A stretch of DNA of 64,000 nucleotides from Bacteroidales bacterium H3. GTDB lineage: Bacteria > Bacteroidota > Bacteroidia > Bacteroidales > Muribaculaceae. The notes below the pieces were generated by a model, which had not been told where the DNA came from, did no database searches, and was given only the letters and a program-made list of their open reading frames with translations. The stretch lies in assembly GCA_001701135.1 (NCBI GenBank), contig DAAN01000030.1, positions 248,001 through 312,000 of the forward strand. The letters are read 5' to 3'. Each line of letters opens with the position of its first letter. The first letter of the stretch is position 1. Shown one piece after another: positions 1 to 64,000 of this stretch. A program made the position numbers and the translations under genes.

Positions 1-147
1 TGTCGCATCTGCCGCAGTAATCTCTTCAGAGACTTTATTCGCACCGGCAGTCGGTTCAGCGGCAAACAAAACGGGTGCGATAAAAACCAAAGCCGCGCCC
101 ACGGCCAGAGAAGATTTCAGAAAATCGAGGTGTGAAAGCAGTTTCAT
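1..147 (-). CDS. Exported protein, N-terminal fragment (cut by window edge)
   Basis: Only the first 49 codons are inside the window; the reading frame runs off the left edge. The visible part starts with ATG (MKLLSHLDFLKSS) and continues into a hydrophobic stretch (roughly residues 13-28) ending in FAAEP, which reads as a Sec signal peptide with cleavage after an AxA-like site. The residues after it are polar (TAGANKVSEE), so the mature protein is periplasmic or surface-bound. A perfect TAnnTTTG box lies upstream at 218-225. The family cannot be told from this fragment. Confidence 0.7.
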   Translation of the reverse strand, partial: MKLLSHLDFLKSSLAVGAALVFIAPVLFAAEPTAGANKVSEEITAADAT

Positions 148-170
148 TGCGCTATGATTGATTTCGGATA

Positions 171-215
171 GTTGATTGGTTTAAGGTTGATTGACTTAAT
201 GTTGATCGGTTTCGT
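171..215. repeat. Three tandem 15-bp imperfect repeats in a 5' leader
   Basis: Three units begin at exactly 15-base spacing (171, 186, 201). All start GTTGATyGryTT. They lie between the TAACTTTG box at 218-225 and the start codon at 147, so they would form part of the untranslated leader of the minus-strand edge gene. The frame upstream of that ATG reaches a stop (TAA) at 183-181, so the repeats are not coding for that gene. Confidence 0.7.
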
Positions 216-217
216 GG

Positions 218-225
218 CAAAGTTA
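218..225 (-). promoter_or_regulatory. Bacteroidota-type -7 box (TAACTTTG)
   Basis: On the minus strand this is a perfect TAnnTTTG match, about 70 bases before the start codon of the edge gene. I see no good TTTG at the expected -33 distance, so only the proximal element is supported. Confidence 0.5.
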
Positions 226-343
226 ACGATAATAGCACAATCGCGCCACCGGCGCACGGTTATTTTTCCTTGTATAACGTAAAAAATTATTAAATCCCCC
301 CCCCGATACTGACAATTCTAAGTCCGTGGCAACCGCTTGGAGA

Positions 344-826
344 TTACAGAAGTAATTCCAAATCATCTACATCGAGCCAGCGGTGGAATTTGCGTCCGAC
401 TTCACGGAAATGCGAAACCTTCCTGAATCCGAGCGACTGATGAAACGCAATGCTCGGTTCATTTTCAGCAGTGATGCACGCGATGAGTGCATGGGCGCCA
501 AGTCGGCGGCATTCGGCAATCAGCCGTTGCATCAGCTGCCTGCCTATTCCCCGACGGAAAGCCGACTCATGCAGATAGATAGTGGTTTCCCATGTGTTGC
601 AATAAGCGGCACGTTCTTTCCATGGATGGGCGTAGCAATAGCCGAGCACACGTCCCTGTTCCGTCCAGACGAAATAGGGAAACCGGGCTGATATATCGCC
701 GATGCGGCGCGTCATCTCATCGACCGAAACATGCTCCGTCTCGAATGTGGCGGTGCTGGAGGCTATATATCCGTTGTATATGTCGGCGATGACCGGCGCA
801 TCGGCTGTAGTGACTGTCCGTATCAT
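344..826 (-). CDS. GNAT-family N-acetyltransferase (phosphinothricin/MddA-like)
   Basis: A 160-residue GNAT protein. The opening MIRTVTTADAPVIADIYNGY, the TFETEHVS segment and the acetyl-CoA-binding R-R-G-I-G-R loop (residues about 91-96) are typical of the phosphinothricin/methionine-sulfoximine acetyltransferase subgroup, whose members N-acetylate small amino-acid-like toxins with acetyl-CoA in the cytoplasm. The NEPSIAFHQSLGF motif near residue 125 is the usual C-terminal GNAT signature. The actual substrate cannot be deduced. The gene sits 48 bases after the S15-type hydrolase on the same strand and could be the last gene of the long operon to its right. Confidence 0.85.
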   Translation of the reverse strand: MIRTVTTADAPVIADIYNGYIASSTATFETEHVSVDEMTRRIGDISARFPYFVWTEQGRVLGYCYAHPWKERAAYCNTWETTIYLHESAFRRGIGRQLMQRLIAECRRLGAHALIACITAENEPSIAFHQSLGFRKVSHFREVGRKFHRWLDVDDLELLL

Positions 827-874
827 TCTGTAAAAAACATCAGTTCTATATGAAACATCATTCTGAAAAATACT

Positions 875-2743
875 TTATTCCGTAGGTCGGAAAATGTTCC
901 CGTCTGTAAGTCGCAGAATTATCCGCGAGGGATGACTTGCATCGCAGTAAACGGTTATGTCGCTCGGCATGAAGTCTTCGCGACGGGCCTTATAGATGTC
1001 GATAAACTGCTGCGGATTCATATCGAAAAGCGGGAACCACGACGACTGGATCTGCACTTTCATCCGGTGTCCCGGCAGAAAAGTGTGGGCAATGTCGGGC
1101 ATGGCAAATTTCAGTTTCTCAACATGGCCCGGAGTAAATGGCTCGGGGAGTGACAGACTGTTGCGATAACGTCCACGAAGTATATCGCCGCGCACAAGCA
1201 TCTCCTTTCCGTCGGGCGCAACGTCGATAAGTTTGACAACGAAATCGGCATCGGTGGTGGTTATCGACACAAACAATTCGGGGGTGACGCTGCCAACGAA
1301 ACGCAAGGTATCGGTCAGAACTGGTGATATGAACGAGAGCACATCCTTGCGGTCGTCGAGAAAGCGTTGTCCCGCAGTCATATATTCCGCGGTGTTAGAG
1401 TTCTCCGCAGCAATAAAAGGCACAGGGTCGGAGGGCAGAGATGTGTACTTAATACTCGCACGGTTTTTCCGGGGAGGAGTAACGCTCAACGTGGAATCGG
1501 CTGCGAGCCACACCGACCATTCACGCGTGGAGATGTCGGCGGATTTTCCTGTAAACCAGCGGTTTTCGCCTGAGATGAAAATATGGTCCTTGTCAGGCCT
1601 GTTGCCGTTGTCCCGGAGATAATAGTCGAAAAACGGAAATTCTATGTTGTCGCGATAATAAATTGCAAGATTCTCATCTCCGAAAGAAGCTTCCCCCAGC
1701 CGATTGGCGGCGCCGTTGTCGCGCCACTGGCCGTGAGACCATGGCCCCATGGCGAGCGTCACCGGCAATCGGGGCGAGTTGTGCCTTAGGTCGCGGTAAA
1801 CCCGCAGAGCGCCATACAGATCCTCGGCGTCGAAGTGCCCGCCTACCACAAGTATCGGGGTGATCTGATTGTTGGTGAACTGACCGGCATACCGTTTCTT
1901 CCAGAAATCATCATAATCGGGATGTGCCATTATCGAGTCCCAGAACTCTACCCGGCCATCCAGCCTGGCGGTGACATCCGCGATAGTGTTATTCAGGAAA
2001 AACTCGCGGGGATTGCCCGACACCACACACTCGGGCATCCGCATCTGCGGCGACGGACGGTGGTTCTTTTCAGTAGCAAGAAAAGGAGCGAAGAATGTCG
2101 ACGGCATCAACGCGAATGCACCGTTATGGTGAAAATCATCGCCGGCAAACCAGTCGCAGACCGGAGCCTGAGGCGATGCGGCCCGCAGCGCCGGATGCCG
2201 CGACGCGGCGGCCACGAGTGCATAGTATCCGCAATATGAATTGCCATACACACCCACACGGCCATTATTGCCCGGCACGGAATCGACCAGCCATTCAATG
2301 GTGTCGTAAGCATCGGTAACATCGTCGACCCCGTCGGGACGTGTCGACATCGGGGTCACATTCTCGCTGTCCCCCTCGCTCATCCACCGGCCCCGCACAT
2401 CCTGAAACGCGAAAATATAGCCGGCATCGGCATATGGTTTGTAAATCTGATCATTGACAAACGATGCGGGGTGATCGCCATAAGGGGCACAACTGTATGG
2501 GGTGCGCATCCACAATATCGGTGCTTTTTCGGCGCTCTGCTCCCCTATCCCTTCCGGAGCATAGATTGCCACATACTGCCGGGTACCATCGCGCATGGTC
2601 ACCATATGCTCACTCTTCACATATCTTCGTTCATTACCTGAGGTATCTGCCGCGACAGCCCGCGCGGAGACTGCTACGGCAGCTAAAGCCATATAATATT
2701 TAACGAAAGCAGATAATCTGTTTGCCAAAGCCTGAATTTTCAT
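875..2743 (-). CDS. CocE/NonD-type (X-Pro dipeptidyl-peptidase S15) serine hydrolase, exported
   Basis: A 622-residue protein with an N-terminal signal peptide (residues about 1-32, ending SARAVAA). It has the S15/CocE organisation: an alpha/beta-hydrolase core with the nucleophile in GVYGNSYCGY (Ser169), an acid in GGHFDAEDLYG, a histidine in MGPWSHGQW, and a C-terminal jelly-roll domain (RFVGSVTPELFVSITTTDAD onward). Families of this type hydrolyse esters (cocaine esterase), beta-lactam acyl groups or X-Pro peptides; the true substrate is unknown. It starts 28 bases after the AMP-ligase gene that ends the polyene cluster, so it may be co-transcribed. Expected location is the periplasm or beyond. 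Confidence 0.88.
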   Translation of the reverse strand: MKIQALANRLSAFVKYYMALAAVAVSARAVAADTSGNERRYVKSEHMVTMRDGTRQYVAIYAPEGIGEQSAEKAPILWMRTPYSCAPYGDHPASFVNDQIYKPYADAGYIFAFQDVRGRWMSEGDSENVTPMSTRPDGVDDVTDAYDTIEWLVDSVPGNNGRVGVYGNSYCGYYALVAAASRHPALRAASPQAPVCDWFAGDDFHHNGAFALMPSTFFAPFLATEKNHRPSPQMRMPECVVSGNPREFFLNNTIADVTARLDGRVEFWDSIMAHPDYDDFWKKRYAGQFTNNQITPILVVGGHFDAEDLYGALRVYRDLRHNSPRLPVTLAMGPWSHGQWRDNGAANRLGEASFGDENLAIYYRDNIEFPFFDYYLRDNGNRPDKDHIFISGENRWFTGKSADISTREWSVWLAADSTLSVTPPRKNRASIKYTSLPSDPVPFIAAENSNTAEYMTAGQRFLDDRKDVLSFISPVLTDTLRFVGSVTPELFVSITTTDADFVVKLIDVAPDGKEMLVRGDILRGRYRNSLSLPEPFTPGHVEKLKFAMPDIAHTFLPGHRMKVQIQSSWFPLFDMNPQQFIDIYKARREDFMPSDITVYCDASHPSRIILRLTDGNIFRPTE

Positions 2744-2771
2744 GGATGATTAGTGTTGGCTTAGAGCTTGT

Positions 2772-4103
2772 TTAACAATAGCGTTTGCGGTCGGGCTTGC
2801 CGTTGAATGTGCGCGCGATCGAGTCAACATATTCATATCGTAGAGGAATCTTGTAGGATTCCAGACGGGTGCGGAGCGCCTGCGCTATTTCGCGTGGCGC
2901 AGGTGGCGACGCAGGGTCGGAGGGCACGACAAGCAGTTTCAGCACATGACCCGATACCGGATGTTCGACGGGCACACACAGACAGTCGGCAATGCCGTCA
3001 ACACCCATTGCCGCATCCTCTACCTCTACCGGCGAGACTTTATAACCGCCGGTATTAATCACATCATCGTTTCGTCCGAGCATCATAAGCAGACCGTCGG
3101 AATTGAGCCGGGCGAAGTCGCGGGTGTGTATCGCTCCGTCATACAGAATGGATTGCGTGGCTTCTGGATCACCTACATATCCATCCATAAGCGTCAGACC
3201 GCGGCAGACGATGAAACCGTCAGGTGTAAGTTCCACCTGGCTGTGCCGCATCGGCCGGCCAACACATCCGGCAATCGCTTCCCCTTCATTAAAATTAAAA
3301 GTGGAAATCACCCCGGTTTCTGTGGAGGCATATGTGTTGAACAATCTGGAATGAGGCAGCAGCCGGCTTAGAGCCTGCATATCGCTGAGTGGCATGGGAG
3401 CCGCGCCGGTCTCTATAAATTCTATTTTAGAGGCCAGTGCACCAATCTGCTCCGGCGCCAATTGCAGAATCATGCGTATGCTCGCGGGCACAAGGAAAGT
3501 GGCGGATGTGTGGGGCACATTTTCAAGAGCGCCGAAAAAGGAGGCAAGGTCACGCATGCCGTCGACCACACTGACGGTGCCTCCCGCCGTAATCGTGGGA
3601 TGAATCTTGGAGAGCGACCCTATGTGGTTGAGCGGCCCGCTCACCACAAATGTCAGCCTGTCGTGAAATCCGAGGCCATGAATCAGGTTGTCGGCATTGG
3701 CTGCGTTGGCTGTCTCCCCTACTATCACACCTTTTGACCTCCCTGTGGTGCCGGTGGTGAACAGAATGTCGTAGGCATTCCCGGGCAGTTCATTGTCGGC
3801 GACAAGGGCGCTGACAGTGCGGAACAGTTCATCGGGGGCATCCTTTTCAAGCGGCACAGCCACTTTCCCCGCGAGGTGCGTGGCAAAATATTCCACAAAG
3901 AAATCGACCGAGGCCGACGCGCGGAATACCCGCGTCCTCCCGGGATTATCAGAGATGATTTCGGAGGCGCGGCGCCTGACCATCGCAGCAAGAGAGGCAT
4001 ACGACACCGACTCCCCGCCAACAATCAGCGCTGTTTTGGCGGGATGTTCTGACGCATGTTTCAGCAGATGCCGCTCGGTTGGAATCAGTTCTGCTTTCTG
4101 CAC
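2772..4103 (-). CDS. AMP-dependent acid ligase (aryl/acyl-ACP ligase of the polyene cluster)
   Basis: A 443-residue ANL-superfamily enzyme expected to adenylate a carboxylic acid and load it on an acyl carrier protein. Motifs present are the phosphate loop FTTGTTGRSKG (about 115-125), the A5-like NTYASTETG (256-264), the Asp in THTRD/DFARL (about 326-332), GRNDDVINTGGYKVSP (343-358) and the catalytic Lys in NGKPDRK (Lys436). It is shorter than fatty acyl-CoA synthetases (500-560) and similar to APE ligases. The start is GTG, overlapping the upstream ACP gene by 19 bases, so the two are translationally coupled. In APE pathways the ligase activates an aromatic acid such as a hydroxybenzoate or coumarate; which one here is inference only. 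Confidence 0.85.
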   Translation of the reverse strand: MQKAELIPTERHLLKHASEHPAKTALIVGGESVSYASLAAMVRRRASEIISDNPGRTRVFRASASVDFFVEYFATHLAGKVAVPLEKDAPDELFRTVSALVADNELPGNAYDILFTTGTTGRSKGVIVGETANAANADNLIHGLGFHDRLTFVVSGPLNHIGSLSKIHPTITAGGTVSVVDGMRDLASFFGALENVPHTSATFLVPASIRMILQLAPEQIGALASKIEFIETGAAPMPLSDMQALSRLLPHSRLFNTYASTETGVISTFNFNEGEAIAGCVGRPMRHSQVELTPDGFIVCRGLTLMDGYVGDPEATQSILYDGAIHTRDFARLNSDGLLMMLGRNDDVINTGGYKVSPVEVEDAAMGVDGIADCLCVPVEHPVSGHVLKLLVVPSDPASPPAPREIAQALRTRLESYKIPLRYEYVDSIARTFNGKPDRKRYC

Positions 4104-4321
4104 TTTTCAACCAATTCAGTGATGGAATCAATCGATGAGAAGGTGCGGGGCGAAATCTGCGGCAGCTCTATCCTCACGCCATATTTATCCGTCAGCAGCT
4201 GAATGATATATGTGGTCGAAAGCGAGTCGAGCTGCTGATAAAGATGATCGGTATTGAAATCAATCAACGGAAGCTCCGTTTCGAGCATTTCCTTGATTTC
4301 TTCGCGAAGCTGTGTATTCAT
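4085..4321 (-). CDS. Acyl carrier protein (second ACP of the cluster)
   Basis: A 78-residue acidic helical protein with the phosphopantetheine site L-D-S-L (Ser33). The DSL motif and length fit a stand-alone ACP. Its 3' end overlaps the AMP-ligase gene by 19 bases and it starts 6 bases after the exporter gene, which suggests it carries the starter unit loaded by the ligase. It differs clearly from the other ACP of the cluster at 18850-19098, so the two probably handle starter and extension separately, as in APE systems with paired ACPs. Confidence 0.85.
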   Translation of the reverse strand: MNTQLREEIKEMLETELPLIDFNTDHLYQQLDSLSTTYIIQLLTDKYGVRIELPQISPRTFSSIDSITELVEKCRKQN

Positions 4322-4327
4322 TTCAGT

Positions 4328-7300
4328 TTAGTTTTGTTCTTTTATACGGATATTGGGTGCTATGCCCTCGGCACAGATACGGAGCACTTCGGAATTCGAC
4401 GGTTTGGCAAACGAGACATTGACCGTGCGGTCGGGATGCAGAAGCGCCAACAGCAATGCCTTCTGGCCATAGCCGGTGTCGACAATGTCAATGTCGCCTT
4501 CGCACGCGACGGCAAGAGATTCCCGAGTTACCACGGACATCGACCGGCGCACCTGTCGGAAAATATCATTTTCCTTATAGCGGTAGCGGTCGATAACCAA
4601 CGGCGCGAAATGAGCCGCGCCGAGGAGCAGAGGTGTCATACGGCGACGTGTCTCTTCATAATAACGACAGAAATCGCCATTAAGTATCGGATTCCCTGCA
4701 TGCACAACTATTTCGCCGGAGCAGAGAACCGGAGAGTCGAGTGGCGCAAGATCTTCCGACCCGAGTATGAACAGCCCTACAACAGGCACACCTGCAAGTA
4801 TATCAGCATTGGGGTCGGATGTAAGCTCCGCACCCGGCACCACAATTCGGAGTATCATCTCGTCTATACGCGACATGCAGGGGCAGTAAACCCGGCAACC
4901 TTGCGGTATCTCTATCGGGGATGTCATCCTAATCCTTATGCCGGCAAGATGCGACAATGCCGGTCGGCGCCACGATTGCGGGAGGCTCTTAAACAGAATG
5001 TAGCGCAGCAACGGCAGAATACGGATCGGCCTGCGTCGTATCGCCCCGTCGCTGTCGCTCACAAGCCGGCGGAAGAAAAACACAGGCAGTGTATATGCCA
5101 TGATCACAACCGAGAACATTCCCACGATTGTAACCTCAGCAAGTGAACGCAATGCAGGATGCTTGGCAAATATAAGAGTGCCTATGCCGATAAACATGAT
5201 CAATGCCGACACGATAATCGAACTGCGGTATGAAGCCAGCACCCTGCGGCGCCATGTGTATTCATACGAAGCTCCTTCGGTCATAAAAATCGTATAATCG
5301 TCGCCCTGGCCGAAGATAAAAGTGGCAAGGATTATGTTCACGATGTTGAAACTGATTCCGAGCACCGACATCAGGCCCAATATCCACAACCAGCTAACTG
5401 CCATCGGTATAAACGATATGACGGCAAGCTCAAGCGATCCCATCGACATCCACAGAAACAAAAAGACGATGAATCCGCATGCCCACCCTATGAAATTGAA
5501 ATTATCGGACAGATGGCGAGTGAGCGAACTGCCGAGCCGCGAGACATCGAAAGCGGCGGTATTGTCTCCGGCGAACATTTCCTCTACCTTCTCTGCATCT
5601 TCGGGTTCCACATACAGCACATCGGTAACCTCGCCGCGGGCAATATACCGATCGTAGATATGTGAAGTGACTACGCAGAGTGAATCTGCTGTTATGACAT
5701 CATACTCCCGGGCGAAAATCGACCGGAAATCCCGAAATGCGTCAGGTGTGAATCCGGCGGAATTTGCCTCTCTATCCAGATCTTCGATAAGGCGCGTCCG
5801 ATGTTCGTCGGCGAAACGTCGCCACCGGGCCAGCCTCCGGCATTGTTCTTCGGAAGAAACTATGAATCCCGCACGTCCGGCCGCCCGCTTCACCACTCCT
5901 TTTTTGAGCGTTGCGATATGGCTCTGCAGCGAATCACTGACAGCGAGCGCCCGGTCGGTATCGACACCTTGCGACACCACAAACACCTGTCTGAGCGAAT
6001 CGGCACCCGAATGCATGCGGCTGAAATACTCCATATCGATCCGCTGCTGCGGAGTCATGAAGTTTATGTGGGTCATGTCGGCATCGAAGCACACATCCTT
6101 ACTGAGATATGCGGCCACCGCGGTCAACACAAAAATAATAGCCACGAACCAACGGTTGGTCTCGGGTTTCAGATTGCTGAGGAAACCAAGTACCCGCGGC
6201 TCGCGCAGCTTTTTCCCAGAGGTGAGATGTGGCAACCAAAGCAATGAAAAAATTATAGTGCCCACAAGCAGCAGGGCCGCAAAAATGCCCAGATCGCGGA
6301 GCGCAACGGAATCGAGAGGCACAAGGGTGAGGAAGGCACCCACAGTGGTCACGTTTCCTACTAAAAGCGGAGTTACGATCTCGCGGAGCGCCTCGCGACG
6401 GTTGCCGTGGTGACCCGTATGGGCTATCACGTGCAAAGGATAGTTGACCGCAATACCCACTATCACCGAAGATATGCCTATAACGATCACGGACACATCG
6501 CTGTGGATCAGCGAAAGCCCGCACAGGGCGAACAGCCACCCCCAGGCAACGCCCACGGTGATTAGAAACAGAGTGCGGAATGTGCGGAACACATAGAGCA
6601 ACAGCGCGAGTATCAGCACCATGGCCAACGAGATGGAAAGCACGCTGTCGCTGCGTATCTGCCGGGCGTTTTCAACAGCCACTACCGGTCCGCCGAGAAA
6701 GCGGATGTCAACTCCCGGATTTTCTGCACTGACAGAGTCTGCCACCGAATTAAGCATCTCTAAAAGCCGGGCATTCTGCTGCGTCTCGCTCGATCCGTAA
6801 GGTGAGGAGAGTGTCGCCATCCCGAGCCGCATATCAGGAGAGAAAATGTAGCCGTCATACTGCTCATAAGCCGCCGCCGGCGCATCATCCCCCATTCGCG
6901 CGATTACCGGCAGAAACAGGCCGAGCGGATCGCTTCCTACGGTTACATCGGTCAGCGCCGATGCCGGCATCATCAATTGCTGTCGCGCCGATTCGATACT
7001 GGAGGACACAAACCCGGGTCGGGCAAGAAGGGAGTCCATGCGCCTGTAATCGGCTTCATCAAGAAAATATGGTATGTAACGGAAAATTTCGGTGGCTCTT
7101 TCGGCTGTTTCGTCAAGACTGACGCGGCAGACAAAGTCGCGGACCACCCGGGCGGTATCGGTTTCAGCCAGACAGGTAGCGAAATCGTCAATAGCGGCAG
7201 TAACGGCATCGCAGCCGGCGGGTGTACTGTCAGCCGCCTCAAACGCCACCACTATGCGATTGGCTCCCGAATAATGCCGGAATGCACGCATTGCCGTGGC

Positions 7301-7459
7301 CTCGTCACTTTCGAGAGGAAGGAAATCAGAAATATCCTCTTTATACCCGAGCCTGAGGACCATGGCAGTCATCAGCAGTGTCAGCAATCCGAGGAGCGTC
7401 ATCGCCACAGTGCGCCGACTGCGGAAAAAGTCGTATATTTTTAGAAATGGTCCGGCCAT
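4328..7459 (-). CDS. MMPL/RND-family lipid exporter with degenerate acyltransferase and methyltransferase-like tail
   Basis: A 1043-residue inner-membrane protein. Residues 17-37 are TM1, 38-270 a periplasmic loop, and about 270-415 TM2-6. A second loop follows TM7 (about 437-455), and TM8-12 lie at about 655-800, the two-repeat RND layout of MMPL transporters. Homologues in Bacteroidota are often trifunctional, with an MMPL, a PlsC acyltransferase and a class I SAM-methyltransferase domain. Here the acyltransferase part (about 845-940) is short and its HxxxxD motif reads C-M-S-R-I-D (Cys861 replaces His, Asp866 kept). The last 90 residues keep only a glycine motif (DTGYGQ, about 994-999) of the methyltransferase. 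Probable role: moving the acylated polyene across the inner membrane. Two bases separate it from the acyltransferase gene before it. Confidence 0.85.
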   Translation of the reverse strand: MAGPFLKIYDFFRSRRTVAMTLLGLLTLLMTAMVLRLGYKEDISDFLPLESDEATAMRAFRHYSGANRIVVAFEAADSTPAGCDAVTAAIDDFATCLAETDTARVVRDFVCRVSLDETAERATEIFRYIPYFLDEADYRRMDSLLARPGFVSSSIESARQQLMMPASALTDVTVGSDPLGLFLPVIARMGDDAPAAAYEQYDGYIFSPDMRLGMATLSSPYGSSETQQNARLLEMLNSVADSVSAENPGVDIRFLGGPVVAVENARQIRSDSVLSISLAMVLILALLLYVFRTFRTLFLITVGVAWGWLFALCGLSLIHSDVSVIVIGISSVIVGIAVNYPLHVIAHTGHHGNRREALREIVTPLLVGNVTTVGAFLTLVPLDSVALRDLGIFAALLLVGTIIFSLLWLPHLTSGKKLREPRVLGFLSNLKPETNRWFVAIIFVLTAVAAYLSKDVCFDADMTHINFMTPQQRIDMEYFSRMHSGADSLRQVFVVSQGVDTDRALAVSDSLQSHIATLKKGVVKRAAGRAGFIVSSEEQCRRLARWRRFADEHRTRLIEDLDREANSAGFTPDAFRDFRSIFAREYDVITADSLCVVTSHIYDRYIARGEVTDVLYVEPEDAEKVEEMFAGDNTAAFDVSRLGSSLTRHLSDNFNFIGWACGFIVFLFLWMSMGSLELAVISFIPMAVSWLWILGLMSVLGISFNIVNIILATFIFGQGDDYTIFMTEGASYEYTWRRRVLASYRSSIIVSALIMFIGIGTLIFAKHPALRSLAEVTIVGMFSVVIMAYTLPVFFFRRLVSDSDGAIRRRPIRILPLLRYILFKSLPQSWRRPALSHLAGIRIRMTSPIEIPQGCRVYCPCMSRIDEMILRIVVPGAELTSDPNADILAGVPVVGLFILGSEDLAPLDSPVLCSGEIVVHAGNPILNGDFCRYYEETRRRMTPLLLGAAHFAPLVIDRYRYKENDIFRQVRRSMSVVTRESLAVACEGDIDIVDTGYGQKALLLALLHPDRTVNVSFAKPSNSEVLRICAEGIAPNIRIKEQN

Positions 7460-7461
7460 GG

Positions 7462-8634
7462 TCAGTCCGTCTCAGCTTTTAATTTATTATCCACCGGATT
7501 GGCATAGATGCCTAAAAAAATGTCGACAAGCTGATCGTAATCGCAAGTGTCATACTCTGCGAGCCGGCGCACCCGCGCAAGAAAAGCCTCGCGCTGTGCC
7601 TGCGTGTATTTGCCGCTGAAACGCGCCGTACCATATCGGATGTCGTAAGCGATATAATTGTTAGGAAACAGTCGGTAGGCGCGGTGAATGCGGCGGTCGA
7701 TCACCGATGCTATGCGTTTGTGGAACTCTCCGGCCGTGAGACCTTCCATTCCTGCCACCTCGACATCGCCGAGAGGTTCGCAAATTTCGATATTCACATG
7801 TCCCTTGTCCTGACATACACCGGTGAGAATGCTTGTGAGGTCTTCGAACGGTTTCTTGGTATAACGGCTGAAACGCGACTGATACAGCTCCAGAGTCTTG
7901 AGAATGTCGCACGTCTCCCACTCATACGACACCGCCACGGGAACAATATTAAGTTCGTTGATCGATTTCACCTTGTCGGCGTCGTTGCTCATGCAGAACA
8001 TCTTTATTATACCCTGATCGGTGCGGTCGTCGCCATCTTTTGTGCGGCCGTTGCGCTGGGCTATCCACACCGACTCATGCCCTACAGTGAGGGTATGACG
8101 TATATACTCCGACAGCAGCATCGAATGCCGGTAGAACTCCCTGACATTGCGGCCCGGGCGTTCCACTTTGAACATGCGGTTGCACTTGCCGATGTCTACT
8201 ATAAGAGGCGTCATCATCAGGTTGGCACCGAACGTTATCTGAGTGGTTTCGAATCCGTTCTCCACAAGCACCATCTGCAGCAGACTCGAATCGAGCATGA
8301 TGTCGCGGTGATTCGACACATAGAGATATGCTTTCGCGGGGTCGAGATAGCCTGTGCCGTTATAGGTCAGTCCGTCAGTGCAACTCTCCACAATACGGTG
8401 ATTCATTTCAATCATCGTCTCATGCTGGAAATCGCGCACATTGGTGTAACCGAGCAGACGCTTCCTCACGGTATCGATGCTTTCGTCGGGATAAATAAAT
8501 TTTGCGAGCATCGGGAACGAAACATTGTCGATGATCCGACGCATTGCGGCGGGGAGTTCCGAGTCATCGTAAGGACGCATTTCGTCGAAACGGTGCAGCA
8601 GCGTGGCGTTTAATGTATCAGTCGGGGTTATCAT
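7462..8634 (-). CDS. PlsC-like lysophospholipid/glycerol acyltransferase
   Basis: A 390-residue cytoplasmic-face acyltransferase. The motif S-N-H-R-D-I-M-L-D (His109, Asp115) is the form seen in a Bacteroidota 1-acyl-glycerol-phosphate acyltransferase family. A conserved RNGRTKDGDD segment follows, and later an EWETCD region. I chose the ATG at 8634 because it forms an ATGA overlap with the stop codon of the hydrolase before it; a 20-residue longer frame exists but would bury the start in that gene. It probably transfers an acyl chain during assembly of the lipid-anchored polyene, and may supply the activity lost from the exporter tail next to it. Confidence 0.82.
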   Translation of the reverse strand: MITPTDTLNATLLHRFDEMRPYDDSELPAAMRRIIDNVSFPMLAKFIYPDESIDTVRKRLLGYTNVRDFQHETMIEMNHRIVESCTDGLTYNGTGYLDPAKAYLYVSNHRDIMLDSSLLQMVLVENGFETTQITFGANLMMTPLIVDIGKCNRMFKVERPGRNVREFYRHSMLLSEYIRHTLTVGHESVWIAQRNGRTKDGDDRTDQGIIKMFCMSNDADKVKSINELNIVPVAVSYEWETCDILKTLELYQSRFSRYTKKPFEDLTSILTGVCQDKGHVNIEICEPLGDVEVAGMEGLTAGEFHKRIASVIDRRIHRAYRLFPNNYIAYDIRYGTARFSGKYTQAQREAFLARVRRLAEYDTCDYDQLVDIFLGIYANPVDNKLKAETD

Positions 8635-9494
8635 TTGCCAAGCGTGGGTAGTTTGTGAAACCAGTCGATGAAGAGCTGACGCCAACGGCGACACTCTTCA
8701 GTGCCCTTTGTGTCCGAGGCGCCGAATCCGTGGCCGCCGGTGGCAAACCGGTGATATTCATGAACGATGCCTTGAGCGGTGAGCGCCGAATCGAGCAACT
8801 CGGAGTTGCGGCACTCCACCACGGGGTCATCCTGGCAATTTACAAGGAACACGGGCACGCAGTCGGCAGGCACATGTTTTTCCAATGATAGCGAATCGCG
8901 CATCTGCCGGTTACCGGCGCGGTTGTCGCCCAGCAATGCCCGTCGTGAACGACCATGCGTACACTCATCCGACATACTCACCACCGGATAGACCGGAACT
9001 ACAAAAGCCGGCCTGTCATCTCTGTCAAAAAATTCCGCACCCGACATAACCAGATGTCCGCCGGCCGAAAACCCCATTGCTCCAACGCTGTCGGGATTCA
9101 CGCCATAATCTCCGGCATGGGCACGGACATAGCGGAGAGCCTGCCGCAAATCATCCTGCGGGTCGGGATAACGGTTGCCACGTGCCAACAGCCGATAATG
9201 TGTAATAAACGCAGGTATACCTGCCACACGGTATTTGAGCACAAAAGCCGCGATTCCGTTACGGTTGAGCCATTCAGCCACGGCGTGCCCCTCGGTCTCC
9301 ATATCATGCCAGAAATAGCTGCCGCCGGGACATACTATCACAGCCGGCGCATCCTTCTCTTTTGCCGGATAAGGGAAAAGCTGCACTTTGCAGTGCCCGA
9401 TGCTGTCGCGCCATATGTCAACAGGCTCCATTGCACGGGAAGCAAACGAAACAAGAATTATAATAACTAACAACAATCTTATCATAGGCATCAT
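8631..9494 (-). CDS. Exported alpha/beta hydrolase (BD-FAE/acetylxylan-esterase-like)
   Basis: A 287-residue protein with an N-terminal hydrophobic segment (about residues 4-17), then an alpha/beta-hydrolase fold. The oxyanion region VCPGGSYFW, the nucleophile elbow G-F-S-A-G-G-H and a terminal GGHGFG His are visible. Relatives are esterases of the BD-FAE/xylan-esterase type. The start used is the ATG at 9494, one base after the stop of the FAD enzyme gene; a TTG further upstream is less likely. It is embedded in the polyene operon, so it could remove or transfer an acyl or aryl ester on the product outside the cytoplasm, but it may equally be a general carbohydrate esterase. Confidence 0.8.
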   Translation of the reverse strand: MMPMIRLLLVIIILVSFASRAMEPVDIWRDSIGHCKVQLFPYPAKEKDAPAVIVCPGGSYFWHDMETEGHAVAEWLNRNGIAAFVLKYRVAGIPAFITHYRLLARGNRYPDPQDDLRQALRYVRAHAGDYGVNPDSVGAMGFSAGGHLVMSGAEFFDRDDRPAFVVPVYPVVSMSDECTHGRSRRALLGDNRAGNRQMRDSLSLEKHVPADCVPVFLVNCQDDPVVECRNSELLDSALTAQGIVHEYHRFATGGHGFGASDTKGTEECRRWRQLFIDWFHKLPTLGK

Positions 9495-9495
9495 T

Positions 9496-11010
9496 TCATC
9501 GCACAATTGAACTTTTAGACAAATCTTCTTCGTTCAATCTGTCAATTACATAATTCTGCCCGAGTATCGCTTCTGCAGTGAGAATAGCGGTAAGAGGCAC
9601 GCCGCAGAATCCGTGCAGATTATTGTTCTGCCCTGTGAGAAAGAGATTGCGCACCTTGGTTACCACAGGCACCTGCGACATCGCTATATTGTTGCAATCT
9701 TTACTGAACCCGCTGATACACCCCTCTTTCGAGCCATAGAAATCACGGATGGTCAACGGTGACGCCCCTTCAATCGAATCTATGGCGTTACCGATGCCCG
9801 GGTGCATCTTTTCAAGACAGCGCATAATATCGGCGATGCGCTCCTCTTTCCATGCCGCGTAATCGGGTCCACGGTGCCTCCATGATGTCTCCGCCCAGCG
9901 CGCAGTTTCTTCCCATAGCATGGGGGCGGTGACAAGCCCGGTTGAGGCTGAAGCCTCTTGCCTGAGAGACGGGGGCGTCATAAACAGGAAACCCAAAGGC
10001 CACTGTCGGTGTCTCTGATTGAAACGCCATATATCGTCGTAACGCGTCATGAAATACTCGCTGCACGGTATATAAGGGAACGCACCCTTGCGGAATTTCA
10101 GATAGAGCGAGAACGCGGAATAAGACACCGGGAGGGAATTGAGCCTCCCGCGATATGCCGGTGTCAGACCTCCCCCGCGCATCAGAGGGAACAATGCGCA
10201 AGGATGGATGGCCGAGATATAATAATCGGCATGATACTCCCGTCCCGATGCTGTCCGTACCAATGTCACATTACGGTCGGATACCTGAATGTCGGTGACG
10301 GCATCGGCCGCCGTCACATCGCCTCCATTCTCTCTGATTACCCTCACAAGCTCGTTGGCAAACCGCACGCTCCCTCCGGCAAACCGGCTCTGCCCCTGAA
10401 GATAGAGTACGCTGATTATCGCATGGACATAAGCGGGAGTCATGCCGCCGCAACCTCCGTAGAGAGGATTAGTGTAGGCAAGGATGGCACGGAGGCGCCT
10501 GTCACAGACATATCGCGCTATAAACGCGTCGGCTGCCATGGTGAATTCAGACGAATGAATATTGACATAACTTTCAGAACGGCGCAGCTTCAACAGCGGC
10601 ACCTCATCGGCAAGCCGGTGGATTGCCTCGACATAATCCGCTATGCCCTTTCGCTCTGCGGGAAATTCGTGCGCAAGCGACTCAGTGAAAGCGTCTCGTC
10701 CCGACGGAAGTTCATACATCCGGCTATCCTCGGCAAAGTAGAGCCTGTCGGCACAGTTTCCGTCAATATCAGCAATATCAGCCCTTAAGCCTAAATATTC
10801 GCACAGACGGCGCACACATCCACCCGGCCGCATGCCGGCGATGATATGCATGCCAGTGTCAAACGTTTCGCCCCACCGACTGAAGCTCTGCAACCCACCG
10901 CCGGGAGTGGCATTCTTTTCAAGCACAGCGACGTGGATGCCCTCCTTTGCAAGGATTGCACCGGTAAAAAGGCCACCGAGGCCGCCTCCGATTATCACTG
11001 CACTCTTCAT
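9496..11010 (-). CDS. CrtI-like FAD-dependent oxidoreductase (copy 2)
   Basis: A 504-residue flavoprotein of the phytoene desaturase/retinol saturase superfamily. It starts with MKSAVIIGGGLGGL (dinucleotide-binding GxGxxG), followed by LEKNATPGGGLQSF. The C-terminal FAD motif is LFLTGQNNNLHGFCGVPL. The ATG at 11010 overlaps the stop of the preceding gene as ATGA, which fixes the start; a longer frame was rejected. It is a paralogue of the neighbouring gene at 11007-12527. Such enzymes desaturate, saturate or isomerise conjugated chains, so a role in tuning the polyene is plausible, but the substrate is unknown. Confidence 0.85.
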   Translation of the reverse strand: MKSAVIIGGGLGGLFTGAILAKEGIHVAVLEKNATPGGGLQSFSRWGETFDTGMHIIAGMRPGGCVRRLCEYLGLRADIADIDGNCADRLYFAEDSRMYELPSGRDAFTESLAHEFPAERKGIADYVEAIHRLADEVPLLKLRRSESYVNIHSSEFTMAADAFIARYVCDRRLRAILAYTNPLYGGCGGMTPAYVHAIISVLYLQGQSRFAGGSVRFANELVRVIRENGGDVTAADAVTDIQVSDRNVTLVRTASGREYHADYYISAIHPCALFPLMRGGGLTPAYRGRLNSLPVSYSAFSLYLKFRKGAFPYIPCSEYFMTRYDDIWRFNQRHRQWPLGFLFMTPPSLRQEASASTGLVTAPMLWEETARWAETSWRHRGPDYAAWKEERIADIMRCLEKMHPGIGNAIDSIEGASPLTIRDFYGSKEGCISGFSKDCNNIAMSQVPVVTKVRNLFLTGQNNNLHGFCGVPLTAILTAEAILGQNYVIDRLNEEDLSKSSIVR

Positions 11011-12527
11011 TCGTCGGTCTGTAACAGCTGTTGGTAAATGGTTTTGGCCGGTATCAGTTCGGAACATGTGACGATAGCCCCTACCAACACACCCAATATG
11101 CCGTGTGAATTGATATTCTGACCCGTCTGAAACAGATTCGGCACCCGCGTGCGGGCTGTTATTCGCGATGCGCTGCCGGTGTTAACATCACGGGCCACAC
11201 CATACATTCCACCCTCCACTGTTCCCGTGTAATCACGATATGTAAGGGGTGTGGAGGTCGAATAGCTCTCAATGCAACCGTGTAACGAAGGGAAATCGCG
11301 GTAGAGCTGATCGAGCAGCTTATCAGCTTTCAGTCGTTTGAATTCCTGATATTCCTCGCCGCGACACCCCACTGTGGTGTCAGCCCATGGCCTCACGTCG
11401 TCGAAATTCATATATGAGAGCACCACGGCGCTGTGGGCAAAACGCGGATGCGGAGCGTGGCACATGTGCATGTACAGATAACCGCGGGGCCAGGTATCTT
11501 CTGTATAGGTCTCGCACCCCCAGGGTGAATCGCCGAGAAAACGGTAATAATTGTAATTAAGGTACGGCACCGAATCCTCGCGAAATTTCAGATAGAGAGA
11601 GAAGCCGCCCGGAGTCTGCGGTATGGCATTGACGCGCCGCCGCGTCGCAGCGAGGATCAGCGATGTGTCGAGCCAGTTCATGGTGATCTGCGGATGGGCG
11701 TCGGAGATGATGATGTCGCATGGTATCTCGCGTCCGTCGGCTAACCGGGCAGCCACTGCCTTTCCGTCAGCAAAATTCACTTTTATCACTTTGGCACCGG
11801 TAATAATCTTTCCACCCCGGCGCCTGATCGATGCGGCCAACGCATTGGCGATACCGTCGCTGCCACCTGCCACACGATACGCGCTCTGATTGTAGAAATC
11901 CATTATGAACGCATGCATGGAAAACGGAGTGGCATCGCGGCGACCGGCATATAACGGCAGTGTGCCGCAAAGCACATCGGCAAGTTTTCTATCAGTAATA
12001 ATCTCGTCGAGCACATCCCCGATGCTGCGTAACTGATATTCGGGGCTGACCATGCGGTCGGCATCGGCAAACCTCAGCGAATGCAACGGCGAAGCACCCG
12101 CAATCTCCTCAATCAGGGAATAATACCGTTCAAGATTTTCCCGCTGATGCGGGAAGTATTCCGTCATCTGACCGATAAAGCGTTCACGGCCTTTTGCAAA
12201 CCGGTATTCGCGGCCTCCCATAGATATCACATCATATCCGTCGGGCGAAAGTTCATCGAGCTGCACTGAACCGTCCACCTCGAGATAGCGGAGCAACCGG
12301 TGCAGCGTCTGCCCCGGAGCGGCACTGCCGATGAAGTGCATACCGGTCTCGAATTTGGCGCCGTTGCGCCAGAAACATTGCAGACAGCCGCCGATGCGGT
12401 GATGCTGTTCGAGCACGGTCACGGCATAGCCGTTGCGGGCCAGTATGCTTCCGCATGCCAGTCCGCCAAGGCCGCTCCCCACGATTACAACATGCGGAGC
12501 GCCGGTACCATGTGCCGTTTTACTCAT
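11007..12527 (-). CDS. CrtI-like FAD-dependent oxidoreductase (copy 1)
   Basis: A 506-residue flavoprotein of the same superfamily as its downstream neighbour. It shows VVIVGSGLGGLACGSILARN at about residues 13-32, the LEQHHRIGGCLQCF segment, and the C-terminal motif NLFQTGQNINSHGILGV. The ATG at 12527 overlaps the 3' end of the small exported-protein gene by 8 bases. The order (small exported protein, FAD enzyme, FAD enzyme, hydrolase) is tightly coupled by overlaps. True carotenoid desaturation is unlikely because no phytoene synthase or GGPP synthase gene is nearby; acting on a polyketide-type polyene is the better reading, by inference. Confidence 0.85.
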   Translation of the reverse strand: MSKTAHGTGAPHVVIVGSGLGGLACGSILARNGYAVTVLEQHHRIGGCLQCFWRNGAKFETGMHFIGSAAPGQTLHRLLRYLEVDGSVQLDELSPDGYDVISMGGREYRFAKGRERFIGQMTEYFPHQRENLERYYSLIEEIAGASPLHSLRFADADRMVSPEYQLRSIGDVLDEIITDRKLADVLCGTLPLYAGRRDATPFSMHAFIMDFYNQSAYRVAGGSDGIANALAASIRRRGGKIITGAKVIKVNFADGKAVAARLADGREIPCDIIISDAHPQITMNWLDTSLILAATRRRVNAIPQTPGGFSLYLKFREDSVPYLNYNYYRFLGDSPWGCETYTEDTWPRGYLYMHMCHAPHPRFAHSAVVLSYMNFDDVRPWADTTVGCRGEEYQEFKRLKADKLLDQLYRDFPSLHGCIESYSTSTPLTYRDYTGTVEGGMYGVARDVNTGSASRITARTRVPNLFQTGQNINSHGILGVLVGAIVTCSELIPAKTIYQQLLQTDE

Positions 12528-12933
12528 CAAGCGGTATCAGCTTATATTTAATTTTTCGTTTCTCGTTAATGTATCCGTCGGCACCCGCATCGAGTGCCTG
12601 CATCAGTTCCCTGAGGTCGGAACGCAAAGTGCGTCTGATATACCATTTGTCAAACATCGGTGCCAATTCCTCCAGCTTCACCTTTCCACGTCGTGTGTCA
12701 TAGGTAAAACCGAAAGCGGTGATTCCGAATTCGTTGAATATGCAGCCTCGCACCTCTGTGGAGTCATTGCGGAGCAGACACATTCCGCTCACGGCGCCAC
12801 GGGGCATCTCGATCATCGCACGGCAACGCACAGTCTGCCCGGCCGAATCAGGATAGAATCGTTCCGCCGCATTGACAGCACTTACCGCTACAAGTGCGAA
12901 AGCCACACTAATCAATTTCAAAAACCGAAGCAT
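12520..12933 (-). CDS. Small exported protein of the polyene cluster, unknown function
   Basis: A 137-residue protein with a clear signal peptide (MLRFLKLISVAFALVAVSAVNAAE), no lipobox cysteine and a mixed beta-rich mature part. Two cysteines (in VRCRAM and GMCLLRN) could form a disulfide. It starts inside the end of the LolA-like gene (26-base overlap) and ends inside the first FAD enzyme gene. Position next to a LolA-like carrier suggests a periplasmic partner for moving the lipid product to the outer membrane, similar in place to the DUF3261/LolB-like proteins of other APE clusters. I do not recognise the family with certainty. Confidence 0.7.
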   Translation of the reverse strand: MLRFLKLISVAFALVAVSAVNAAERFYPDSAGQTVRCRAMIEMPRGAVSGMCLLRNDSTEVRGCIFNEFGITAFGFTYDTRRGKVKLEELAPMFDKWYIRRTLRSDLRELMQALDAGADGYINEKRKIKYKLIPLDE

Positions 12934-13531
12934 CAATGGGAATATTACTCTTTATATTCGTCAGCTCTATCACGGTGCGGTCACCTTTCGGCTCAATCAT
13001 CTCAACCTGCGTGACCCTTTGGGTCGTCCGGTCGAAACGGAGCACAACCGAGCGGAACATCTGTTTCAAGGTGCCTTTGCGGGGAGTGAGTGTGACAATC
13101 CACACAGCAGCGTCGCCGGTGACTGCCGCCGTGAAATCCCGAGAGTCGGCGAGACACTTCCCCACCACGGTATTCATCATCACACGCACAATTTCACGGA
13201 ACATTTTGTTGCGGTCGACATCGATTGCGTCGGTGCGCGAACCACTTTTTATTGTGATTTTGTTGCCGTTGAGAAGGAAAGAGTATCTGTAAGGTTTCAG
13301 ATATTCCCAGCGAAGCCGATCGGGGCTTTGATAATACATTCGGCCTGTCGAAACCACCTTCTCATTGAGCATCCTCACACTCTTTGTCTGCGTGAAATCG
13401 CACTGCATGGAGGTGATCCGACCGCATGCGGCGGAAATCTGCGAGAGCACTTCGCTCTGTGTCAACGGCTTGGCCGCGGCCACCGTCAAAGGTAGCAATG
13501 CCAGCGCAATATACAGCATTATCTTTTTCAT
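12908..13531 (-). CDS. LolA-like outer-membrane lipoprotein carrier
   Basis: A 207-residue periplasmic protein with signal peptide MKKIMLYIALALLPLTVAAA and the LolA fold signature: Q-C-D-F-T-Q-T-K near residue 45, then the GRMYYQSPDRLRWEY strand region and the C-terminal TNIKSNIPIDASVF. In APE clusters a dedicated LolA homologue carries the lipid-linked product or a cluster lipoprotein across the periplasm. The ATG at 13531 lies 4 bases after the stop of the ketosynthase gene; a GTG five codons earlier is possible. The housekeeping lolA is expected elsewhere next to ftsK, so this copy is probably pathway-specific. Confidence 0.85.
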   Translation of the reverse strand: MKKIMLYIALALLPLTVAAAKPLTQSEVLSQISAACGRITSMQCDFTQTKSVRMLNEKVVSTGRMYYQSPDRLRWEYLKPYRYSFLLNGNKITIKSGSRTDAIDVDRNKMFREIVRVMMNTVVGKCLADSRDFTAAVTGDAAVWIVTLTPRKGTLKQMFRSVVLRFDRTTQRVTQVEMIEPKGDRTVIELTNIKSNIPIDASVFEID

Positions 13532-13535
13532 AACA

Positions 13536-15299
13536 TCATTCTTCACTAATCACAAACGACTGCGAGAACACCTCGTCGGGGAGTTCCACATCCAATTTCT
13601 TTTCATCGATCAACGAGCGGAACAGCGGTGTGCACTCCTCGTGGATGCCCACCAGCACATTACGCGCCTCGCCACCGCGGATAAGCCGTTGAGCCAGTTT
13701 CACGGCATCGCGGGCCGACTCTGCACCGTTGGAAATCGTCATATTATATCCGTGACATTTCAGACGGATGGCTATGTTGCCCGCGATAGTATTGTGAGTG
13801 CTCTGCATAAATAGCGTAGGGCTCACACTCTCCCCCGCATCTGCTATCATCTCGCGAAGTATCTGCTCGCTGTTGGCCATACAGCCGTAGACCGTAGCCG
13901 AAATGATCGCGTCGGGTTTCTCCAGCCCGGCTTGTTCAAGCGCTTCAAAGGATGTGAGCAACGACGCTTTCATCAGTTGCCCCATACGCCTGGTGTCCCG
14001 CGGATTCAGGTACTTGCCGAGCCTCTGCAGTTCATCGGCGCAACGCACAAAAGCCGGGGTGCCGACTTTGAGTTTCGTTCCGCGGTTGATGACAGGCAGG
14101 TGTCCGGCTTCCCTCTTGGAAAAAATCAGAGATGTATCATTTCCTCCGAAACCGAAGGAATTGCTCATTACATTGATTATTCGGGGCGACGGTCCCCCTT
14201 GTGTCGGTTCCACACAATCGGGGTCGGGATTTATGATACCGGGATTCCCCGGCATGAAACCTTCCTTTATGGCCAGCAGCGAAATCACGGCCTCAATCCC
14301 TCCGCACGCACTGGTGGTGTGACCGGTATATGGCTTAGTACTCGACACCGGAGGCAATGCGGCACCAAAAACAGTGCGGAGAGCCGCCGACTCGGAGACA
14401 TCATTGTTAGGTGTGCCTGTGCCGTGGGCATTGATATAGCTGATGTTGTGAGGTTCAAGCTGCGCCATCGCAAGTGCCCGGCGCATGGCCTCCACAGCCC
14501 CCGCGCCCTCGGGCGAAGATGCGGTGGGATGATATGCGTCGCAGGCCACGCCCCATCCGGCCAGCCATCCGAGCACCCCGGCATGACGTCTGCGCGCCGA
14601 ATAATATTTTTCAAGCACTATGTATCCGGCTCCTTCGCCAAGGTTTAGGCCGGCACGGGCTGCATCGAACGGGCGGCTGCGGTGTTCGTCAAGAATCATC
14701 AGTGAGCGGAAGCCGTTGAAATGGAAAAGCGACAGCGCCTCGGTGCCACCCGCCACCACAATGTCAGCCTCGCCATTGCGTATCATCTCTGCTCCCACGG
14801 CTATGGCATTGGCGGCCGACGAACATGCGGTGGAAACGGTGGTATAACTGTCGAAACCGTCCCACGCCGTCCCGGCTATGGCCCGGGTGCATGCCCCGCA
14901 GTCATGTTCCCGCAGAAAATCTTTATCGGGATTCCCGCTGAACAGCATCTTTTCGGTGACATCCATTCCCCCTACGGTTGTGCCGTTGACCAATGCCACA
15001 CGGCATGCGTTGTCGAGCGTTCCGTCAATAGACACGCCTGCCGAATCGAGAGCCTGACGCACCGCGTAGACACCCATCAGAAATGTGCGGCTGTAGGTCT
15101 TTCCGACCGGAAGCCCACATTTCACCGCCAGCTCGTCATTGCTCATATTCACCTCTCCTACAGGAAGATTGTTGTGGAGAGAATGCAGATGACGCATGGT
15201 TCCGACACCGCTGCGGCGGCAACGGATTGAGTCGAAAACTTCTTGGGGAGTGACGCCCGCCGCGCATATTATTCCGGCTCCTGTTATGGCAATCTTCAT
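13536..15299 (-). CDS. Beta-ketoacyl-ACP synthase fused to a C-terminal half-ketosynthase (chain-length-factor-like) domain
   Basis: A 587-residue protein. Residues 1-395 are a complete FabF-type ketosynthase with the Cys-His-His triad: Cys159 in STACSSA, His292 in NAHGTGT, His327 in PYTGHTT. Residues about 405-587 form a second, shorter domain (ISATVYGCMANSEQI, FMQSTHNTIAGNIAIRL, SNGAESARDAV) that resembles the N-terminal thiolase half called Ketoacyl-synt_2, the domain of APE chain-length factors, with Ser/Asn where an active Cys would be. It probably condenses malonyl units on the growing polyene. The gene overlaps the ketosynthase gene before it by 4 bases (ATGA). Confidence 0.88.
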   Translation of the reverse strand: MKIAITGAGIICAAGVTPQEVFDSIRCRRSGVGTMRHLHSLHNNLPVGEVNMSNDELAVKCGLPVGKTYSRTFLMGVYAVRQALDSAGVSIDGTLDNACRVALVNGTTVGGMDVTEKMLFSGNPDKDFLREHDCGACTRAIAGTAWDGFDSYTTVSTACSSAANAIAVGAEMIRNGEADIVVAGGTEALSLFHFNGFRSLMILDEHRSRPFDAARAGLNLGEGAGYIVLEKYYSARRRHAGVLGWLAGWGVACDAYHPTASSPEGAGAVEAMRRALAMAQLEPHNISYINAHGTGTPNNDVSESAALRTVFGAALPPVSSTKPYTGHTTSACGGIEAVISLLAIKEGFMPGNPGIINPDPDCVEPTQGGPSPRIINVMSNSFGFGGNDTSLIFSKREAGHLPVINRGTKLKVGTPAFVRCADELQRLGKYLNPRDTRRMGQLMKASLLTSFEALEQAGLEKPDAIISATVYGCMANSEQILREMIADAGESVSPTLFMQSTHNTIAGNIAIRLKCHGYNMTISNGAESARDAVKLAQRLIRGGEARNVLVGIHEECTPLFRSLIDEKKLDVELPDEVFSQSFVISEE

Positions 15300-17014
15300 A
15301 GTCTGATGATGTTTTTAAGAGTGAGATCGGCGATAAAATCTTCGGTACCGGGGCAGTCGATCCAACCTGTCAGCATGGTATCAATCTGTGAAAATGAGGC
15401 CGTGGCCTCTACAATCTCCTCCATGACATTTTCGTCGCGTTCAGGCAGAATATAGAACGAAGTCTCGCCATGCCAACCGTTACGGATGGCTATTTCACCG
15501 GTGATGATATTGGGGAGCGTGTAGACAAACAACGAAGGGCTGGGGAAAAACTCATCTTCTCCTGCGATAGTCTCGAGATATTTCATGTCGGTGACTACCG
15601 ACGTCGACCGGTTGAACAACAGAGTGCCTCGGCGGTCGCCATTTTCTCCGCGGGGATTCCCTTCGGCTTGCAGCAGCAGTTCCGAAGCTATGAAACCCAG
15701 ACGGCTCAGAGGATCCATCTTATAGAACTTGGGATAATCCGCCACATAAGTTTTGTAGAGCTCAGTAAGAAGTTTCTGCCCTGTCGAGGATGCCGCAACA
15801 GGCTTTCCGTCGAGAATCACCGACTGAGGAGTGATAACTACCCGGTGGGTGGTTTCGATTTGCACTTTTGCAGGGCGCTGACCGCCATCGGAATCGAGCG
15901 AACAGCGGAGGGCTGCGTTACAACCTCCGAACCCCGACAGCAGCTTAAGGAAAGTGCGGCCTGTAGTTGGTCTTGTCGCAGCTGACACTTTCAGCTCGGG
16001 CCACACGCCGATCTCCTCAAACCCCTCTGTGGGTGCCACTCTGCCAAGTCGCAGCAGTCGGGCAGAGATAATCGTTTCAAGCACTCCGCATGCGCCCATT
16101 GTGTGTCCGAAAACACCTTTCAGGGCATTGACCGGCACATCGGTGAGCGATACCGCACCGATAGCCTGTGCCTCCATCTGATCGTTGAACATGGTGGCGG
16201 TGCCATGTGCATTGATAAAAGCAATATCCCGGAAACCGACACCCTCCATGACATCTGAAATCGCCATGGCGAGTCCCGATCCGTCGCGCACGGGAGCGCT
16301 GATGTGCCAGGCATCGTTGCGTATGCTCCCGGCGTCGATGCTGCAGCAATTACCGTCGGGTCTCTCACGCGAAAGCACAACCGTAGCGGCTGCTTCTCCG
16401 AGATTCAGACCGGTGCGCTCGATGTCGAACGGACGGCACCTGCTTCCCGACATTGCTTTAAGCGACTGAAAACCTGACACCACAAATTTTCCCTGCAGAT
16501 CGGCACCGCATACCACTGCATAGTCATAGGTTCCCGCACGGAGCAGCCGGTCGGCAAGGATCAAGGCCGAGAGTCCGGAAATGCATGCATTGCAAACACA
16601 TATAGGTTTGGTGGTGACACCGCACAGCGCCGCAATCCGGGCCGCCGCACTCCCCGGGGAAAGCGTGTCGGCGGCAATGTCGGTGTCCGTCAGATTCTCG
16701 ACGTCGGCTTTGGTCGATGCCAGCACAAAGAGCACCCTGTCTGACGTCACATCAAATCCGGGGTAATTCTCAGCTGCAGCTTCAATAGCGGCATGGGCCG
16801 AGGCTGTCGCCAGCGATTCAAACCGGGTGAGTCCGTCAGCCGCGATCCTCTCCCATTGCCCGGCAGTGAAAAGCGAAGCCACGAAAGGTTCGGGCAAACC
16901 GAAAGCGTCTTCGTAAAGCCGCAGCTGCGACTCTCCGCGCTCCACCGCCAGGCAGTTGGCCTCCGTGCCGAAACCGGCCGGTGATATGATATTGTCGGCG
17001 ATAATATAGCTCAT
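15296..17014 (-). CDS. Beta-ketoacyl synthase with degenerate C-terminal half-ketosynthase domain
   Basis: A 572-residue protein related in layout to its neighbour at 13536-15299. The first about 375 residues are a ketosynthase that keeps Cys144 (CNACISG), His270 (NAHGTAT) and His304 (VFGHTMG). The glycine loop LLSGFGGCNAAL near 358-369 closes the domain. About 175 residues follow (FYKMDPLSRLGFIASELLL, TLLFNRSTSVVTD, PSLFVYTLPNIITGEIAIR), again like the start of a chain-length factor. It probably pairs with the neighbouring enzyme. ATGA overlaps with genes on both sides indicate strict co-translation. Confidence 0.87.
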   Translation of the reverse strand: MSYIIADNIISPAGFGTEANCLAVERGESQLRLYEDAFGLPEPFVASLFTAGQWERIAADGLTRFESLATASAHAAIEAAAENYPGFDVTSDRVLFVLASTKADVENLTDTDIAADTLSPGSAAARIAALCGVTTKPICVCNACISGLSALILADRLLRAGTYDYAVVCGADLQGKFVVSGFQSLKAMSGSRCRPFDIERTGLNLGEAAATVVLSRERPDGNCCSIDAGSIRNDAWHISAPVRDGSGLAMAISDVMEGVGFRDIAFINAHGTATMFNDQMEAQAIGAVSLTDVPVNALKGVFGHTMGACGVLETIISARLLRLGRVAPTEGFEEIGVWPELKVSAATRPTTGRTFLKLLSGFGGCNAALRCSLDSDGGQRPAKVQIETTHRVVITPQSVILDGKPVAASSTGQKLLTELYKTYVADYPKFYKMDPLSRLGFIASELLLQAEGNPRGENGDRRGTLLFNRSTSVVTDMKYLETIAGEDEFFPSPSLFVYTLPNIITGEIAIRNGWHGETSFYILPERDENVMEEIVEATASFSQIDTMLTGWIDCPGTEDFIADLTLKNIIRL

Positions 17015-17442
17015 TGCAATTCGTCAATTACACCCATGCGCTCCTTCCACTGCTGATAAAAGGGGGGATTGTCCCATACAAGCTGATAATCGCGATCCAT
17101 AAACACCTGGATGGTGCGCGCTGTGGCCACAAGAGAGTCGTCGGTCGTGTCGTGTATTTCATAATCAAAGATAATCTTGGCAGCCTCGACAGGCACATAA
17201 AAAATATCTATGCGCGGATGGGAGCCATAGCGCAACGGCTTGTGATACTTGATCTGCATATCCACCAGCGGTGCGAAATATCCATTGTTGAAAATCGTGA
17301 GATATTCAAGTTCATACTCCGCGCCGAATTTCTCGCGGGCATCCTCAAGATAGAGAGGATATGCCCCGTGCCACACCACGTTCATCGAGTCAACCTCGCT
17401 GAACCGCACTTCAAATTCCTTTGATACGGCAAGTTTCTTCAT
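17011..17442 (-). CDS. Hot-dog thioesterase (4-hydroxybenzoyl-CoA thioesterase/YbgC-like)
   Basis: A 143-residue hot-dog protein with the family motif VRFSEVDSMNVVWHGAYP: Asp18 is the usual catalytic acid of the 4HBT family, followed by His25 and the helix LYLEDARE. Members hydrolyse acyl- or aroyl-CoA/ACP thioesters. In APE clusters this gene is thought to release or proofread intermediates. It lies 15 bases after the dehydratase gene and overlaps the next ketosynthase gene by 4 bases. Confidence 0.88.
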   Translation of the reverse strand: MKKLAVSKEFEVRFSEVDSMNVVWHGAYPLYLEDAREKFGAEYELEYLTIFNNGYFAPLVDMQIKYHKPLRYGSHPRIDIFYVPVEAAKIIFDYEIHDTTDDSLVATARTIQVFMDRDYQLVWDNPPFYQQWKERMGVIDELQ

Positions 17443-17457
17443 ATTCGGATAATATCA

Positions 17458-17937
17458 TCATCGTATTTCGGAGGATGCGGCATCTCCGCCATCCAGCGCT
17501 ATTTTGATTTCTGTTTCAGCCACCGGGCCTCTTTCGCCGGTGACTGTGGCCGAGGCCAGCACCATGCCGAACATCTCTTCGACCAGACGCACTTCGGTGG
17601 TAATCGTCTCGCCTGTTTCGGGCAGCCGGTGAATATGAAAATTGCGGATGGCGCCGATGAAACCTACCTGAATGCCCCGCCGGAGTATATAACGGTTGAC
17701 AAACCCGATGCGCGCGGCACAGGTCTGCGCGATATTCTCCATGACCCCCTCGGCCGAGAGGTGCCCGGCTTCGGCAAGCATATTGTCGGCGCGGACCACT
17801 GTTTCGGTGGTGATACCCTCGCTGGAGAAACCGGTCACTGTGTCGACCATCACAAACGGTTCCTGCTGTGGAAGCAATGTGTGAATGTCAATAGCGCGGA
17901 GGCTTTTTTCGTCCGGATTCCAGTCTTGGTGGCTCAT
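17458..17937 (-). CDS. 3-hydroxyacyl-ACP dehydratase (APE-type hot-dog)
   Basis: A 159-residue hot-dog dehydratase expected to remove water from 3-hydroxyacyl-ACP to make each double bond of the polyene. It has the FabZ-like lead LLPQQEPFVMVDTV and the helix region G-H-L-S-A-E-G-V-M-E-N-I-A-Q-T (His59, Glu67), which matches the His/Glu dyad of these enzymes. The classical FPGxPxxPG segment is replaced, as in the ApeI/ApeP-like family. It overlaps the acyltransferase gene before it by 4 bases. Confidence 0.86.
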   Translation of the reverse strand: MSHQDWNPDEKSLRAIDIHTLLPQQEPFVMVDTVTGFSSEGITTETVVRADNMLAEAGHLSAEGVMENIAQTCAARIGFVNRYILRRGIQVGFIGAIRNFHIHRLPETGETITTEVRLVEEMFGMVLASATVTGERGPVAETEIKIALDGGDAASSEIR

Positions 17938-18839
17938 TCGTTCCAGAATTCAAAAAAGTTATACCATTGGAGAGGATATTTGCGGAGCACCCGCTCGAGT
18001 TCAGCAGCATAAGCGGCGGCAAGTTGCGCGGTCTGCCGGTCGCGTCCGAGCGTACGGTCGTAGTCGAGTGGAGTCACATAAATGGTGTATTCGGTAGCTC
18101 CCGATTTCATCACATTCACCGCCAATGTGTCGCATCCGCGCATCACCGCCGTGCGAAACGGTCCGGCGGGAAATTGCGCTTTCCCGCCCATAAAGTCAGC
18201 TTCAACGGTTTTGAGCGAACCCATCGAACGGTCGGCGGGCATACTCACAATCTCGCCCGATGCCAATGCATCGTTAAGGCGGAACAGATGGCTGGAGTGG
18301 TCGGTGACAGGAATCATCCTGATCCTGCTGTGGCCGAACATCCGCGACCGCTCATGCATCACCGACTCTTTCTCGCCTCCAAACACCAGTGCGTTCATCG
18401 GTTTGTCAGCCGCAACGAGCGAATATCCGCCGAGTTCATAGTTTCCGACATGCGCGCTCAGCTGCACGAACCCTTCGGGTCGCCGCGCCAGTCGCAGGAA
18501 ATGCTCATAGCCCTCGATCTTCACCGTGAATTTCTTTCCGGCATACATGGCGAAACGGTCTATCACCACCTGACCGAACAGACAATGATTGCGGTAGGTG
18601 CCCCAGAGCGCTCTGCAGAAACTCATTCCGGCACGACGACGCAGATAGCGGAATATATGCCCTGCTCCGGGACGGAACAGACACACCGGCACCACAAACA
18701 GAGCGCTGAAAGCATACACCAGCCTGATGTTCACCGCACGCAGGATAGCGGTGAGCGCGTGGTGCATGCCTGCACTGCCGTTGGTGGTTCCCTGCCAGCG
18801 ACGCTCGCCGCCGGCGCTCTGTGTTGCCGTCCCGTTCAT
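17934..18839 (-). CDS. LpxL/HtrB-like lysophospholipid acyltransferase
   Basis: A 301-residue membrane-associated acyltransferase. The motif L-S-A-H-V-G-N-Y-E (His130, Glu135) is the HxxxxE of the lipid A late acyltransferase family, and the end QWYNFFEFW is typical too. A hydrophobic stretch near residues 38-55 may anchor it. In APE clusters such enzymes are thought to attach acyl groups to the lipid anchor. It lies 10 bases after the ACP gene and overlaps the dehydratase gene. Confidence 0.87.
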   Translation of the reverse strand: MNGTATQSAGGERRWQGTTNGSAGMHHALTAILRAVNIRLVYAFSALFVVPVCLFRPGAGHIFRYLRRRAGMSFCRALWGTYRNHCLFGQVVIDRFAMYAGKKFTVKIEGYEHFLRLARRPEGFVQLSAHVGNYELGGYSLVAADKPMNALVFGGEKESVMHERSRMFGHSRIRMIPVTDHSSHLFRLNDALASGEIVSMPADRSMGSLKTVEADFMGGKAQFPAGPFRTAVMRGCDTLAVNVMKSGATEYTIYVTPLDYDRTLGRDRQTAQLAAAYAAELERVLRKYPLQWYNFFEFWNE

Positions 18840-18849
18840 GCAGCCGATT

Positions 18850-19098
18850 TCAGTTTTTGGAGGTTTTGCTTTCGATGTAGTCGCAGAACTGACGTAGAGT
18901 CACCACGCCTTGCATCTCTTCGGGTTTGATTTTAAAGCCGAATTTCTTTTCCACGATAACCACGATGTCGACGAAATCAAGCGAATCAATGCCCATGTCA
19001 TCTTTCAGCCGGGCATCGTCGCTGATGGTCTCCTCCTCGATTTCGAGGTCATCGATCAGAAACTCTCTGACTTTCTCTTCAATTTCTTTTCTGTCCAT
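18850..19098 (-). CDS. Acyl carrier protein (first ACP of the cluster)
   Basis: An 82-residue acidic ACP with the phosphopantetheine site G-I-D-S-L-D (Ser39). It is close to standard fatty-acid ACPs in length and composition, and probably carries the growing chain between ketosynthase, ketoreductase and dehydratase. It sits 4 bases after the methyltransferase gene and 10 before the acyltransferase gene. Confidence 0.9.
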   Translation of the reverse strand: MDRKEIEEKVREFLIDDLEIEEETISDDARLKDDMGIDSLDFVDIVVIVEKKFGFKIKPEEMQGVVTLRQFCDYIESKTSKN

Positions 19099-19102
19099 AT
19101 TA

Positions 19103-20215
19103 TTATACTGATTGCTTTTTTCTTACCACAAGTATGCTGTGGCCCTGACCGAGATGGTCGTGAATCTCTTCAATCTCCAGTCCGGCGGCTTCGATGCAGC
19201 CGCTCAGGTCGGCGGTATTATACATTTTGCTGTTGCCGTTGGCAATAGCCGTGAAATAGAGACTGGTGAGAGTGAGACACATTGCCGCAGGCTCAAAACG
19301 CTGGCGGTCCCACAGAGTCTCCATTATATATATGCGTGTATTGTCGCCCATCGCCTCCGATGCCCGACAGAGAATGCCGGTGATCTGTTCCGGGCTGAAA
19401 CAGTCGAGAAACTGACTCATCCATATGGCATCGGGAGCTTCTGTGCTCAGGGGGAAGCGGGTTTCGGGATCGAGCAGATCTATGCCGATACCGCTGATAC
19501 GGTCGGCACCGTCGTGTCCGGCCACATTCTGCCGCATCATTTCAATCTGTCCGGGCAGATCGAGTACGGTCACACGCGCATCCGGTGAATAGCCCACACA
19601 TTGGAGCGCCCACTTGCCAGTGTTGCCTCCGACATCGTAGAGAGTGCGCACGCCCTTGATGTCAAACAGTATTTTCAGAGCTTCGGGAAACGACGAATCA
19701 CTATAGAAATGGTCGAATGCCAGCCAGCTGCGGCGCACATGTTCAGGAAGCTGCGACAGTCCCTCGTAGACCGTGGACCAGGGGCCGAGTTCACTGAGTC
19801 CGGCCGGACGCCCCTCTCTGAGAGCTTCCTCGAGATGAAACCAGCCACGATAGTTCACATCGTGATTGAAATCGATATTTACCCGGGTGGCGGGATCGTT
19901 GAGTAGAAACCACCCGGTTTTGGTGATGCTGTAACGGTCGGTATCGGTATCGACAATGACTGTCCCGATCGAAAGCGAAGCTTCCAGCAGGCATTTCACA
20001 GCATAGTCCGAGAGGCCGGTGCGCTCTACGATCTCTTCACGCGAAATTCCATCGAGTGCATCGCGAATCATATCGAGAATCCCGAATTTCACCATCAGCC
20101 GCGATGCCTGAAATACCGCCGGTCCCCATGCGATGAATTCGGCAAGACGCTGGGCTTCGCGGGCTGAAAGTGTGTCGCGGGTGTAACGCTCCTTGAGCGG
20201 TTGCGATAGTTCCAT
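19103..20215 (-). CDS. SAM-dependent (O-)methyltransferase of the polyene cluster
   Basis: A 370-residue enzyme. The N-terminal part (about 1-110) looks like the winged-helix dimerisation domain of plant-type O-methyltransferases (GILDMIRDAL, REEIVERTGLSDYAVKCLLEA). The C-terminal Rossmann part holds the SAM motif L-Y-D-V-G-G-N-T-G-K (about 192-201) and VTVLDLPGQI. In APE and related pathways a methyltransferase decorates the aryl head; the position methylated is unknown. The ATG used shares one base with the stop of the ketosynthase gene before it (TGATG); a GTG one codon earlier is an alternative. Confidence 0.85.
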   Translation of the reverse strand: MELSQPLKERYTRDTLSAREAQRLAEFIAWGPAVFQASRLMVKFGILDMIRDALDGISREEIVERTGLSDYAVKCLLEASLSIGTVIVDTDTDRYSITKTGWFLLNDPATRVNIDFNHDVNYRGWFHLEEALREGRPAGLSELGPWSTVYEGLSQLPEHVRRSWLAFDHFYSDSSFPEALKILFDIKGVRTLYDVGGNTGKWALQCVGYSPDARVTVLDLPGQIEMMRQNVAGHDGADRISGIGIDLLDPETRFPLSTEAPDAIWMSQFLDCFSPEQITGILCRASEAMGDNTRIYIMETLWDRQRFEPAAMCLTLTSLYFTAIANGNSKMYNTADLSGCIEAAGLEIEEIHDHLGQGHSILVVRKKQSV

Positions 20216-21450
20216 CACTGATTCTGGATTTTGCGGATTACAAGAGCCGAATTCGTGCCGCCGAATCCGAAAGAGTTGCTGAGGATAGTGTCGACAGGCA
20301 TATCAACTGCCGCGGTGGCAATGTTCAGCCCCGCCGAATCTTCGTCAGTATTTTCCAAATTGATGTTGGGAGCCACGAAATTGTTGCGCATCATGATTAT
20401 GGAATAGACAGCCTCGCTCGCTCCGGCCATCCAGCATTCGTGCCCGGTCATCCCCTTTGTGGATGAAATCAGTGCGCGGGTTCCGTCGAAAAGGCGGTGA
20501 AGCGCCCGCGCCTCATACATATCGCCCTGCCTGGTGGAAGTGGCGTGAGCGTTGATGTAGTCGATGTCGGCCGGCTCGACGCCGGCATCTTCCATGGCAC
20601 GGCGCATGGCAGTGACGCTCCCCTCGTCGCTCGGGTCGGAAATTCCGGCGCCGTTGCTCGAGAAGCCATAACCAGTAACCTCGCAGAGGATGCGGGCGCC
20701 GCGGGCCACCGCGTGATCGTAATCCTCAAGGACGAGCGCGGCGGCTCCTCCCGAAGGCACAAGACCGTCGCGGTCGCGGTCGAAGGGACGGCTGGCTCGC
20801 GCAGGGTCATTCATGCGTGTGGAGAACACCCCTAACGCGTCGAACGACGCCATACAATAGAAATTGGTTTCCTGAGCGCCGCCGCAGAGCACCATATCCT
20901 GCAGACCCTGTTTGATCAGCATGTAACCCAGGCCTATCGAGTGGCTTCCGCTGGCACACGCGGCGCTCACGGTGAAATTCACACCGCGGAGATGGAAGAT
21001 GGTGCTGAGGTTCATGTTTACGGTGGAATTCATCGACTGGAAAATATATCCGTAGCCGAGCATGGCCGAATCATGCTTCTCGTCCATAATTTTAGCCGTC
21101 TCGATGACCGGTTTGGCCGATGAATCATTACCGAATATACACCCCACTTCGTTGGTCCGAAGATAGGAATCGTCGACGCCTGCATCGGCAAAAGCCTGCC
21201 GCGCCGCCATATAGGCATACTGCGCCTCTTCCGACATCCCCGCACGGGTGTGGCGGTCGAGCATTGCTTTGGTGATTACAGGTGCGGGCACAATGCCCGT
21301 GAGAGCCGAACGGTAACCGTATTCCACTCTCTCCGGCTGCAAGCCGATTCCGCAGCGGCCGTTGTATAATGAATCTTTCACGGTGTCGACATCCGTGCCG
21401 ATGCACGACCAGATGCCGATGCCTGTGATAACTACTCTTCTTTGTGACAT
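20215..21450 (-). CDS. Beta-ketoacyl-ACP synthase (FabB/FabF type)
   Basis: A 411-residue stand-alone ketosynthase with the complete triad: Cys165 in SAACASGSHS, His302 in NAHATST and His337 in GMTGHECW, plus the glycine loop SNSFGFGGTNSAL near the end. Unlike the two other ketosynthases in the operon it has no extra C-terminal domain. In APE pathways a third ketosynthase of this type starts or assists elongation. It begins 17 bases after the ketoreductase gene. Confidence 0.9.
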   Translation of the reverse strand: MSQRRVVITGIGIWSCIGTDVDTVKDSLYNGRCGIGLQPERVEYGYRSALTGIVPAPVITKAMLDRHTRAGMSEEAQYAYMAARQAFADAGVDDSYLRTNEVGCIFGNDSSAKPVIETAKIMDEKHDSAMLGYGYIFQSMNSTVNMNLSTIFHLRGVNFTVSAACASGSHSIGLGYMLIKQGLQDMVLCGGAQETNFYCMASFDALGVFSTRMNDPARASRPFDRDRDGLVPSGGAAALVLEDYDHAVARGARILCEVTGYGFSSNGAGISDPSDEGSVTAMRRAMEDAGVEPADIDYINAHATSTRQGDMYEARALHRLFDGTRALISSTKGMTGHECWMAGASEAVYSIIMMRNNFVAPNINLENTDEDSAGLNIATAAVDMPVDTILSNSFGFGGTNSALVIRKIQNQ

Positions 21451-21467
21451 AGTGAATGTAAGCTGTC

Positions 21468-22199
21468 TCAGGTGTATAGGCCGCCGTTGATGTTGATTAC
21501 CTCACCGGTGATATAAGCAGACGCGTCGGAAGCAAGGAAAGCCACCAGTTCGGCCACCTCCTCGGGGCGCCCGAAACGTCCTGCGGGTATCATCTTCTCA
21601 AGTTCCTGGCGTGGCAGGTCGGCAGTCATATCTGTATCAATGAATCCGGGAGCAACTGCGTTGACAGTGACGCCGCGCGGTGCCACCTCCTGTGCCAGCG
21701 CTTTGGTAGCGCCAATCAAGGCGGCTTTAGCAGCGCTGTAGTTGGTCTGGCCCGGCATTCCCTTCACTCCGGAAAGGGATGCAATGTTGATTATGCGGCC
21801 TCCGCGCCTGCGGGGCATCATGTGTTTGAGCAATCGGCGGGTAACATGAAAAAAGCCTCCGAGAGTGGTGTCTATCACGCTGTTCCAGTCATCGTCGCTC
21901 AGCATAAACATCATGCCGTCGCGACGAATTCCGGCGTTGTTGACCAACACGGCCACATAATCGTCGGGATGCGCGTTCTCCCATTGGTCAAGAGCGCTCT
22001 CCGCTGCCTTTGGGTCAGAGGCATCAAAGGGGAGCAGCTCGGCGGCGCCCCCCTCTTGTTCTATCAGCGTGGCCACCTCGCGTGCGGCGGCTTCGTTGGA
22101 GAGATAGTTGATAATCACGGGATTGCCCTGCCGGGCGAGCCGCAAAGCAATGGCACGCCCTATGCCGCGTGATGCGCCGGTAACAAGGGTATATTTCAT
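21468..22199 (-). CDS. 3-oxoacyl-ACP reductase (FabG-type SDR), first gene of the operon
   Basis: A 243-residue short-chain dehydrogenase with TGASRGIG (cofactor loop), NNAG, and the catalytic Ser141, Tyr154 and Lys158 (YSAAK). It reduces 3-oxoacyl-ACP with NADPH, the step before dehydration. The C-terminal GGLYT is typical of FabG. It is the promoter-proximal gene of the cluster; a TAnnTTTG box lies about 40 bases upstream. Confidence 0.92.
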   Translation of the reverse strand: MKYTLVTGASRGIGRAIALRLARQGNPVIINYLSNEAAAREVATLIEQEGGAAELLPFDASDPKAAESALDQWENAHPDDYVAVLVNNAGIRRDGMMFMLSDDDWNSVIDTTLGGFFHVTRRLLKHMMPRRRGGRIINIASLSGVKGMPGQTNYSAAKAALIGATKALAQEVAPRGVTVNAVAPGFIDTDMTADLPRQELEKMIPAGRFGRPEEVAELVAFLASDASAYITGEVININGGLYT

Positions 22200-22239
22200 A
22201 TCCGTGGGATTCGTAGAATTCTTTACTTTATCTTTTTTA

Positions 22240-22274
22240 CAAAATTACTACTTTATCACCATGCAGATGCCAAA
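22240..22274 (-). promoter_or_regulatory. Probable promoter of the polyene operon
   Basis: On the minus strand, TAATTTTG (22247-22240) is a perfect TAnnTTTG box and TTTG (22274-22271) could be the -33 element. Their spacing is 23 bases, longer than the usual 19-21, so the distal element is doubtful. Predicted transcription would start about 35 bases before the fabG-like start codon. Confidence 0.45.
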
Positions 22275-22408
22275 ATTGCATTAATTTAACGCCTGTTTAC
22301 AATATTTAACCCCTTGTTTATGTTTGCAATTTTTTTACAGATTCCAAGTGAAAAAGCAGTGTAATATTTGTTATAATGGCATAATTACTTTGCTCTAATT
22401 TTCACACT

Positions 22409-22906
22409 ATGTCAACACACATCAACAACAGATCTCTCCGTCCGGGTCAGGATCCTCTCGGATATAAAGACAAACCGGTGCGCCGCCGTCGTCGCAGCAA
22501 AAACCGCAACAACCACAAGGGCATGCGGACGTTCGGTGCCATCATACTCAAAGGCGTGATGCCGTTATGCGTGATATGGTGGGCTTTCTCCCCTATGTTT
22601 ACCAATGCCACCGGCTCTGATATTATAGCGGAAGAAGCTATTGCCGAAACGCCCGCCGACAGCGTGGTGGTAGTCACTGAAACCAACAGCACACCACAGG
22701 TTGAAGCTCCGGCCCCGAAAGCGGTTGACATACCGGCCACAACAACTCAAGAGGCCGCACCGTCCGACACAAAGCCCGAGCAGGCCGACATTGCCCGGCA
22801 GCCGGCAACAGATGTGGTGCATGTGGAGTCTCTTGACGAAATAAGCGCCGAAATCACGCCCGAAACTACGGTTGAAATCCCCGCCGACGCCCCTGTCATT
22901 GAGTGA
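22409..22906 (+). CDS. Small single-pass membrane protein with basic head and Pro/Ala/Glu-rich tail
   Basis: A 165-residue protein I do not recognise. The first about 40 residues are very basic (PVRRRRRSKNRNNHK). One hydrophobic segment (about 43-63, GAIILKGVMPLCVIWWAFS) follows, and the rest is a low-complexity acidic, proline-, threonine- and alanine-rich tail. The topology suggests a nucleic-acid- or membrane-surface-facing cytoplasmic head and an extended periplasmic tail. It is divergent from the polyene operon and 84 bases before the exonuclease gene. Confidence 0.6.
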   Translation: MSTHINNRSLRPGQDPLGYKDKPVRRRRRSKNRNNHKGMRTFGAIILKGVMPLCVIWWAFSPMFTNATGSDIIAEEAIAETPADSVVVVTETNSTPQVEAPAPKAVDIPATTTQEAAPSDTKPEQADIARQPATDVVHVESLDEISAEITPETTVEIPADAPVIE

Positions 22907-22936
22907 GGCCATGGAGCTGCCCCGTTACAGCTGTTG

Positions 22937-22977
22937 ACAAATTCCGTTAGTCGCTTGGCGAAATTAACGGAATTTGT
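22937..22977. repeat. 13-bp perfect inverted repeat before the exonuclease gene
   Basis: ACAAATTCCGTTA (22937-22949) and its reverse complement (22965-22977) enclose a 15-base loop. The right arm ends directly at the TAACTTTG box (22978-22985), so this is either an operator or a hairpin at the promoter. Confidence 0.7.
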
Positions 22978-22985
22978 TAACTTTG
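22955..22985 (+). promoter_or_regulatory. Promoter of the exonuclease gene, nearly leaderless
   Basis: TAACTTTG at 22978-22985 matches TAnnTTTG. A partial -33 element (TTGG, 22955-22958) is exactly 19 bases upstream. The start codon follows 5 bases after the box (22991), so the transcript would have essentially no leader. Confidence 0.55.
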
Positions 22986-22990
22986 CAGCC

Positions 22991-23956
22991 ATGTTAGGTA
23001 TCTCTAAAGAAATTATCCACGCGCTGCCCGAGGTGCACTATCCCGGCCGTGTGATTCTTATAGATTCCGCAGCCAAGGCTAAAGATGCCGTGACTTACTT
23101 GAAAAAACAGCGTCAGATCGGATTCGACACCGAGACACGCCCCAGTTTCCAGAAAAACCACCGTTACAAAGTGTCGCTGGTGCAACTCTCCACCCCCGGC
23201 GAGTGCTTCCTGTTCCGCCTCAAGCAAATCGGAGGGATGGAAGGTCTCATGTCGATTTTCGAGGACCCGGAAATACAGAAAATCGGTCTTTCCCTGAAAG
23301 ATGATTTTCACTCGCTGGCCAAGCTATGCCAGTTCACCCCGGCAGGTTTCGTAGAACTTCAGACATTTGTCAAGGACTTTGAAATCGCCGACAACAGTCT
23401 TCAGAAAATTTTCGCGCTGATTTTCAACAAGCGGATCTCAAAAAACCAGCGTCTCACCAACTGGGAGGCACCCGAACTTACCCTGAGCCAGCAGAACTAC
23501 GCCGCAATCGACGCCTGGGCATGTGTAGAGATTTACAACCATCTGCGAGCCGGCAAATTTCATCCCGAACAGTGCCCCTACATCATCGACGATGCTACAG
23601 CTCTGATGCTCCAAAGCTCGGTGGGAATACACATGCCGCTGACACACCCTGTCGGCGACGAAGTCAACGGTCCGATTCTGCCCGACCCTCAGCCTGCCGG
23701 CAATTCGTCAAGCAAACCGGCGAAAGCCACACGGCGAAAAAAGAGCACAAAAGCGGCAGTCAACAAGTCTGCGAAAGCGACAAAGGAAGCCAAGACTCCC
23801 GCGAAGTCATCTAAAACAGCTCCGAAAAAATCCAAAGCGACTCCCAAAGTATCCAAACCTTCGCCCAAAGCTGCTAAAACAGCCACTGAAGGCAAAACAG
23901 AAGCCAAAACCCGCACTCGTCGCACAACCCGTCCGAAAAAAAACTCGCAAGAATGA
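22991..23956 (+). CDS. DEDDy 3'-5' exonuclease (RNase D/WRN-type) with Lys/Ala-rich tail
   Basis: A 321-residue protein. The exonuclease domain (about 20-215) shows the three DEDD motifs: F-D-T-E, S-L-K-D-D-F-H-S-L, and Y-A-A-I-D-A-W-A. It should trim RNA or DNA 3' ends in the cytoplasm. From about residue 235 the protein becomes a Lys/Ala/Pro/Ser/Thr-rich tail of about 85 residues (repeated K-A-x-K and S-K-x-x-P-K units) like histone H1 tails, presumably a non-specific nucleic-acid binder. The ATG at 22991 is chosen; a TTG further upstream would lie inside the inverted repeat and promoter. The next gene overlaps by 4 bases. Confidence 0.88.
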   Translation: MLGISKEIIHALPEVHYPGRVILIDSAAKAKDAVTYLKKQRQIGFDTETRPSFQKNHRYKVSLVQLSTPGECFLFRLKQIGGMEGLMSIFEDPEIQKIGLSLKDDFHSLAKLCQFTPAGFVELQTFVKDFEIADNSLQKIFALIFNKRISKNQRLTNWEAPELTLSQQNYAAIDAWACVEIYNHLRAGKFHPEQCPYIIDDATALMLQSSVGIHMPLTHPVGDEVNGPILPDPQPAGNSSSKPAKATRRKKSTKAAVNKSAKATKEAKTPAKSSKTAPKKSKATPKVSKPSPKAAKTATEGKTEAKTRTRRTTRPKKNSQE

Positions 23957-24162
23957 AAAAACTGCTGCGCCTGTCATTGATCGTTCCGCTTCTTCTCGTC
24001 GTTTATCTCGGCGTGATGGTAGTGCTCGGCTGGGACAGTTACGTGGCAGGAGCCACATCCCCCCTGCTATATTTCGGAGGGACAGCTCTGGTGCTCTGCT
24101 GCATAATATTGTTACATCTACACCTTAAACATCGCGAATCGCTCCGCAAGGACAAGCAATAA
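23953..24162 (+). CDS. Small two-helix membrane protein, unknown function
   Basis: A 69-residue protein with two hydrophobic helices (about 7-25 and 37-57) and a basic C-terminus (HLKHRESLRKDKQ). It overlaps the exonuclease gene by 4 bases (ATGA), so it is translated from the same message. I do not recognise a family. Confidence 0.65.
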   Translation: MKKLLRLSLIVPLLLVVYLGVMVVLGWDSYVAGATSPLLYFGGTALVLCCIILLHLHLKHRESLRKDKQ

Positions 24163-24204
24163 CCCCTCCTGCAGCCGGTTCGCCCGAATGAAAAAGAATA
24201 TTGC

Positions 24205-26373
24205 ATGAAAAGACTCACTAAATTTCCGGTGCTTGCACCGGCTCTCCTGTCTATGGCAATCACATCTGCAACGGTCGCACAGGCCGACAATCTGGTTTAT
24301 CCCAAAGCCCCTGCCGACAACACTGTCGATGAGTATTTCGGCATAAAGGTGCCCGATCCATATCGTCCTCTCGAAAACGACACAGCCATGTCGACCCTCG
24401 AATGGGTGAAAGCCGAGAACGCCGTCACCAACGGCTACCTCTCGAAAATACCGTTCCGCAACGCCTTGCGCAACGAAATCGAGCAGTTTAACAACTATGC
24501 CCGGCGAGGTGCACCGTGGCGCTGGAAAGACGGACGCTATTATTTCTACAAGAACGACGGTCTGAAGAACCAGTCGGTGCTCTACCGCATGGACACCCTC
24601 GGCTCCGACCCCGCTGTCGTGCTCGACCCCAACACGCTGAGCGACGACGGCACAGTGGCACTGACCGGCCTCTCCATGTCACAGGATGGCAAGGAGATAG
24701 CCTATACCATATCGCGCAGCGGTTCCGACTGGACCGAAATATACGTCATCGACGCCAAAACGCTCAAACCCCTTCCCGACCACATCGAGTGGGGCAAATT
24801 CACCGGTGCTGTGTGGCGCACCGAAGGCATTAATGGCCGAAAGGGATTTTTCTACTCGGCATATCCCCGTCCCGAGGCAGGCAAGGAGTTTTCCAATGCC
24901 AACGAATACCACAATATCTATTTTCACGAACTTAACACCCCGCAAAGCGCCGACATCCTGGTCTATACCGACCCGAAGAATCCTCTTCACTTCCACTCTG
25001 CAGGCATCACTCACGACGAGCGCTGGCTGGTTGTATCGACCGGCGGACAGGGTGTGGGCAACGGCCTGATGATTAAGGACATGACCAAACCCGGTGCTGA
25101 CTGGACGGTTATCGAGCCGACTCAGGAGGCTCTGGTCGACATTATCGACATCAAGGGCGACACGCTCTACCTTTTCACATCAAAAGACGCACCTAACAAC
25201 CGTGTGGTGATGACTTCGGTCAACAACCCCGCTCCGGCCAACTGGAAGGATGTCATTCCCGAGAGAAAAGACGCCGTGCTCACCGCGGCGCAGGTAATCT
25301 ACGGCAACCGCATGTTCATCAATTACGAAAAGGATGCATGCGACCATCCCGCACTCTACACCTACGACGGCAAAAAGATCCGCGACATCGCTCTCCCCAC
25401 CTATGGTTCGGCCGGTTTCTCACTCTCGCGCGACTATCCCGACGCGTTCTACACCTTCACATCGTTCCTGTATCCCAGCACCGTCTACAGCTACGATCTC
25501 GCGTCGGGCAAATCCGATCTTTATTTCCGTCCCGAGATCAAAGGCTTCAACCCCGACAACTATGTCACCGAGCAGGTATTCTACCCATCGGCCGACGGCA
25601 CCCGCGTGCCCATGTTCCTCACCTACCGCAAAGGGTTGAAAAAAGATGGCACAAACCCTGTATACCTCTACGGTTACGGCGGCTTCAACATCTCGCTTAC
25701 CCCCTCGTTCTCGGCTAACCGACTGGTATGGCTTGACAATGGCGGCATCTATGCGCAGACCAATCTCCGCGGCGGCTCGGAATATGGCGAGGCATGGCAC
25801 GAAGCCGGCACAAAGATGAAGAAACTCAACGTGTTCAACGACTTCATCGCTGCTGCTGAATATATGATACGAGAAGGATGGTCCAGCCCTCAGCGCATGG
25901 TCATCGAAGGTGGCAGCAACGGCGGTCTGCTTGTGGGCGCTGTGGCCAACATGCGCCCCGACCTGTTCAAGGTGGCAATACCCCGTGTAGGCGTAATGGA
26001 CATGATGCGCTACCACAAATTCACTATCGGGTGGAACTGGGCGTCGGATTACGGCACATCGGCCGACTCGCCCGAGACGGCTCGCTATCTGCTCGGCTAC
26101 TCTCCGATACACAACATCAAGAACGACGGCACGGTTTATCCCGCCATACTCGTCACTACCGCCGACCATGACGACCGCGTGGTGCCCGCGCACTCGTTCA
26201 AGTATGCGGCCATACTCCAGGCCTCCGACACCGGCAACGCCCCCAAACTCATCCGCATCGACTCCAAAGCAGGCCATGGCGCAGGCAAACCCATCGCCAA
26301 GGTCATCGACGAATACGCCGACCTCTATTCTTTCATCTTCTATAACTTAGGCATTACCCCGAAGGCTCAGTGA
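24205..26373 (+). CDS. Prolyl oligopeptidase family S9 serine peptidase, exported
   Basis: A 722-residue enzyme with signal peptide (MKRLTKFPVLAPALLSMAIT..AQA). The N-terminal beta-propeller domain spans about 75-440 and opens with the POP-specific PDPYRPLEND. The C-terminal hydrolase has Ser571 in GGSNGGL, an acid in TADHDDRVVP and His in AGHGAGK. It cleaves after proline in short peptides and is probably periplasmic. Length matches prolyl endopeptidases (about 700). It lies 42 bases after the small membrane protein. Confidence 0.93.
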   Translation: MKRLTKFPVLAPALLSMAITSATVAQADNLVYPKAPADNTVDEYFGIKVPDPYRPLENDTAMSTLEWVKAENAVTNGYLSKIPFRNALRNEIEQFNNYARRGAPWRWKDGRYYFYKNDGLKNQSVLYRMDTLGSDPAVVLDPNTLSDDGTVALTGLSMSQDGKEIAYTISRSGSDWTEIYVIDAKTLKPLPDHIEWGKFTGAVWRTEGINGRKGFFYSAYPRPEAGKEFSNANEYHNIYFHELNTPQSADILVYTDPKNPLHFHSAGITHDERWLVVSTGGQGVGNGLMIKDMTKPGADWTVIEPTQEALVDIIDIKGDTLYLFTSKDAPNNRVVMTSVNNPAPANWKDVIPERKDAVLTAAQVIYGNRMFINYEKDACDHPALYTYDGKKIRDIALPTYGSAGFSLSRDYPDAFYTFTSFLYPSTVYSYDLASGKSDLYFRPEIKGFNPDNYVTEQVFYPSADGTRVPMFLTYRKGLKKDGTNPVYLYGYGGFNISLTPSFSANRLVWLDNGGIYAQTNLRGGSEYGEAWHEAGTKMKKLNVFNDFIAAAEYMIREGWSSPQRMVIEGGSNGGLLVGAVANMRPDLFKVAIPRVGVMDMMRYHKFTIGWNWASDYGTSADSPETARYLLGYSPIHNIKNDGTVYPAILVTTADHDDRVVPAHSFKYAAILQASDTGNAPKLIRIDSKAGHGAGKPIAKVIDEYADLYSFIFYNLGITPKAQ

Positions 26374-26432
26374 GGTCATCGCATTCGACAAGATGACCGC
26401 TTGACCGGCCAGGGCGCAGTGCAGTCCATTGA

Positions 26433-27410
26433 ATGACAGTCAACAGCAAACTATATTTCCGGCTCGGAAGCTTCCTGAAAAGGGGGCTTCCGGCCGTTCT
26501 GTTTTCCATGCTGCTGCAAAGCTGTTTCACCGGCATAGAGTCAACCCCGAAAATCACCTACAAAGATGTGCGCAAAGAGCACATCGACTCTACGGCAGAA
26601 GAGCGGCTCGCGCAACAGTTCACCATGCCGCGTTTCCGCGACTGGCATCCCGGAAATCTTTTCCTTGTCACCGACGACAAGGCCTCACTCTCCTACACCC
26701 CTCTGCCGGGCGACACCGCATCGGTGCGCCGCGGCGACATTCTCGCCTACTGCGGCATCCGCAGCGTGCCATCCATTTTCGGCGGAAACAGTGCCGAACT
26801 GCTTTTCCTGAAAATGCCTTTGCAACGCGACACCATAGTGTATCGCTCAGGCGTGGAGGAACAGGAGTTGCGCACACGCAATTCGGCTGCATCTCCGTTT
26901 CTTGTGGATATGCAGGGGGTTGCCGCCACCTCCCTGCAGCTGTGCGGACGGGAGTTTTTCACACGCACCGAACGTTGGCTCGACTCCGCCGGGCGCGAAA
27001 TCAAAGGGCGAAAATTCATAAAAGTCCGTATTGATTCCGTGCTCCCTGCCGACGAAAACTATCCGTTCCGCGTGTGCTTCACATCGGTCGAACGCCCCGG
27101 AGAAAAAGGTGCATTGCTTATGTCGGCAACAGTCACCGACGGCACCCCGGCACTCCGCGGTTTTGCCGATCTGTTTTACATCTCCGACCCCCGGCGACTC
27201 TATCCGCAGATCACCGACACAAACTGGGAATTAATCCGTCAAAGCAAACTCGCAACGGGCATGACCACGCAGGAGGCATCGCTGTCGATAGGTGCGCCGC
27301 GCGACCTTGAACGCGCCCACGACCGCCAGACAATCTACGAGCGATGGCTCTATCCCGGAGGCGTATACCTCATTTTTGAAGATGGGATATTAACCCGTAC
27401 AAACCGCTGA
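26433..27410 (+). CDS. Lipoprotein with C-terminal BamE/SmpA-like domain
   Basis: A 325-residue lipoprotein: the signal segment ends in a lipobox-like L-L-Q-S-C (Cys31). The central part (about 60-250) is unassigned. The C-terminal about 70 residues (WELIRQSKLATGMTTQEASLSIGAP followed by YERWLYPGGVYLIFEDGILT) read like the SmpA/OmlA/BamE two-helix, three-strand fold. That suggests an outer-membrane-associated role, perhaps in envelope integrity. It precedes the MBL hydrolase by 31 bases. Confidence 0.75.
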   Translation: MTVNSKLYFRLGSFLKRGLPAVLFSMLLQSCFTGIESTPKITYKDVRKEHIDSTAEERLAQQFTMPRFRDWHPGNLFLVTDDKASLSYTPLPGDTASVRRGDILAYCGIRSVPSIFGGNSAELLFLKMPLQRDTIVYRSGVEEQELRTRNSAASPFLVDMQGVAATSLQLCGREFFTRTERWLDSAGREIKGRKFIKVRIDSVLPADENYPFRVCFTSVERPGEKGALLMSATVTDGTPALRGFADLFYISDPRRLYPQITDTNWELIRQSKLATGMTTQEASLSIGAPRDLERAHDRQTIYERWLYPGGVYLIFEDGILTRTNR

Positions 27411-27441
27411 TCTCATCAGCAACCGGCAATAGCGAAACGCA

Positions 27442-28233
27442 ATGAAACTTACATTTTTAGGCACAGGAACATCCACAGGGGTGCCGCAGCTGCGCTGCGG
27501 ATGCCCCACATGCCGATCGGCCGATCCGCGCGACCGACGTCTGCGTGCATCGGCACTCATTGAAACGCCCAGCGGCCACCGTGTGCTCATCGACTGCGGC
27601 CCCGACTTCCACCAGCAGATGCTCCGCCACGGCAAGCGCAGCCCCGAGGATCATCTCGACGCGCTGTTGGTGACGCACCAGCACTACGACCATGTGGGAG
27701 GTCTCGACGATCTGCGCCCTTACTGCTACAATGAGCATGGACCGATCGATTTCCCTGTTTTCTGTCAGCCCGATGTGGCGCACGACCTGCGTGAACGCCT
27801 GCCCTACTCATTCTCCGACCATCCCTACCCCGGCGCTCCGCGTTACGATCTTCACGAGATTCATCCCATGCAACCGTTTGAAGTGTGCGGGCTGCAGATA
27901 CTCCCAGTTCCCGTCAACCACTACCTCCTTGAAATCGTGGGATACAGAATCGGGAAACTCGGCTATATAACCGATGCTAAAAAGGTACCACACACTACAG
28001 TGGAGGCTCTGCGTGGCATCGACACACTCATCATCAACGCCCTGCGTCGGAAACCTCATATGTCGCACATGACACTTGAGGAGGCACTCGGGGTGATTGC
28101 CGAAATCGGTCCGAGGGTTGCCTATATCACCCACATCAGCCATGATATGGGGCTGTATACCGAAGTGGAGCCGACGCTACCACCCAACGTGCATCTTGCC
28201 GTGGATGACCGCACCATAAACATCCCCGACTGA
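27442..28233 (+). CDS. MBL-fold metal-dependent hydrolase (PhnP-like phosphodiesterase)
   Basis: A 263-residue metallo-beta-lactamase-fold protein. It opens with KLTFLGTGTSTGVPQ and a CGCPTC segment, typical of the PhnP/lipoate-associated group. The metal motif is T-H-Q-H-Y-D-H (His79, His81, Asp83, His84), with a further ligand His in the ITHISHD region and the DAKKV loop. Relatives are cyclic phosphodiesterases or RNase Z-like nucleases. Expected in the cytoplasm, since no signal peptide is seen. Confidence 0.88.
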   Translation: MKLTFLGTGTSTGVPQLRCGCPTCRSADPRDRRLRASALIETPSGHRVLIDCGPDFHQQMLRHGKRSPEDHLDALLVTHQHYDHVGGLDDLRPYCYNEHGPIDFPVFCQPDVAHDLRERLPYSFSDHPYPGAPRYDLHEIHPMQPFEVCGLQILPVPVNHYLLEIVGYRIGKLGYITDAKKVPHTTVEALRGIDTLIINALRRKPHMSHMTLEEALGVIAEIGPRVAYITHISHDMGLYTEVEPTLPPNVHLAVDDRTINIPD

Positions 28234-28306
28234 ACCACCTGACCTTCCCTCTCTTGTAACGCCATCTCTTTCCATCATAACTCTCTTACCATCTAACTTT
28301 TAGATT

Positions 28307-30766
28307 ATGGCCGCCGAATTCGTTGAAGTGGTGCTTCCGCTCCCCCTGCTCACCACTTTCACCTACCGCATACCCGAGGAACTGCGCCAGCTGCCCATCG
28401 GCGTAGGCTTCAGAGTGATTGTGCCTTTCGGTCGGAAAAAATTCTACACCGGCATCGTCACAGGCCTGCCCCTGCAGGCGCCCGTCGGTTTCGAGATAAA
28501 GGATGTGGCCATGATTCTCGACGAAACGCCTGTGGTGCGTAACCCCCAGCTGAAACTGTGGGACTGGGTTGCCGACTACTACCTTTGCTCGGCCGGCGAT
28601 GTCTATCGCGCAGCCGTGCCCCCGGGGCTTAAAATCGAGAGCGAGACGTATGTGGAAGCCAACCCAGATTTCGATCTGGAGGAATTTCCGTTGAAAAACG
28701 ACCTTGAAGCTGAAATCCTAATGTATGCCCGGCATGAGAAGCGAGTTTCAGCACAGGACATCGAGAAAAAAATAGACCGGCGCGGCACCGCAGCGGCCGT
28801 CAACCGGCTCATCGCACGCGGCGTGCTGATAATCTCTGAAAAACTTGTAGAGCGCTACACAACTAAAAAGGTGCAGTGCCTGCGGCTCGCTCCATCGGTG
28901 ACCGAGGCCGAAGCGTTTGCAGCCGTAGGGTCGGCAGCCCGGCAGCAGTCGCTGTTGCTGGCATTGATCGACGCCATGCGCCAGAACTCGGGCACTTCCC
29001 ATCCCATAATGCGTCAGGCGCTGCTTGAGCGCGCCGGCGTGTCTCCCGCGATTCTCCAGGCAATGGTCAAGAAGGGTATCGTGGAACAATACAATGTGGA
29101 GATCAACCGCTTTCACTATGATGGAACGGAAACTTCTCCACTGCCCCGTCTGTCGGAGGCACAGCAGGATGCACTTGAGAAACTTCACCTCCTATGGAAA
29201 GAAAAGGATGTGAATCTGCTGCGGGGCGTCACCTCGTCAGGGAAAACCGAAATCTACATCCACCTTATCGCCGATGTGCTCCGCCGCGGCGACCAGGTGC
29301 TCTTCCTTGTGCCTGAAATAGCGCTTACCACACAGCTTACCCGACGTCTGCAAAAGGTTTTCGGCGAAAAAGTGGTGGTCTATCACTCCCGATTCTCCGA
29401 CAACGAACGGGTCGACATATGGAAGAAACTGCTCCACTCTCATGAACCGTTAGTGGTGTTGGGTGCCCGCGTGTCGGTTTTTCTGCCATTTGCCCGGCTC
29501 GGGCTTGTGATAGTAGACGAGGAGCATGACAGCAGCTATAAACAGAGCGACCCTGCACCGCGCTATAATGCCCGCGATGTGGCCATGGTGCTTGCCCGCT
29601 TCCACAGCGCCAAAGTTCTCCTCGGGTCGGCTACTCCCTCCATCGAGACTTATTACAAGGCGAACCAGGGAAAATTCGGGCTGGTGGAACTGTTGCAGCG
29701 TTTCAGGCAGACCGAACTCCCTGAAATAGAAGTGGTAGACATGAAAGCTGCCCGCGCCGCCCGCGAACTCAAAGGGGGATTTGCCATCGCCACCATCCGC
29801 CGGGCCAACGAGGCTCTCAACGACGGAAAACAAGTGATATTCTTCCAGAACCGTCGCGGATATGCCCCGATGGTGCGTTGCCGGCAATGTGCATGGGTGC
29901 CGCGCTGCGAAAACTGCGACGTATCGCTCACCTATCACCGCTTTCTGCGTCAGCTGCAATGCCATTATTGCGGCTCAGTCTACCCGGTTCCCACAGTTTG
30001 TCCACAGTGCAAGGAACCGGCCATAGAGGAGATCGGTTACGGCACGGAGCGCGTGGAAGATGAGCTGGCAACGCTGCTTCCGGGAGCGTCGATGCTGCGC
30101 ATGGACCTTGATTCCACACGCAACAAACACAGTTACGAGCAGATAATCGAAGATTTTTCCGATGGGAAAGCGCAGGTGCTCGTAGGCACCCAGATGGTAT
30201 CGAAAGGTCTGGATTTCAAAAATGTCGCCACAGTGTGCGTGCTCAATGCCGATGCAGTGCTCAACTATCCCGATTTCCGGTCGGGCGAACGAGGATTCAA
30301 TATGCTCGAACAGGTGTCGGGACGAGCCGGCCGTGCCGACGGCACACATGGCCGCGTGGTGGTTCAGACCTACGATCCCGAAAACCGCATACTGCAGTTC
30401 GTGCGCCGACATGACTACCGGGGTTTCTACGAATTTGAAATCGCGCAGCGTCAGCAGCGGTGGTATCCTCCGTTTGCCCGCGTCATCTACATATATCTGA
30501 AACACCGCGACCGGCAGACGCTAACCGCGATAGCCGACATCTATGCTACCCGTCTGCGGCAATTGCTCGGCGGACGTGTCTTCGGCCCTGACGAGCCGTC
30601 GGTGGCTCGCGTGCAGAATCTCTACATACGCCGTATAATGCTCAAAATCGAGGTCAACTCATCCGTTGCCAAAGTGCGCGACCTCCTCCGACAGGTCTAT
30701 CTCGAGCTTCACTCCGACCCGCGGGCCCGCGCGCTGATTCTTTACTACGACGTTGACCCGCAGTGA
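28307..30766 (+). CDS. priA: Primosomal replication protein N' (PriA helicase)
   Basis: An 819-residue DEAD-type superfamily 2 helicase that restarts stalled replication forks. Visible are the N-terminal DNA-binding domain (about 1-105), Walker A in GVTSSGKT (307-314), the DEEH box, and a zinc module with eight cysteines between residues 525 and 568 (CRQCAWVPRCENCD, CHYCG, CPQCKE). The helicase motifs LVGTQMVSKGLDF and GRAGRA follow. Length fits Bacteroidota PriA. Confidence 0.97.
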   Translation: MAAEFVEVVLPLPLLTTFTYRIPEELRQLPIGVGFRVIVPFGRKKFYTGIVTGLPLQAPVGFEIKDVAMILDETPVVRNPQLKLWDWVADYYLCSAGDVYRAAVPPGLKIESETYVEANPDFDLEEFPLKNDLEAEILMYARHEKRVSAQDIEKKIDRRGTAAAVNRLIARGVLIISEKLVERYTTKKVQCLRLAPSVTEAEAFAAVGSAARQQSLLLALIDAMRQNSGTSHPIMRQALLERAGVSPAILQAMVKKGIVEQYNVEINRFHYDGTETSPLPRLSEAQQDALEKLHLLWKEKDVNLLRGVTSSGKTEIYIHLIADVLRRGDQVLFLVPEIALTTQLTRRLQKVFGEKVVVYHSRFSDNERVDIWKKLLHSHEPLVVLGARVSVFLPFARLGLVIVDEEHDSSYKQSDPAPRYNARDVAMVLARFHSAKVLLGSATPSIETYYKANQGKFGLVELLQRFRQTELPEIEVVDMKAARAARELKGGFAIATIRRANEALNDGKQVIFFQNRRGYAPMVRCRQCAWVPRCENCDVSLTYHRFLRQLQCHYCGSVYPVPTVCPQCKEPAIEEIGYGTERVEDELATLLPGASMLRMDLDSTRNKHSYEQIIEDFSDGKAQVLVGTQMVSKGLDFKNVATVCVLNADAVLNYPDFRSGERGFNMLEQVSGRAGRADGTHGRVVVQTYDPENRILQFVRRHDYRGFYEFEIAQRQQRWYPPFARVIYIYLKHRDRQTLTAIADIYATRLRQLLGGRVFGPDEPSVARVQNLYIRRIMLKIEVNSSVAKVRDLLRQVYLELHSDPRARALILYYDVDPQ

Positions 30767-30860
30767 TTGGCATGACAATGATTTTGGAAAAAATTGCCGA
30801 TTTTGTGGAATTTGTGCCAACATTTTGCGCCAATTAGTGGGATATAAATCTGAAATTTGT

Positions 30861-30868
30861 TAATTTTG
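30861..30868 (+). promoter_or_regulatory. -7 box (TAATTTTG) before the amidase gene
   Basis: A perfect TAnnTTTG match about 58 bases before the amidase ATG. I see no good TTTG at -33. Confidence 0.45.
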
Positions 30869-30925
30869 TGGGTGATTTTACACCGAATGTTTGTGCAACA
30901 CTTTTTGTCGTCACTTATCAACACA

Positions 30926-31786
30926 ATGAATTTCAACCCCTTAAAGCAATTATGCATCATGGTTGCCGCAGTTTTGGCTCTGGCCTTTACTGCCGTTGAT
31001 AGCGTGTCGGCCAAAACCGTAGACAAAAAGGGACAGACACGTTTCACTCTCTGTCTTGATCCCGGACACGGAGGCAAAGACTTCGGCTGTATAGGCGCCC
31101 GCACCAACGAGAAGACAATCGTGCTTCAGGTGGCTAAACGCCTCAACCGGCTTATCGAAAAGCACCTGAAGGATTACGTCGACGTGGTGCTCACCCGCAG
31201 CGACGACCGCTTCATCACCCTGCAGGGACGCGCCGAAGTGGCCAACCGCAACCACAGCGACCTGTTCGTGTCGATTCATGTCAACTCCGTGGCAAAATCC
31301 AACAAGCGCCGCAAATCCATAGCAGGCTGTCAGGTCTACACTCTCGGTCTCCACAAAACAGCTGAAAATCTCGCCGTGGCAAAGCGCGAGAACTCCGCCA
31401 TGGAAATGGAATCGGACCATGAAGCGCGCTACGCCTCCTTCGATCCCAATTCTCTCGAGGGGGACATACTCATGGAATTCGCCCAAAGCCAGCGTCTTGA
31501 CCGTAGCATCGAATTCGCCGACGCCGTGCACCGCAACCTTTCGTCGCATGCCGACCGCCAGCAGATGGGCGTGCGTCAGGCCGGATTCTGGGTGCTCTGG
31601 GCCACCTCGATGCCAGCCGTGCTTGTGGAACTCGATTTTATCTGTAACCCCGAATCCGAGCGCTTCATGGACAGCGACAACGGATGCGATAAAATGGCCG
31701 AAGCAATCTACAACGCATTCGGCAGCTATCTCAACACCTACGGCCCGTCGCTGCTCGGACGCGACGTCGACGTGAAATTGCTGTAA
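30926..31786 (+). CDS. N-acetylmuramoyl-L-alanine amidase (Amidase_3)
   Basis: A 286-residue zinc amidase that cuts the bond between muramic acid and the peptide stem, acting in the periplasm in cell separation or wall turnover. The signal peptide MNFNPLKQLCIMVAAVLALAF is followed by LDPGHGGKD (zinc His), NEKT (zinc Glu), SIHVNS (zinc His) and the catalytic Glu in LVELDF. The start is set at 30926; an in-frame ATG at 30887 and a TTG at 30857 lie too close to the -7 box. It is followed 17 bases later by the MCE gene. Confidence 0.93.
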   Translation: MNFNPLKQLCIMVAAVLALAFTAVDSVSAKTVDKKGQTRFTLCLDPGHGGKDFGCIGARTNEKTIVLQVAKRLNRLIEKHLKDYVDVVLTRSDDRFITLQGRAEVANRNHSDLFVSIHVNSVAKSNKRRKSIAGCQVYTLGLHKTAENLAVAKRENSAMEMESDHEARYASFDPNSLEGDILMEFAQSQRLDRSIEFADAVHRNLSSHADRQQMGVRQAGFWVLWATSMPAVLVELDFICNPESERFMDSDNGCDKMAEAIYNAFGSYLNTYGPSLLGRDVDVKLL

Positions 31787-31803
31787 ACGAAATCAGTCAA
31801 AAA

Positions 31804-32700
31804 ATGAAAATTTATAAGAAAGAAGCTCTCATCGGCCTGCTGGTCATCGTGGCTCTCGCCATCCTCTACTTCGGCGTGGAATTTCTCAAGGGCGTAAACA
31901 TCTTCAAGCCCGCAAACTACTACACCGCTTCCTACACCAACGTGGCCGGGCTTCAGACCTCAGCTCCGGTGATGCTCAACGGTTTCAAGGTCGGGCAGGT
32001 GCGCGACATCCGGTATGAATACGACAACCCCGGCCATGTGCAGGTGGAACTCAGCCTCGACCGCGAGCTGAAAGTGCCTATGGGATCCGTGGCAAAAATC
32101 GAATCAGATCTGCTGGGCACCGCCACTGTGGTGCTTCACTTCACCGATGCGAAAACCTACGAACCCCGCGGAGGCAAACTGATTGCCGAGACAGCCTCGG
32201 GAATGCTCGACGGAGTCAGCGCCGACCTTATGCCCAAAGTATCGGCCATGCTTCCCAAAGTCGACTCGCTGCTCACCAACGTCAACCTTCTCGTATCCGA
32301 TCCGGCTCTCCGCCAGTCGGTGCAGCGCCTCGACATCATTACCCTCGAACTGGCAACCCTGATGCGCTCGGTCAACGGCACAGTGGCCAAACTCCCTCCC
32401 ATCGTGCGCAACGTCGACTCTATCACCTCCAACGTCAGCGCCGTCACCTCCGATTTAGGCTATCTTTCTGGACAGCTGCGCAATCTTCCGGTCGACTCCC
32501 TGGTCAACGACCTCCAGGCTGTCACCGCCAATCTGCACGAGCTGACCGACCAGCTCAACAACCCCAACTCCACCCTCGGTGCTCTCACCACCGACAAAGC
32601 TCTCTATGACAACCTCAACGCAGCAGCAGCCTCGCTCGACTCCCTGCTCATCGACGTTAAGGCTCATCCCAAACGCTACATCTCAATAAAACTCCTGTAA
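31804..32700 (+). CDS. MlaD-family (MCE) phospholipid transport protein
   Basis: A 298-residue protein with one N-terminal membrane helix (about 9-25), then a single MCE domain (about 38-115: VAGLQTSAPVMLNGFKVGQV, LLGTATVVLHF), and a long helical tail (about 150-285). MlaD homologues form hexamers that move phospholipids between the membranes. The permease and ATPase partners (MlaE, MlaF) are not in the window. It follows the amidase gene closely, an arrangement I know from other Bacteroidota. Confidence 0.9.
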   Translation: MKIYKKEALIGLLVIVALAILYFGVEFLKGVNIFKPANYYTASYTNVAGLQTSAPVMLNGFKVGQVRDIRYEYDNPGHVQVELSLDRELKVPMGSVAKIESDLLGTATVVLHFTDAKTYEPRGGKLIAETASGMLDGVSADLMPKVSAMLPKVDSLLTNVNLLVSDPALRQSVQRLDIITLELATLMRSVNGTVAKLPPIVRNVDSITSNVSAVTSDLGYLSGQLRNLPVDSLVNDLQAVTANLHELTDQLNNPNSTLGALTTDKALYDNLNAAAASLDSLLIDVKAHPKRYISIKLL

Positions 32701-32775
32701 AGACGCATCCTCCGCGGTGCCCTTTCCGAATATAGAAATTATCTTACTTTTCATAACAGCCAAAAATCGATACCT

Positions 32776-35454
32776 ATGATTGTATCATTCAATGTCGACT
32801 ATCGCACAAACTGGGGCGAATCGCTCTATCTGACCGCAGAGATTCCCCAGTTGGGAAAAGGCAACCATGCCAAAGCCCTCAAAATGGAACTTTACGGCGA
32901 ACAGTCATGGAAAGCCACCATAGAGCTGCCCGACGACACGCCTGATTTCACTTACAGCTATTTCGTACGCCACGAAAACGGCTACGAAAAAGATGAATGG
33001 GGTCACGGACACCACTTCCACAAAGGCGAAGGTGTGAAATCCTATGAAATCTTCGACCGCTGGCAGGATCAGCCCTGGGACAAACCCTTCTACTCAGTGG
33101 TGTTCACCGACTGCGTGTGCCGCCGCGAAAACCGTGCCCTCTTTCCCGAAGTAACACCCGGCACGCTACTGCTGAGCTGCGACGCCCCCATGGTCGCTCC
33201 CGACGAAGTTGTCGCCGTCAGCGGCAGCAGCGACGCGCTCGGCAACTGGGATCCCGAGAAAGCTGTGGTGATGGCCGACACATATTTCCCCACCTGGGCC
33301 TGCGTGCTTCCTCTTGCAGGTCTCGACGAAAAAGTGGAATTCAAATTCCTCATCCTCAAAAAAGACACCCGCAAAGTTGTCTGCTGGGAAGGGTGCGACA
33401 ACCGCAACATGGTGGTCGATCCCGCCACCAAAGGTGAGAACATGGTGGTTGCAGGCATGCGCTTTGTCAACCCCAAAGCGCCCTGGCGCGGTGCCGGCGT
33501 GGCCATCCCCGTTTTCTCGCTCCGCTCCGAGCAGGACTTCGGCGTAGGTGAGTTCCTCGACATCAAACTTATGGTGGACTGGGCTGCAAAGACCGGTCAG
33601 CGCTTCATACAGTTGCTTCCGGTCAACGACACCACCATGACCCACACCTGGACCGACTCATATCCCTATAACGCCAACTCAGCTTTCGCGCTTCATCCCA
33701 TGTATCTCCACCTGCCGGCGCTCGGCCGCCTCAGCGACCCCGCCCGTCAGGAATATTACGACAATCTGGGTCGCGAGCTCAATGCCCTGCCCCAGATCGA
33801 CTACGAGCGCGTCAACGAAGGCAAGAACGCTTTCACCCGCGAACTCTTCGCCGAAATCGGCGTCAAGGAGGTGAAGACCGCTTCCTTCAAGGCTTTCGTC
33901 AAGGAGAACGCATCATGGCTCACTCCGTATGCCGCTTTCTGCGTGCTGCGCGACCGCAACGGTTCGGCCGACTTCACAAAATGGGGCGAATTTGCCACAT
34001 ACGATCAGGAGGCCGTGACTAAATTTGTCAAAGAGAACAAAGAGGACATCAACTACGTTTACTGGATTCAGTATCATCTCGACAAACAGATGCGCGAGGC
34101 GCGCGACTACGCCCACGCTCATGGCGTGGCCATCAAAGGTGACATTCCCATCGGCATCTCCCGCACCAGCGTAGACGCATGGCTCTCTCCGCGTCTGTTC
34201 AATCTCGACTGCCAGGCCGGCGCTCCCCCGGATGACTTCTCCGTACTTGGGCAAAACTGGGGTCTGCCCACCTACAACTGGGAGGAGATGAATCGCGACG
34301 GCTTCGCATGGTGGAAGGCCCGTTTCCGCAAGATGGCCGAATATTTCGACGTTTACCGCATCGACCACGTGCTCGGCTTCTTCCGCATCTGGCAGATTCC
34401 CATGACTCAGCTCCACGGTCTGTTGGGTCTGTTTAATCCCGCCCTCCCCTTCCACCCCGACGAGTTGCGCAACAACTACGACTTCTGGCTCGATGCGGAT
34501 CTTCAGACCACTCCTTATATCATGGATTACTTCCTGGGCGACTTCTTCGGCGAATACACTGACGAAGCCCGCGAACGTTTCCTTGTCGACGCCGGATATG
34601 GCCGCTACCGCCTCAAACCCGAATTCGCCACCCAGCGTCAGGTTGCCGAGTATTTCGCCACACAGGAGAAGAACGAAAAGAACGATCGCCTGTGCAACGC
34701 ACTGCTCGGTCTCATCGATCAGGTGCTCTTCATCGAGGATCCCTACGAGAAAGGCAAATACCATCCCCGCATCTCGGCTCAGTACACCTATATATATCGT
34801 GCGCTCACCGACTACGAGCGCTGGTGCTTCGACCGCCTCTACAACGACTTCTACTACCACCGTCACAACGACTTCTGGTATGGCAAAGCCATGTGGAAGC
34901 TTCCCCCCATCATCAATGCCACCGACATGCTCACTTGTGCCGAGGACCTCGGCATGATTCCCGACTGCGTGCCTGCCGTGATGAGCGCACTCGAAATCCT
35001 CACTCTCGACATCCAGCGCATGCCCAAGGATCCCCGTGAAGAGTTCGGCAACCCGGCCCACTATCCCTACTACACCGTGTGCACCACATCCACACACGAC
35101 ATGGGCGGAATCCGTCAGTGGTGGGAGGCCGACCACGCCGTCACACAGCGCTACTTCAACCAGATGCTCCATCAGCCCGGCCAGGCTCCCTACTTCGCCG
35201 AGCCATGGGTTTGCGAGAACATCGTGAAACAGCACCTCGATTCTCCCGCAATGCTCTGCATCCTGCCTCTGCAGGACTGGCTCTCGATCGACGGCACAAT
35301 ACGTCGCGAGAACCCCTACGAGGAGCAGATCAACGAACCCGCCATCAACCCCCACTACTGGCGCTACCGCATGCACATTACTCTTGAGGATCTTCTCATA
35401 GAGCAACTCTACAACCAGCGCGTCACTGCGATGGTTGCCCAGTCGGGCCGCTGA
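32776..35454 (+). CDS. malQ: 4-alpha-glucanotransferase (GH77) with two N-terminal starch-binding domains
   Basis: An 892-residue amylomaltase/disproportionating enzyme that transfers alpha-1,4-glucan chains. Residues about 1-235 hold two CBM20-like starch-binding domains (the second includes VSGSSDALGNWDPEKAV). The GH77 barrel follows with nucleophile Asp530 (FDVYRIDHVLGF), acid/base Glu723 (CAEDLG) and Asp775 (STHD). CBM20-fused GH77 enzymes are typical of Bacteroidota and plants (DPE2). It probably works on glycogen or imported maltodextrins in the cytoplasm (no signal peptide). Confidence 0.95.
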   Translation: MIVSFNVDYRTNWGESLYLTAEIPQLGKGNHAKALKMELYGEQSWKATIELPDDTPDFTYSYFVRHENGYEKDEWGHGHHFHKGEGVKSYEIFDRWQDQPWDKPFYSVVFTDCVCRRENRALFPEVTPGTLLLSCDAPMVAPDEVVAVSGSSDALGNWDPEKAVVMADTYFPTWACVLPLAGLDEKVEFKFLILKKDTRKVVCWEGCDNRNMVVDPATKGENMVVAGMRFVNPKAPWRGAGVAIPVFSLRSEQDFGVGEFLDIKLMVDWAAKTGQRFIQLLPVNDTTMTHTWTDSYPYNANSAFALHPMYLHLPALGRLSDPARQEYYDNLGRELNALPQIDYERVNEGKNAFTRELFAEIGVKEVKTASFKAFVKENASWLTPYAAFCVLRDRNGSADFTKWGEFATYDQEAVTKFVKENKEDINYVYWIQYHLDKQMREARDYAHAHGVAIKGDIPIGISRTSVDAWLSPRLFNLDCQAGAPPDDFSVLGQNWGLPTYNWEEMNRDGFAWWKARFRKMAEYFDVYRIDHVLGFFRIWQIPMTQLHGLLGLFNPALPFHPDELRNNYDFWLDADLQTTPYIMDYFLGDFFGEYTDEARERFLVDAGYGRYRLKPEFATQRQVAEYFATQEKNEKNDRLCNALLGLIDQVLFIEDPYEKGKYHPRISAQYTYIYRALTDYERWCFDRLYNDFYYHRHNDFWYGKAMWKLPPIINATDMLTCAEDLGMIPDCVPAVMSALEILTLDIQRMPKDPREEFGNPAHYPYYTVCTTSTHDMGGIRQWWEADHAVTQRYFNQMLHQPGQAPYFAEPWVCENIVKQHLDSPAMLCILPLQDWLSIDGTIRRENPYEEQINEPAINPHYWRYRMHITLEDLLIEQLYNQRVTAMVAQSGR

Positions 35455-35467
35455 AACACCGTCACTT

Positions 35468-35514
35468 AACAACACAGGAGATGTATCGCCAGCCGATACA
35501 TCTCCTGTGTTGTT
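35468..35514. terminator. 21-bp perfect hairpin, bidirectional terminator
   Basis: Arms 35468-35488 and 35494-35514 pair perfectly around a 5-base loop, followed on the plus strand by a short T-rich run. It separates convergent malQ (+) and the ClC gene (-); the ClC stop codon (35513-35515) lies in the right arm. Confidence 0.85.
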
Positions 35515-37009
35515 ATTTTCCAGCTTTCAGACGCACCCACTGCAAAGCGCAGACTGTAATATATGATATACCGGCCACCAGTGCCACCGGCATAAACAGG
35601 TCGTAGCCTTTCGTGGCCATCTCCGTGACGAGAAACATCGCCATCAGCGGTGCTCGTATGGCGCCGGCGAGGATACCGGCCATCCCCATGAATATAAAGT
35701 CGGGGACATGCAGCTGAATTCCCGGTATTGTGTTGCAGAGAGCGGCATAAGCAAATCCCACCACACTTCCAACCATGATAGTGGGTGCGAAATCGCCCGA
35801 TACACCACCTCCCGAGTTTGACGAAGATGTGGCGAACGGTTTAGCCAGCATAACGGCCAGTGCGAGCAACAGCAGCCACCATGGATGTGCGGCCGCCATC
35901 GGGAATATACCGCCCGCGGCAATCACACTATAATCTGTGTCGAGCAGTTTTCCCACCGACCCGTATCCTTCGCCATAAAGCATCGGGAACATAAACGCCA
36001 GCACGCCTGCGGTGACGCCCGCCACAAGTGCCCGCGTCCACACGTTGCGCATCTTCTCCAGATAGTTCCGCACAAAGGTCATAATAGCAGAGAAATATGT
36101 GGAATAGATGCCGCAGAACACTCCGAAAAGCAATATCAACGGGAAATTGCCCATAGAGATGGCCGCCTCGTGGTGAAAAGCAATGTCAGGTGTACAGCCC
36201 GAAAGCAGATATGCCGATACTGCCGAGGCAACGCATGCTAAAAACAGAGCCGCCACAGAGAATATATTCATTTCTATACAGAGCACCTCCACGGTAAACA
36301 GCACTCCTCCGATCGGAGCTTTGAATATTCCGGCAATACCTGCGCCCGCACCGATAGCCGTCATAACCCTCACCGCTCGCGGCGACAGCCCGAACTTCGA
36401 CGCTATGTTGCTGCCGAGTGCCGCTCCGGTATATGCTATCGGGCCTTCCGAGCCGGCCGAACCGCCGAATCCCAAAGTGATTGTGGCGGCAATCATTGGC
36501 TGATAGGTCAGTGAAACAGGCAGATATGTGCGGTGCCGCACAAAGTCGTAGTTGATGCGCTCCACTCCATGGCTGATTTCGCGATGAAGCAGATATTGCT
36601 GATAGGCGCTAACCGCAAGGAATCCGGCCACAGGGAGCAGCAACAGCATCCAGTTGTGAGAGGTATCGCTGAAACCCGATGTGAGCCACCCGCTGAGAAG
36701 GGCTATACACCATTTGAGCAGAGCCGCGGCACTCCCAGTCACCACCCCCACAAACAGCGCCGTAAGCATAAGTGTCGCCCTTTCCGCCGCCGTCGAGCCG
36801 AGACGGCTCGAAGTGCGTTGTGCCGCTCCGGGAAAACGTTCGGCAAATGTCAGACCATAACCCTTTACATCCCATCGCCTTTCAGGAGGATACAGAAATC
36901 TCTGAAACGCGGAAAAGAGTCTCTTTTCGCGACTGGATTTTCCGGGTCCGGAGTTGTCCGACATAATATTATTTTCGGGTGTAGAGGTCACTTCACAGAG
37001 TTGAAACAT
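35513..37009 (-). CDS. ClC-family chloride channel/transporter
   Basis: A 498-residue inner-membrane protein with the ClC signatures G-S-E-G-P (gating Glu), GIFKAPIGG and SGDFAPTIMVG. No CBS domains follow. With the gating glutamate kept, a chloride/proton exchanger is more likely than a passive channel, but this is family inference. The first ATG is at 37009; an internal ATG at 36964 gives a more natural start (MSDNSGPG) and would leave room for a promoter, so the first 15 residues are uncertain. Confidence 0.9.
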   Translation of the reverse strand: MFQLCEVTSTPENNIMSDNSGPGKSSREKRLFSAFQRFLYPPERRWDVKGYGLTFAERFPGAAQRTSSRLGSTAAERATLMLTALFVGVVTGSAAALLKWCIALLSGWLTSGFSDTSHNWMLLLLPVAGFLAVSAYQQYLLHREISHGVERINYDFVRHRTYLPVSLTYQPMIAATITLGFGGSAGSEGPIAYTGAALGSNIASKFGLSPRAVRVMTAIGAGAGIAGIFKAPIGGVLFTVEVLCIEMNIFSVAALFLACVASAVSAYLLSGCTPDIAFHHEAAISMGNFPLILLFGVFCGIYSTYFSAIMTFVRNYLEKMRNVWTRALVAGVTAGVLAFMFPMLYGEGYGSVGKLLDTDYSVIAAGGIFPMAAAHPWWLLLLALAVMLAKPFATSSSNSGGGVSGDFAPTIMVGSVVGFAYAALCNTIPGIQLHVPDFIFMGMAGILAGAIRAPLMAMFLVTEMATKGYDLFMPVALVAGISYITVCALQWVRLKAGK

Positions 37010-37056
37010 TCATTATAAATAATAACCCCGCAGCCCCTCCGATAGTTTACAAAAAA

Positions 37057-37088
37057 ACCGCTGCCACATCAATATCGGTGGCAGCGGT
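37057..37088 (-). terminator. Rho-independent terminator of the thioredoxin-fold gene
   Basis: An 11-bp GC-rich stem (37057-37067 with 37078-37088) is followed on the minus strand by a run of seven T, ending the transcript of the gene at 37117-37689 before the ClC gene. Confidence 0.85.
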
Positions 37089-37116
37089 AGATAATCAGTT
37101 TTTACCAATGTCAAAA

Positions 37117-37689
37117 TCAGGAACGACTTAACAGCAAGCGCAGAGAGAATTCGTCGGGATCAGCCATAACAAGGCGTCCTTCGGGATCGATTACAAATGT
37201 GCGAAGCCCTTTCTCCATTGCAAAAGCCTTGCAGATACGCTCTGCGTCGGCAGCCGAAGCCACACGGCTCTGTGTGCTTCCTTGAAGATTGTCGAGGCGG
37301 ACAGTTTCCGCCATCATCTCCGGCGATTTGTCGAGATTCACCGACAATACTTCAACCTGTGTGTTGTTGCCGAGAGTGTAATTCCCGGCGGAAGTGCGAA
37401 ATTCAATTTCAGCATCATTGCCGCTTTTGTCGCAAGCGGTGCTGTCGTCACTGACCATGGAGGCAATGCGGGTCTGATCCATACGCGAAACAGGGTCGGT
37501 CGAGGCCCAGAACGAAAGCACTACCCATTTACCCCGGTAAGCATCGAGCGAAATGCGCGAGCCCTGCTGCTCTACAACCACAGCGGGGGTCTCTTCGCCA
37601 AAGCGGGCGGTGCGGTGGTCATCGACGGCCGCAGAGACCGAGGTAAACAAAACGACGAGTCCGGCAATGAGAATCATTGTCTTCTTCAT
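37117..37689 (-). CDS. Thioredoxin-fold (TlpA/AhpC-like) exported protein without redox cysteines
   Basis: A 190-residue protein with signal peptide (MKKTMILIAGLVVLFTSVSAA). The strand-helix region GKWVVLSFWASTDPVSR matches the thioredoxin/TlpA active-site loop, but the W-C-x-x-C is replaced by W-A-S-T-D-P. The C-terminal LRTFVIDPEGRLV is the usual TlpA strand with cis-like proline context. It is therefore probably not an oxidoreductase and may act as a binding or scaffolding protein. An in-frame GTG at 37806 would add 39 residues ahead of the signal peptide and is rejected. Confidence 0.8.
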   Translation of the reverse strand: MKKTMILIAGLVVLFTSVSAAVDDHRTARFGEETPAVVVEQQGSRISLDAYRGKWVVLSFWASTDPVSRMDQTRIASMVSDDSTACDKSGNDAEIEFRTSAGNYTLGNNTQVEVLSVNLDKSPEMMAETVRLDNLQGSTQSRVASAADAERICKAFAMEKGLRTFVIDPEGRLVMADPDEFSLRLLLSRS

Positions 37690-37825
37690 TACATTTTGTT
37701 GAGGTTCATAATTAAGGTTTCCGGGAAAAAATCCCTTTACGGGAGGAGAGTTTACACCGGTAACCTTGCCGATTTTCGGCCCGGTTGCCGCCTCTGCGGC
37801 ATCCACTTATTTACTCTTTCGGGCA

Positions 37826-37857
37826 CAAAGTTACCAAATAAAAACCATACAGCCAAA
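37826..37857 (-). promoter_or_regulatory. Promoter of the thioredoxin-fold gene
   Basis: On the minus strand TTTG (37857-37854) and TAACTTTG (37833-37826) are separated by 20 bases, an exact match to the Bacteroidota consensus layout. Confidence 0.75.
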
Positions 37858-37900
37858 TTTATCCGTTTAACACTCACCACTTTACGCATTTCAGCCAACA

Positions 37901-37936
37901 AAAAAGCGGGCGAGAGGCCTCTCTCGCCCGCTTTTT
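37901..37936 (-). terminator. 16-bp hairpin terminator after the symporter gene
   Basis: Arms 37901-37916 and 37921-37936 pair perfectly with a 4-base loop; five A and five T flank a GC-rich core, so it can end transcription in either direction. It lies about 60 bases after the symporter stop codon. Confidence 0.85.
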
Positions 37937-37994
37937 AAGCCCATCGTTAAAACATGTTAAGCAACATATTTTTATAGCATTTCAACGATCCATT

Positions 37995-39215
37995 TCAACG
38001 GTTCGGATACTGAACCTTGGCTCCTTCGGAGTCGGTTCCGGCCTTGCGGTGTCGGCGTCCGAAGAAGTGATCGAGAATCACGGCAAGGGCGCCGTCGCCG
38101 GTGACATTGCAGGCGGTGCCGAAGCTGTCCATGGCTATGTAGAGCGCTATCATCAGCGCTATCATCTCCTTGTCGAATCCCAAAATGGTGCTGAGCAACC
38201 CCAGCGATGCCATTATGGCTCCTCCGGGTATGCCCGGGGCCGCTATCATGGTGATTCCGAGCATTCCCACGAAATTGACAAACAGGCCGAGGTCATGAGG
38301 CTGGCCGTGCATCACGCAGATTGCCAGCGCACAGGCGGTGATTTTCAATGCCGAACCCGACATGTGGATCGTGGCGCATAGCGGCACGGTGAATCCGGCC
38401 ACATCCTCGTCTACTCCGAGTTGCACTGTCTGTTTAAGTGTTACAGGAATAGTGGCGGCCGAGCTCTGCGTGCCTAATGCCGTGAAATATGCCGGAAGCA
38501 TGGTGCGGAGCATTTTAAACGGATTCCTGCGGTTGAACAGTGACGCAAGGCCATACTGGAGCACGAGGATAAAGATATGCAGCAGAAATATCACGGCAAT
38601 AACTTTCGCGAAAGTTACGAGCACGGTAGCCACCTGCCCCTGGACCGTCATATCAAGGAAGATGCCGAAGATATAGAATGGCAAAAGGGGAATTATCGCC
38701 ACTGAGATGGTTTTAGACACGATGGTGCGCAATTCATCAAAAAATCCGCGCATGCTGTTGCTTTTGAGAAACGCGATGCCGAGGCCAAGCATGAACGACA
38801 GCACCAGCGCGGTCATCACTCCCATCAACGGAGGTATGTCGACCGTGAAATATGGCGCCACGGCAGCGGGATTGTCAACCGCGGCAACATTCTCCTCGCC
38901 GCCAATCAGCCACGGGAATGCCACCGCACCCGTGAGATATGCCAGCAACCCGGCGAAAAATGTTGCCATATAAGCCAGAACGGCCGTGGCGACCAACAGT
39001 TTACCTGCACGTGAGCCGACATCAGCTATTGCAGGAGTCACAAATCCCACTATAATCAACGGAATGATAAAGCCGAGAAACTGCGAGAAGATGGCATTGA
39101 ACGTGGCGCAAATCCGGGCCAGCCACTCAGGCGCAATAAATCCTGTGAGAATACCTGCCGCAATGGCAATGATAATGCGGCCCAGAAGGCCTATCCTGAA
39201 TTTTTTTGTCTTCAT
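37995..39215 (-). CDS. Dicarboxylate/amino acid:cation symporter (DAACS family)
   Basis: A 406-residue membrane protein with about eight helices. The family's serine-rich loop reads GTQSSAATIPVT and the substrate-binding motif region is MDSFGTACNVTGDGA, close to the (N)MDGT and NVxGD motifs of GltP/DctA/SstT. It imports glutamate, serine or C4-dicarboxylates with sodium or protons; which one cannot be told. It has its own promoter and terminator, so it is a single-gene unit. Confidence 0.9.
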   Translation of the reverse strand: MKTKKFRIGLLGRIIIAIAAGILTGFIAPEWLARICATFNAIFSQFLGFIIPLIIVGFVTPAIADVGSRAGKLLVATAVLAYMATFFAGLLAYLTGAVAFPWLIGGEENVAAVDNPAAVAPYFTVDIPPLMGVMTALVLSFMLGLGIAFLKSNSMRGFFDELRTIVSKTISVAIIPLLPFYIFGIFLDMTVQGQVATVLVTFAKVIAVIFLLHIFILVLQYGLASLFNRRNPFKMLRTMLPAYFTALGTQSSAATIPVTLKQTVQLGVDEDVAGFTVPLCATIHMSGSALKITACALAICVMHGQPHDLGLFVNFVGMLGITMIAAPGIPGGAIMASLGLLSTILGFDKEMIALMIALYIAMDSFGTACNVTGDGALAVILDHFFGRRHRKAGTDSEGAKVQYPNR

Positions 39216-39285
39216 ATTTCGGGTGGGTGCTCTGATTATCTCCTGTCAAATCAAGCGTTTCGTTTAAAAGGAATTATCCCGACAA

Positions 39286-39317
39286 CAAATTTAAACAAAA
39301 GATCGCTCCCACACAAC
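39286..39317 (-). promoter_or_regulatory. Promoter of the symporter gene
   Basis: On the minus strand TAAATTTG (39293-39286) fits TAnnTTTG, with GTTG (39317-39314, one mismatch to TTTG) 20 bases upstream. Confidence 0.55.
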
Positions 39318-39368
39318 AGACCCGCCGTCATTATCGTTAATAATTAAGATACATCACTATTTTTTAAC

Positions 39369-40754
39369 ATGAGCAACAACAGTAATTCCACGAATTTCTG
39401 GACAAGGTTCGCAAATTTCATGCAGAACTATTTCGCCCTGAATCCCTACATCATCACACAGGCCGAAGCCGAGCAGTCAATCCGCGAAGGGGTGTCGTTT
39501 CGTGGCACAAACCTGTTCATCCTTGTGCTGGCCATCTTCATCGCGTCGCTCGGGCTTAACACCAACTCTACGGCAGTGATTATCGGCGCCATGCTCATCT
39601 CGCCGCTCATGGGGCCCATCATCGGACTCGGACTCGGAGTCGGCATCACCGATTTCGAGCTGATCAAACAGTCGTTCCGCAATCTGGTTATCGCCGCCAT
39701 CTTTTCAGTGGCCGCCTCGTGCGTCTACTTCATCATATCGCCTGTGGCCGAAGGACACAGCGAACTGCTTGCGCGCACCTCACCTACAATCTACGATGTG
39801 CTCATCGCCATCTTCGGCGGCGGTGCCGGCATCGTGGCCATCTGTTCAAAAAACAAGGGAAACGTGATACCGGGCGTTGCCATCGCGACCGCCCTTATGC
39901 CCCCGCTCTGCACCGCCGGCTACGGTCTTGCCACGCTGCAGATGCACTATTTCCTCGGAGCCACCTATCTGTTCCTCATCAACTCCATCTTCATCTGTCT
40001 TGCCACATTCATCGGCGTAAAATATTTCAAATTCAAAGCAAAACCCACCGACAACCCTGCCCGCGCACACCGCATCCGCAGCTGGATCTACGCCATCGCC
40101 ATCCTCGCCATCCTCCCCAGCATCTGGCTCACATATCTGATGTTCCGACAGAATACCTTCCAGCTCAATGCCGACCGATTTGTGGCTCAGGAGTGCAAAT
40201 GGCCCGATACCCACGTGCTCTCATCCACCGAAAACTGGAATAAAACGGGAAAGACCATCAACCTAACTCTAATAGGCAAGGTGATGCCCCAGGACTCTCT
40301 GACCCTGGCTCTCACATCACGTTTGAAATTCTACGGCCTGCAGGGCACAAGTATAAAAATATTTCAGGGCGACATGTCGTCCGCACAGGCCAGCCAGATG
40401 CAACAGACATCATCCATGAAAGATGTGTTTGAAATTTCGCAGAACGCTCTTGCCGCCAAACAGACCGAAATCGACTCACTTCGCAACATCATCGCCCTCG
40501 ACCGCGAGGCCATGGGCGGTGCCATCGACATCCTTCCGGAACTTAAAGTGGTGTTTCCGCATATCGAAAACATTGCCGTCACCCGCGCCGTCTTCGCAAA
40601 TCTGAAAGACAACAGACTCGACACAGTCAACGTCGCAATGGTTTACGCCTCCGACCTCAGCCATTCGCAGCGCCGCGAACTCACACGTTATCTCGAGGCC
40701 CGTCTGCGCACCCGCTCCATCAAGGTGGTAAAAGTTGACAGAGATATTCCCTGA
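39369..40754 (+). CDS. DUF389 membrane protein (TIGR00341-like)
   Basis: A 461-residue protein. The N-terminal two-thirds contain about six membrane helices with the DUF389 signatures NTNSTAVIIGAMLISPLMGP and PGVAIATALMPPLCTAGYG. The C-terminal part from about residue 270 is soluble and helical, including a likely periplasmic or cytosolic domain. DUF389 proteins are widespread and their function is not settled. The gene precedes the ribosomal operon but is separated from it by a hairpin and a strong promoter. Confidence 0.88.
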   Translation: MSNNSNSTNFWTRFANFMQNYFALNPYIITQAEAEQSIREGVSFRGTNLFILVLAIFIASLGLNTNSTAVIIGAMLISPLMGPIIGLGLGVGITDFELIKQSFRNLVIAAIFSVAASCVYFIISPVAEGHSELLARTSPTIYDVLIAIFGGGAGIVAICSKNKGNVIPGVAIATALMPPLCTAGYGLATLQMHYFLGATYLFLINSIFICLATFIGVKYFKFKAKPTDNPARAHRIRSWIYAIAILAILPSIWLTYLMFRQNTFQLNADRFVAQECKWPDTHVLSSTENWNKTGKTINLTLIGKVMPQDSLTLALTSRLKFYGLQGTSIKIFQGDMSSAQASQMQQTSSMKDVFEISQNALAAKQTEIDSLRNIIALDREAMGGAIDILPELKVVFPHIENIAVTRAVFANLKDNRLDTVNVAMVYASDLSHSQRRELTRYLEARLRTRSIKVVKVDRDIP

Positions 40755-40800
40755 CACGATACATTAAATGTAAGGGAATATGCACGGAGTGTGTCAGGGA
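40750..40800 (+). terminator. Possible hairpin after the DUF389 gene
   Basis: CCCTGACAC (40750-40758) pairs with GTGTCAGGG (40792-40800), with a small inner hairpin (TACAT/ATGTA) inside. There is no T-run, so termination is uncertain. Directly after it the unit GTCAGGGA is repeated twice (40794-40809). Confidence 0.4.
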
Positions 40801-40812
40801 GTCAGGGAAAAA

Positions 40813-40844
40813 TTTGGATATTTCGCTGATTATTCGTACCTTTG
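40813..40844 (+). promoter_or_regulatory. Promoter of the L13-S9 operon
   Basis: TTTG (40813-40816) and TACCTTTG (40837-40844) are separated by 20 bases, a full match to the Bacteroidota consensus. The predicted leader to the L13 start is about 100 bases. Confidence 0.8.
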
Positions 40845-40873
40845 CACTCCGAATGCTATCCAAATCTCGTTTC

Positions 40874-40925
40874 GGCCGGATCTCAACTCTCCTTTGGCCG
40901 GGTGAGTTGCGGTCATAAGGCCGGC
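40874..40925 (+). promoter_or_regulatory. Candidate L13 leader RNA
   Basis: Within the leader, CAACTC (40884-40889) pairs with GAGTTG (40904-40909), and an outer GCCGG (40875-40879) pairs with CCGGC (40921-40925). GGCCGG occurs three times (40874, 40896, 40919), allowing alternative pairings. This fits an autoregulatory ribosomal-protein leader, but the assignment is inference. Confidence 0.45.
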
Positions 40926-40953
40926 TAATCATTTATTAATTAATCTTTTAGAA

Positions 40954-41433
40954 GTGGATACTTTAAGCTACAAAACAATCACCCCCAACGCCGCAAGCGT
41001 CGAAAAGGAATGGGTTGTCGTCGATGCCACCGATCAGGTGCTCGGCCGTTTCTGTTCCAAAGTCGCCAAAATTCTCCGCGGCAAGAACAAGCCCAGCTAC
41101 TCCCCCAACGTGGAGTGCGGCGACAACGTCATCATCATCAACGCCGACAAGATCATCCTCACCGGCAATAAGATGACCGACAAAATCTATCTTCGTTACA
41201 CCGGCTACCCCGGCGGTCAGCGCAAGTCGACCCCCGAAGTGCTGATGAAGAAATCTTACAACAAGCACCTCAAACCCGGCATGCACCCCCTCTTCCTCCA
41301 CGTGATGAAGGGTATGCTTCCCAAAAACCGCCTCGGCCGTCAGCTCATCAAGAATGTGCACATCTACAACGGCGCGAACCATCCCCACGAGGCTCAGAAC
41401 CCCAAGGTGCTTGACATCAACACCGTTAAATAA
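40954..41433 (+). CDS. rplM: 50S ribosomal protein L13
   Basis: A 159-residue L13, recognised by WVVVDATDQVLGRFCSKVAK, GDNVIIINADKI, KIYLRYTGYPGG and the MLPKNRLGRQ motif. The start codon is GTG (VDTLSYKT), as in other Bacteroidales L13 genes. It is slightly longer than E. coli L13 (142), with a C-terminal extension. It is followed 37 bases later by S9. Confidence 0.97.
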   Translation: MDTLSYKTITPNAASVEKEWVVVDATDQVLGRFCSKVAKILRGKNKPSYSPNVECGDNVIIINADKIILTGNKMTDKIYLRYTGYPGGQRKSTPEVLMKKSYNKHLKPGMHPLFLHVMKGMLPKNRLGRQLIKNVHIYNGANHPHEAQNPKVLDINTVK

Positions 41434-41470
41434 TCCAGTTGCCCCAACTTAACAATCACAGAAACCTATT

Positions 41471-41869
41471 ATGGAATCAGTTAATGCAGTAGGCCGCCGC
41501 AAGGCCGCCGTAGCCCGCGTTATTGTCAAGGAAGGCAACGGCGCCATCAACATCACCTGCAACCACGCCCGTCGCACCCTCGACAAGTACTTCCCCTCGT
41601 CGATTCTCCAGTACATCGTGCTCCAGCCCCTCAAGACTCTTGACTGCACCGACAAATACGACATCTCGGTCAACATCGACGGCGGCGGTTACAAAGGCCA
41701 GGCCGAGGCTCTCCGTCTCGCCATCGCCCGCGCTCTGGTGAAGATCAACCCCGAAGACAAGTCGGCTCTCCGCGCCGAAGGCTTCATGACCCGCGACCCC
41801 CGCGTTGTGGAACGCAAGAAACCCGGCCAGCCCAAAGCACGCAAACGCTTCCAGTTCTCGAAGCGCTAA
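41471..41869 (+). CDS. rpsI: 30S ribosomal protein S9
   Basis: A 132-residue S9 with the N-terminal VGRRKAAVARV, the central GGGYKGQAEALRLAIARAL and the C-terminal KKPGQPKARKRFQFSKR that ends in the universally conserved Lys-Arg reaching the P-site tRNA. Confidence 0.98.
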   Translation: MESVNAVGRRKAAVARVIVKEGNGAINITCNHARRTLDKYFPSSILQYIVLQPLKTLDCTDKYDISVNIDGGGYKGQAEALRLAIARALVKINPEDKSALRAEGFMTRDPRVVERKKPGQPKARKRFQFSKR

Positions 41870-41930
41870 TCTGCTTTATCTTCCGCAATCCTTTCTCTCC
41901 CGCCCCCTCTCCCTCCGAGTTTAGTATCTA

Positions 41931-41967
41931 AATCCCCGGGATGGACCACGTTCCCTACCTTGGGATT
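41931..41967 (+). promoter_or_regulatory. Candidate S2 leader hairpin
   Basis: AATCCC (41931-41936) pairs with GGGATT (41962-41967), and inside it GGGA (41938-41941) pairs with TCCC (41952-41955). It lies about 40 bases before the rpsB start, where an S2-binding leader would be expected. No direct proof of function. Confidence 0.35.
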
Positions 41968-42004
41968 GTAATCCAAAAGAACGTAAACACATCTTTTACA
42001 AAAA

Positions 42005-42844
42005 ATGGCTACACCCACTTTTGATCAGCTCCTTGAAGCAGGTTGCCACTTCGGCCACCTCAAGCGCAAATGGAACCCCGCTATGGCTCCCTACATCTTC
42101 ATGGAGCGCAATGGTATCCACATTCTCGATCTTTACAAGACTTCCGCCAAGCTCGAAGAAGCTGCCGAAGCTCTCAAACAGATAGCAAAACAGGGCAAGA
42201 AGGTTCTCTTCGTCGCCACAAAAAAACAGGCCAAACAAGTTACCGCCGACAAAGCTCAGAGCATAGGCATGCCCTACGTGATCGAGCGCTGGCCCGGCGG
42301 CATGCTCACCAACTTCCCCACCATCCGCAAGGCTGTCAAGAAGATGGCCAACATCGACAAGATGACCAAGGACGGCACTTTCGACAACCTCTCCAAGCGT
42401 GAGAAACTCCAGATCTCGCGTCAGCGCGCAAAACTCGACAAGACTCTCGGCTCCATCGCCGACCTCAACCGTCTCCCCTCCGCGCTCTTCGTTGTCGACG
42501 TGATGAAAGAGCACATCGCTGTTTCTGAAGCCAACCGCCTCGGCATCCCCGTGTTCGCTATGGTCGACACCAACTCCAACCCCAACGACGTAGACTTTGT
42601 GATCCCCGCCAACGACGACGCCAGCAAGTCGATCGAGCTTATCCTCGACACCATCTGCTCCGCAATGGCCGAAGGTCTCGAAGAGCGCAAGGTTGAAAAA
42701 GCCGACTCCAACGCAGCCGCTGCCGAAGGCGAAGCCGCTCCCCGCCAGCGTCGCCGCGCCGTTCGCAAGAACGACGACGCCGAAGCCGAAGCTCCCGCAG
42801 CTGAAGAAGCTCCTGCAGCCGAGGACGCACCCGCAGCCGAATAA
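42005..42844 (+). CDS. rpsB: 30S ribosomal protein S2
   Basis: A 279-residue S2 recognised by LLEAGCHFGHLKRKWNPAMAPYIF, RWPGGMLTNF and FAMVDTNSNPNDVDFVIPANDD. After about residue 235 comes an Ala/Glu/Pro-rich acidic tail (repeats of EAPAAE) that E. coli S2 lacks; such tails are common in Bacteroidota S2. Confidence 0.98.
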   Translation: MATPTFDQLLEAGCHFGHLKRKWNPAMAPYIFMERNGIHILDLYKTSAKLEEAAEALKQIAKQGKKVLFVATKKQAKQVTADKAQSIGMPYVIERWPGGMLTNFPTIRKAVKKMANIDKMTKDGTFDNLSKREKLQISRQRAKLDKTLGSIADLNRLPSALFVVDVMKEHIAVSEANRLGIPVFAMVDTNSNPNDVDFVIPANDDASKSIELILDTICSAMAEGLEERKVEKADSNAAAAEGEAAPRQRRRAVRKNDDAEAEAPAAEEAPAAEDAPAAE

Positions 42845-42928
42845 TCCGGCCGACAGCAATCAGGGAAGCCGCCCCGGCGGCTCCCCGCTTTTACCAATTT
42901 ACACCAAACGCTTAAAATTACTACAGAT

Positions 42929-43921
42929 ATGGCAGTAACAATGGCAGAAATCACCAAGCTGCGCCACCTCACCTCGGCCGGCCTGATGGACTGCAAGAAA
43001 GCACTCGCAGAGACCAACGGCGACATCGAGGCCGCCGTGGAGATTCTCCGCAAGAAGGGCCAGGCTGTCGCAGCCAAGCGCGAAGACCGCGTGGCTGCCG
43101 AAGGCTGCGTGCTCGCCAAGCACGAAGGCAACTTCGCCGCTATCGTTTCGCTCCAGTGCGAGACTGACTTCGTTGCCAAGAACGAAGGTTTCGTCAACCT
43201 CACCAAGAAGCTCCTCGACCTGGCCATGGCCAACAAGTGCAAGAGCCTCGACGAGCTCAAAGCCGTCACTGTCGACGGCCGCACCGTAGCCGACCTCGTT
43301 ATCGAGGAAGGCGGCAAGACCGGCGAAAAGACCGAAATCGGCGCTTACGAATATCTCGAGGCTCCCTCCACCACTTCTTACAACCACCTCGGCAACAAAC
43401 TCGCCACCATCGCAGGTTTCAACCTCGAAGGCGTCGACGCTCAGGTCGGCAAGGACGTGGCCATGCAGGTTGCTTCCATGAACCCCATCGCCGTTGACCG
43501 CGACAGCGTGGCAAAATCGATTGTCGAGGCCGAATACAACGTGGCCGTAGAGAAGACCAAGGAAGAGCAGGTTAAGAAAGCTGTCGAAGCAGCTCTCAAG
43601 AAAGCCGGCATCAACCCCAACCTCGTCGACTCCGAAGACCACATCAGCTCCAACATCGCAAAGGGCTGGCTCACCGAAGAGGAAGCCGACAAGGCTCGCA
43701 AGATCGCCAAGGAAACCGCCGAAGCAAAGGCAGCAAACCTGCCCGAGCAGATGATCCAGAACATCGCCAACGGCCGTGTCAACAAGTTCTACAAGGAAAA
43801 CTGCCTTATGGAACAGGAATTCATCAAAGACGGCAACCTCACAATCGGCAAATACCTCGAGCAGGCTCAGAAAGGCCTCGTGGTAGTTACCTTCAAACGT
43901 GTCAACCTCAACGAGGACTAA
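42929..43921 (+). CDS. tsf: Elongation factor Ts
   Basis: A 330-residue EF-Ts, the nucleotide exchange factor for EF-Tu. It shows the N-terminal UBA-like domain ([20 protein letters not shown]), the exchange motif [12 protein letters not shown], and a C-terminal module ([15 protein letters not shown]). It is longer than E. coli Ts (283), through an insert in the core. The usual pairing with rpsB is present, with an 84-base gap. Confidence 0.97.
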
Positions 43922-43984
43922 TCGCCCGTAAACAAGGTAACGACATCGCCCGTAACGATGTCTGATTATCATTCTGATTATATA

Positions 43985-44028
43985 GCGGCGGATGCTCCGG
44001 TTCATTTCGGAACATCCGCCGCCGTTTT
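43985..44028 (+). terminator. Rho-independent terminator of the rpsB-tsf operon
   Basis: A GC-rich stem (GCGGCGGATG at 43985-43994 with its complement at 44013-44022, plus an inner TCCG/CGGA after one mismatch) is followed by CGTTTT. A small extra hairpin lies before it (43942-43962). Confidence 0.85.
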
Positions 44029-44095
44029 CAGCTGCCGTTTTCAGCTTTTTTCTGCAAATAACTGACTAAAGTGACTAAGTTTACAATTATTTTTG

Positions 44096-44103
44096 TAACT
44101 TTG
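44096..44103 (+). promoter_or_regulatory. -7 box (TAACTTTG) before the GH3 gene
   Basis: A perfect TAnnTTTG box 42 bases before the ATG; the -33 element is not clear. Confidence 0.5.
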
Positions 44104-44145
44104 AGGCAAATATAAACCCAAGGTTCAAGCAATTCAATACCTTCC

Positions 44146-46443
44146 ATGAAATCAAGTGCAATAATTGCGGCAATGTTGATTGCCGGAGGTAGCGTGGCGA
44201 CTGCTGCGATACCCCAGACACCGGCCGAGACCAAAAAGATGAATGCTTTCGTCGACGGCCTGTTGAAGAAAATGACTCTCGAAGAAAAACTCGGACAGCT
44301 TAATCTTCCCGCAGGCGGTGACCTTTCTACCGGTGATCCTCTGGGCAAGGATATAGTGCAGCTCGCTGCCTCAGGCCAGATCGGCGGCACTTTCAACATC
44401 AAGGGCGCCGAGAAATTCCACGCCTTGCAAAAGGCCGCTGTGGAGAAGACCCGTCTGGGCATTCCTCTGCTTTGCGGCATGGATGTGATTCACGGCTATG
44501 AGACCATATTCCCCATCCCCCTCGGTCTCTCTTGCTCGTGGGATATGGATGCCATCGAACGGTCGGCGCAGATTGCAGCCAGAGAGGCTACTGCCGGGGG
44601 CGTCAACTGGACTTTCAGCCCCATGGTCGACATCGCCCGCGATCCCCGCTGGGGCCGTGTGGCCGAAGGTGCCGGCGAAGATCCCTATCTCGGTTCGCAG
44701 ATCGCACGTGCAATGGTCCGCGGCTATCAGGGCGACCTGACACGCGACGACCAGATGGCCGCCTGCGTGAAGCATTTCGCACTCTACGGTGCGTCGGAAG
44801 CCGGTCGCGACTATAACACAGTGGATATGAGCCGCCAGCGCATGTACAATGAATACCTCGCCCCCTACAAGGCCGCCGTGGATGAAGGCGCACTGTCGGT
44901 AATGACATCGTTCAACCTTGTCGACGGCATTCCCGCCACAGCCAACAAATGGCTCATCACCGATCTGCTCCGCGATCAGTGGGGCTTCGACGGTATGGTA
45001 GTCACAGACTACGGTTCAATCAACGAGATGCGCTCTCACGGCGTTGCCGAGCTTCCCGAGGCTTCGGCCATGGCGCTCAATGCCGGCACGGATATGGACA
45101 TGTGTTCCGACGGTTTCCTGAAAACCCTTAAGGAATCACTTGCCAACGGGGCTGTCACCCAGACCCGCATTGACGATGCAGTGCGCAAAATTCTGGAAAT
45201 AAAATACAAACTCGGTCTTTTTGACAATCCCTACAAATATGGCGACACCAAGCGCGAGGCCAAGGAAATCTACTCCGATGCAAACCGCGCCGAAGCCCGC
45301 AAAATTGCCGCCGAGACATTCGTGCTCCTGAAAAACGACAACAATCTCCTTCCCCTGAAACGTCAGGGCAAAATTGCCCTTATCGGGCCGCTCGCCGACA
45401 ATGGCGCCAACCTCATAGGCACCTGGGCAATGGTGGCACGCAAAGACCGCGTGAAGACCCTCCGCCAGGCAATGAAGGATGCCGTAGGTAACAAAGCCGA
45501 AATCCTCTACGCCAAAGGCACCAACACATATTCCGATCCCGACCGCGAAGCTACCGGCTCGATTTACAACAATGCCATGCGCGACCCGCGCTCCGAACAG
45601 GAAATGCTTGACGAAGCTCTCAAAGTTGCGGCTCAGGCCGACGTCATCGTGGCAGCCCTCGGCGAAATGGGCGAGGACTCCGGCGAATCGTCATCGCGCT
45701 CCGACCTCAACCTGCCTGAAAATCAGCGCAAACTGCTTGAAGCACTTCTCGCAACAGGCAAACCCGTGGTTATGCTCAACTTCACCGGTCGTCCCACCCT
45801 CCTCACCTGGGAAAAAGATAACGTGCCGGCAATAATGAATGTGTGGTTCGGCGGTTCCGAAGCAGGCGATGCCATCTCCGACGTGATTTTCGGCGACGTA
45901 AGCCCTTCGGGCAAACTCACCATGTCGATCCCCTATTCGGTCGGCCAGATTCCAGTCTACTACAACCACATGAACACCGGCCGTCCAAAGGACGAAAACA
46001 ATCCCAAGTTCCAGCAGTACACTTCCAACTATATGGATCTTCCCTCCAACGAGGCACTTTATCCCTTCGGTTATGGCCTGAGCTACACCACATTCGACTA
46101 CACCGATTTCAAGCTCGACAACAGCACCCTCACCCCCGGCGGAGCCATCAACGCGTCGGTGAAAGTGACTAACACCGGCAACCGTCCCGCCGACGAAATT
46201 GTGCAGTTCTACACTCACGACCTGTTCGGTTCCATAGCCCGTCCTGTCAAAGAGCTGAAACATTTCGAACGCATATCGCTCAAACCCGGCGAATCGCGCA
46301 CCGTCAACTTCCGTATCACCCCCGACAATCTCAAGTTCTACAATTCCAACCTCGAATATGTAGCCGAACCGGGTAAATTCGAAGTGATGGTAGGTCCCAA
46401 CTCACGCGACCTCCAGCGCCTCCCCTTCACCCTCGCCAAATAA
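44146..46443 (+). CDS. bglX: GH3 beta-glucosidase, exported (BglX-like)
   Basis: A 765-residue enzyme with signal peptide (MKSSAIIAAMLIAGGSVATAA). The GH3 N-terminal barrel carries the nucleophile Asp288 in VVTDYGS and the substrate loop VKHFALYGA. The C-terminal sandwich domain has the likely acid/base region GEDSGESSSRSDLNLPE and ends with a fibronectin-III-like domain (NTGNRPADEIVQFY). It hydrolyses beta-glucosides such as cello-oligosaccharides in the periplasm. Length and layout match BglX. Confidence 0.95.
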   Translation: MKSSAIIAAMLIAGGSVATAAIPQTPAETKKMNAFVDGLLKKMTLEEKLGQLNLPAGGDLSTGDPLGKDIVQLAASGQIGGTFNIKGAEKFHALQKAAVEKTRLGIPLLCGMDVIHGYETIFPIPLGLSCSWDMDAIERSAQIAAREATAGGVNWTFSPMVDIARDPRWGRVAEGAGEDPYLGSQIARAMVRGYQGDLTRDDQMAACVKHFALYGASEAGRDYNTVDMSRQRMYNEYLAPYKAAVDEGALSVMTSFNLVDGIPATANKWLITDLLRDQWGFDGMVVTDYGSINEMRSHGVAELPEASAMALNAGTDMDMCSDGFLKTLKESLANGAVTQTRIDDAVRKILEIKYKLGLFDNPYKYGDTKREAKEIYSDANRAEARKIAAETFVLLKNDNNLLPLKRQGKIALIGPLADNGANLIGTWAMVARKDRVKTLRQAMKDAVGNKAEILYAKGTNTYSDPDREATGSIYNNAMRDPRSEQEMLDEALKVAAQADVIVAALGEMGEDSGESSSRSDLNLPENQRKLLEALLATGKPVVMLNFTGRPTLLTWEKDNVPAIMNVWFGGSEAGDAISDVIFGDVSPSGKLTMSIPYSVGQIPVYYNHMNTGRPKDENNPKFQQYTSNYMDLPSNEALYPFGYGLSYTTFDYTDFKLDNSTLTPGGAINASVKVTNTGNRPADEIVQFYTHDLFGSIARPVKELKHFERISLKPGESRTVNFRITPDNLKFYNSNLEYVAEPGKFEVMVGPNSRDLQRLPFTLAK

Positions 46444-46462
46444 CCATCCCATCGATACAGCA

Positions 46463-46495
46463 AATGCCGTGGAGCCTTTCTGACTCCACGGCATT
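46463..46495 (+). terminator. Hairpin terminator after the GH3 gene
   Basis: A 12-bp perfect stem (46463-46474 with 46484-46495) begins about 20 bases after the stop codon, followed by a moderately T-rich stretch. Confidence 0.65.
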
Positions 46496-46536
46496 GTTGT
46501 ATATTATATAGTAAATTGTTGTTTATTATATAGTAA
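46494..46536. repeat. Tandem 21-base A/T-rich repeat
   Basis: Two copies (46494-46514 and 46516-46536) of a 21-base unit containing TATTATATAGTAA differ at one base. They lie between the convergent GH3 and DUF4136 genes. Confidence 0.75.
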
Positions 46537-46571
46537 GAGGTATAGTATGCAGCCAAAATGCTGATTGGAAC

Positions 46572-47192
46572 TTAGCCGCGATATTGCGGCAACAAAGGAA
46601 CCGGGAACCGGGAGAAGAGTGTCTGCACTGCCTCGGCAATACTCTTGAGATTGCGGTATGCGCCATCGCCATTCATGATTGTGGCCACAGACGCCGAGTA
46701 GAGCGGCACTTTTGTGTCAATATTCACAAAATCCATGGTGAGAACGCCCTCGCGGTAAATGCCCGTAATAACCCGTGCATTGGAGTAATAATTGTTGTAA
46801 TAACCTGCCGGCCAGTAAGGGCCGTAGTTGTAACGCGGCCACATGTAATAAGGATAGCATGGCCCGCTGTAGGGGAAATACCCTGCGGGCGGCACAAGCG
46901 GCTCGGTGGCCAGTTCCTTGTCGACAGTCACAGCTATATTAATCAGCAACGGCGACGAGGCATCCTCCGTGAAACCTCTCATGGTCATCTCCTGCCTGAT
47001 AGCGGCCGCGATATTGTAATATGTCACCATCTGCATGCCCGGAGGCAGTTTTCCCATGTCGGGGGTTACGATACGAAAAGTTCGATACTGCGCCAGGTCG
47101 GCATTGTTGTAGACCTCGCTGTTGACAAGTGCGAAAGGAGAGCAGGCGGCCATCATCAGCATCACCGCGAGCAGACTGAGTATCTTTTTCAT
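46572..47192 (-). CDS. DUF4136-type lipoprotein
   Basis: A 206-residue lipoprotein: MKKILSLLAVMLMMAAC gives a signal peptide with lipobox (Cys17). The mature part has the DUF4136 pattern (Y-N-N-A-D-L-A-Q-Y-R-T-F-R near its start, a G-x-L-T-M-D-F-V-N strand and a terminal LKSIAEAVQTLFSRFP helix). The middle holds a long Tyr/Pro/Gly-rich stretch (YFPYSGPCYPYYMWPRYNYG region). Function of the family is unknown; outer-membrane location is likely. An ATG six codons upstream (47210) is possible. Confidence 0.82.
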   Translation of the reverse strand: MKKILSLLAVMLMMAACSPFALVNSEVYNNADLAQYRTFRIVTPDMGKLPPGMQMVTYYNIAAAIRQEMTMRGFTEDASSPLLINIAVTVDKELATEPLVPPAGYFPYSGPCYPYYMWPRYNYGPYWPAGYYNNYYSNARVITGIYREGVLTMDFVNIDTKVPLYSASVATIMNGDGAYRNLKSIAEAVQTLFSRFPVPLLPQYRG

Positions 47193-47342
47193 AATTAACG
47201 GATATTTCACTTATAATAACACAATAAAGAAGATGTTTGTTTCGTATTTCTTATGTGACAATGCGCACAGGCATTTCACCATCATGAAAAATTACATCTA
47301 ATTATACCATTCCAAAACATACAATCCTACTTAACATTGACG

Positions 47343-49406
47343 ATGAGGAATATCATGCACACTCTCTGCGTCGGCACCATTGTGGCCGGTTCTACCCTCG
47401 TTCCCAATTATCTCTGCGCACAGCAGACCGACAATCTGGCACGCGAAGCCGCAGGGGCAGTCGATGCCAAATATCTCGATTATCCCGTGTATCAGGGCAA
47501 TGACCTCGAGCTGACCGTCGAAGGGAACAGCGCAAAGTTCCGTCTGTGGTCTCCGGCAGCACAGGCCGTGCGTCTGCGCATCTATGATCACGGTCGCGGC
47601 GGTCAGGCAGTAAAAACAATCGACATGACCCGCGCCGCACAGGGCACATGGACCGCGTCCATAGCCCCGGTGCCTTACGGCAAGTTCTACACTTTCCAGA
47701 TTCTCGACAATGGCAAATGGCTCGCCGAAACACCGGGCATCTGGGCAAAAGCTGTGGGCGTAAACGGCGAACGTGCCGCCATCATTGATTTCGCCGCCAC
47801 CGACCCCGAAGGGTGGAGCAGCGACAAAGGCCCCGAAGTAAAGGCCATCAACGACGTGGTTCTCTATGAGATGCACCACCGCGATTTCTCAGTCCACCCC
47901 AACTCGGGCATTGCCAACAAAGGTAAATTCCTGGCACTGACCGAAGAGGACACCCGCAACGCTTTCGGCGACAAAACCGGCATCGACCATCTCAAGGAGT
48001 TAGGCGTGACCCACGTGCACATCCTTCCCTCCTACGACTATAATTCGGTCGACGAGACCAATCTCCCCGCCAACCAGTATAACTGGGGCTACGACCCTCT
48101 GAACTACAACGCCCCCGAAGGCTCCTACTCGACCAATCCCTCCGATCCCGCATCGCGCGTAAAGGAGATGAAGCAGATGGTGCAGGCACTCCACAATGCC
48201 GGCATAGGCGTGGTGATGGATGTGGTCTACAACCACACCGCCGACAACGATGCATCAAACTTCTCGCTCACAGCGCCCGGCTATTTCTACCGCCACCGTG
48301 CCGACGACACCTACAGCGACGCATCGGCCTGCGGCAACGAAACCGCATCGGAACGCGAAATGATGCGCCGCTTCATCGTGGAGTCGGTGAAGAATTGGGC
48401 GAAAGAATACCACATCGATGGTTTCCGCTTTGACCTCATGGCCATTCACGACACCGAAACCATGAATCAGGTAGCCGCTGAACTCAAAAAGATCAATCCT
48501 TCGATTTTCATCTACGGCGAAGGCTGGACCGCCGGCGATTCTCCCCTGCCCGTTGCCAACCGCGCGCTGAAAGAGAATGTTGCCAAAATGGATGGCATCG
48601 CCGTCTTCTCCGACGACATCCGCGACGCCGTCAAAGGTCACTACTCCAACGCTGAGGACCGCGGTTTCGCCACCGGCAAACCGGGTCAGGAAGAGACCGT
48701 GAAAATCGGCATCGTGGCTTCCACCCCCCATCCTCAGGTCGACTACTCAAAAGGGTCCAACTCGAAGTTTGCCTACGCCAAGTCGCCTCGTGAAATCATC
48801 AACTACGTGAGCTGCCACGACGACCTCACACTCACCGACAAACTGGCAAAATCAATGCCCGGCAGCACTGAAGCCGAGCGTCAGCGCGCCGCCCGTCTGG
48901 CACAGACCATAGTATTCACTTCGCAGGGCACCCCATTCATGTTTGCCGGCGAGGAGGTATTCCGCAACAAGAAGGGTGTACACAATTCATTCAAGTCGCC
49001 CGACTCCATCAACGCCATCGACTGGAATCTCAAACACCTCAACGCCGAGCAGTTTAACTACTATAAGGAACTGATTGCCCTGCGCAAGGCTCATCCCGCA
49101 TTCCGCATGACAACGGCCGACGACATCGCCCGCAATCTCAAGTTCGACAAGGTGAACACCCCCAACCTCATCTCCTATTCGCTGCTCAACAACGCCAACG
49201 GCGACAGCGCGAAGGAAATCAAACTGGTGTTTAACGGCGCCGACAATGCCGCCAGCGTGAAACTCCCCAAAGGCAACTGGCAGGTGATTGCTTATGATGG
49301 CAAACTCGACCATACAGGCCTCAAGGATGCCGAGGGCAAAGTGATGACCCTGCCCGGAGGCAACACCGAGGTTCCCGCCCGCTCGGCACTCATCCTTATC
49401 CGCTGA
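47343..49406 (+). CDS. pulA: Type I pullulanase (GH13), exported
   Basis: A 687-residue alpha-1,6-debranching enzyme for pullulan, glycogen or starch. It has an N-terminal signal sequence, a CBM48-like domain (AKFRLWSPAAQAVRLRIYD), the type I signature Y-N-W-G-Y-D-P, the nucleophile Asp364 in DGFRFDL, the acid/base Glu393 in YGEGW and the transition-state Asp in SCHDDL. With malQ at 32776 it suggests alpha-glucan use. The ATG at 47343 is chosen; ATG at 47355 is an alternative and the TTG at 47337 less likely. Confidence 0.95.
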   Translation: MRNIMHTLCVGTIVAGSTLVPNYLCAQQTDNLAREAAGAVDAKYLDYPVYQGNDLELTVEGNSAKFRLWSPAAQAVRLRIYDHGRGGQAVKTIDMTRAAQGTWTASIAPVPYGKFYTFQILDNGKWLAETPGIWAKAVGVNGERAAIIDFAATDPEGWSSDKGPEVKAINDVVLYEMHHRDFSVHPNSGIANKGKFLALTEEDTRNAFGDKTGIDHLKELGVTHVHILPSYDYNSVDETNLPANQYNWGYDPLNYNAPEGSYSTNPSDPASRVKEMKQMVQALHNAGIGVVMDVVYNHTADNDASNFSLTAPGYFYRHRADDTYSDASACGNETASEREMMRRFIVESVKNWAKEYHIDGFRFDLMAIHDTETMNQVAAELKKINPSIFIYGEGWTAGDSPLPVANRALKENVAKMDGIAVFSDDIRDAVKGHYSNAEDRGFATGKPGQEETVKIGIVASTPHPQVDYSKGSNSKFAYAKSPREIINYVSCHDDLTLTDKLAKSMPGSTEAERQRAARLAQTIVFTSQGTPFMFAGEEVFRNKKGVHNSFKSPDSINAIDWNLKHLNAEQFNYYKELIALRKAHPAFRMTTADDIARNLKFDKVNTPNLISYSLLNNANGDSAKEIKLVFNGADNAASVKLPKGNWQVIAYDGKLDHTGLKDAEGKVMTLPGGNTEVPARSALILIR

Positions 49407-49425
49407 CATTCACGTTCCCACCATA

Positions 49426-49470
49426 CACAAAAATCCCGCCGAGGTCAATTCCCGGCGGGATTTTTGTGTA
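49426..49470. terminator. 17-bp perfect hairpin, bidirectional terminator
   Basis: Arms 49426-49442 and 49454-49470 pair perfectly around an 11-base loop, with A and T runs on both sides. It separates convergent pulA (+) and the solute-binding protein gene (-). Confidence 0.9.
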
Positions 49471-49484
49471 AGAGTTTGTTGAAA

Positions 49485-50330
49485 TCAATGCGAGAGCCAT
49501 GCTGAAATCGAGTCGCGCAACACAGAGTCACGTGGCGCGAGCGCCCATGACTGAAACTGATTGAGCGACACCGGCACCGAATAATCCAGCAGCGGATAGC
49601 TGCGGCCGAGAGCCGATGCTGTAGCGTGCGACACCACCGCCATGGGTATCTTACCGAGAGCGGTGAGCATCACAAGCTGTTCGGAGGAATAATCCTCATC
49701 CTCAATGATAATGATGGTGTCGCCGATTTCATGCGACAGATTCACCAGTCGCTGGCGGAACGGCGATCCCTTAGGGATGCAGATGCTGTGCCCGGCGATG
49801 TCGAACTGCGTAGGCGCATTCAACCGGTATGGCACACGCCGGCCGTTGATCTCCACCTCACCGTCGGCGGGGGTGACCGCCGCCACACTGTCGGGTAACG
49901 CCGTTGTATCGCGCAACTGCACGAGCACCTGACGGTCGAGCCCTACCGGGTCGACGAATATAAAACTTTCGCGCGTCTCGGCTGTGACCGGAATATCCCC
50001 TACCAACAGACGGCAGCGACCCGAAAGCAGCCACTCGACAGCATCCTCGGGCCGCGTGAATGGGTGGAATTTCACCGGCACACCATGTTCGCGGCATAGC
50101 TTCTTGATAAGGTCATAGTATTCGCCGGAGAGCGTATCTCCTGCCAGCGACATGCCGGTCGGAGAAATCTCGATTGCCACATTGAGTGTGTCACCGCCGG
50201 CAAACATGTCGGGGCGCTCCCCAATTCTCCCGGAGGAGCATTGGCGGGCGGCGAACATCAGTGCTATGGCGGCAACAAGGGCGGCCACGAGCACTCCTAA
50301 GCGCCCTTTTTTCATTTCAAGACGTTGCAT
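49485..50330 (-). CDS. Periplasmic solute-binding-like protein (SBP_bac_3/MltF N-domain-like), membrane-anchored
   Basis: A 281-residue protein. An N-terminal hydrophobic segment (about 10-28) precedes a type 3 solute-binding fold: SPTGMSLAGDTLSGEYYDLIKKL near the start, LLVGDIPVTAETRESFIFVDP in the middle, PKGSPFRQRLVNL later. The pattern resembles the amino-acid-binding domain of MltF-type proteins, without the transglycosylase part. A cysteine (AARQC) follows the anchor but is not a good lipobox. No ABC permease is nearby. It is third in the MBOAT operon, 29 bases after the SGNH-like gene. Confidence 0.75.
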   Translation of the reverse strand: MQRLEMKKGRLGVLVAALVAAIALMFAARQCSSGRIGERPDMFAGGDTLNVAIEISPTGMSLAGDTLSGEYYDLIKKLCREHGVPVKFHPFTRPEDAVEWLLSGRCRLLVGDIPVTAETRESFIFVDPVGLDRQVLVQLRDTTALPDSVAAVTPADGEVEINGRRVPYRLNAPTQFDIAGHSICIPKGSPFRQRLVNLSHEIGDTIIIIEDEDYSSEQLVMLTALGKIPMAVVSHATASALGRSYPLLDYSVPVSLNQFQSWALAPRDSVLRDSISAWLSH

Positions 50331-50359
50331 AATCGTTTTAGAGCTTATTTTTCAGATTG

Positions 50360-51427
50360 TTACCGCTTCCTGCGCAATTCGTAAGCGCGGTCTATAAAAC
50401 GCTTTCCCATCACAGGACGGTAGTGGGTGTTGTCATACCAGTTTGTGCTGTCGGCCACCTCCTGCCTGAACTCCCGCTGCAAATTCACATAGGATTCACC
50501 GAAAATATCACGCAGCCGATTTTCATCTTCGGGATCAAAGGTCTCGAGCTTTAGCGTGGGAGTGGCGATGACCGTGAGGTCGGCTCCTCTGCGGCGGCAT
50601 ATTTCTGCGATAGCCCGCAAATCAGCCTCCAGTGCGTCATCAATCAGTCGGGGAGCCTCGGCATAACTGTCGGATGGCGCCGGAGTGTATACTTTATGTC
50701 GGGAATAATATTCCGCCGGATTCACCGCTATAATGCTGTCGCTTATGGGCTGATACTCTTCGTTGAGAACCCTGTCCCATTCATATTCCTCTTCATAGAA
50801 TACCGGGCAACCGGGGAAATTCACCGTCTCTCCCCGAAGAATCCATGGAAGATACGACGCATAGAACCCATAATCAGTCACACGCCTGAAATACCGGTAA
50901 TGAAAACGTAGCAGCCCGCCGATGCCGCTCCGGTCGATTTCAGGAGGGATCATCGTGGCGAGGTTGTTTGGAGAATACTGCAACCTGAGCACGTGTGGAG
51001 TCAGGGGAATCAGCACATTCGAGATGGTGTCGGCATGGCGGTCGAGATACTCCAGAAACATGCGTGTATTATGCAGATTGAGATTGCCGGCATTGAAGTG
51101 GAAAGGTCTGGCGTCAGGCTGCAGATGGTGTTCCCATTCTTTCGCAGGAAGATTGATAGCCAGCGACGAGCCTACGATGAAAGAATTGTAGCGTTGCGAC
51201 GGATAAAGATCTTCAAAAGTATGCAGAGTGAGCACATTGGAATTGAAACTCACGCGGTCGGTGTAATAGTTGGCGTGATGGCGAAGCACGCGGTAAGGGT
51301 CGAGCGCCACATACAGCACCACAAACGGAACAATCGGGAGCAACGCCATGAGCGCCACCCGCAGCAGCATGCCCGGTGCACCGGGTGCACGCCGTTCAGA
51401 ACTGGAAATAGATGAATTGCGTGTCAT
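50360..51427 (-). CDS. Membrane-anchored SGNH-like (DltD/AlgJ-type) protein, partner of the MBOAT acyltransferase
   Basis: A 355-residue protein by the ATG at 51427, or 336 by the ATG at 51370. One membrane helix (PIVPFVVLYVALDPYRVL region) anchors an extracytoplasmic domain with F-I-V-G-S-S-L-A (Ser of the SGNH block I) and a C-terminal N-W-Y-D-N-T-H-Y (Asp-x-x-His of block V). This is the arrangement of AlgJ/DltD-like O-acetyl transfer partners. It overlaps the MBOAT gene by up to 32 bases, so the two likely work together on O-acylation of a surface polymer that cannot be identified here. Confidence 0.75.
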   Translation of the reverse strand: MTRNSSISSSERRAPGAPGMLLRVALMALLPIVPFVVLYVALDPYRVLRHHANYYTDRVSFNSNVLTLHTFEDLYPSQRYNSFIVGSSLAINLPAKEWEHHLQPDARPFHFNAGNLNLHNTRMFLEYLDRHADTISNVLIPLTPHVLRLQYSPNNLATMIPPEIDRSGIGGLLRFHYRYFRRVTDYGFYASYLPWILRGETVNFPGCPVFYEEEYEWDRVLNEEYQPISDSIIAVNPAEYYSRHKVYTPAPSDSYAEAPRLIDDALEADLRAIAEICRRRGADLTVIATPTLKLETFDPEDENRLRDIFGESYVNLQREFRQEVADSTNWYDNTHYRPVMGKRFIDRAYELRRKR

Positions 51428-52982
51428 TGGCGGCGGGAGGAAGCGTGAGGAAGCCGTAGGCAAGTATTACGAAATATATCAGATAATAGCAGACGAAGCG
51501 AAGCCGGCGCTGCCGTGGATAGGGACAGAGATCGATGCCGCAGTGACGCGTGTGCCACTCGCAGGCCAACAGCACAATTCCGCTGAACCAATAGAGCTGA
51601 AACCAGAATTCCTGTCGGAAAACAAGTGCCAGCACCACAGCCGATGCCGATGCGACCAGCAGGAAAAGAGGCCATGGTGCCACCCGCGGTAAAATCCCGC
51701 CCGCTCTCTTTCCGGTTTCATCGGAGAAAAAGGACATTTTAGTGAATATTGTCCATAGTGCCATGAAACCGATGTATATGATTGCGGAATATGGGAGAAG
51801 ATAACGCAGGTTCCACTCCAGCGCCATACCCGGGGAGGGCTGACGGAAGAAGATTACCACACTGAGATATATCAGAAACATGCGGAGCACCTGCGGCAAC
51901 TCCCGGAATGATGCCGGAGGTGCGCCCTTGTAGGATTTAACCCCGATGAGACGTTCGGCCATACACACCAGACCGCTGACCACGCCGAAAAGCACCAGAT
52001 TCCAGGCGGCGCCATGCCAGAGTCCCGAGAGAGCGAAAACGATAAAGATATTGACATATGTCATCACCGGGCCGCGGCGCGAGCCGCCCAATGGAATGTA
52101 GACATATGATGTGAACCACCGCATCAGCGAAATGTGCCAGCGCTGCCAGAACTCCAGAAAACTCCTCGAGAAATATGGACGCCGGAAATTATCCATAAGC
52201 TCCACACCGAGGATACGTGCGGTGCCTTGGGCTATGTCGCAATAGCCCGAAAAATCGCAATAGACCTGAATGGCGAAAAGCACCGTGGCCAGATAGATAG
52301 AAATGCCCGAAGGATCATCCGCTCCATATATTTCCGACACCCACGACCCGGCCGGATCGGCAATAGCGATTTTCTTCAGCAGACCCCACAGGATTTGTCG
52401 CAGACCGCTCACCGCGCGCGGGTAATGCCAGTGGTGCGTGACGCTGAGTTGCGGCAAAAGGCGTGCGGCCTTTTCTATAGGGCCTGCTACAAGCTGCGGA
52501 AAATATGCGATGTAAGTGGCGAACAGCAGCGGATCGCGGGTGGCGGGCAATTCGCCGCGCCACACATCCACAGTATATCCTATGGCCTGAAAGGTATAGA
52601 ACGATATGCCCACAGGGAGCAGGATATTAAGAAACACCCAGTCTACCTCCCAGCCCAGCCAGCTGAGCAGCCAGGCAATATTTTCGCCGAAGAAATTGCA
52701 GTATTTGAAGGCGCAGAGTATGCCTATATTGAGCACAATATTGGCTATTAGCGCAATCCTGCCGCTCCTGCCATGCTTCTCGACTACGATTCCTGTAAAG
52801 AACGACGTGACTGTGGTGAGCAATATCAATCCTAAAAAACGCCAGTCCCAGCACCCGTAAAACAGATAGCTGCCTGCGAGCACCAGCATATTCTGCCGCC
52901 ACGCCCTGCGCATGAATGGCGCGAAATAGAGCAGCACGAGAAGCGCGAAGAATATTGCGAATTTCAGAGAGTTGAATTCCAA
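51396..52982 (-). CDS. MBOAT-family O-acyltransferase (AlgI-like)
   Basis: A 528-residue polytopic membrane protein with the MBOAT hallmarks: LPVGISFYTFQAIGYTVDVWRG, FPQLVAGPIE, CDFSGYCDIAQG, FWQRWHISL (His283) and the catalytic His323 in GLWHGAAWN. Proteins of this type pass acetyl groups through the inner membrane to an SGNH partner that modifies alginate, teichoic acid or other polymers. It is the first gene of a three-gene minus-strand operon. Confidence 0.93.
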   Translation of the reverse strand: MEFNSLKFAIFFALLVLLYFAPFMRRAWRQNMLVLAGSYLFYGCWDWRFLGLILLTTVTSFFTGIVVEKHGRSGRIALIANIVLNIGILCAFKYCNFFGENIAWLLSWLGWEVDWVFLNILLPVGISFYTFQAIGYTVDVWRGELPATRDPLLFATYIAYFPQLVAGPIEKAARLLPQLSVTHHWHYPRAVSGLRQILWGLLKKIAIADPAGSWVSEIYGADDPSGISIYLATVLFAIQVYCDFSGYCDIAQGTARILGVELMDNFRRPYFSRSFLEFWQRWHISLMRWFTSYVYIPLGGSRRGPVMTYVNIFIVFALSGLWHGAAWNLVLFGVVSGLVCMAERLIGVKSYKGAPPASFRELPQVLRMFLIYLSVVIFFRQPSPGMALEWNLRYLLPYSAIIYIGFMALWTIFTKMSFFSDETGKRAGGILPRVAPWPLFLLVASASAVVLALVFRQEFWFQLYWFSGIVLLACEWHTRHCGIDLCPYPRQRRLRFVCYYLIYFVILAYGFLTLPPAANDTQFIYFQF

Positions 52983-53007
52983 AGGAGCGTTGATGTGGTG
53001 ACAGGTG

Positions 53008-53037
53008 CAAAGTTACGAATTTTTCAGCGCTCACAAG
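53008..53037 (-). promoter_or_regulatory. Promoter of the MBOAT operon
   Basis: On the minus strand TAACTTTG (53015-53008) fits TAnnTTTG, with CTTG (53037-53034, one mismatch) 18 bases upstream. The leader would be about 20 bases. Confidence 0.6.
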
Positions 53038-53060
53038 CCTTTGTGGCTCGAAAATAATAG

Positions 53061-53097
53061 CAGAGGCCGCGACCGGCATATGCGGCCTCGGCCTCTG
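53061..53097 (-). terminator. GC-rich hairpin between the mutase and MBOAT genes
   Basis: CAGAGGCC (53061-53068) pairs with GGCCTCTG (53090-53097); an alternative pairing GAGGCCGC/GCGGCCTC uses the same region. On the minus strand it is followed by a T-rich stretch. Confidence 0.65.
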
Positions 53098-53117
53098 TTA
53101 TAGAGTAGGAATTAAGT

Positions 53118-53154
53118 GCTTGTTCAATAATGTAACATTAATTATTAAACAAGC
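53118..53154 (-). terminator. Hairpin right after mutB
   Basis: GCTTGTTCAATAAT (53118-53131) pairs with ATTATTAAACAAGC (53141-53154) with one mismatch. It begins 15 bases after the mutB stop and is A/T-rich, so it may protect the message end rather than terminate strongly. Confidence 0.5.
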
Positions 53155-53168
53155 TCTAAGTGCAGGGA

Positions 53169-55331
53169 TTACTTGTCGGTGGCATCGGTCTCAGCATCCT
53201 GCTCAAGAATCTCGAGCATGCGGATGGCCGAAGCGGGGATGCGTGTGCCGGGGCCGAAGATGGCCGAAACACCTGCGCGATACAGGAAATCATAGTCCTG
53301 GGCGGGAATCACGCCGCCTGCAGTGACCATGATGTCGTCGCGGCCGAGTTTTTTCAGTTCCTCGATAACCTGAGGCACGAGAGTCTTGTGACCGGCGGCA
53401 AGAGAGCTGACGCCGAGGATATGGACGTCATTCTCAACAGCCTGACGGGCTGCTTCGGCGGGAGTTTGGAACAGAGGTCCCATGTCGACGTCGAAACCGC
53501 AGTCGGCATAACCGGTGGCAACAACCTTGGCGCCGCGGTCGTGACCGTCCTGGCCCATCTTGGCAATCATGATGCGGGGCTGACGGCCCTCGCGCTTGGC
53601 GAAATCCTCCACCATCTTGCGGGCGCGGAGGAAATCGGGATCGTTCTTTGTTTCTGAGGAGTACACGCCTGAAATAGTACGGATTACAGCTTTATAACGG
53701 CCTACGACTTCCTCGCAGGCATCGGAAATTTCGCCTAACGACGCACGCAGCCCGGCAGCTTTCACGGCAAGGTCGAGCAGATTGCCCTTTTTGGTGCGGA
53801 CGCACTCGGTGATGTCGGCCAGCGCCTTCTTCACGGCAGCCTCATCGCGGTCCTTGCGGAGGTCTACCAGACGGGCAACCTGTTCATTACGCACCTCGGT
53901 ATTGTCGATTTCGAGGATATCGATGGGATCCTCATGGTCGAGACGATATTTGTTGATACCCACGATGGTCTGACGGCCGGAGTCGATGCGGGCCTGGGTG
54001 CGGGCTGCAGCCTCCTCGATACGGAGTTTGGGCAGACCGGTCTCAATGGCCTTGGCCATACCGCCGAGCTTCTCGATTTCCTGGATGTGCTCCCATGCGC
54101 GGTGAGCGATTTCGTTGGTGAGCGATTCCACATAGTAGGAACCTGCCCAGGGGTCGATTTCGCGGCAGATCTGAGTTTCGTTCTGAATGTAGATCTGGGT
54201 GTTACGTGCGATACGTGCCGAGAAGTCGGTGGGAAGGGCGATAGCTTCGTCGAGGGCGTTGGTATGAAGCGACTGGGTGTGGCCGAGAGCAGCGCCCATG
54301 GCTTCGATACATGTACGGCCGACGTTGTTGAAGGGGTCCTGCTCGGTGAGCGACCAACCCGAAGTCTGCGAGTGAGTGCGCAGAGCCAGCGATTTGGGGT
54401 TCTTGGGGTTGAAGCGGCTCACAATCTTGGCCCAGAGCATGCGGGCGGCTCTCATCTTGGCAATCTCCATGAAGAAATTCATGCCGATGGCCCAGAAGAA
54501 GCTCAGACGGGGTGCGAAGGAGTCGATGTCCATGCCGGCATTGACACCGGCGCGGAGATATTCCAGACCGTCGGCGAGGGTATAGGCAAGCTCGATGTCG
54601 CAGGTTGCGCCTGCTTCCTGCATGTGATAGCCCGAGATGGAGATGGAGTTGAACTTGGGCATATTCTGCGAGGTGTACTCGAAGATGTCGGCGATGATGC
54701 GCATCGAGAACTCGGGCGGATAGATGTAGGTATTGCGCACCATGAACTCCTTAAGGATGTCGTTCTGGATGGTACCGGCCATCTCCTCGAGTTTAGCACC
54801 CTGTTCGAGACCGGCATTGATGTAGAAGGCAAGCACGGGAAGTACGGCGCCGTTCATGGTCATCGAGACCGACATCTTGTTCAGAGGAATGCCGTCGAAG
54901 AGCACTTTCATGTCCTCTACGGAGCAGATGGAAACACCGGCTTTGCCGACATCACCTACCACACGGGGATGGTCGGCGTCGTAGCCGCGGTGAGTAGCGA
55001 GGTCGAAGGCCACCGAAAGGCCTTTCTGACCCGACGCAAGGTTGCGGCGGTAGAAAGCGTTTGACTCGGCGGCTGTGGAGAAGCCTGCATACTGACGCAC
55101 GGTCCAGGGACGGATGGCATACATGCCGCTGTAGGGTCCGCGCAGGAATGGGGGAAGACCGGCCACATAGTCGAGATGTTCCATGCCCTGGAGGTCATCC
55201 TTGGTGTAGACGGGCTTCACGGGAATCAGCTCCGGGGTGAGCCAGTCGGTGTCGGGATTGTGGGCCGGAGCAGTGGCCTGAGCGCCGAAGGCGTCGGTGA
55301 GGATATCTATGTTTTTGAAATCGGGTTTCAT
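53169..55331 (-). CDS. mutB: Methylmalonyl-CoA mutase, large (catalytic) subunit
   Basis: A 720-residue adenosylcobalamin enzyme that interconverts succinyl-CoA and methylmalonyl-CoA, the route to propionate in Bacteroidota. The N-terminal barrel holds [19 protein letters not shown] and [18 protein letters not shown]. The C-terminal cobalamin domain has D-G-H-D-R-G with the cobalt-binding His597, and the GG loop [12 protein letters not shown]. It lies 6 bases after the small subunit gene. No MeaB chaperone, epimerase or decarboxylase is next to it. Confidence 0.97.
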
Positions 55332-55337
55332 TGCTGT

Positions 55338-57260
55338 TTACTTTTTGAGGAGACGGCGGTTGAAGTCCTGGAGGGTCTGCAGCACGTTGCTCTTTACATG
55401 GATGAAATCGTTAATGCCGAGTGCCTTGAGGTCGTCGGTGCATGCGGGAGCGCCGGCCACTACGAATTCGGCGCGGCCGTCGAGCAGACGGAAAGCCTCG
55501 GGAGCGTATTCGGCGTATTCATCATCGGAGGAGCAGAGCACCACCACATCGGCCTTTTTGGCGATGGCGGCGTCAATGCCTTCCTGAACGGTCTTGAAAC
55601 CGATGTTGTCGATAATTTCATAACCGGCGCAGCCGAAGAAGTTAGACGAGAACTGTGCGCGGGCAAGACGCATTGCCAGATTGCCGATTGTGAGCATGAA
55701 CACCTTCGGACGGTTGCCCGATGCTTCGGTGGTCAGGCGCAGCAGCTCGAAATCAGATGCCATGCGGCGGGTGTTGAGAGCTTTCTCGGGGTTGGCGTTG
55801 CATGAGCAGCAGCATTTGTGCTCGCTGACGCCGGCAACGACTTCGGCGGGAGCGCCGGTGTCGTGCACTTTGCGGTTCTCCACATCGGCCGACGAGCCAT
55901 CCTGAATCTTTTCGGCTGCCATCTCGTTGAAGTTGGGGAACTGGTTGGTGCCCAGCAGAATCTCTTTGCGGCGGGCCATGTCGTCGTGGCGTTTGGCAGC
56001 GGAAGCGTTGACGGCTTTCTGCACTTCGCCGGCATTTACGGCAGCGAAGAATCCGCCCAGCTCCTCGATTTCAAGGAAGAGCTTCCATGCCTCGCGGGCG
56101 ATGGAGACGGTGAGGGTTTCAACATAATACGAGCCACCGGCGGGGTCGGCAACCTTGTCGAGGTGACTCTCCTCTTTGAGAAGAAGCTGTTGGTTGCGGG
56201 CGATGCGTTCCGAGAAATCGTCGGGCTGCTTGTAGGGAGCGTCAAAAGGTGTGACCGTGAGAGAGTCAACGCCTGCCAGAGCGGCCGACATGGCCTCGGT
56301 CTGGCTGCGGAGCAGATTCACGTGTGCGTCATAGAGGGTCTGGTTGAAGCGGGATGTGGTGGCATGGAGCGCCATCTTGCAATCCTTTTCCTCAATGGGC
56401 TTATACTGGTTGGCTATCTGCGCCCAAAGCATGCGGGCAGCGCGGAATTTTGCAAGCTCCATGAAATAGTTGGAACTTACACCCATATTGAATTTGATGC
56501 GGTCGGCGACGACAGCGGGTTTCACGCCGTTCTCGGTGAGAAGCGACATCCACTGCGCGCCCCAGGCCAGAGCATAGCCGAGTTCCTGATAGATATAGCA
56601 GCCGGCGTTGGATAGCACGTCGGAGTTGACGGCCAGACAGCGCAGACCGGGCACGTCGGCCACTGCATCGATGATGCCCATGGCTTCGGCAGCCACTGCC
56701 TTGGCGTCTATGTCGGCGCCATGTCGGAATGCACGTTTGAGGGGGTCGTAGTTGATCGAACCGTGAAACTCTTTCTCCACCCCGTGAGCCTTGATCCACT
56801 CTGCAAGAGCGGCGGTGAACTCAAACGCCTTGCCGGGGCAAACGTTGAAATTGATTTCCACGTCGCTCACCTTGATGTCTTTAAGGAGAGCGTCGACGGT
56901 GGCTACTGTAGGCTCTTTCACGGTGAACCCGAGCGAGTTGACACCCTTTCCGAGCACATCGAGCGCGATGCGGTTGGCTTCGGCGGGGTCAGTGGCGATA
57001 ATGTCCTGACGGGTAAGCCATTCATTATTGTCGCGTGTGCCGCGAACATAGGGATACTCTCCGGGGAGGGTGTCGGTGGTTTTCAGTCCGGCAATATCCT
57101 CGCGGCGGTACATGGGCTGCACGGAGAAACCTTCATTGGTTCTCCACACCAGCTTTTTCTCGAAAGGCACGCCCTTGAGGTCGGCGTCGACTTTCGCTTT
57201 CCACTCGTCGTAGGAGACGGGGGGAAACTGGGTGAACAGTTTTTCTTTATTGTCTGCCAT
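55338..57260 (-). CDS. mutA: Methylmalonyl-CoA mutase, small subunit
   Basis: A 640-residue paralogue of the large subunit that forms the heterodimer. It opens with KEKLFTQFPPVSYDEWKAKVDADLKG, keeps the barrel (VKPAVVADRIKFNMGVSSNYFMELAKFRAARMLW) and a C-terminal flavodoxin-like domain, but has no D-x-H-x-x-G cobalamin motif (the corresponding region reads MLTIGNLAMRLAR), as expected for the non-catalytic subunit. A Cys cluster (HKCCCSC) near residue 490 is unusual. Confidence 0.95.
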   Translation of the reverse strand: MADNKEKLFTQFPPVSYDEWKAKVDADLKGVPFEKKLVWRTNEGFSVQPMYRREDIAGLKTTDTLPGEYPYVRGTRDNNEWLTRQDIIATDPAEANRIALDVLGKGVNSLGFTVKEPTVATVDALLKDIKVSDVEINFNVCPGKAFEFTAALAEWIKAHGVEKEFHGSINYDPLKRAFRHGADIDAKAVAAEAMGIIDAVADVPGLRCLAVNSDVLSNAGCYIYQELGYALAWGAQWMSLLTENGVKPAVVADRIKFNMGVSSNYFMELAKFRAARMLWAQIANQYKPIEEKDCKMALHATTSRFNQTLYDAHVNLLRSQTEAMSAALAGVDSLTVTPFDAPYKQPDDFSERIARNQQLLLKEESHLDKVADPAGGSYYVETLTVSIAREAWKLFLEIEELGGFFAAVNAGEVQKAVNASAAKRHDDMARRKEILLGTNQFPNFNEMAAEKIQDGSSADVENRKVHDTGAPAEVVAGVSEHKCCCSCNANPEKALNTRRMASDFELLRLTTEASGNRPKVFMLTIGNLAMRLARAQFSSNFFGCAGYEIIDNIGFKTVQEGIDAAIAKKADVVVLCSSDDEYAEYAPEAFRLLDGRAEFVVAGAPACTDDLKALGINDFIHVKSNVLQTLQDFNRRLLKK

Positions 57261-57416
57261 AAATTAAATGGTTTACATTAATGCTGATTTGGCTGGAGCA
57301 GGGCGGCGAAACGTCACGCCGCAAAGCTGTGTTTACGGCGAAGCGTGGCGCAACAGGTGCTCATGAATCTCAACATGGTAAAAGATTCCGTATTTCCAAA
57401 ACAAGTTCTGTGACCG

Positions 57417-57446
57417 CAAAATTACTAAACTTTTGGCAATTACAAA
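57417..57446 (-). promoter_or_regulatory. Promoter of mutA-mutB
   Basis: On the minus strand TAATTTTG (57424-57417) and TTTG (57446-57443) are separated by 18 bases, close to the consensus spacing. Confidence 0.65.
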
Positions 57447-57495
57447 TAAATTGAGGAAAAAATTCTTTAAATCCTCAGCGATTCTTTGCCGTTTC

Positions 57496-57528
57496 TTTGG
57501 CTCGGAAATGAAAAATGTAGTATCTTTG
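57496..57528 (+). promoter_or_regulatory. Promoter of the agmatine operon
   Basis: TTTG (57496-57499) and TATCTTTG (57521-57528) are separated by 21 bases, a full consensus match. The leader to the ATG at 57570 is about 35 bases. Confidence 0.78.
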
Positions 57529-57569
57529 TGACGCGGGCAGCTGTCAGCACACCCTTAAATCTTGAAAAT

Positions 57570-57812
57570 ATGGAATTCGACGATATAATCGAACTTTTTC
57601 ACAACATTATCCATCAGACCGGCAGCATAGACATGGCTGAGGATGAATTCAAAAAAATGATCAGCGAGGATGACGACCTCCACAAGCGCTACCGACAATG
57701 GTGCCATGAGGTGGGCAGCTCCGAGCGTAATGGATTTCTCGATTTCTGCGACGAATTTCTCGCCGACCAGGATTCGAAATGGGATTCTCTTGACAACGAC
57801 TACGACCGATGA
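57570..57812 (+). CDS. Small acidic protein coupled to agmatine deiminase, unknown function
   Basis: An 80-residue, strongly acidic, probably all-helical protein (starts MEFDDIIELFHNIIHQTG; ends SKWDSLDNDYDR). Two cysteines are present (QWCHEVG, DFCDEF). The ATG at 57570 is chosen over an upstream in-frame start because the latter lies within the promoter. The last four bases overlap the agmatine deiminase start (ATGA). I do not recognise a family; its coupling suggests a link with polyamine synthesis or chance co-transcription. Confidence 0.75.
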   Translation: MEFDDIIELFHNIIHQTGSIDMAEDEFKKMISEDDDLHKRYRQWCHEVGSSERNGFLDFCDEFLADQDSKWDSLDNDYDR

Positions 57813-58921
57813 ACGACAACAACAGCCTCCCGTCTGCCGTGATGCCCCCGGAGTGGGACGAGCGTTTCGACGCCACTTTGATTTCATGGCCTCACGCCGC
57901 CACCGACTGGAACTATATGCTTCAGGAGGTTGACCGCTGCTACTGCTTCATGCTTGAGGCATTGCTGCGCGCCCGGCAGACGGTGGTGATTGTCACCCCC
58001 GAGCCTGAGCGTGTGCGCGGCGTGATCGACGCGTTCATGGCCGAGTTGGGCGACGACAACGCCCCGCGCCATCCCGGAGGATTCGATGCTCTGGCCGAAA
58101 GGGTGCTGATGGCCCGATGTGACACCAACGACACCTGGATCCGCGACTATGGTCCGCTGGCTATGCAGGAACCTGACAAGGATACCCTCACGGCTGTCAG
58201 CTGGAAATTTAACGGATGGGGGCTGAAATTCGCGGCCGACAAAGACAACCTCGTCACACTACAGCTCTACAAGAGCAAACTGCTGTGCGCCGACATGATC
58301 GCGCGCAAGAATTATGTGCTTGAAGGCGGCTCTGTGGAATCAGACGGCGAAGGAACCATCCTCACCACCGAAAGCTGCATGCTCTCCATCAACCGGAACG
58401 GGTTTTATAAACGTGCCGAGGTTGAGAAAGCGCTCGCCAACGGCATGGGGGCACAGAGGGTGCTGTGGCTGACACGTGGCGCCCTCGAGGGTGACGACAC
58501 CGACGGACATATCGACACTCTTGCCCGCTTTGCACCCGGAAACGTGATTTTTTATGTAAAATCCTACAACGCGGAAGACCCCCATACGGCCGAGCTCGAC
58601 GCCATGGAGCAAGAACTGCGCAGTTTCATCTCTCCGGCAGGTACACCCTACTCGTTGCTTGCTCTCCCCCTTCCCGATCCTGTATATGATGAAAACGGCG
58701 AGCGGCTCCCGGCCACATACGCCAATTTCCTAATCACTCCCCGTGCGGTGATCATGCCTGTCTACAATCAGCCCCGCAACGATTCCATGGCACGGCAGAT
58801 GCTCTCCATAGCGTTTGCTGACCGGGAGATCATCACAGTCGACTGCTCGGCTCTGATTCGGCAGCACGGATCGCTTCATTGCGCCACCATGCAGATTCCC
58901 CGCAGCTGGCTCCCTCTCTGA
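57809..58921 (+). CDS. aguA: Agmatine deiminase
   Basis: A 370-residue enzyme of the guanidine-modifying superfamily that converts agmatine to N-carbamoylputrescine and ammonia. It shows MPPEWDERFDATLISWPH, NDTWIRDYGP, the EGGSVESDG motif, the DDTDGHIDTLARF motif (Asp/His) and the catalytic Cys358 in GSLHCATMQ. The next gene carries out the following step. Confidence 0.95.
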   Translation: MNDNNSLPSAVMPPEWDERFDATLISWPHAATDWNYMLQEVDRCYCFMLEALLRARQTVVIVTPEPERVRGVIDAFMAELGDDNAPRHPGGFDALAERVLMARCDTNDTWIRDYGPLAMQEPDKDTLTAVSWKFNGWGLKFAADKDNLVTLQLYKSKLLCADMIARKNYVLEGGSVESDGEGTILTTESCMLSINRNGFYKRAEVEKALANGMGAQRVLWLTRGALEGDDTDGHIDTLARFAPGNVIFYVKSYNAEDPHTAELDAMEQELRSFISPAGTPYSLLALPLPDPVYDENGERLPATYANFLITPRAVIMPVYNQPRNDSMARQMLSIAFADREIITVDCSALIRQHGSLHCATMQIPRSWLPL

Positions 58922-58968
58922 CACTTATTTATATCCTCTGACACTTATCTATATTAAGGTGTAACAGA

Positions 58969-59865
58969 ATGAACGATACCAGATCCACCATAAAAGTAGC
59001 GTTGATTCAGCAGAGAAAGTCTGCCGACATCAATGAAAACCGCCGCCGTCTGGCCGCCGAAATCCGGTCAGCCGCCGCTCAGGGCGCCCAACTCATTGTA
59101 AACCAAGAATTACACGACTCACTCTATTTCTGTCAGACCGAGGATGTCGACACATTCGACCTCGCAGTCGGCATGGAGTCGGAGGCCGTGAAGTTCTACT
59201 CGGCATTGGCCCGGGAGTGCGGTGTGGTGATTGTCACTTCGCTTTTCGAACGGCGTGCGCCCGGCTTATATCACAATACAGCCGTGGTTTTTGACACAGA
59301 CGGATCCGAGGCCGGACGTTACCGCAAGACCCACATACCCGACGACCCCGGATTCTACGAAAAATTCTACTTCACTCCCGGCGACCTCGGCATAAAGCCT
59401 GTCGACACTTCGCTGGGTCGTCTTGGCGTACTGGTATGTTGGGATCAGTGGTATCCCGAAGCAGCACGTCTGATGGCGCTGCAGGGTGCCCGGATGCTGA
59501 TCTATCCTACCGCAATCGGCTGGCAGGACAATGACTCCGAAGATGAAAAAGAGCGTCAGCGCGAGGCATGGCGCACCGTGCAGCGCGGCCACGCCGTGGC
59601 CAACGGCATTCCCGTAGTCACAGTCAACCGCGTGGGGCATGAAAACGACCCGTCCGGTGTCACTGACGGCATCACATTCTGGGGATCGTCATTCGTGGCC
59701 GGTCCCCAGGGAGAACTGCTCTACGATGCGCCCAGCCACCAAGAAGCCACAGCCGTGGTCGACGTGGATCTGCAACGTTCGGAGAATGTGCGCCGCTGGT
59801 GGCCATTCCTCCGCGACCGGCGCATCGACCTCTACGGCGGCATCACGAGCCGCTATCTCGACTGA
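58969..59865 (+). CDS. aguB: N-carbamoylputrescine amidase
   Basis: A 298-residue nitrilase-superfamily amidase that turns N-carbamoylputrescine into putrescine, CO2 and ammonia. The Glu-Lys-Cys triad is clear: Glu47 (NQELHDSLYF), Lys120 (RKTHIPDDPGFYEKFYF) and Cys157 (VLVCWDQWYPEAAR). Its position after agmatine deiminase completes the putrescine branch. Confidence 0.95.
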   Translation: MNDTRSTIKVALIQQRKSADINENRRRLAAEIRSAAAQGAQLIVNQELHDSLYFCQTEDVDTFDLAVGMESEAVKFYSALARECGVVIVTSLFERRAPGLYHNTAVVFDTDGSEAGRYRKTHIPDDPGFYEKFYFTPGDLGIKPVDTSLGRLGVLVCWDQWYPEAARLMALQGARMLIYPTAIGWQDNDSEDEKERQREAWRTVQRGHAVANGIPVVTVNRVGHENDPSGVTDGITFWGSSFVAGPQGELLYDAPSHQEATAVVDVDLQRSENVRRWWPFLRDRRIDLYGGITSRYLD

Positions 59866-59908
59866 ATTCCTCCGACCTTAAAGTTGTTTTAAATCCCCCT
59901 CGACAGCC

Positions 59909-61549
59909 ATGGAAATCAAGTTACCTCCCGACATCAACGGAAATTCACTCCGATTGCCACAGGGCACCGGCAATCTCACAATCATCGGAGCCAACGGCGC
60001 GGGCAAGACCCGGTTCAGCAACTTTCTGGCCGATTCGCTCGGCGACAAGGCTTTCAGGCTGTCGGCTCTCAGGGGCATTTTCATCAATGGCGAGCCGATC
60101 GATCACCCAGGCACCATCGACCGCCTGTTTCTGAAAGCTTCCAAGTCACCGTCGTTTCTTACCAACGACGCAACCACACCATTCGAAAGGCTCATCGCGC
60201 TCATGCTCAACGAGGAAATCGCAGAGCTTGTGGCATTCAAGATGCATCGCCTCGAAGTGGAGTCGGGCGACCGCAAAGAAGCGCAGGTGCCGGTCACCAA
60301 ACTCGACGAGATGATCGCACGGTGGGAAATGGTTTTCCCCAGAAATCAGATTCTGCGACAGGGAGGCAATCTGCTCTTCTCTCGCGAAGGACAGGCCGAC
60401 CGGTATTCACAAGTGAAACTTTCGGCAGGCGAAAAAGCCGTACTATACTATTTCGGAGGTGTGCTCTACGCCCCCGAGGGAGCTGTAGTTTTCGTCGATT
60501 CCCCCGAGATGTTTCTGCATCCCTCGCTCCATCAGAAAATATGGGACACGATGGAGACCATGCGCCCCGACTGCCGGTTTGTCTACACCACCCACGACCT
60601 CGAATTCACAGCTACGAGGCAAAGCAACGCCCTGCTGTGGGTCAAGGGCTACGATGCCGGGAAAGAACTCTGGGACTATATGATCCTGCCTCGCGGCGGG
60701 GGCATATCCGATGAAATCTACATGGCCATCGCCGGTGCGCGCAAGCCTATGCTCTTTATCGAGGGGGATGCCTCGCACTCTATAGATGCCAAACTCTATC
60801 CACTCGTGTTCAGAGACTTCACAGTGAAATCTCTCGGTTCTTGCGACAAAGTGATCGAATCGACACGCACCTTCAACGATCAGAAATCGCTACACCATCT
60901 CGACGCCAGGGGCATTGTGGACCGAGATCGGCGCGACGACGGCGAAGTGGCATATCTCAGGGCTAAAAATATTTTCGTGCCCGAAGTTGCCGAGATCGAA
61001 AACATTCTGATGCTTGAAGAGGTGGTGCGGGCAGTGGCTTCGTTTTGCGGCAAAGATGAAGATCGGGTGTTCCGCTCGGTTAAAAAATCGATTCTCGGAC
61101 AGTTCCGACACGAGCTGCGCAATCAGGCCATGCAACACACGCGTCATCGCATAAAACGTCTTCTGGAGCGTCGGGTCGATGGCAAATTCACCAATATCAA
61201 CGCATTCGAGAGTCACCTCGACAACCTCGGCCGTGAACTTAATCCGCGCGGCATGTATGAGAAACTGTGCCGCGAGTTTAACCGCCTTGTTGCCATGGAC
61301 AACTATGCCGGCATACTGAAAGTGTTCAACCAGAAATCGATGCTTCCGGTCTCCAACGTGTCTGAGCTGTGCGGACTCAACGGTTCAAAAGAAGCCTACA
61401 TCAACCGGATCATAGCCATACTGCACCGCGACAACCCCTCCTCGCGACGCATACGCGCCGCCATCGTCCGCTGCTTCGGACTCCACAACCCCGACAATGC
61501 CAATGCAGCGGGCATCCCGAATCCTCAGGATGGCAGCATGCCCGATTGA
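59909..61549 (+). CDS. ABC-type ATPase fused to DUF4435 (TOPRIM-like); PARIS AriA-AriB-like single chain
   Basis: A 546-residue protein. Residues 1-260 are an ABC/SMC-type ATPase: Walker A GANGAGKT (27-34), signature LSAGEK (171-176), Walker B VVFVDSPE (193-200) and the switch His229 (TTHD). From about 278 a DUF4435 domain begins: LFIEGD (Glu285), GIVDRDRRDD (Asp338, Asp340) and VAEIENILMLEEV (Glu362/Glu364), the acidic set of a TOPRIM-like nuclease of the OLD type. This pairing is that of PARIS anti-phage systems, where ATPase AriA holds effector AriB, here in one polypeptide. It could instead be a conserved chromosomal relative with another role. It lies 43 bases after aguB and meets metX tail to tail. 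Confidence 0.82.
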   Translation: MEIKLPPDINGNSLRLPQGTGNLTIIGANGAGKTRFSNFLADSLGDKAFRLSALRGIFINGEPIDHPGTIDRLFLKASKSPSFLTNDATTPFERLIALMLNEEIAELVAFKMHRLEVESGDRKEAQVPVTKLDEMIARWEMVFPRNQILRQGGNLLFSREGQADRYSQVKLSAGEKAVLYYFGGVLYAPEGAVVFVDSPEMFLHPSLHQKIWDTMETMRPDCRFVYTTHDLEFTATRQSNALLWVKGYDAGKELWDYMILPRGGGISDEIYMAIAGARKPMLFIEGDASHSIDAKLYPLVFRDFTVKSLGSCDKVIESTRTFNDQKSLHHLDARGIVDRDRRDDGEVAYLRAKNIFVPEVAEIENILMLEEVVRAVASFCGKDEDRVFRSVKKSILGQFRHELRNQAMQHTRHRIKRLLERRVDGKFTNINAFESHLDNLGRELNPRGMYEKLCREFNRLVAMDNYAGILKVFNQKSMLPVSNVSELCGLNGSKEAYINRIIAILHRDNPSSRRIRAAIVRCFGLHNPDNANAAGIPNPQDGSMPD

Positions 61550-61559
61550 AAAACAATGA

Positions 61560-62576
61560 TTATTCCGAAATAAAGGGCGTCAATATCTCATTAAGACGTC
61601 CATATTCCACGAGGAAACCATCGTGACCGAAAGCCGAGTCTATCTCGAAGAACCGCGACCCGGGAATCATCGACGCCAGACGACGCATTTCGGGAGGAGT
61701 GAAAATAATGTCGGTTGAGATTCCGACTATAATGGTCTGCGCCTTAATCGAACGCAGGGCATTCTCCACGCCGCCACGGTCTCGGCCTACATCATGAGTG
61801 TCAAACGCATCGAGAATCGACACATATGAATAAGCGTTATAGCGGCGGCAAAGTTTCTCTCCCTGATATTGCTGGTAAGTGCAGGCGCGGTGGCTGAGCG
61901 GTACCACATCTGACACGGGGTCGTTCTGAGTGATATTGTAGCTTTCGGGGCCTCGGTACGAAAGGAGTCCGATGGCACGGGCCGTGGCCAATCCGGCCAT
62001 AGCGGCATCATCGCGTCGCTGGCCCCATGTCCCGTCAGACTTAATGGCCATACGCTGTGTCTCGTCAATGGCGATGGTCCAGGGCGATGCTTTGGCATCA
62101 GTGGCGATCAGTATCAACCGGTTGAATCTGTCGGGTTCGCCGCAAGCCCATTCCAGAGCCTGAAACCCGCCTACCGAGCTGCCCACAAGAGCGTGAATGC
62201 GCCCGATGCCCAGATGACTGGCCAGCAGGGCGTGGGCACGCGCCATGTCGCGAATCGTAAGCTTTGGGAAATCGGCGTAATAAGGCTCGCCGGTGGCGGG
62301 ATTGACGCTCAGAGGGCCGGTGCTGCCGTAGTGCGAGCCTATTATGTTGGCGCAGACAGTGAACCATTTGTCAGGGTCGAGGAAACAACCCTTTTCGACC
62401 GTGTGGGGCCACCAGTCGGCGACATCGCTGTTGGCTGTCAGCGCATGGCACACCCACACCACATTGTCGGCATCCTGGTTCCTGGTGCCGAAAGTGTGGT
62501 AAGCGATGGTCAGTTCGGGCAGCTCTCCACCAAGTTCCAGTGCAAACGGTTTGTCGTAATGAAAATACTGTATCAT
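61560..62576 (-). CDS. metX: Homoserine O-acetyltransferase
   Basis: A 338-residue alpha/beta-hydrolase-fold enzyme for methionine synthesis, acetylating homoserine with acetyl-CoA. It has the typical YHTFGTRNQDADNVVWVCHALT opening, the nucleophile in GSSVGGFQALEW, and the Asp/His pair toward the end (GISTDIIFTPPE, SAFGHDGFL). The ATG at 62576 is chosen because a TAnnTTTG box lies just upstream (62589-62596); an in-frame start 31 codons earlier would read through the promoter. Confidence 0.94.
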   Translation of the reverse strand: MIQYFHYDKPFALELGGELPELTIAYHTFGTRNQDADNVVWVCHALTANSDVADWWPHTVEKGCFLDPDKWFTVCANIIGSHYGSTGPLSVNPATGEPYYADFPKLTIRDMARAHALLASHLGIGRIHALVGSSVGGFQALEWACGEPDRFNRLILIATDAKASPWTIAIDETQRMAIKSDGTWGQRRDDAAMAGLATARAIGLLSYRGPESYNITQNDPVSDVVPLSHRACTYQQYQGEKLCRRYNAYSYVSILDAFDTHDVGRDRGGVENALRSIKAQTIIVGISTDIIFTPPEMRRLASMIPGSRFFEIDSAFGHDGFLVEYGRLNEILTPFISE

Positions 62577-62588
62577 CGAAATTGTGTG

Positions 62589-62620
62589 CAAAATTATTAA
62601 AAATCGTGTACACTTGCAAG
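62589..62620 (-). promoter_or_regulatory. Promoter of metX, nearly leaderless
   Basis: On the minus strand TAATTTTG (62596-62589) fits TAnnTTTG with CTTG (62620-62617, one mismatch) 20 bases upstream. The ATG lies 12 bases after the box, so the leader would be a few bases at most. Confidence 0.6.
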
Positions 62621-62668
62621 CGACTATACCTATTTTTCTGAACAAAAGATAAAATCTGTCGGCATTCA

Positions 62669-62700
62669 TTTGATGATTCCAATTCTATTGCCTAATTTTG
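62669..62700 (+). promoter_or_regulatory. Promoter of the DUF6377-like sensor gene
   Basis: TTTG (62669-62672) and TAATTTTG (62693-62700) are separated by 20 bases, a full consensus match, divergent from metX. The leader is about 47 bases. Confidence 0.78.
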
Positions 62701-62753
62701 CATCAGCAACTGTTAAAATTATTTTAATAATTTCGACCGGTTGCGCTAAAGCC

Positions 62754-64000
62754 ATGAATACATTCATCAAGTCAACTTTTTCCTCAGTACTGCTTACATT
62801 CTTCCTATTTGTAACATCGTGCTCGGGCACCGGCAAACCGGGTCAGGATCGGGAGCCGGCAGCCAACGCCGACTCTATCGGAAACGCCTCGGCCGCAGGC
62901 GCGCTTGTAGTCAGAACCGGCGGTTGTGCACATGACACCCGGGCTGCTATCGCGCGGCTCGACAGCGTGATCAGGCAACGCTCTGAAATCGAGAAGGAGA
63001 AACAGCTCGACATAATCAAGGCTCGCAAGCGCATAAATGCAGCCGAGAGCGACGAAGAGCGGTTCAACAACATGAAGCTCTACCTATATGAATACCGCAA
63101 ATATAATCTCGACACATTGCTGACACTGGCACGGCAATGGGTGAAAATGGCTCAGGAAATAGGCAACGACTCAATGGTGTGGCGCGCCAGACTCATGGAA
63201 GCCGAAGGTCTGAAAGGAACGGGACAGTTCTTCGAGGCGCTACGAATGCTCGAATCTTTCCCCGACGAATGGAAAAAGGTGTTTCGGGCAAGATTGCTCA
63301 ATCGCTATGTATCCATTTATTATTCATTGTCCGACATGGCTGTCAGCCCGACAGAGAAAGATTTGTACACCGCCCGGCTGAACGCCTACCGCGACACCAT
63401 CATCAGGGAATCCGAGCCCGGTTCGCTTTCCTACTGGATGAACCTGATCGAATACCACAGCGCATTGGAGCCACCGGCCAAGACGCTGGCCGAAATAGAC
63501 TCTATGCCCCGGAAAATTGTGGAGCAGGCCGATCCGGGTGTACTGGCATATTTGCGCGGACGCACCCTCGAACGTCTCGGACGACGCGACGAAGCTAAAT
63601 ATCATTACGCCATCGGCGCCGCTTTTGATCTCTGCTTGTCGGTGCGTAAGTATGAATCGCTTCAGGAACTTTCGCGTATGCTCTCGGAAGATGGTGACGA
63701 CAGCCGCGCATACCGCTACATAATGATGTCGCTCGACGACATGCGCAACAGCAATGCACACGGACGCATGCGTCGGGTTGTGGAATATATGCCCATCGTG
63801 GCATCGGCATATTCAAGCGCGGAAGCATCGGCCAACCGCGTCCGCACCATCCAGCTCATGACAGTAACCGCACTGGCCATCGCGCTGGCAGTTGCCATTT
63901 TCTTCATCTACAAGAAAAACCGCCGTCTGGTCACCGAGCGCCGTCGCCTGCACTATAAAAATGAAGAGCTTGAGCAACTCCGCAACAAACTGAGCGAAGC
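62754..64000 (+). CDS. DUF6377-like TPR membrane sensor/regulator, N-terminal part (cut by window edge)
   Basis: 415 codons are visible and the frame is open at the right edge. MNTFIKSTFSSVLLTFFLFVTSCS gives a signal peptide with a lipobox-like Cys23. The stretch RLDSVIRQRSEIEKEKQLDIIK near residue 68 is the usual opening of the Bacteroidota DUF6377 family. It is followed by TPR-like helices (LARQWVKMAQEIGND, RLMEAEGLKGTGQFFEAL), one membrane helix (about 364-382, LMTVTALAIALAVAIFFIY) and the start of a coiled coil. Family members often end in a DNA-binding or further signalling part, which is outside the window. Confidence 0.78.
   Translation, partial: MNTFIKSTFSSVLLTFFLFVTSCSGTGKPGQDREPAANADSIGNASAAGALVVRTGGCAHDTRAAIARLDSVIRQRSEIEKEKQLDIIKARKRINAAESDEERFNNMKLYLYEYRKYNLDTLLTLARQWVKMAQEIGNDSMVWRARLMEAEGLKGTGQFFEALRMLESFPDEWKKVFRARLLNRYVSIYYSLSDMAVSPTEKDLYTARLNAYRDTIIRESEPGSLSYWMNLIEYHSALEPPAKTLAEIDSMPRKIVEQADPGVLAYLRGRTLERLGRRDEAKYHYAIGAAFDLCLSVRKYESLQELSRMLSEDGDDSRAYRYIMMSLDDMRNSNAHGRMRRVVEYMPIVASAYSSAEASANRVRTIQLMTVTALAIALAVAIFFIYKKNRRLVTERRRLHYKNEELEQLRNKLSE

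What the first reader, a model, noticed from the sequence alone, without database searches (positions are those of the whole stretch)
2772..22199. 18-gene aryl-polyene-like cluster in a Bacteroidales genome with an unusual gene set
Sequence shows one minus-strand run with overlaps or gaps of a few bases, containing ketoreductase, three ketosynthases, dehydratase, thioesterase, two ACPs, methyltransferase, two acyltransferases, AMP ligase, LolA-like carrier and MMPL exporter. These are the building blocks of APE pathways. The extra genes (two CrtI-like flavoproteins, an exported alpha/beta hydrolase, a small exported protein) are not part of the minimal APE set known from Xenorhabdus or E. coli. 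The product may be a polyene lipid with additional redox or ester tailoring.
Basis: partly seen in the sequence, partly recalled or inferred. Interest (0 to 1): 0.72.

Follow-up and report, generated by a model that had tools for sequence, protein, structure and literature searches.

The report
Gut Bacteroidales aryl polyene gene cluster
This is a compact gut-bacterial version of the known flexirubin/aryl polyene pigment-lipid gene cluster: its 'extra' oxidoreductases are common among relatives, but its starter-loading enzymes differ from most of them and three usual genes are missing.

Summary
In detail: 18 minus-strand genes at 2772-22199, 99.7% coding, gaps -64 to +17 nt, with the named enzyme types. 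It is an aryl polyene (APE) cluster of the Bacteroidota/flexirubin lineage; 12 of 18 genes match E. coli ape genes by BLASTP.

The 'extra' genes are mostly not unusual for the phylum. A FAD1-type flavoprotein lies in 37 of 46 compared clusters (25 of 26 with a PaaK-like ligase, 8 of 14 of the window's ligase type). The small exported protein is probably LolA's LolB-like partner.

Less ordinary: (1) two ketosynthases fused to half-size chain-length-factor-like domains; (2) an ANL ligase plus private ACP where relatives carry a PaaK-like ligase, usually with tyrosine ammonia-lyase (14 versus 26 clusters, none with both); 10 of 11 ligase-type genomes have no ammonia-lyase; (3) no ApeE, ApeI or GT2-acyltransferase homologue in the window; (4) FAD2 and FAD1 are old paralogues, fused in some relatives; FAD1 is once fused to acyltransferase PLS410.

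Product and flavin reaction are inferred. New variant of a known kind.

The parts
21468..22199 (-). KR, ketoreductase (ApeQ-like)
   Evidence: PF13561 E 2e-62; 46% to E. coli ApeQ, E 1e-66
20215..21450 (-). KS411, ketosynthase (ApeR-like)
   Evidence: PF00109/PF02801; 35% to ApeR, E 1e-67; Cys-His-His kept
19103..20218 (-). OMT, SAM methyltransferase (ApeB-like)
   Evidence: PF21212/PF00891; 45% to ApeB, E 9e-106
18850..19098 (-). ACPa, acyl carrier protein (ApeF-like)
   Evidence: PF00550; 39% to ApeF, E 1e-14
17934..18839 (-). LPLAT301, lipid A-type acyltransferase (like the C-terminal part of ApeJ)
   Evidence: PF03279; 28% to ApeJ residues 317-550, E 8e-21
17458..17937 (-). DH1, hot-dog dehydratase (ApeP-like)
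   Evidence: FabZ model E 1e-6, below cut-off; 25% to ApeP, E 3e-4
17011..17442 (-). TE, 4HBT thioesterase (ApeK-like)
   Evidence: PF13279; 31% to ApeK, E 9e-16
15296..17014 (-). KSA572, ketosynthase fused to a half-KS without active-site Cys (chain-length-factor-like)
   Evidence: C144, H270, H304 invariant in 18 sequences; C-terminal part lacks the Cys; model pTM 0.93; top Foldseek match 6riw (PfaC KS-CLF) spans 756 columns, TMq 0.73, FabF chains follow at nearly equal E-value; two genes in L016/L017
13536..15299 (-). KSB587, ketosynthase (ApeO-like) fused to an ApeC-like half-KS
   Evidence: 36% to ApeO, E 1e-46; C-terminus 24% to ApeC, E 3e-6; PF13723; no Cys in the C-terminal part
12908..13546 (-). 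LolA-like carrier (ApeL-like)
   Evidence: PF03548 E 9e-20; 21% to ApeL, E 4e-5
12520..12936 (-). SML, small exported protein, probably LolB-like
11007..12530 (-). FAD2, CrtI/CrtISO-superfamily flavoprotein
   Evidence: PF01593; TIGR02733 E 1e-36 and TIGR02730 E 1e-27, both below cut-off; FAD2 clade
9496..11067 (-). FAD1, CrtI/CrtISO-superfamily flavoprotein
   Evidence: PF01593; two relatives labelled all-trans-retinol 13,14-reductase by a source; FAD1 clade; fused to PLS410 in P0080
8631..9506 (-). ABH, alpha/beta hydrolase of the BD-FAE family, probably exported
   Evidence: PF20434 E 3e-21; signal peptide and GxSxG by eye in the sequence
7462..8694 (-). PLS410, PlsC-like acyltransferase
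   Evidence: PF01553 E 0.004, below cut-off; the homologous C-terminus of P0080 passes PF01553
4328..7459 (-). MMPL exporter (ApeM-like) without the C-terminal PlsC domain seen in some relatives
   Evidence: PF03176; 27% to ApeM, E 1e-10; PF01553 in the G337 MMPL but not here
4085..4321 (-). ACPc, carrier protein next to the ligase
   Evidence: PF00550 E 8e-5; an ACP lies directly upstream of the ligase in 14 of 14 ligase-type clusters
2772..4103 (-). LIG, ANL-family AMP ligase (ApeH-like)
   Evidence: PF00501/PF13193; 23% to ApeH, E 5e-10

Best explanation
The 18 genes are one operon-like cluster for an outer-membrane aryl polyene lipid, of the Bacteroidota branch of the APE/flexirubin family. 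LIG adenylates an aryl acid and loads it on its neighbour ACPc. KS411 starts the chain; the fused KS-CLF enzymes KSB587 and KSA572 extend it with malonyl units on ACPa. KR and DH1 turn each keto group into a double bond; OMT methylates the aryl ring. TE, LPLAT301 and PLS410 release the polyene acid and ester-link it to a lipid. FAD2 and FAD1 act together on the polyene, most likely isomerising or locally saturating a double bond as carotenoid isomerase and retinol saturase do. MMPL moves the lipid out, LolA and SML carry it to the outer membrane, and ABH trims or transfers the acyl group outside the cytoplasm. Shown by computation: gene identities, fusions, neighbourhoods, active-site residues. 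Every reaction step above is inferred from homology; no product or activity is shown.
For: 12 of 18 genes match E. coli ape proteins, whose functions are tabulated in PMC8253772 (passages). Related clusters in 45 other Bacteroidota stretches. Three KS triads intact, both half-KS parts without the Cys; KSA572 best matches a KS-CLF didomain. In 393 order-level genomes a FAD1-like gene somewhere in the genome goes with the KSB gene: 103 of 105 against 12 of 288 at E<=1e-50, 83 of 105 against 6 of 288 at E<=1e-70; within 25 kb on one contig in 37 of 105 (assemblies are fragmented). FAD2 and FAD1 fall in two starred clades, lie in tandem, and are one protein FAD2~FAD1 in G412, G596 and G651; P0080 joins FAD1 to a PLS410-type acyltransferase. 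SML looks LolB-like.
Against: No homologue of ApeE, ApeI, the GT2-acyltransferase or ApeG found in the 64 kb; ApeE deletion abolishes APE in E. coli (PMC8253772, passage). The window's genome is not held, so these may lie elsewhere. Family models do not separate isomerase, saturase and desaturase: CrtD, CrtISO and CrtI all score far below cut-off. Six of 14 clusters of the window's ligase type have no FAD1-type gene in the stretch, so the flavoproteins are not obligatory there. Part of the E<=1e-50 co-occurrence comes from distant FAD proteins (about 30% identity) on other contigs, some perhaps of the separate KS-ACP-FAD locus. PLS410's acyltransferase call is weak. LolB stands only slightly above unrelated barrels.
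Confidence: 0.8

Rival explanations
1. It is a canonical flexirubin cluster: tyrosine-derived coumarate is the starter and the polyene is esterified to a dialkylresorcinol.
For: Same lineage, with homologous KS/CLF, LolA, MMPL, TE, KR and flavoprotein genes; flexirubin-type clusters are reported for five of six Bacteroidetes classes (PMC9248904, passages).
Against: No ammonia-lyase and no PaaK-like ligase in the 64 kb. Ten of 11 genomes with the same ligase cassette have no PF00221 protein. None of the 18 genes looks like a DAR gene by Pfam; DAR genes were not searched elsewhere.
Confidence: 0.05
2. The cluster is degrading: with ApeE, ApeI, the GT2-acyltransferase and the MMPL acyltransferase domain gone it no longer makes a full polyene.
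For: Of 46 clusters only the window and G636 fall below my cut-off for ApeE, and only G286, WIN, G557 and G636 lack the GT2-acyltransferase, G286 and G557 being partial.
Against: All 18 ORFs are intact and tightly packed. FAD1 and SML have relatives at 98% (clusters of 260 and 125 member sequences) and at 87-88%, which suggests maintained genes but is no test of selection. KR, DH1 and the three KS triads are intact.
Confidence: 0.1
3. ABH and the ligase form a salvage route: ABH, of a feruloyl/acetyl-xylan esterase family, frees plant hydroxycinnamates, LIG loads them, and no ammonia-lyase is needed.
For: BD-FAE family; PF00221 missing from 10 of 11 genomes with the ligase cassette and UbiC chorismate lyase from 9 of 9 tried; G012 and G337 have a second PF00756 esterase between MMPL and ACPc.
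Against: ABH is also in seven clusters with the PaaK-like ligase, four of which carry the ammonia-lyase (G412, G545, G596, G651). ABH (22 clusters) and an unrelated AAT-type hydrolase (18) exclude each other, which fits a late tailoring step better. UbiC is missing from the five PaaK-type genomes tried too, and XanB2-type chorismatase could not be tested (control silent).
Confidence: 0.15
4. The flavoproteins are desaturases (CrtI/CrtD-like) that lengthen the conjugated chain rather than isomerise or reduce it.
For: Best NCBIfam match of both is the desaturase CrtD; solved relatives include CrtI 4dgk and a gamma-carotene desaturase 4rep.
Against: KR and DH cycles without an enoyl reductase already give a fully unsaturated chain (general APE chemistry, recalled), so desaturation is not needed; all scores are below cut-off.
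Confidence: 0.25

Closest known systems
E. coli CFT073 ape cluster (apeA-R; Table 1 of PMC8253772, seen as a passage)
   Same: KR, ApeR, ApeO, ApeC, one ACP, one DH, TE, LolA-like, MMPL, AMP ligase, ApeJ acyltransferase part and methyltransferase are matched
   Different: KS and CLF fused, a second KS/half-KS pair, two flavoproteins, ABH and PLS410 added; no match found for ApeE (beyond ACPa), ApeI, ApeD, the ApeJ GT2 part, ApeG, ApeA; ApeN has no sequence match
Flexirubin clusters of Chitinophaga pinensis and Flavobacterium johnsoniae (PMC3992019: first part and passages read)
   Same: Five KS proteins are named for C. pinensis (FlxC, I, L, N, O); here five KS-type modules in three genes; LolA, exporter and acyltransferases
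   Different: No tyrosine ammonia-lyase and no PaaK-like ligase in the window; in the flexirubin-type stretches compared the half-KS genes are separate
Bacteroidia members of the flexirubin gene cluster cloud (PMC9248904, passages) and Bacteroides xylanisolvens pBGC-12 (PMC12940132, passages)
   Same: Aryl polyene type clusters of Bacteroidota, reported as similar to flexirubin
   Different: The passages seen give no gene-level account of flavoproteins, starter cassette or KS-CLF fusion
PfaC KS-CLF didomain of a polyunsaturated fatty acid synthase (PDB 6riw)
   Same: KS and CLF in one chain; top Foldseek match of KSA572
   Different: 13% identity; full-length CLF there, half-length here
Retinol saturase / carotenoid isomerase / CrtI superfamily (retinol saturase resemblance recalled and from source labels only)
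   Same: CrtI-type fold family and FAD motif of FAD1/FAD2
   Different: Two paralogues tied to a type II PKS cluster; substrate unknown

Membership tests
Aryl polyene (APE) cluster | KS-CLF pair ApeO/ApeC plus ApeR-type KS | tested here: met
   KSB587 = ApeO-like + ApeC-like in one chain; KS411 = ApeR-like
Aryl polyene (APE) cluster | KR ApeQ and at least one ApeI/ApeP-type dehydratase | tested here: met
   KR 46% to ApeQ; DH1 25% to ApeP
Aryl polyene (APE) cluster | Both dehydratases ApeI and ApeP | tested here: inconclusive
   No ApeI homologue in the 64 kb; rest of the genome not available
Aryl polyene (APE) cluster | Carrier proteins ApeE and ApeF | tested here: inconclusive
   ApeF-like ACPa present; the best ApeE-profile hit in the window is 78 bits, to ACPa; ACPc might substitute
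Aryl polyene (APE) cluster | Aryl-activating ligase (ApeH) | tested here: met
   LIG 23% to ApeH over 355 residues; substrate untested
Aryl polyene (APE) cluster | Transport set LolA-like, MMPL, LolB-like | tested here: met
   LolA and MMPL by Pfam; the LolB-like member rests on fold comparison alone, which is middling
Aryl polyene (APE) cluster | Aryl polyene product | not testable with these tools
   needs chemistry
Flexirubin cluster | Tyrosine ammonia-lyase (FlxA) in the cluster | tested here: not met
   no hit in the 64 kb
Flexirubin cluster | Ligase of the PaaK-like type found in ammonia-lyase-type relatives | tested here: not met
   no hit in the 64 kb; that FlxY itself is of this type was not tested
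Flexirubin cluster | darA/darB resorcinol genes | tested here: inconclusive
   none recognised among the 18 genes by Pfam; not searched elsewhere
ApeN (DUF3261) | DUF3261 profile match | tested here: not met
   no Pfam family for SML or for two of its ~210-aa relatives
LolB | LolB fold | tested here: inconclusive
Carotenoid isomerase / CrtI / CrtD | Curated NCBIfam cut-off | tested here: not met
   best 118.8 and 126.7 bits against a cut-off of 549.7

The most novel reading that the evidence does not exclude
In one clade of gut and rumen Bacteroidales the flexirubin-type starter supply (tyrosine ammonia-lyase + PaaK-like ligase) was replaced once by an ANL ligase with its own carrier protein, so that the aryl head of the polyene is no longer made from tyrosine but taken up as a free aromatic acid from diet or community, possibly freed by the cluster's exported esterase; where present, a FAD2-FAD1 pair then finishes the polyene at the lipid stage.
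Probability: 0.17. Interest if true: 0.7.

Novelty: new variant of a known kind. Interest (0 to 1): 0.45.

Why it matters
Aryl polyenes are the second largest class of biosynthetic clusters in rumen genomes (2,800 of 14,814 clusters from 8,160 genomes; PMC8241843, passage), with Prevotella among the expressing producers, and I found no account of their chemistry in anaerobic Bacteroidales in the searched library. The comparison gives three sharp, testable points: where the aryl starter comes from when neither ammonia-lyase nor UbiC is encoded, what the retinol-saturase-like flavoprotein pair does, and whether the covalent KS-half-CLF enzymes set chain length.

Tried and rejected
Rejected: that the flavoproteins are accidental extras (in 37 of 46 clusters; genome-level co-occurrence). 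Rejected: that SML is special to this cluster (relatives beside LolA in flexirubin-type clusters). Led nowhere: NCBIfam cannot tell isomerase, saturase and desaturase apart; the XanB2-type chorismatase search rang in no control genome, so it says nothing; promoter and terminator scans gave 23 and 18 sites against 16.2 and 17.4 in shuffles; a Bacteroides-type -7 box (motif recalled) starts 48 nt upstream of KR with an upstream TTTG spaced a little too far. The VIA second look at KSA572 covers only its KS part and does not list 6riw among the 50 rows shown. Paper search returned mostly unrelated microbiome papers. Searches (listings and starts of abstracts seen) showed no paper on these flavoproteins in APE clusters, on the ligase/lyase exchange or on fused KS-CLF in Bacteroidota; the library lacks most subscription papers.

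Limits of the counts. The Fisher values ignore kinship; the FAD1 proteins of ligase-type clusters fall in one clade, so the cassette exchange is probably a single event. Presence cut-offs were set by me after seeing the scores. From the stretches, ECO, L018, G060, G018, G056 and G008 (contig L086) were left out of the 46; the cluster in L008 was not counted because I fetched another contig of that genome (one search shows ABH, PLS410, ACPc and LIG there). Clusters cut by contig or fetch ends count as 'absent' for missing genes: at least G016, G017, G413, G488, G286, G557, L004, L005, L007, L013. Searches were given the first 80 of the 105 KSB-positive genomes. That searches drew the same 393 genomes is assumed from their handles. 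Of the 12 genomes, the ligase was seen in 11; G013's stretch ends before it.

Full report
OBSERVATION. The window holds 18 minus-strand ORFs at exactly the coordinates given, packed end to end (gaps -64 to +17 nt, 99.7% coding). No tRNA and no Rfam match at gathering score is in the window. Upstream of KR a plus-strand ORF starts at 22409; downstream an S15 peptidase follows the ligase after 28 nt but was labelled in none of the other stretches.

WHAT IT IS. Against the ape cluster of E. coli CFT073, whose functions are tabulated in PMC8253772 (passages), 12 of the 18 proteins have BLASTP matches below E 1e-3: KR-ApeQ (46%), OMT-ApeB (45%), ACPa-ApeF (39%), KSB587-ApeO (36%) with its C-terminus matching ApeC (24%), KS411-ApeR (35%), KSA572-ApeO (34%), TE-ApeK (31%), LPLAT301-ApeJ C-terminus (28%), MMPL-ApeM (27%), DH1-ApeP (25%), LIG-ApeH (23%), LolA-ApeL (21%). 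ACPc is a carrier by Pfam only. The nearest relatives are Bacteroidales: 17 of the 18 loci found with KSB587 are Bacteroidales records at 48-50% identity; the 18th is an Opitutia record with a partial match at 43%. Gene order is conserved among them. In a phylum-level sample 28 of 296 genomes match KSB587 at E<=1e-60, in an order-level sample 105 of 393 at E<=1e-80.

KS-CLF FUSIONS. KSB587 and KSA572 each carry a C-terminal extension of about 185 aa. Among 46 compared clusters, the window included, the ApeC-like part is fused to its KS in 20 and separate in 26; the second half-KS is fused in 21, separate in 23 and not assigned in 2. The N-terminal KS parts keep Cys-His-His; the extensions align to the N-terminal half of a KS and lack the Cys. 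The KSA572 model (pLDDT 87.6, pTM 0.93) has the PfaC KS-chain-length-factor didomain 6riw as top Foldseek match (E 1e-28, 756 columns, TMq 0.73), with single-domain FabF chains at nearly the same E-value. ApeO-ApeC is a known heterodimer (PMC8358021, abstract). So the cluster has two covalent KS/half-KS pairs and a stand-alone ApeR-like KS: five KS-type modules, the same number as the five KS named for C. pinensis (PMC3992019).

THE 'EXTRA' GENES. FAD: a FAD1-type gene is in the stretch of 37 of 46 clusters: 25 of 26 with a PaaK-like ligase, 8 of 14 of the window's ligase type, 4 of 6 others. By whole genome in the order sample, 103 of 105 KSB-positive and 12 of 288 KSB-negative genomes have a match at E<=1e-50; at E<=1e-70 it is 83 of 105 and 6 of 288; within 25 kb on one contig 37 of 105, many assemblies being fragmented. 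The looser count includes distant proteins on other contigs. FAD1 and FAD2 of the window fall in two starred clades (20 and 16 rows), each with members of tandem pairs, and are one polypeptide FAD2~FAD1 in G412, G596 and G651. P0080, 866 aa, is FAD1 joined to a PLS410-type protein. These links suggest the lipid-attachment stage. Family models do not decide the reaction; two relatives carry the source label all-trans-retinol 13,14-reductase. SML: relatives in flexirubin-type clusters are ~210-aa proteins, most with a lipoprotein-like Cys near the N-terminus, beside LolA; the window form is shorter and lacks it. LolB entries top the fold comparison of its model, but only just above unrelated barrels. 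ABH: BD-FAE family; in 22 of 46 clusters, while an AAT-type hydrolase (PF03417 in the two members scanned) is in 18, and none has both.

STARTER CASSETTE. In 14 of 46 clusters the ligase is LIG (ANL type), with an ACP directly upstream in 14 of 14; in 26 it is a PaaK-like ligase with no ACP directly upstream (0 of 26); none has both, 6 show neither, some of them cut short. An ammonia-lyase is in the fetched stretch of 20 of 26 PaaK-type and 0 of 14 LIG-type clusters. By whole genome, 10 of 11 genomes with LIG seen have no PF00221 protein, nor has G013 of the same clade; G014 has one on another contig. In 80 of the 105 KSB-positive genomes 6 have LIG; 5 of these 6 lack PF00221, against 4 of 74 without LIG; the sixth, G521, has its LIG and its PF00221 on contigs other than that of its KSB. 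A PF00221 gene within 20 kb of KSB is seen in 35 of 74 and 0 of 6. UbiC-type chorismate lyase is absent from 14 of 14 genomes tried, 9 LIG-type and 5 PaaK-type, with E. coli ringing as control; the chorismatase test was void. Draft and MAG genomes can miss genes. In the FAD1 tree the window sits in a starred clade of 11 rows, 8 of them from clusters with LIG seen and none from PaaK-type clusters, so one exchange is the simplest history. The 64 kb window has no ammonia-lyase and no PaaK-like ligase.

WHAT THE WINDOW LACKS. By my cut-offs the ApeE-like ACP is missing only in the window and G636 of 46; the GT2-acyltransferase in G286, WIN, G557 and G636; the ApeI-like DH2 in 16 including the window. 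The MMPL of G337 carries a PlsC domain at 886-1014; those of the window and G014 do not. Because the genome is not held, the missing functions may be encoded elsewhere.

HOW IT WORKS (inferred). Aryl acid loaded by LIG on ACPc; KS411 initiates; KSB587 and KSA572 elongate; KR and DH1 make the conjugated chain; OMT methylates; TE, LPLAT301 and PLS410 move the acid to a lipid; FAD2/FAD1 act on the polyene; MMPL, LolA and SML export; ABH trims or transfers outside. Shown here: homology, active-site residues, fusions, co-occurrence, neighbourhoods. Not shown: substrates, product, direction of the flavin reaction.

STATUS IN PRINT. Flexirubin-type clusters in five of six Bacteroidetes classes (PMC9248904, passages), a B. 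xylanisolvens aryl polyene cluster similar to flexirubin (PMC12940132, passages) and 2,800 aryl polyene clusters in rumen genomes, some expressed by Prevotella (PMC8241843, passages), are known. The listings of nine searches showed nothing on the ligase/lyase exchange, the flavoprotein pair or the fused KS-CLF genes. Verdict: a real, conserved, new variant of a known kind.

Noticed in passing
L001-L005, L007, L010, L011, L013, L015, G006 (L074-L075), G009 (L076-L077): Twelve rumen-type relatives keep the KS-CLF fusions, ACPs, OMT and most of the rest but have no DH1, DH2 or TE in the stretch. KR is also not found; in G006, G009 and L015 the genes upstream of KS411 are not KR (ExbD-like by eye), in L004, L005 and L007 the stretch ends too early to tell. 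Their product may not be a polyene, or the steps are borrowed.
   Followed up: partly
L086 9556-10977, L090 9897-11294, L091 9146-10549, L092 8514-9917: A separate recurring locus: KS411-like ketosynthase (an ACP was called in L091), then a FAD2-family flavoprotein followed by an ~844-aa exported protein; these flavoproteins form their own long-branched clade. L089 has the KS but no flavoprotein was called in the greedy ORF list.
   Followed up: partly
G697 (L112-L113), G636 (L150-L151): Stripped clusters with KS-CLFb, ACP, OMT, KS411 and flavoproteins but no LolA, MMPL, KR, DH or TE found in the stretch.
   Followed up: no
L068 271-1581, L127 7534-8880: A PF00756 esterase (the family of mycolyltransferase antigen 85, recalled) between MMPL and ACPc in G012 and G337.
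   Followed up: no
L129 13232-14587, L132 4454-5812, L118 10807-12114: B12-binding radical SAM proteins in clusters with the PaaK-like ligase; G660 and G408 have no OMT hit, so this may be a replacement methyltransferase.
   Followed up: no
window 875-2743: S15-type dipeptidyl-peptidase 28 nt downstream of the ligase on the same strand; not labelled in the other stretches.
   Followed up: no
window 4328-7459: The C-terminal region of MMPL, where some relatives hold a PlsC domain, has no PF01553 match and no NHxSxxD motif here.
   Followed up: partly
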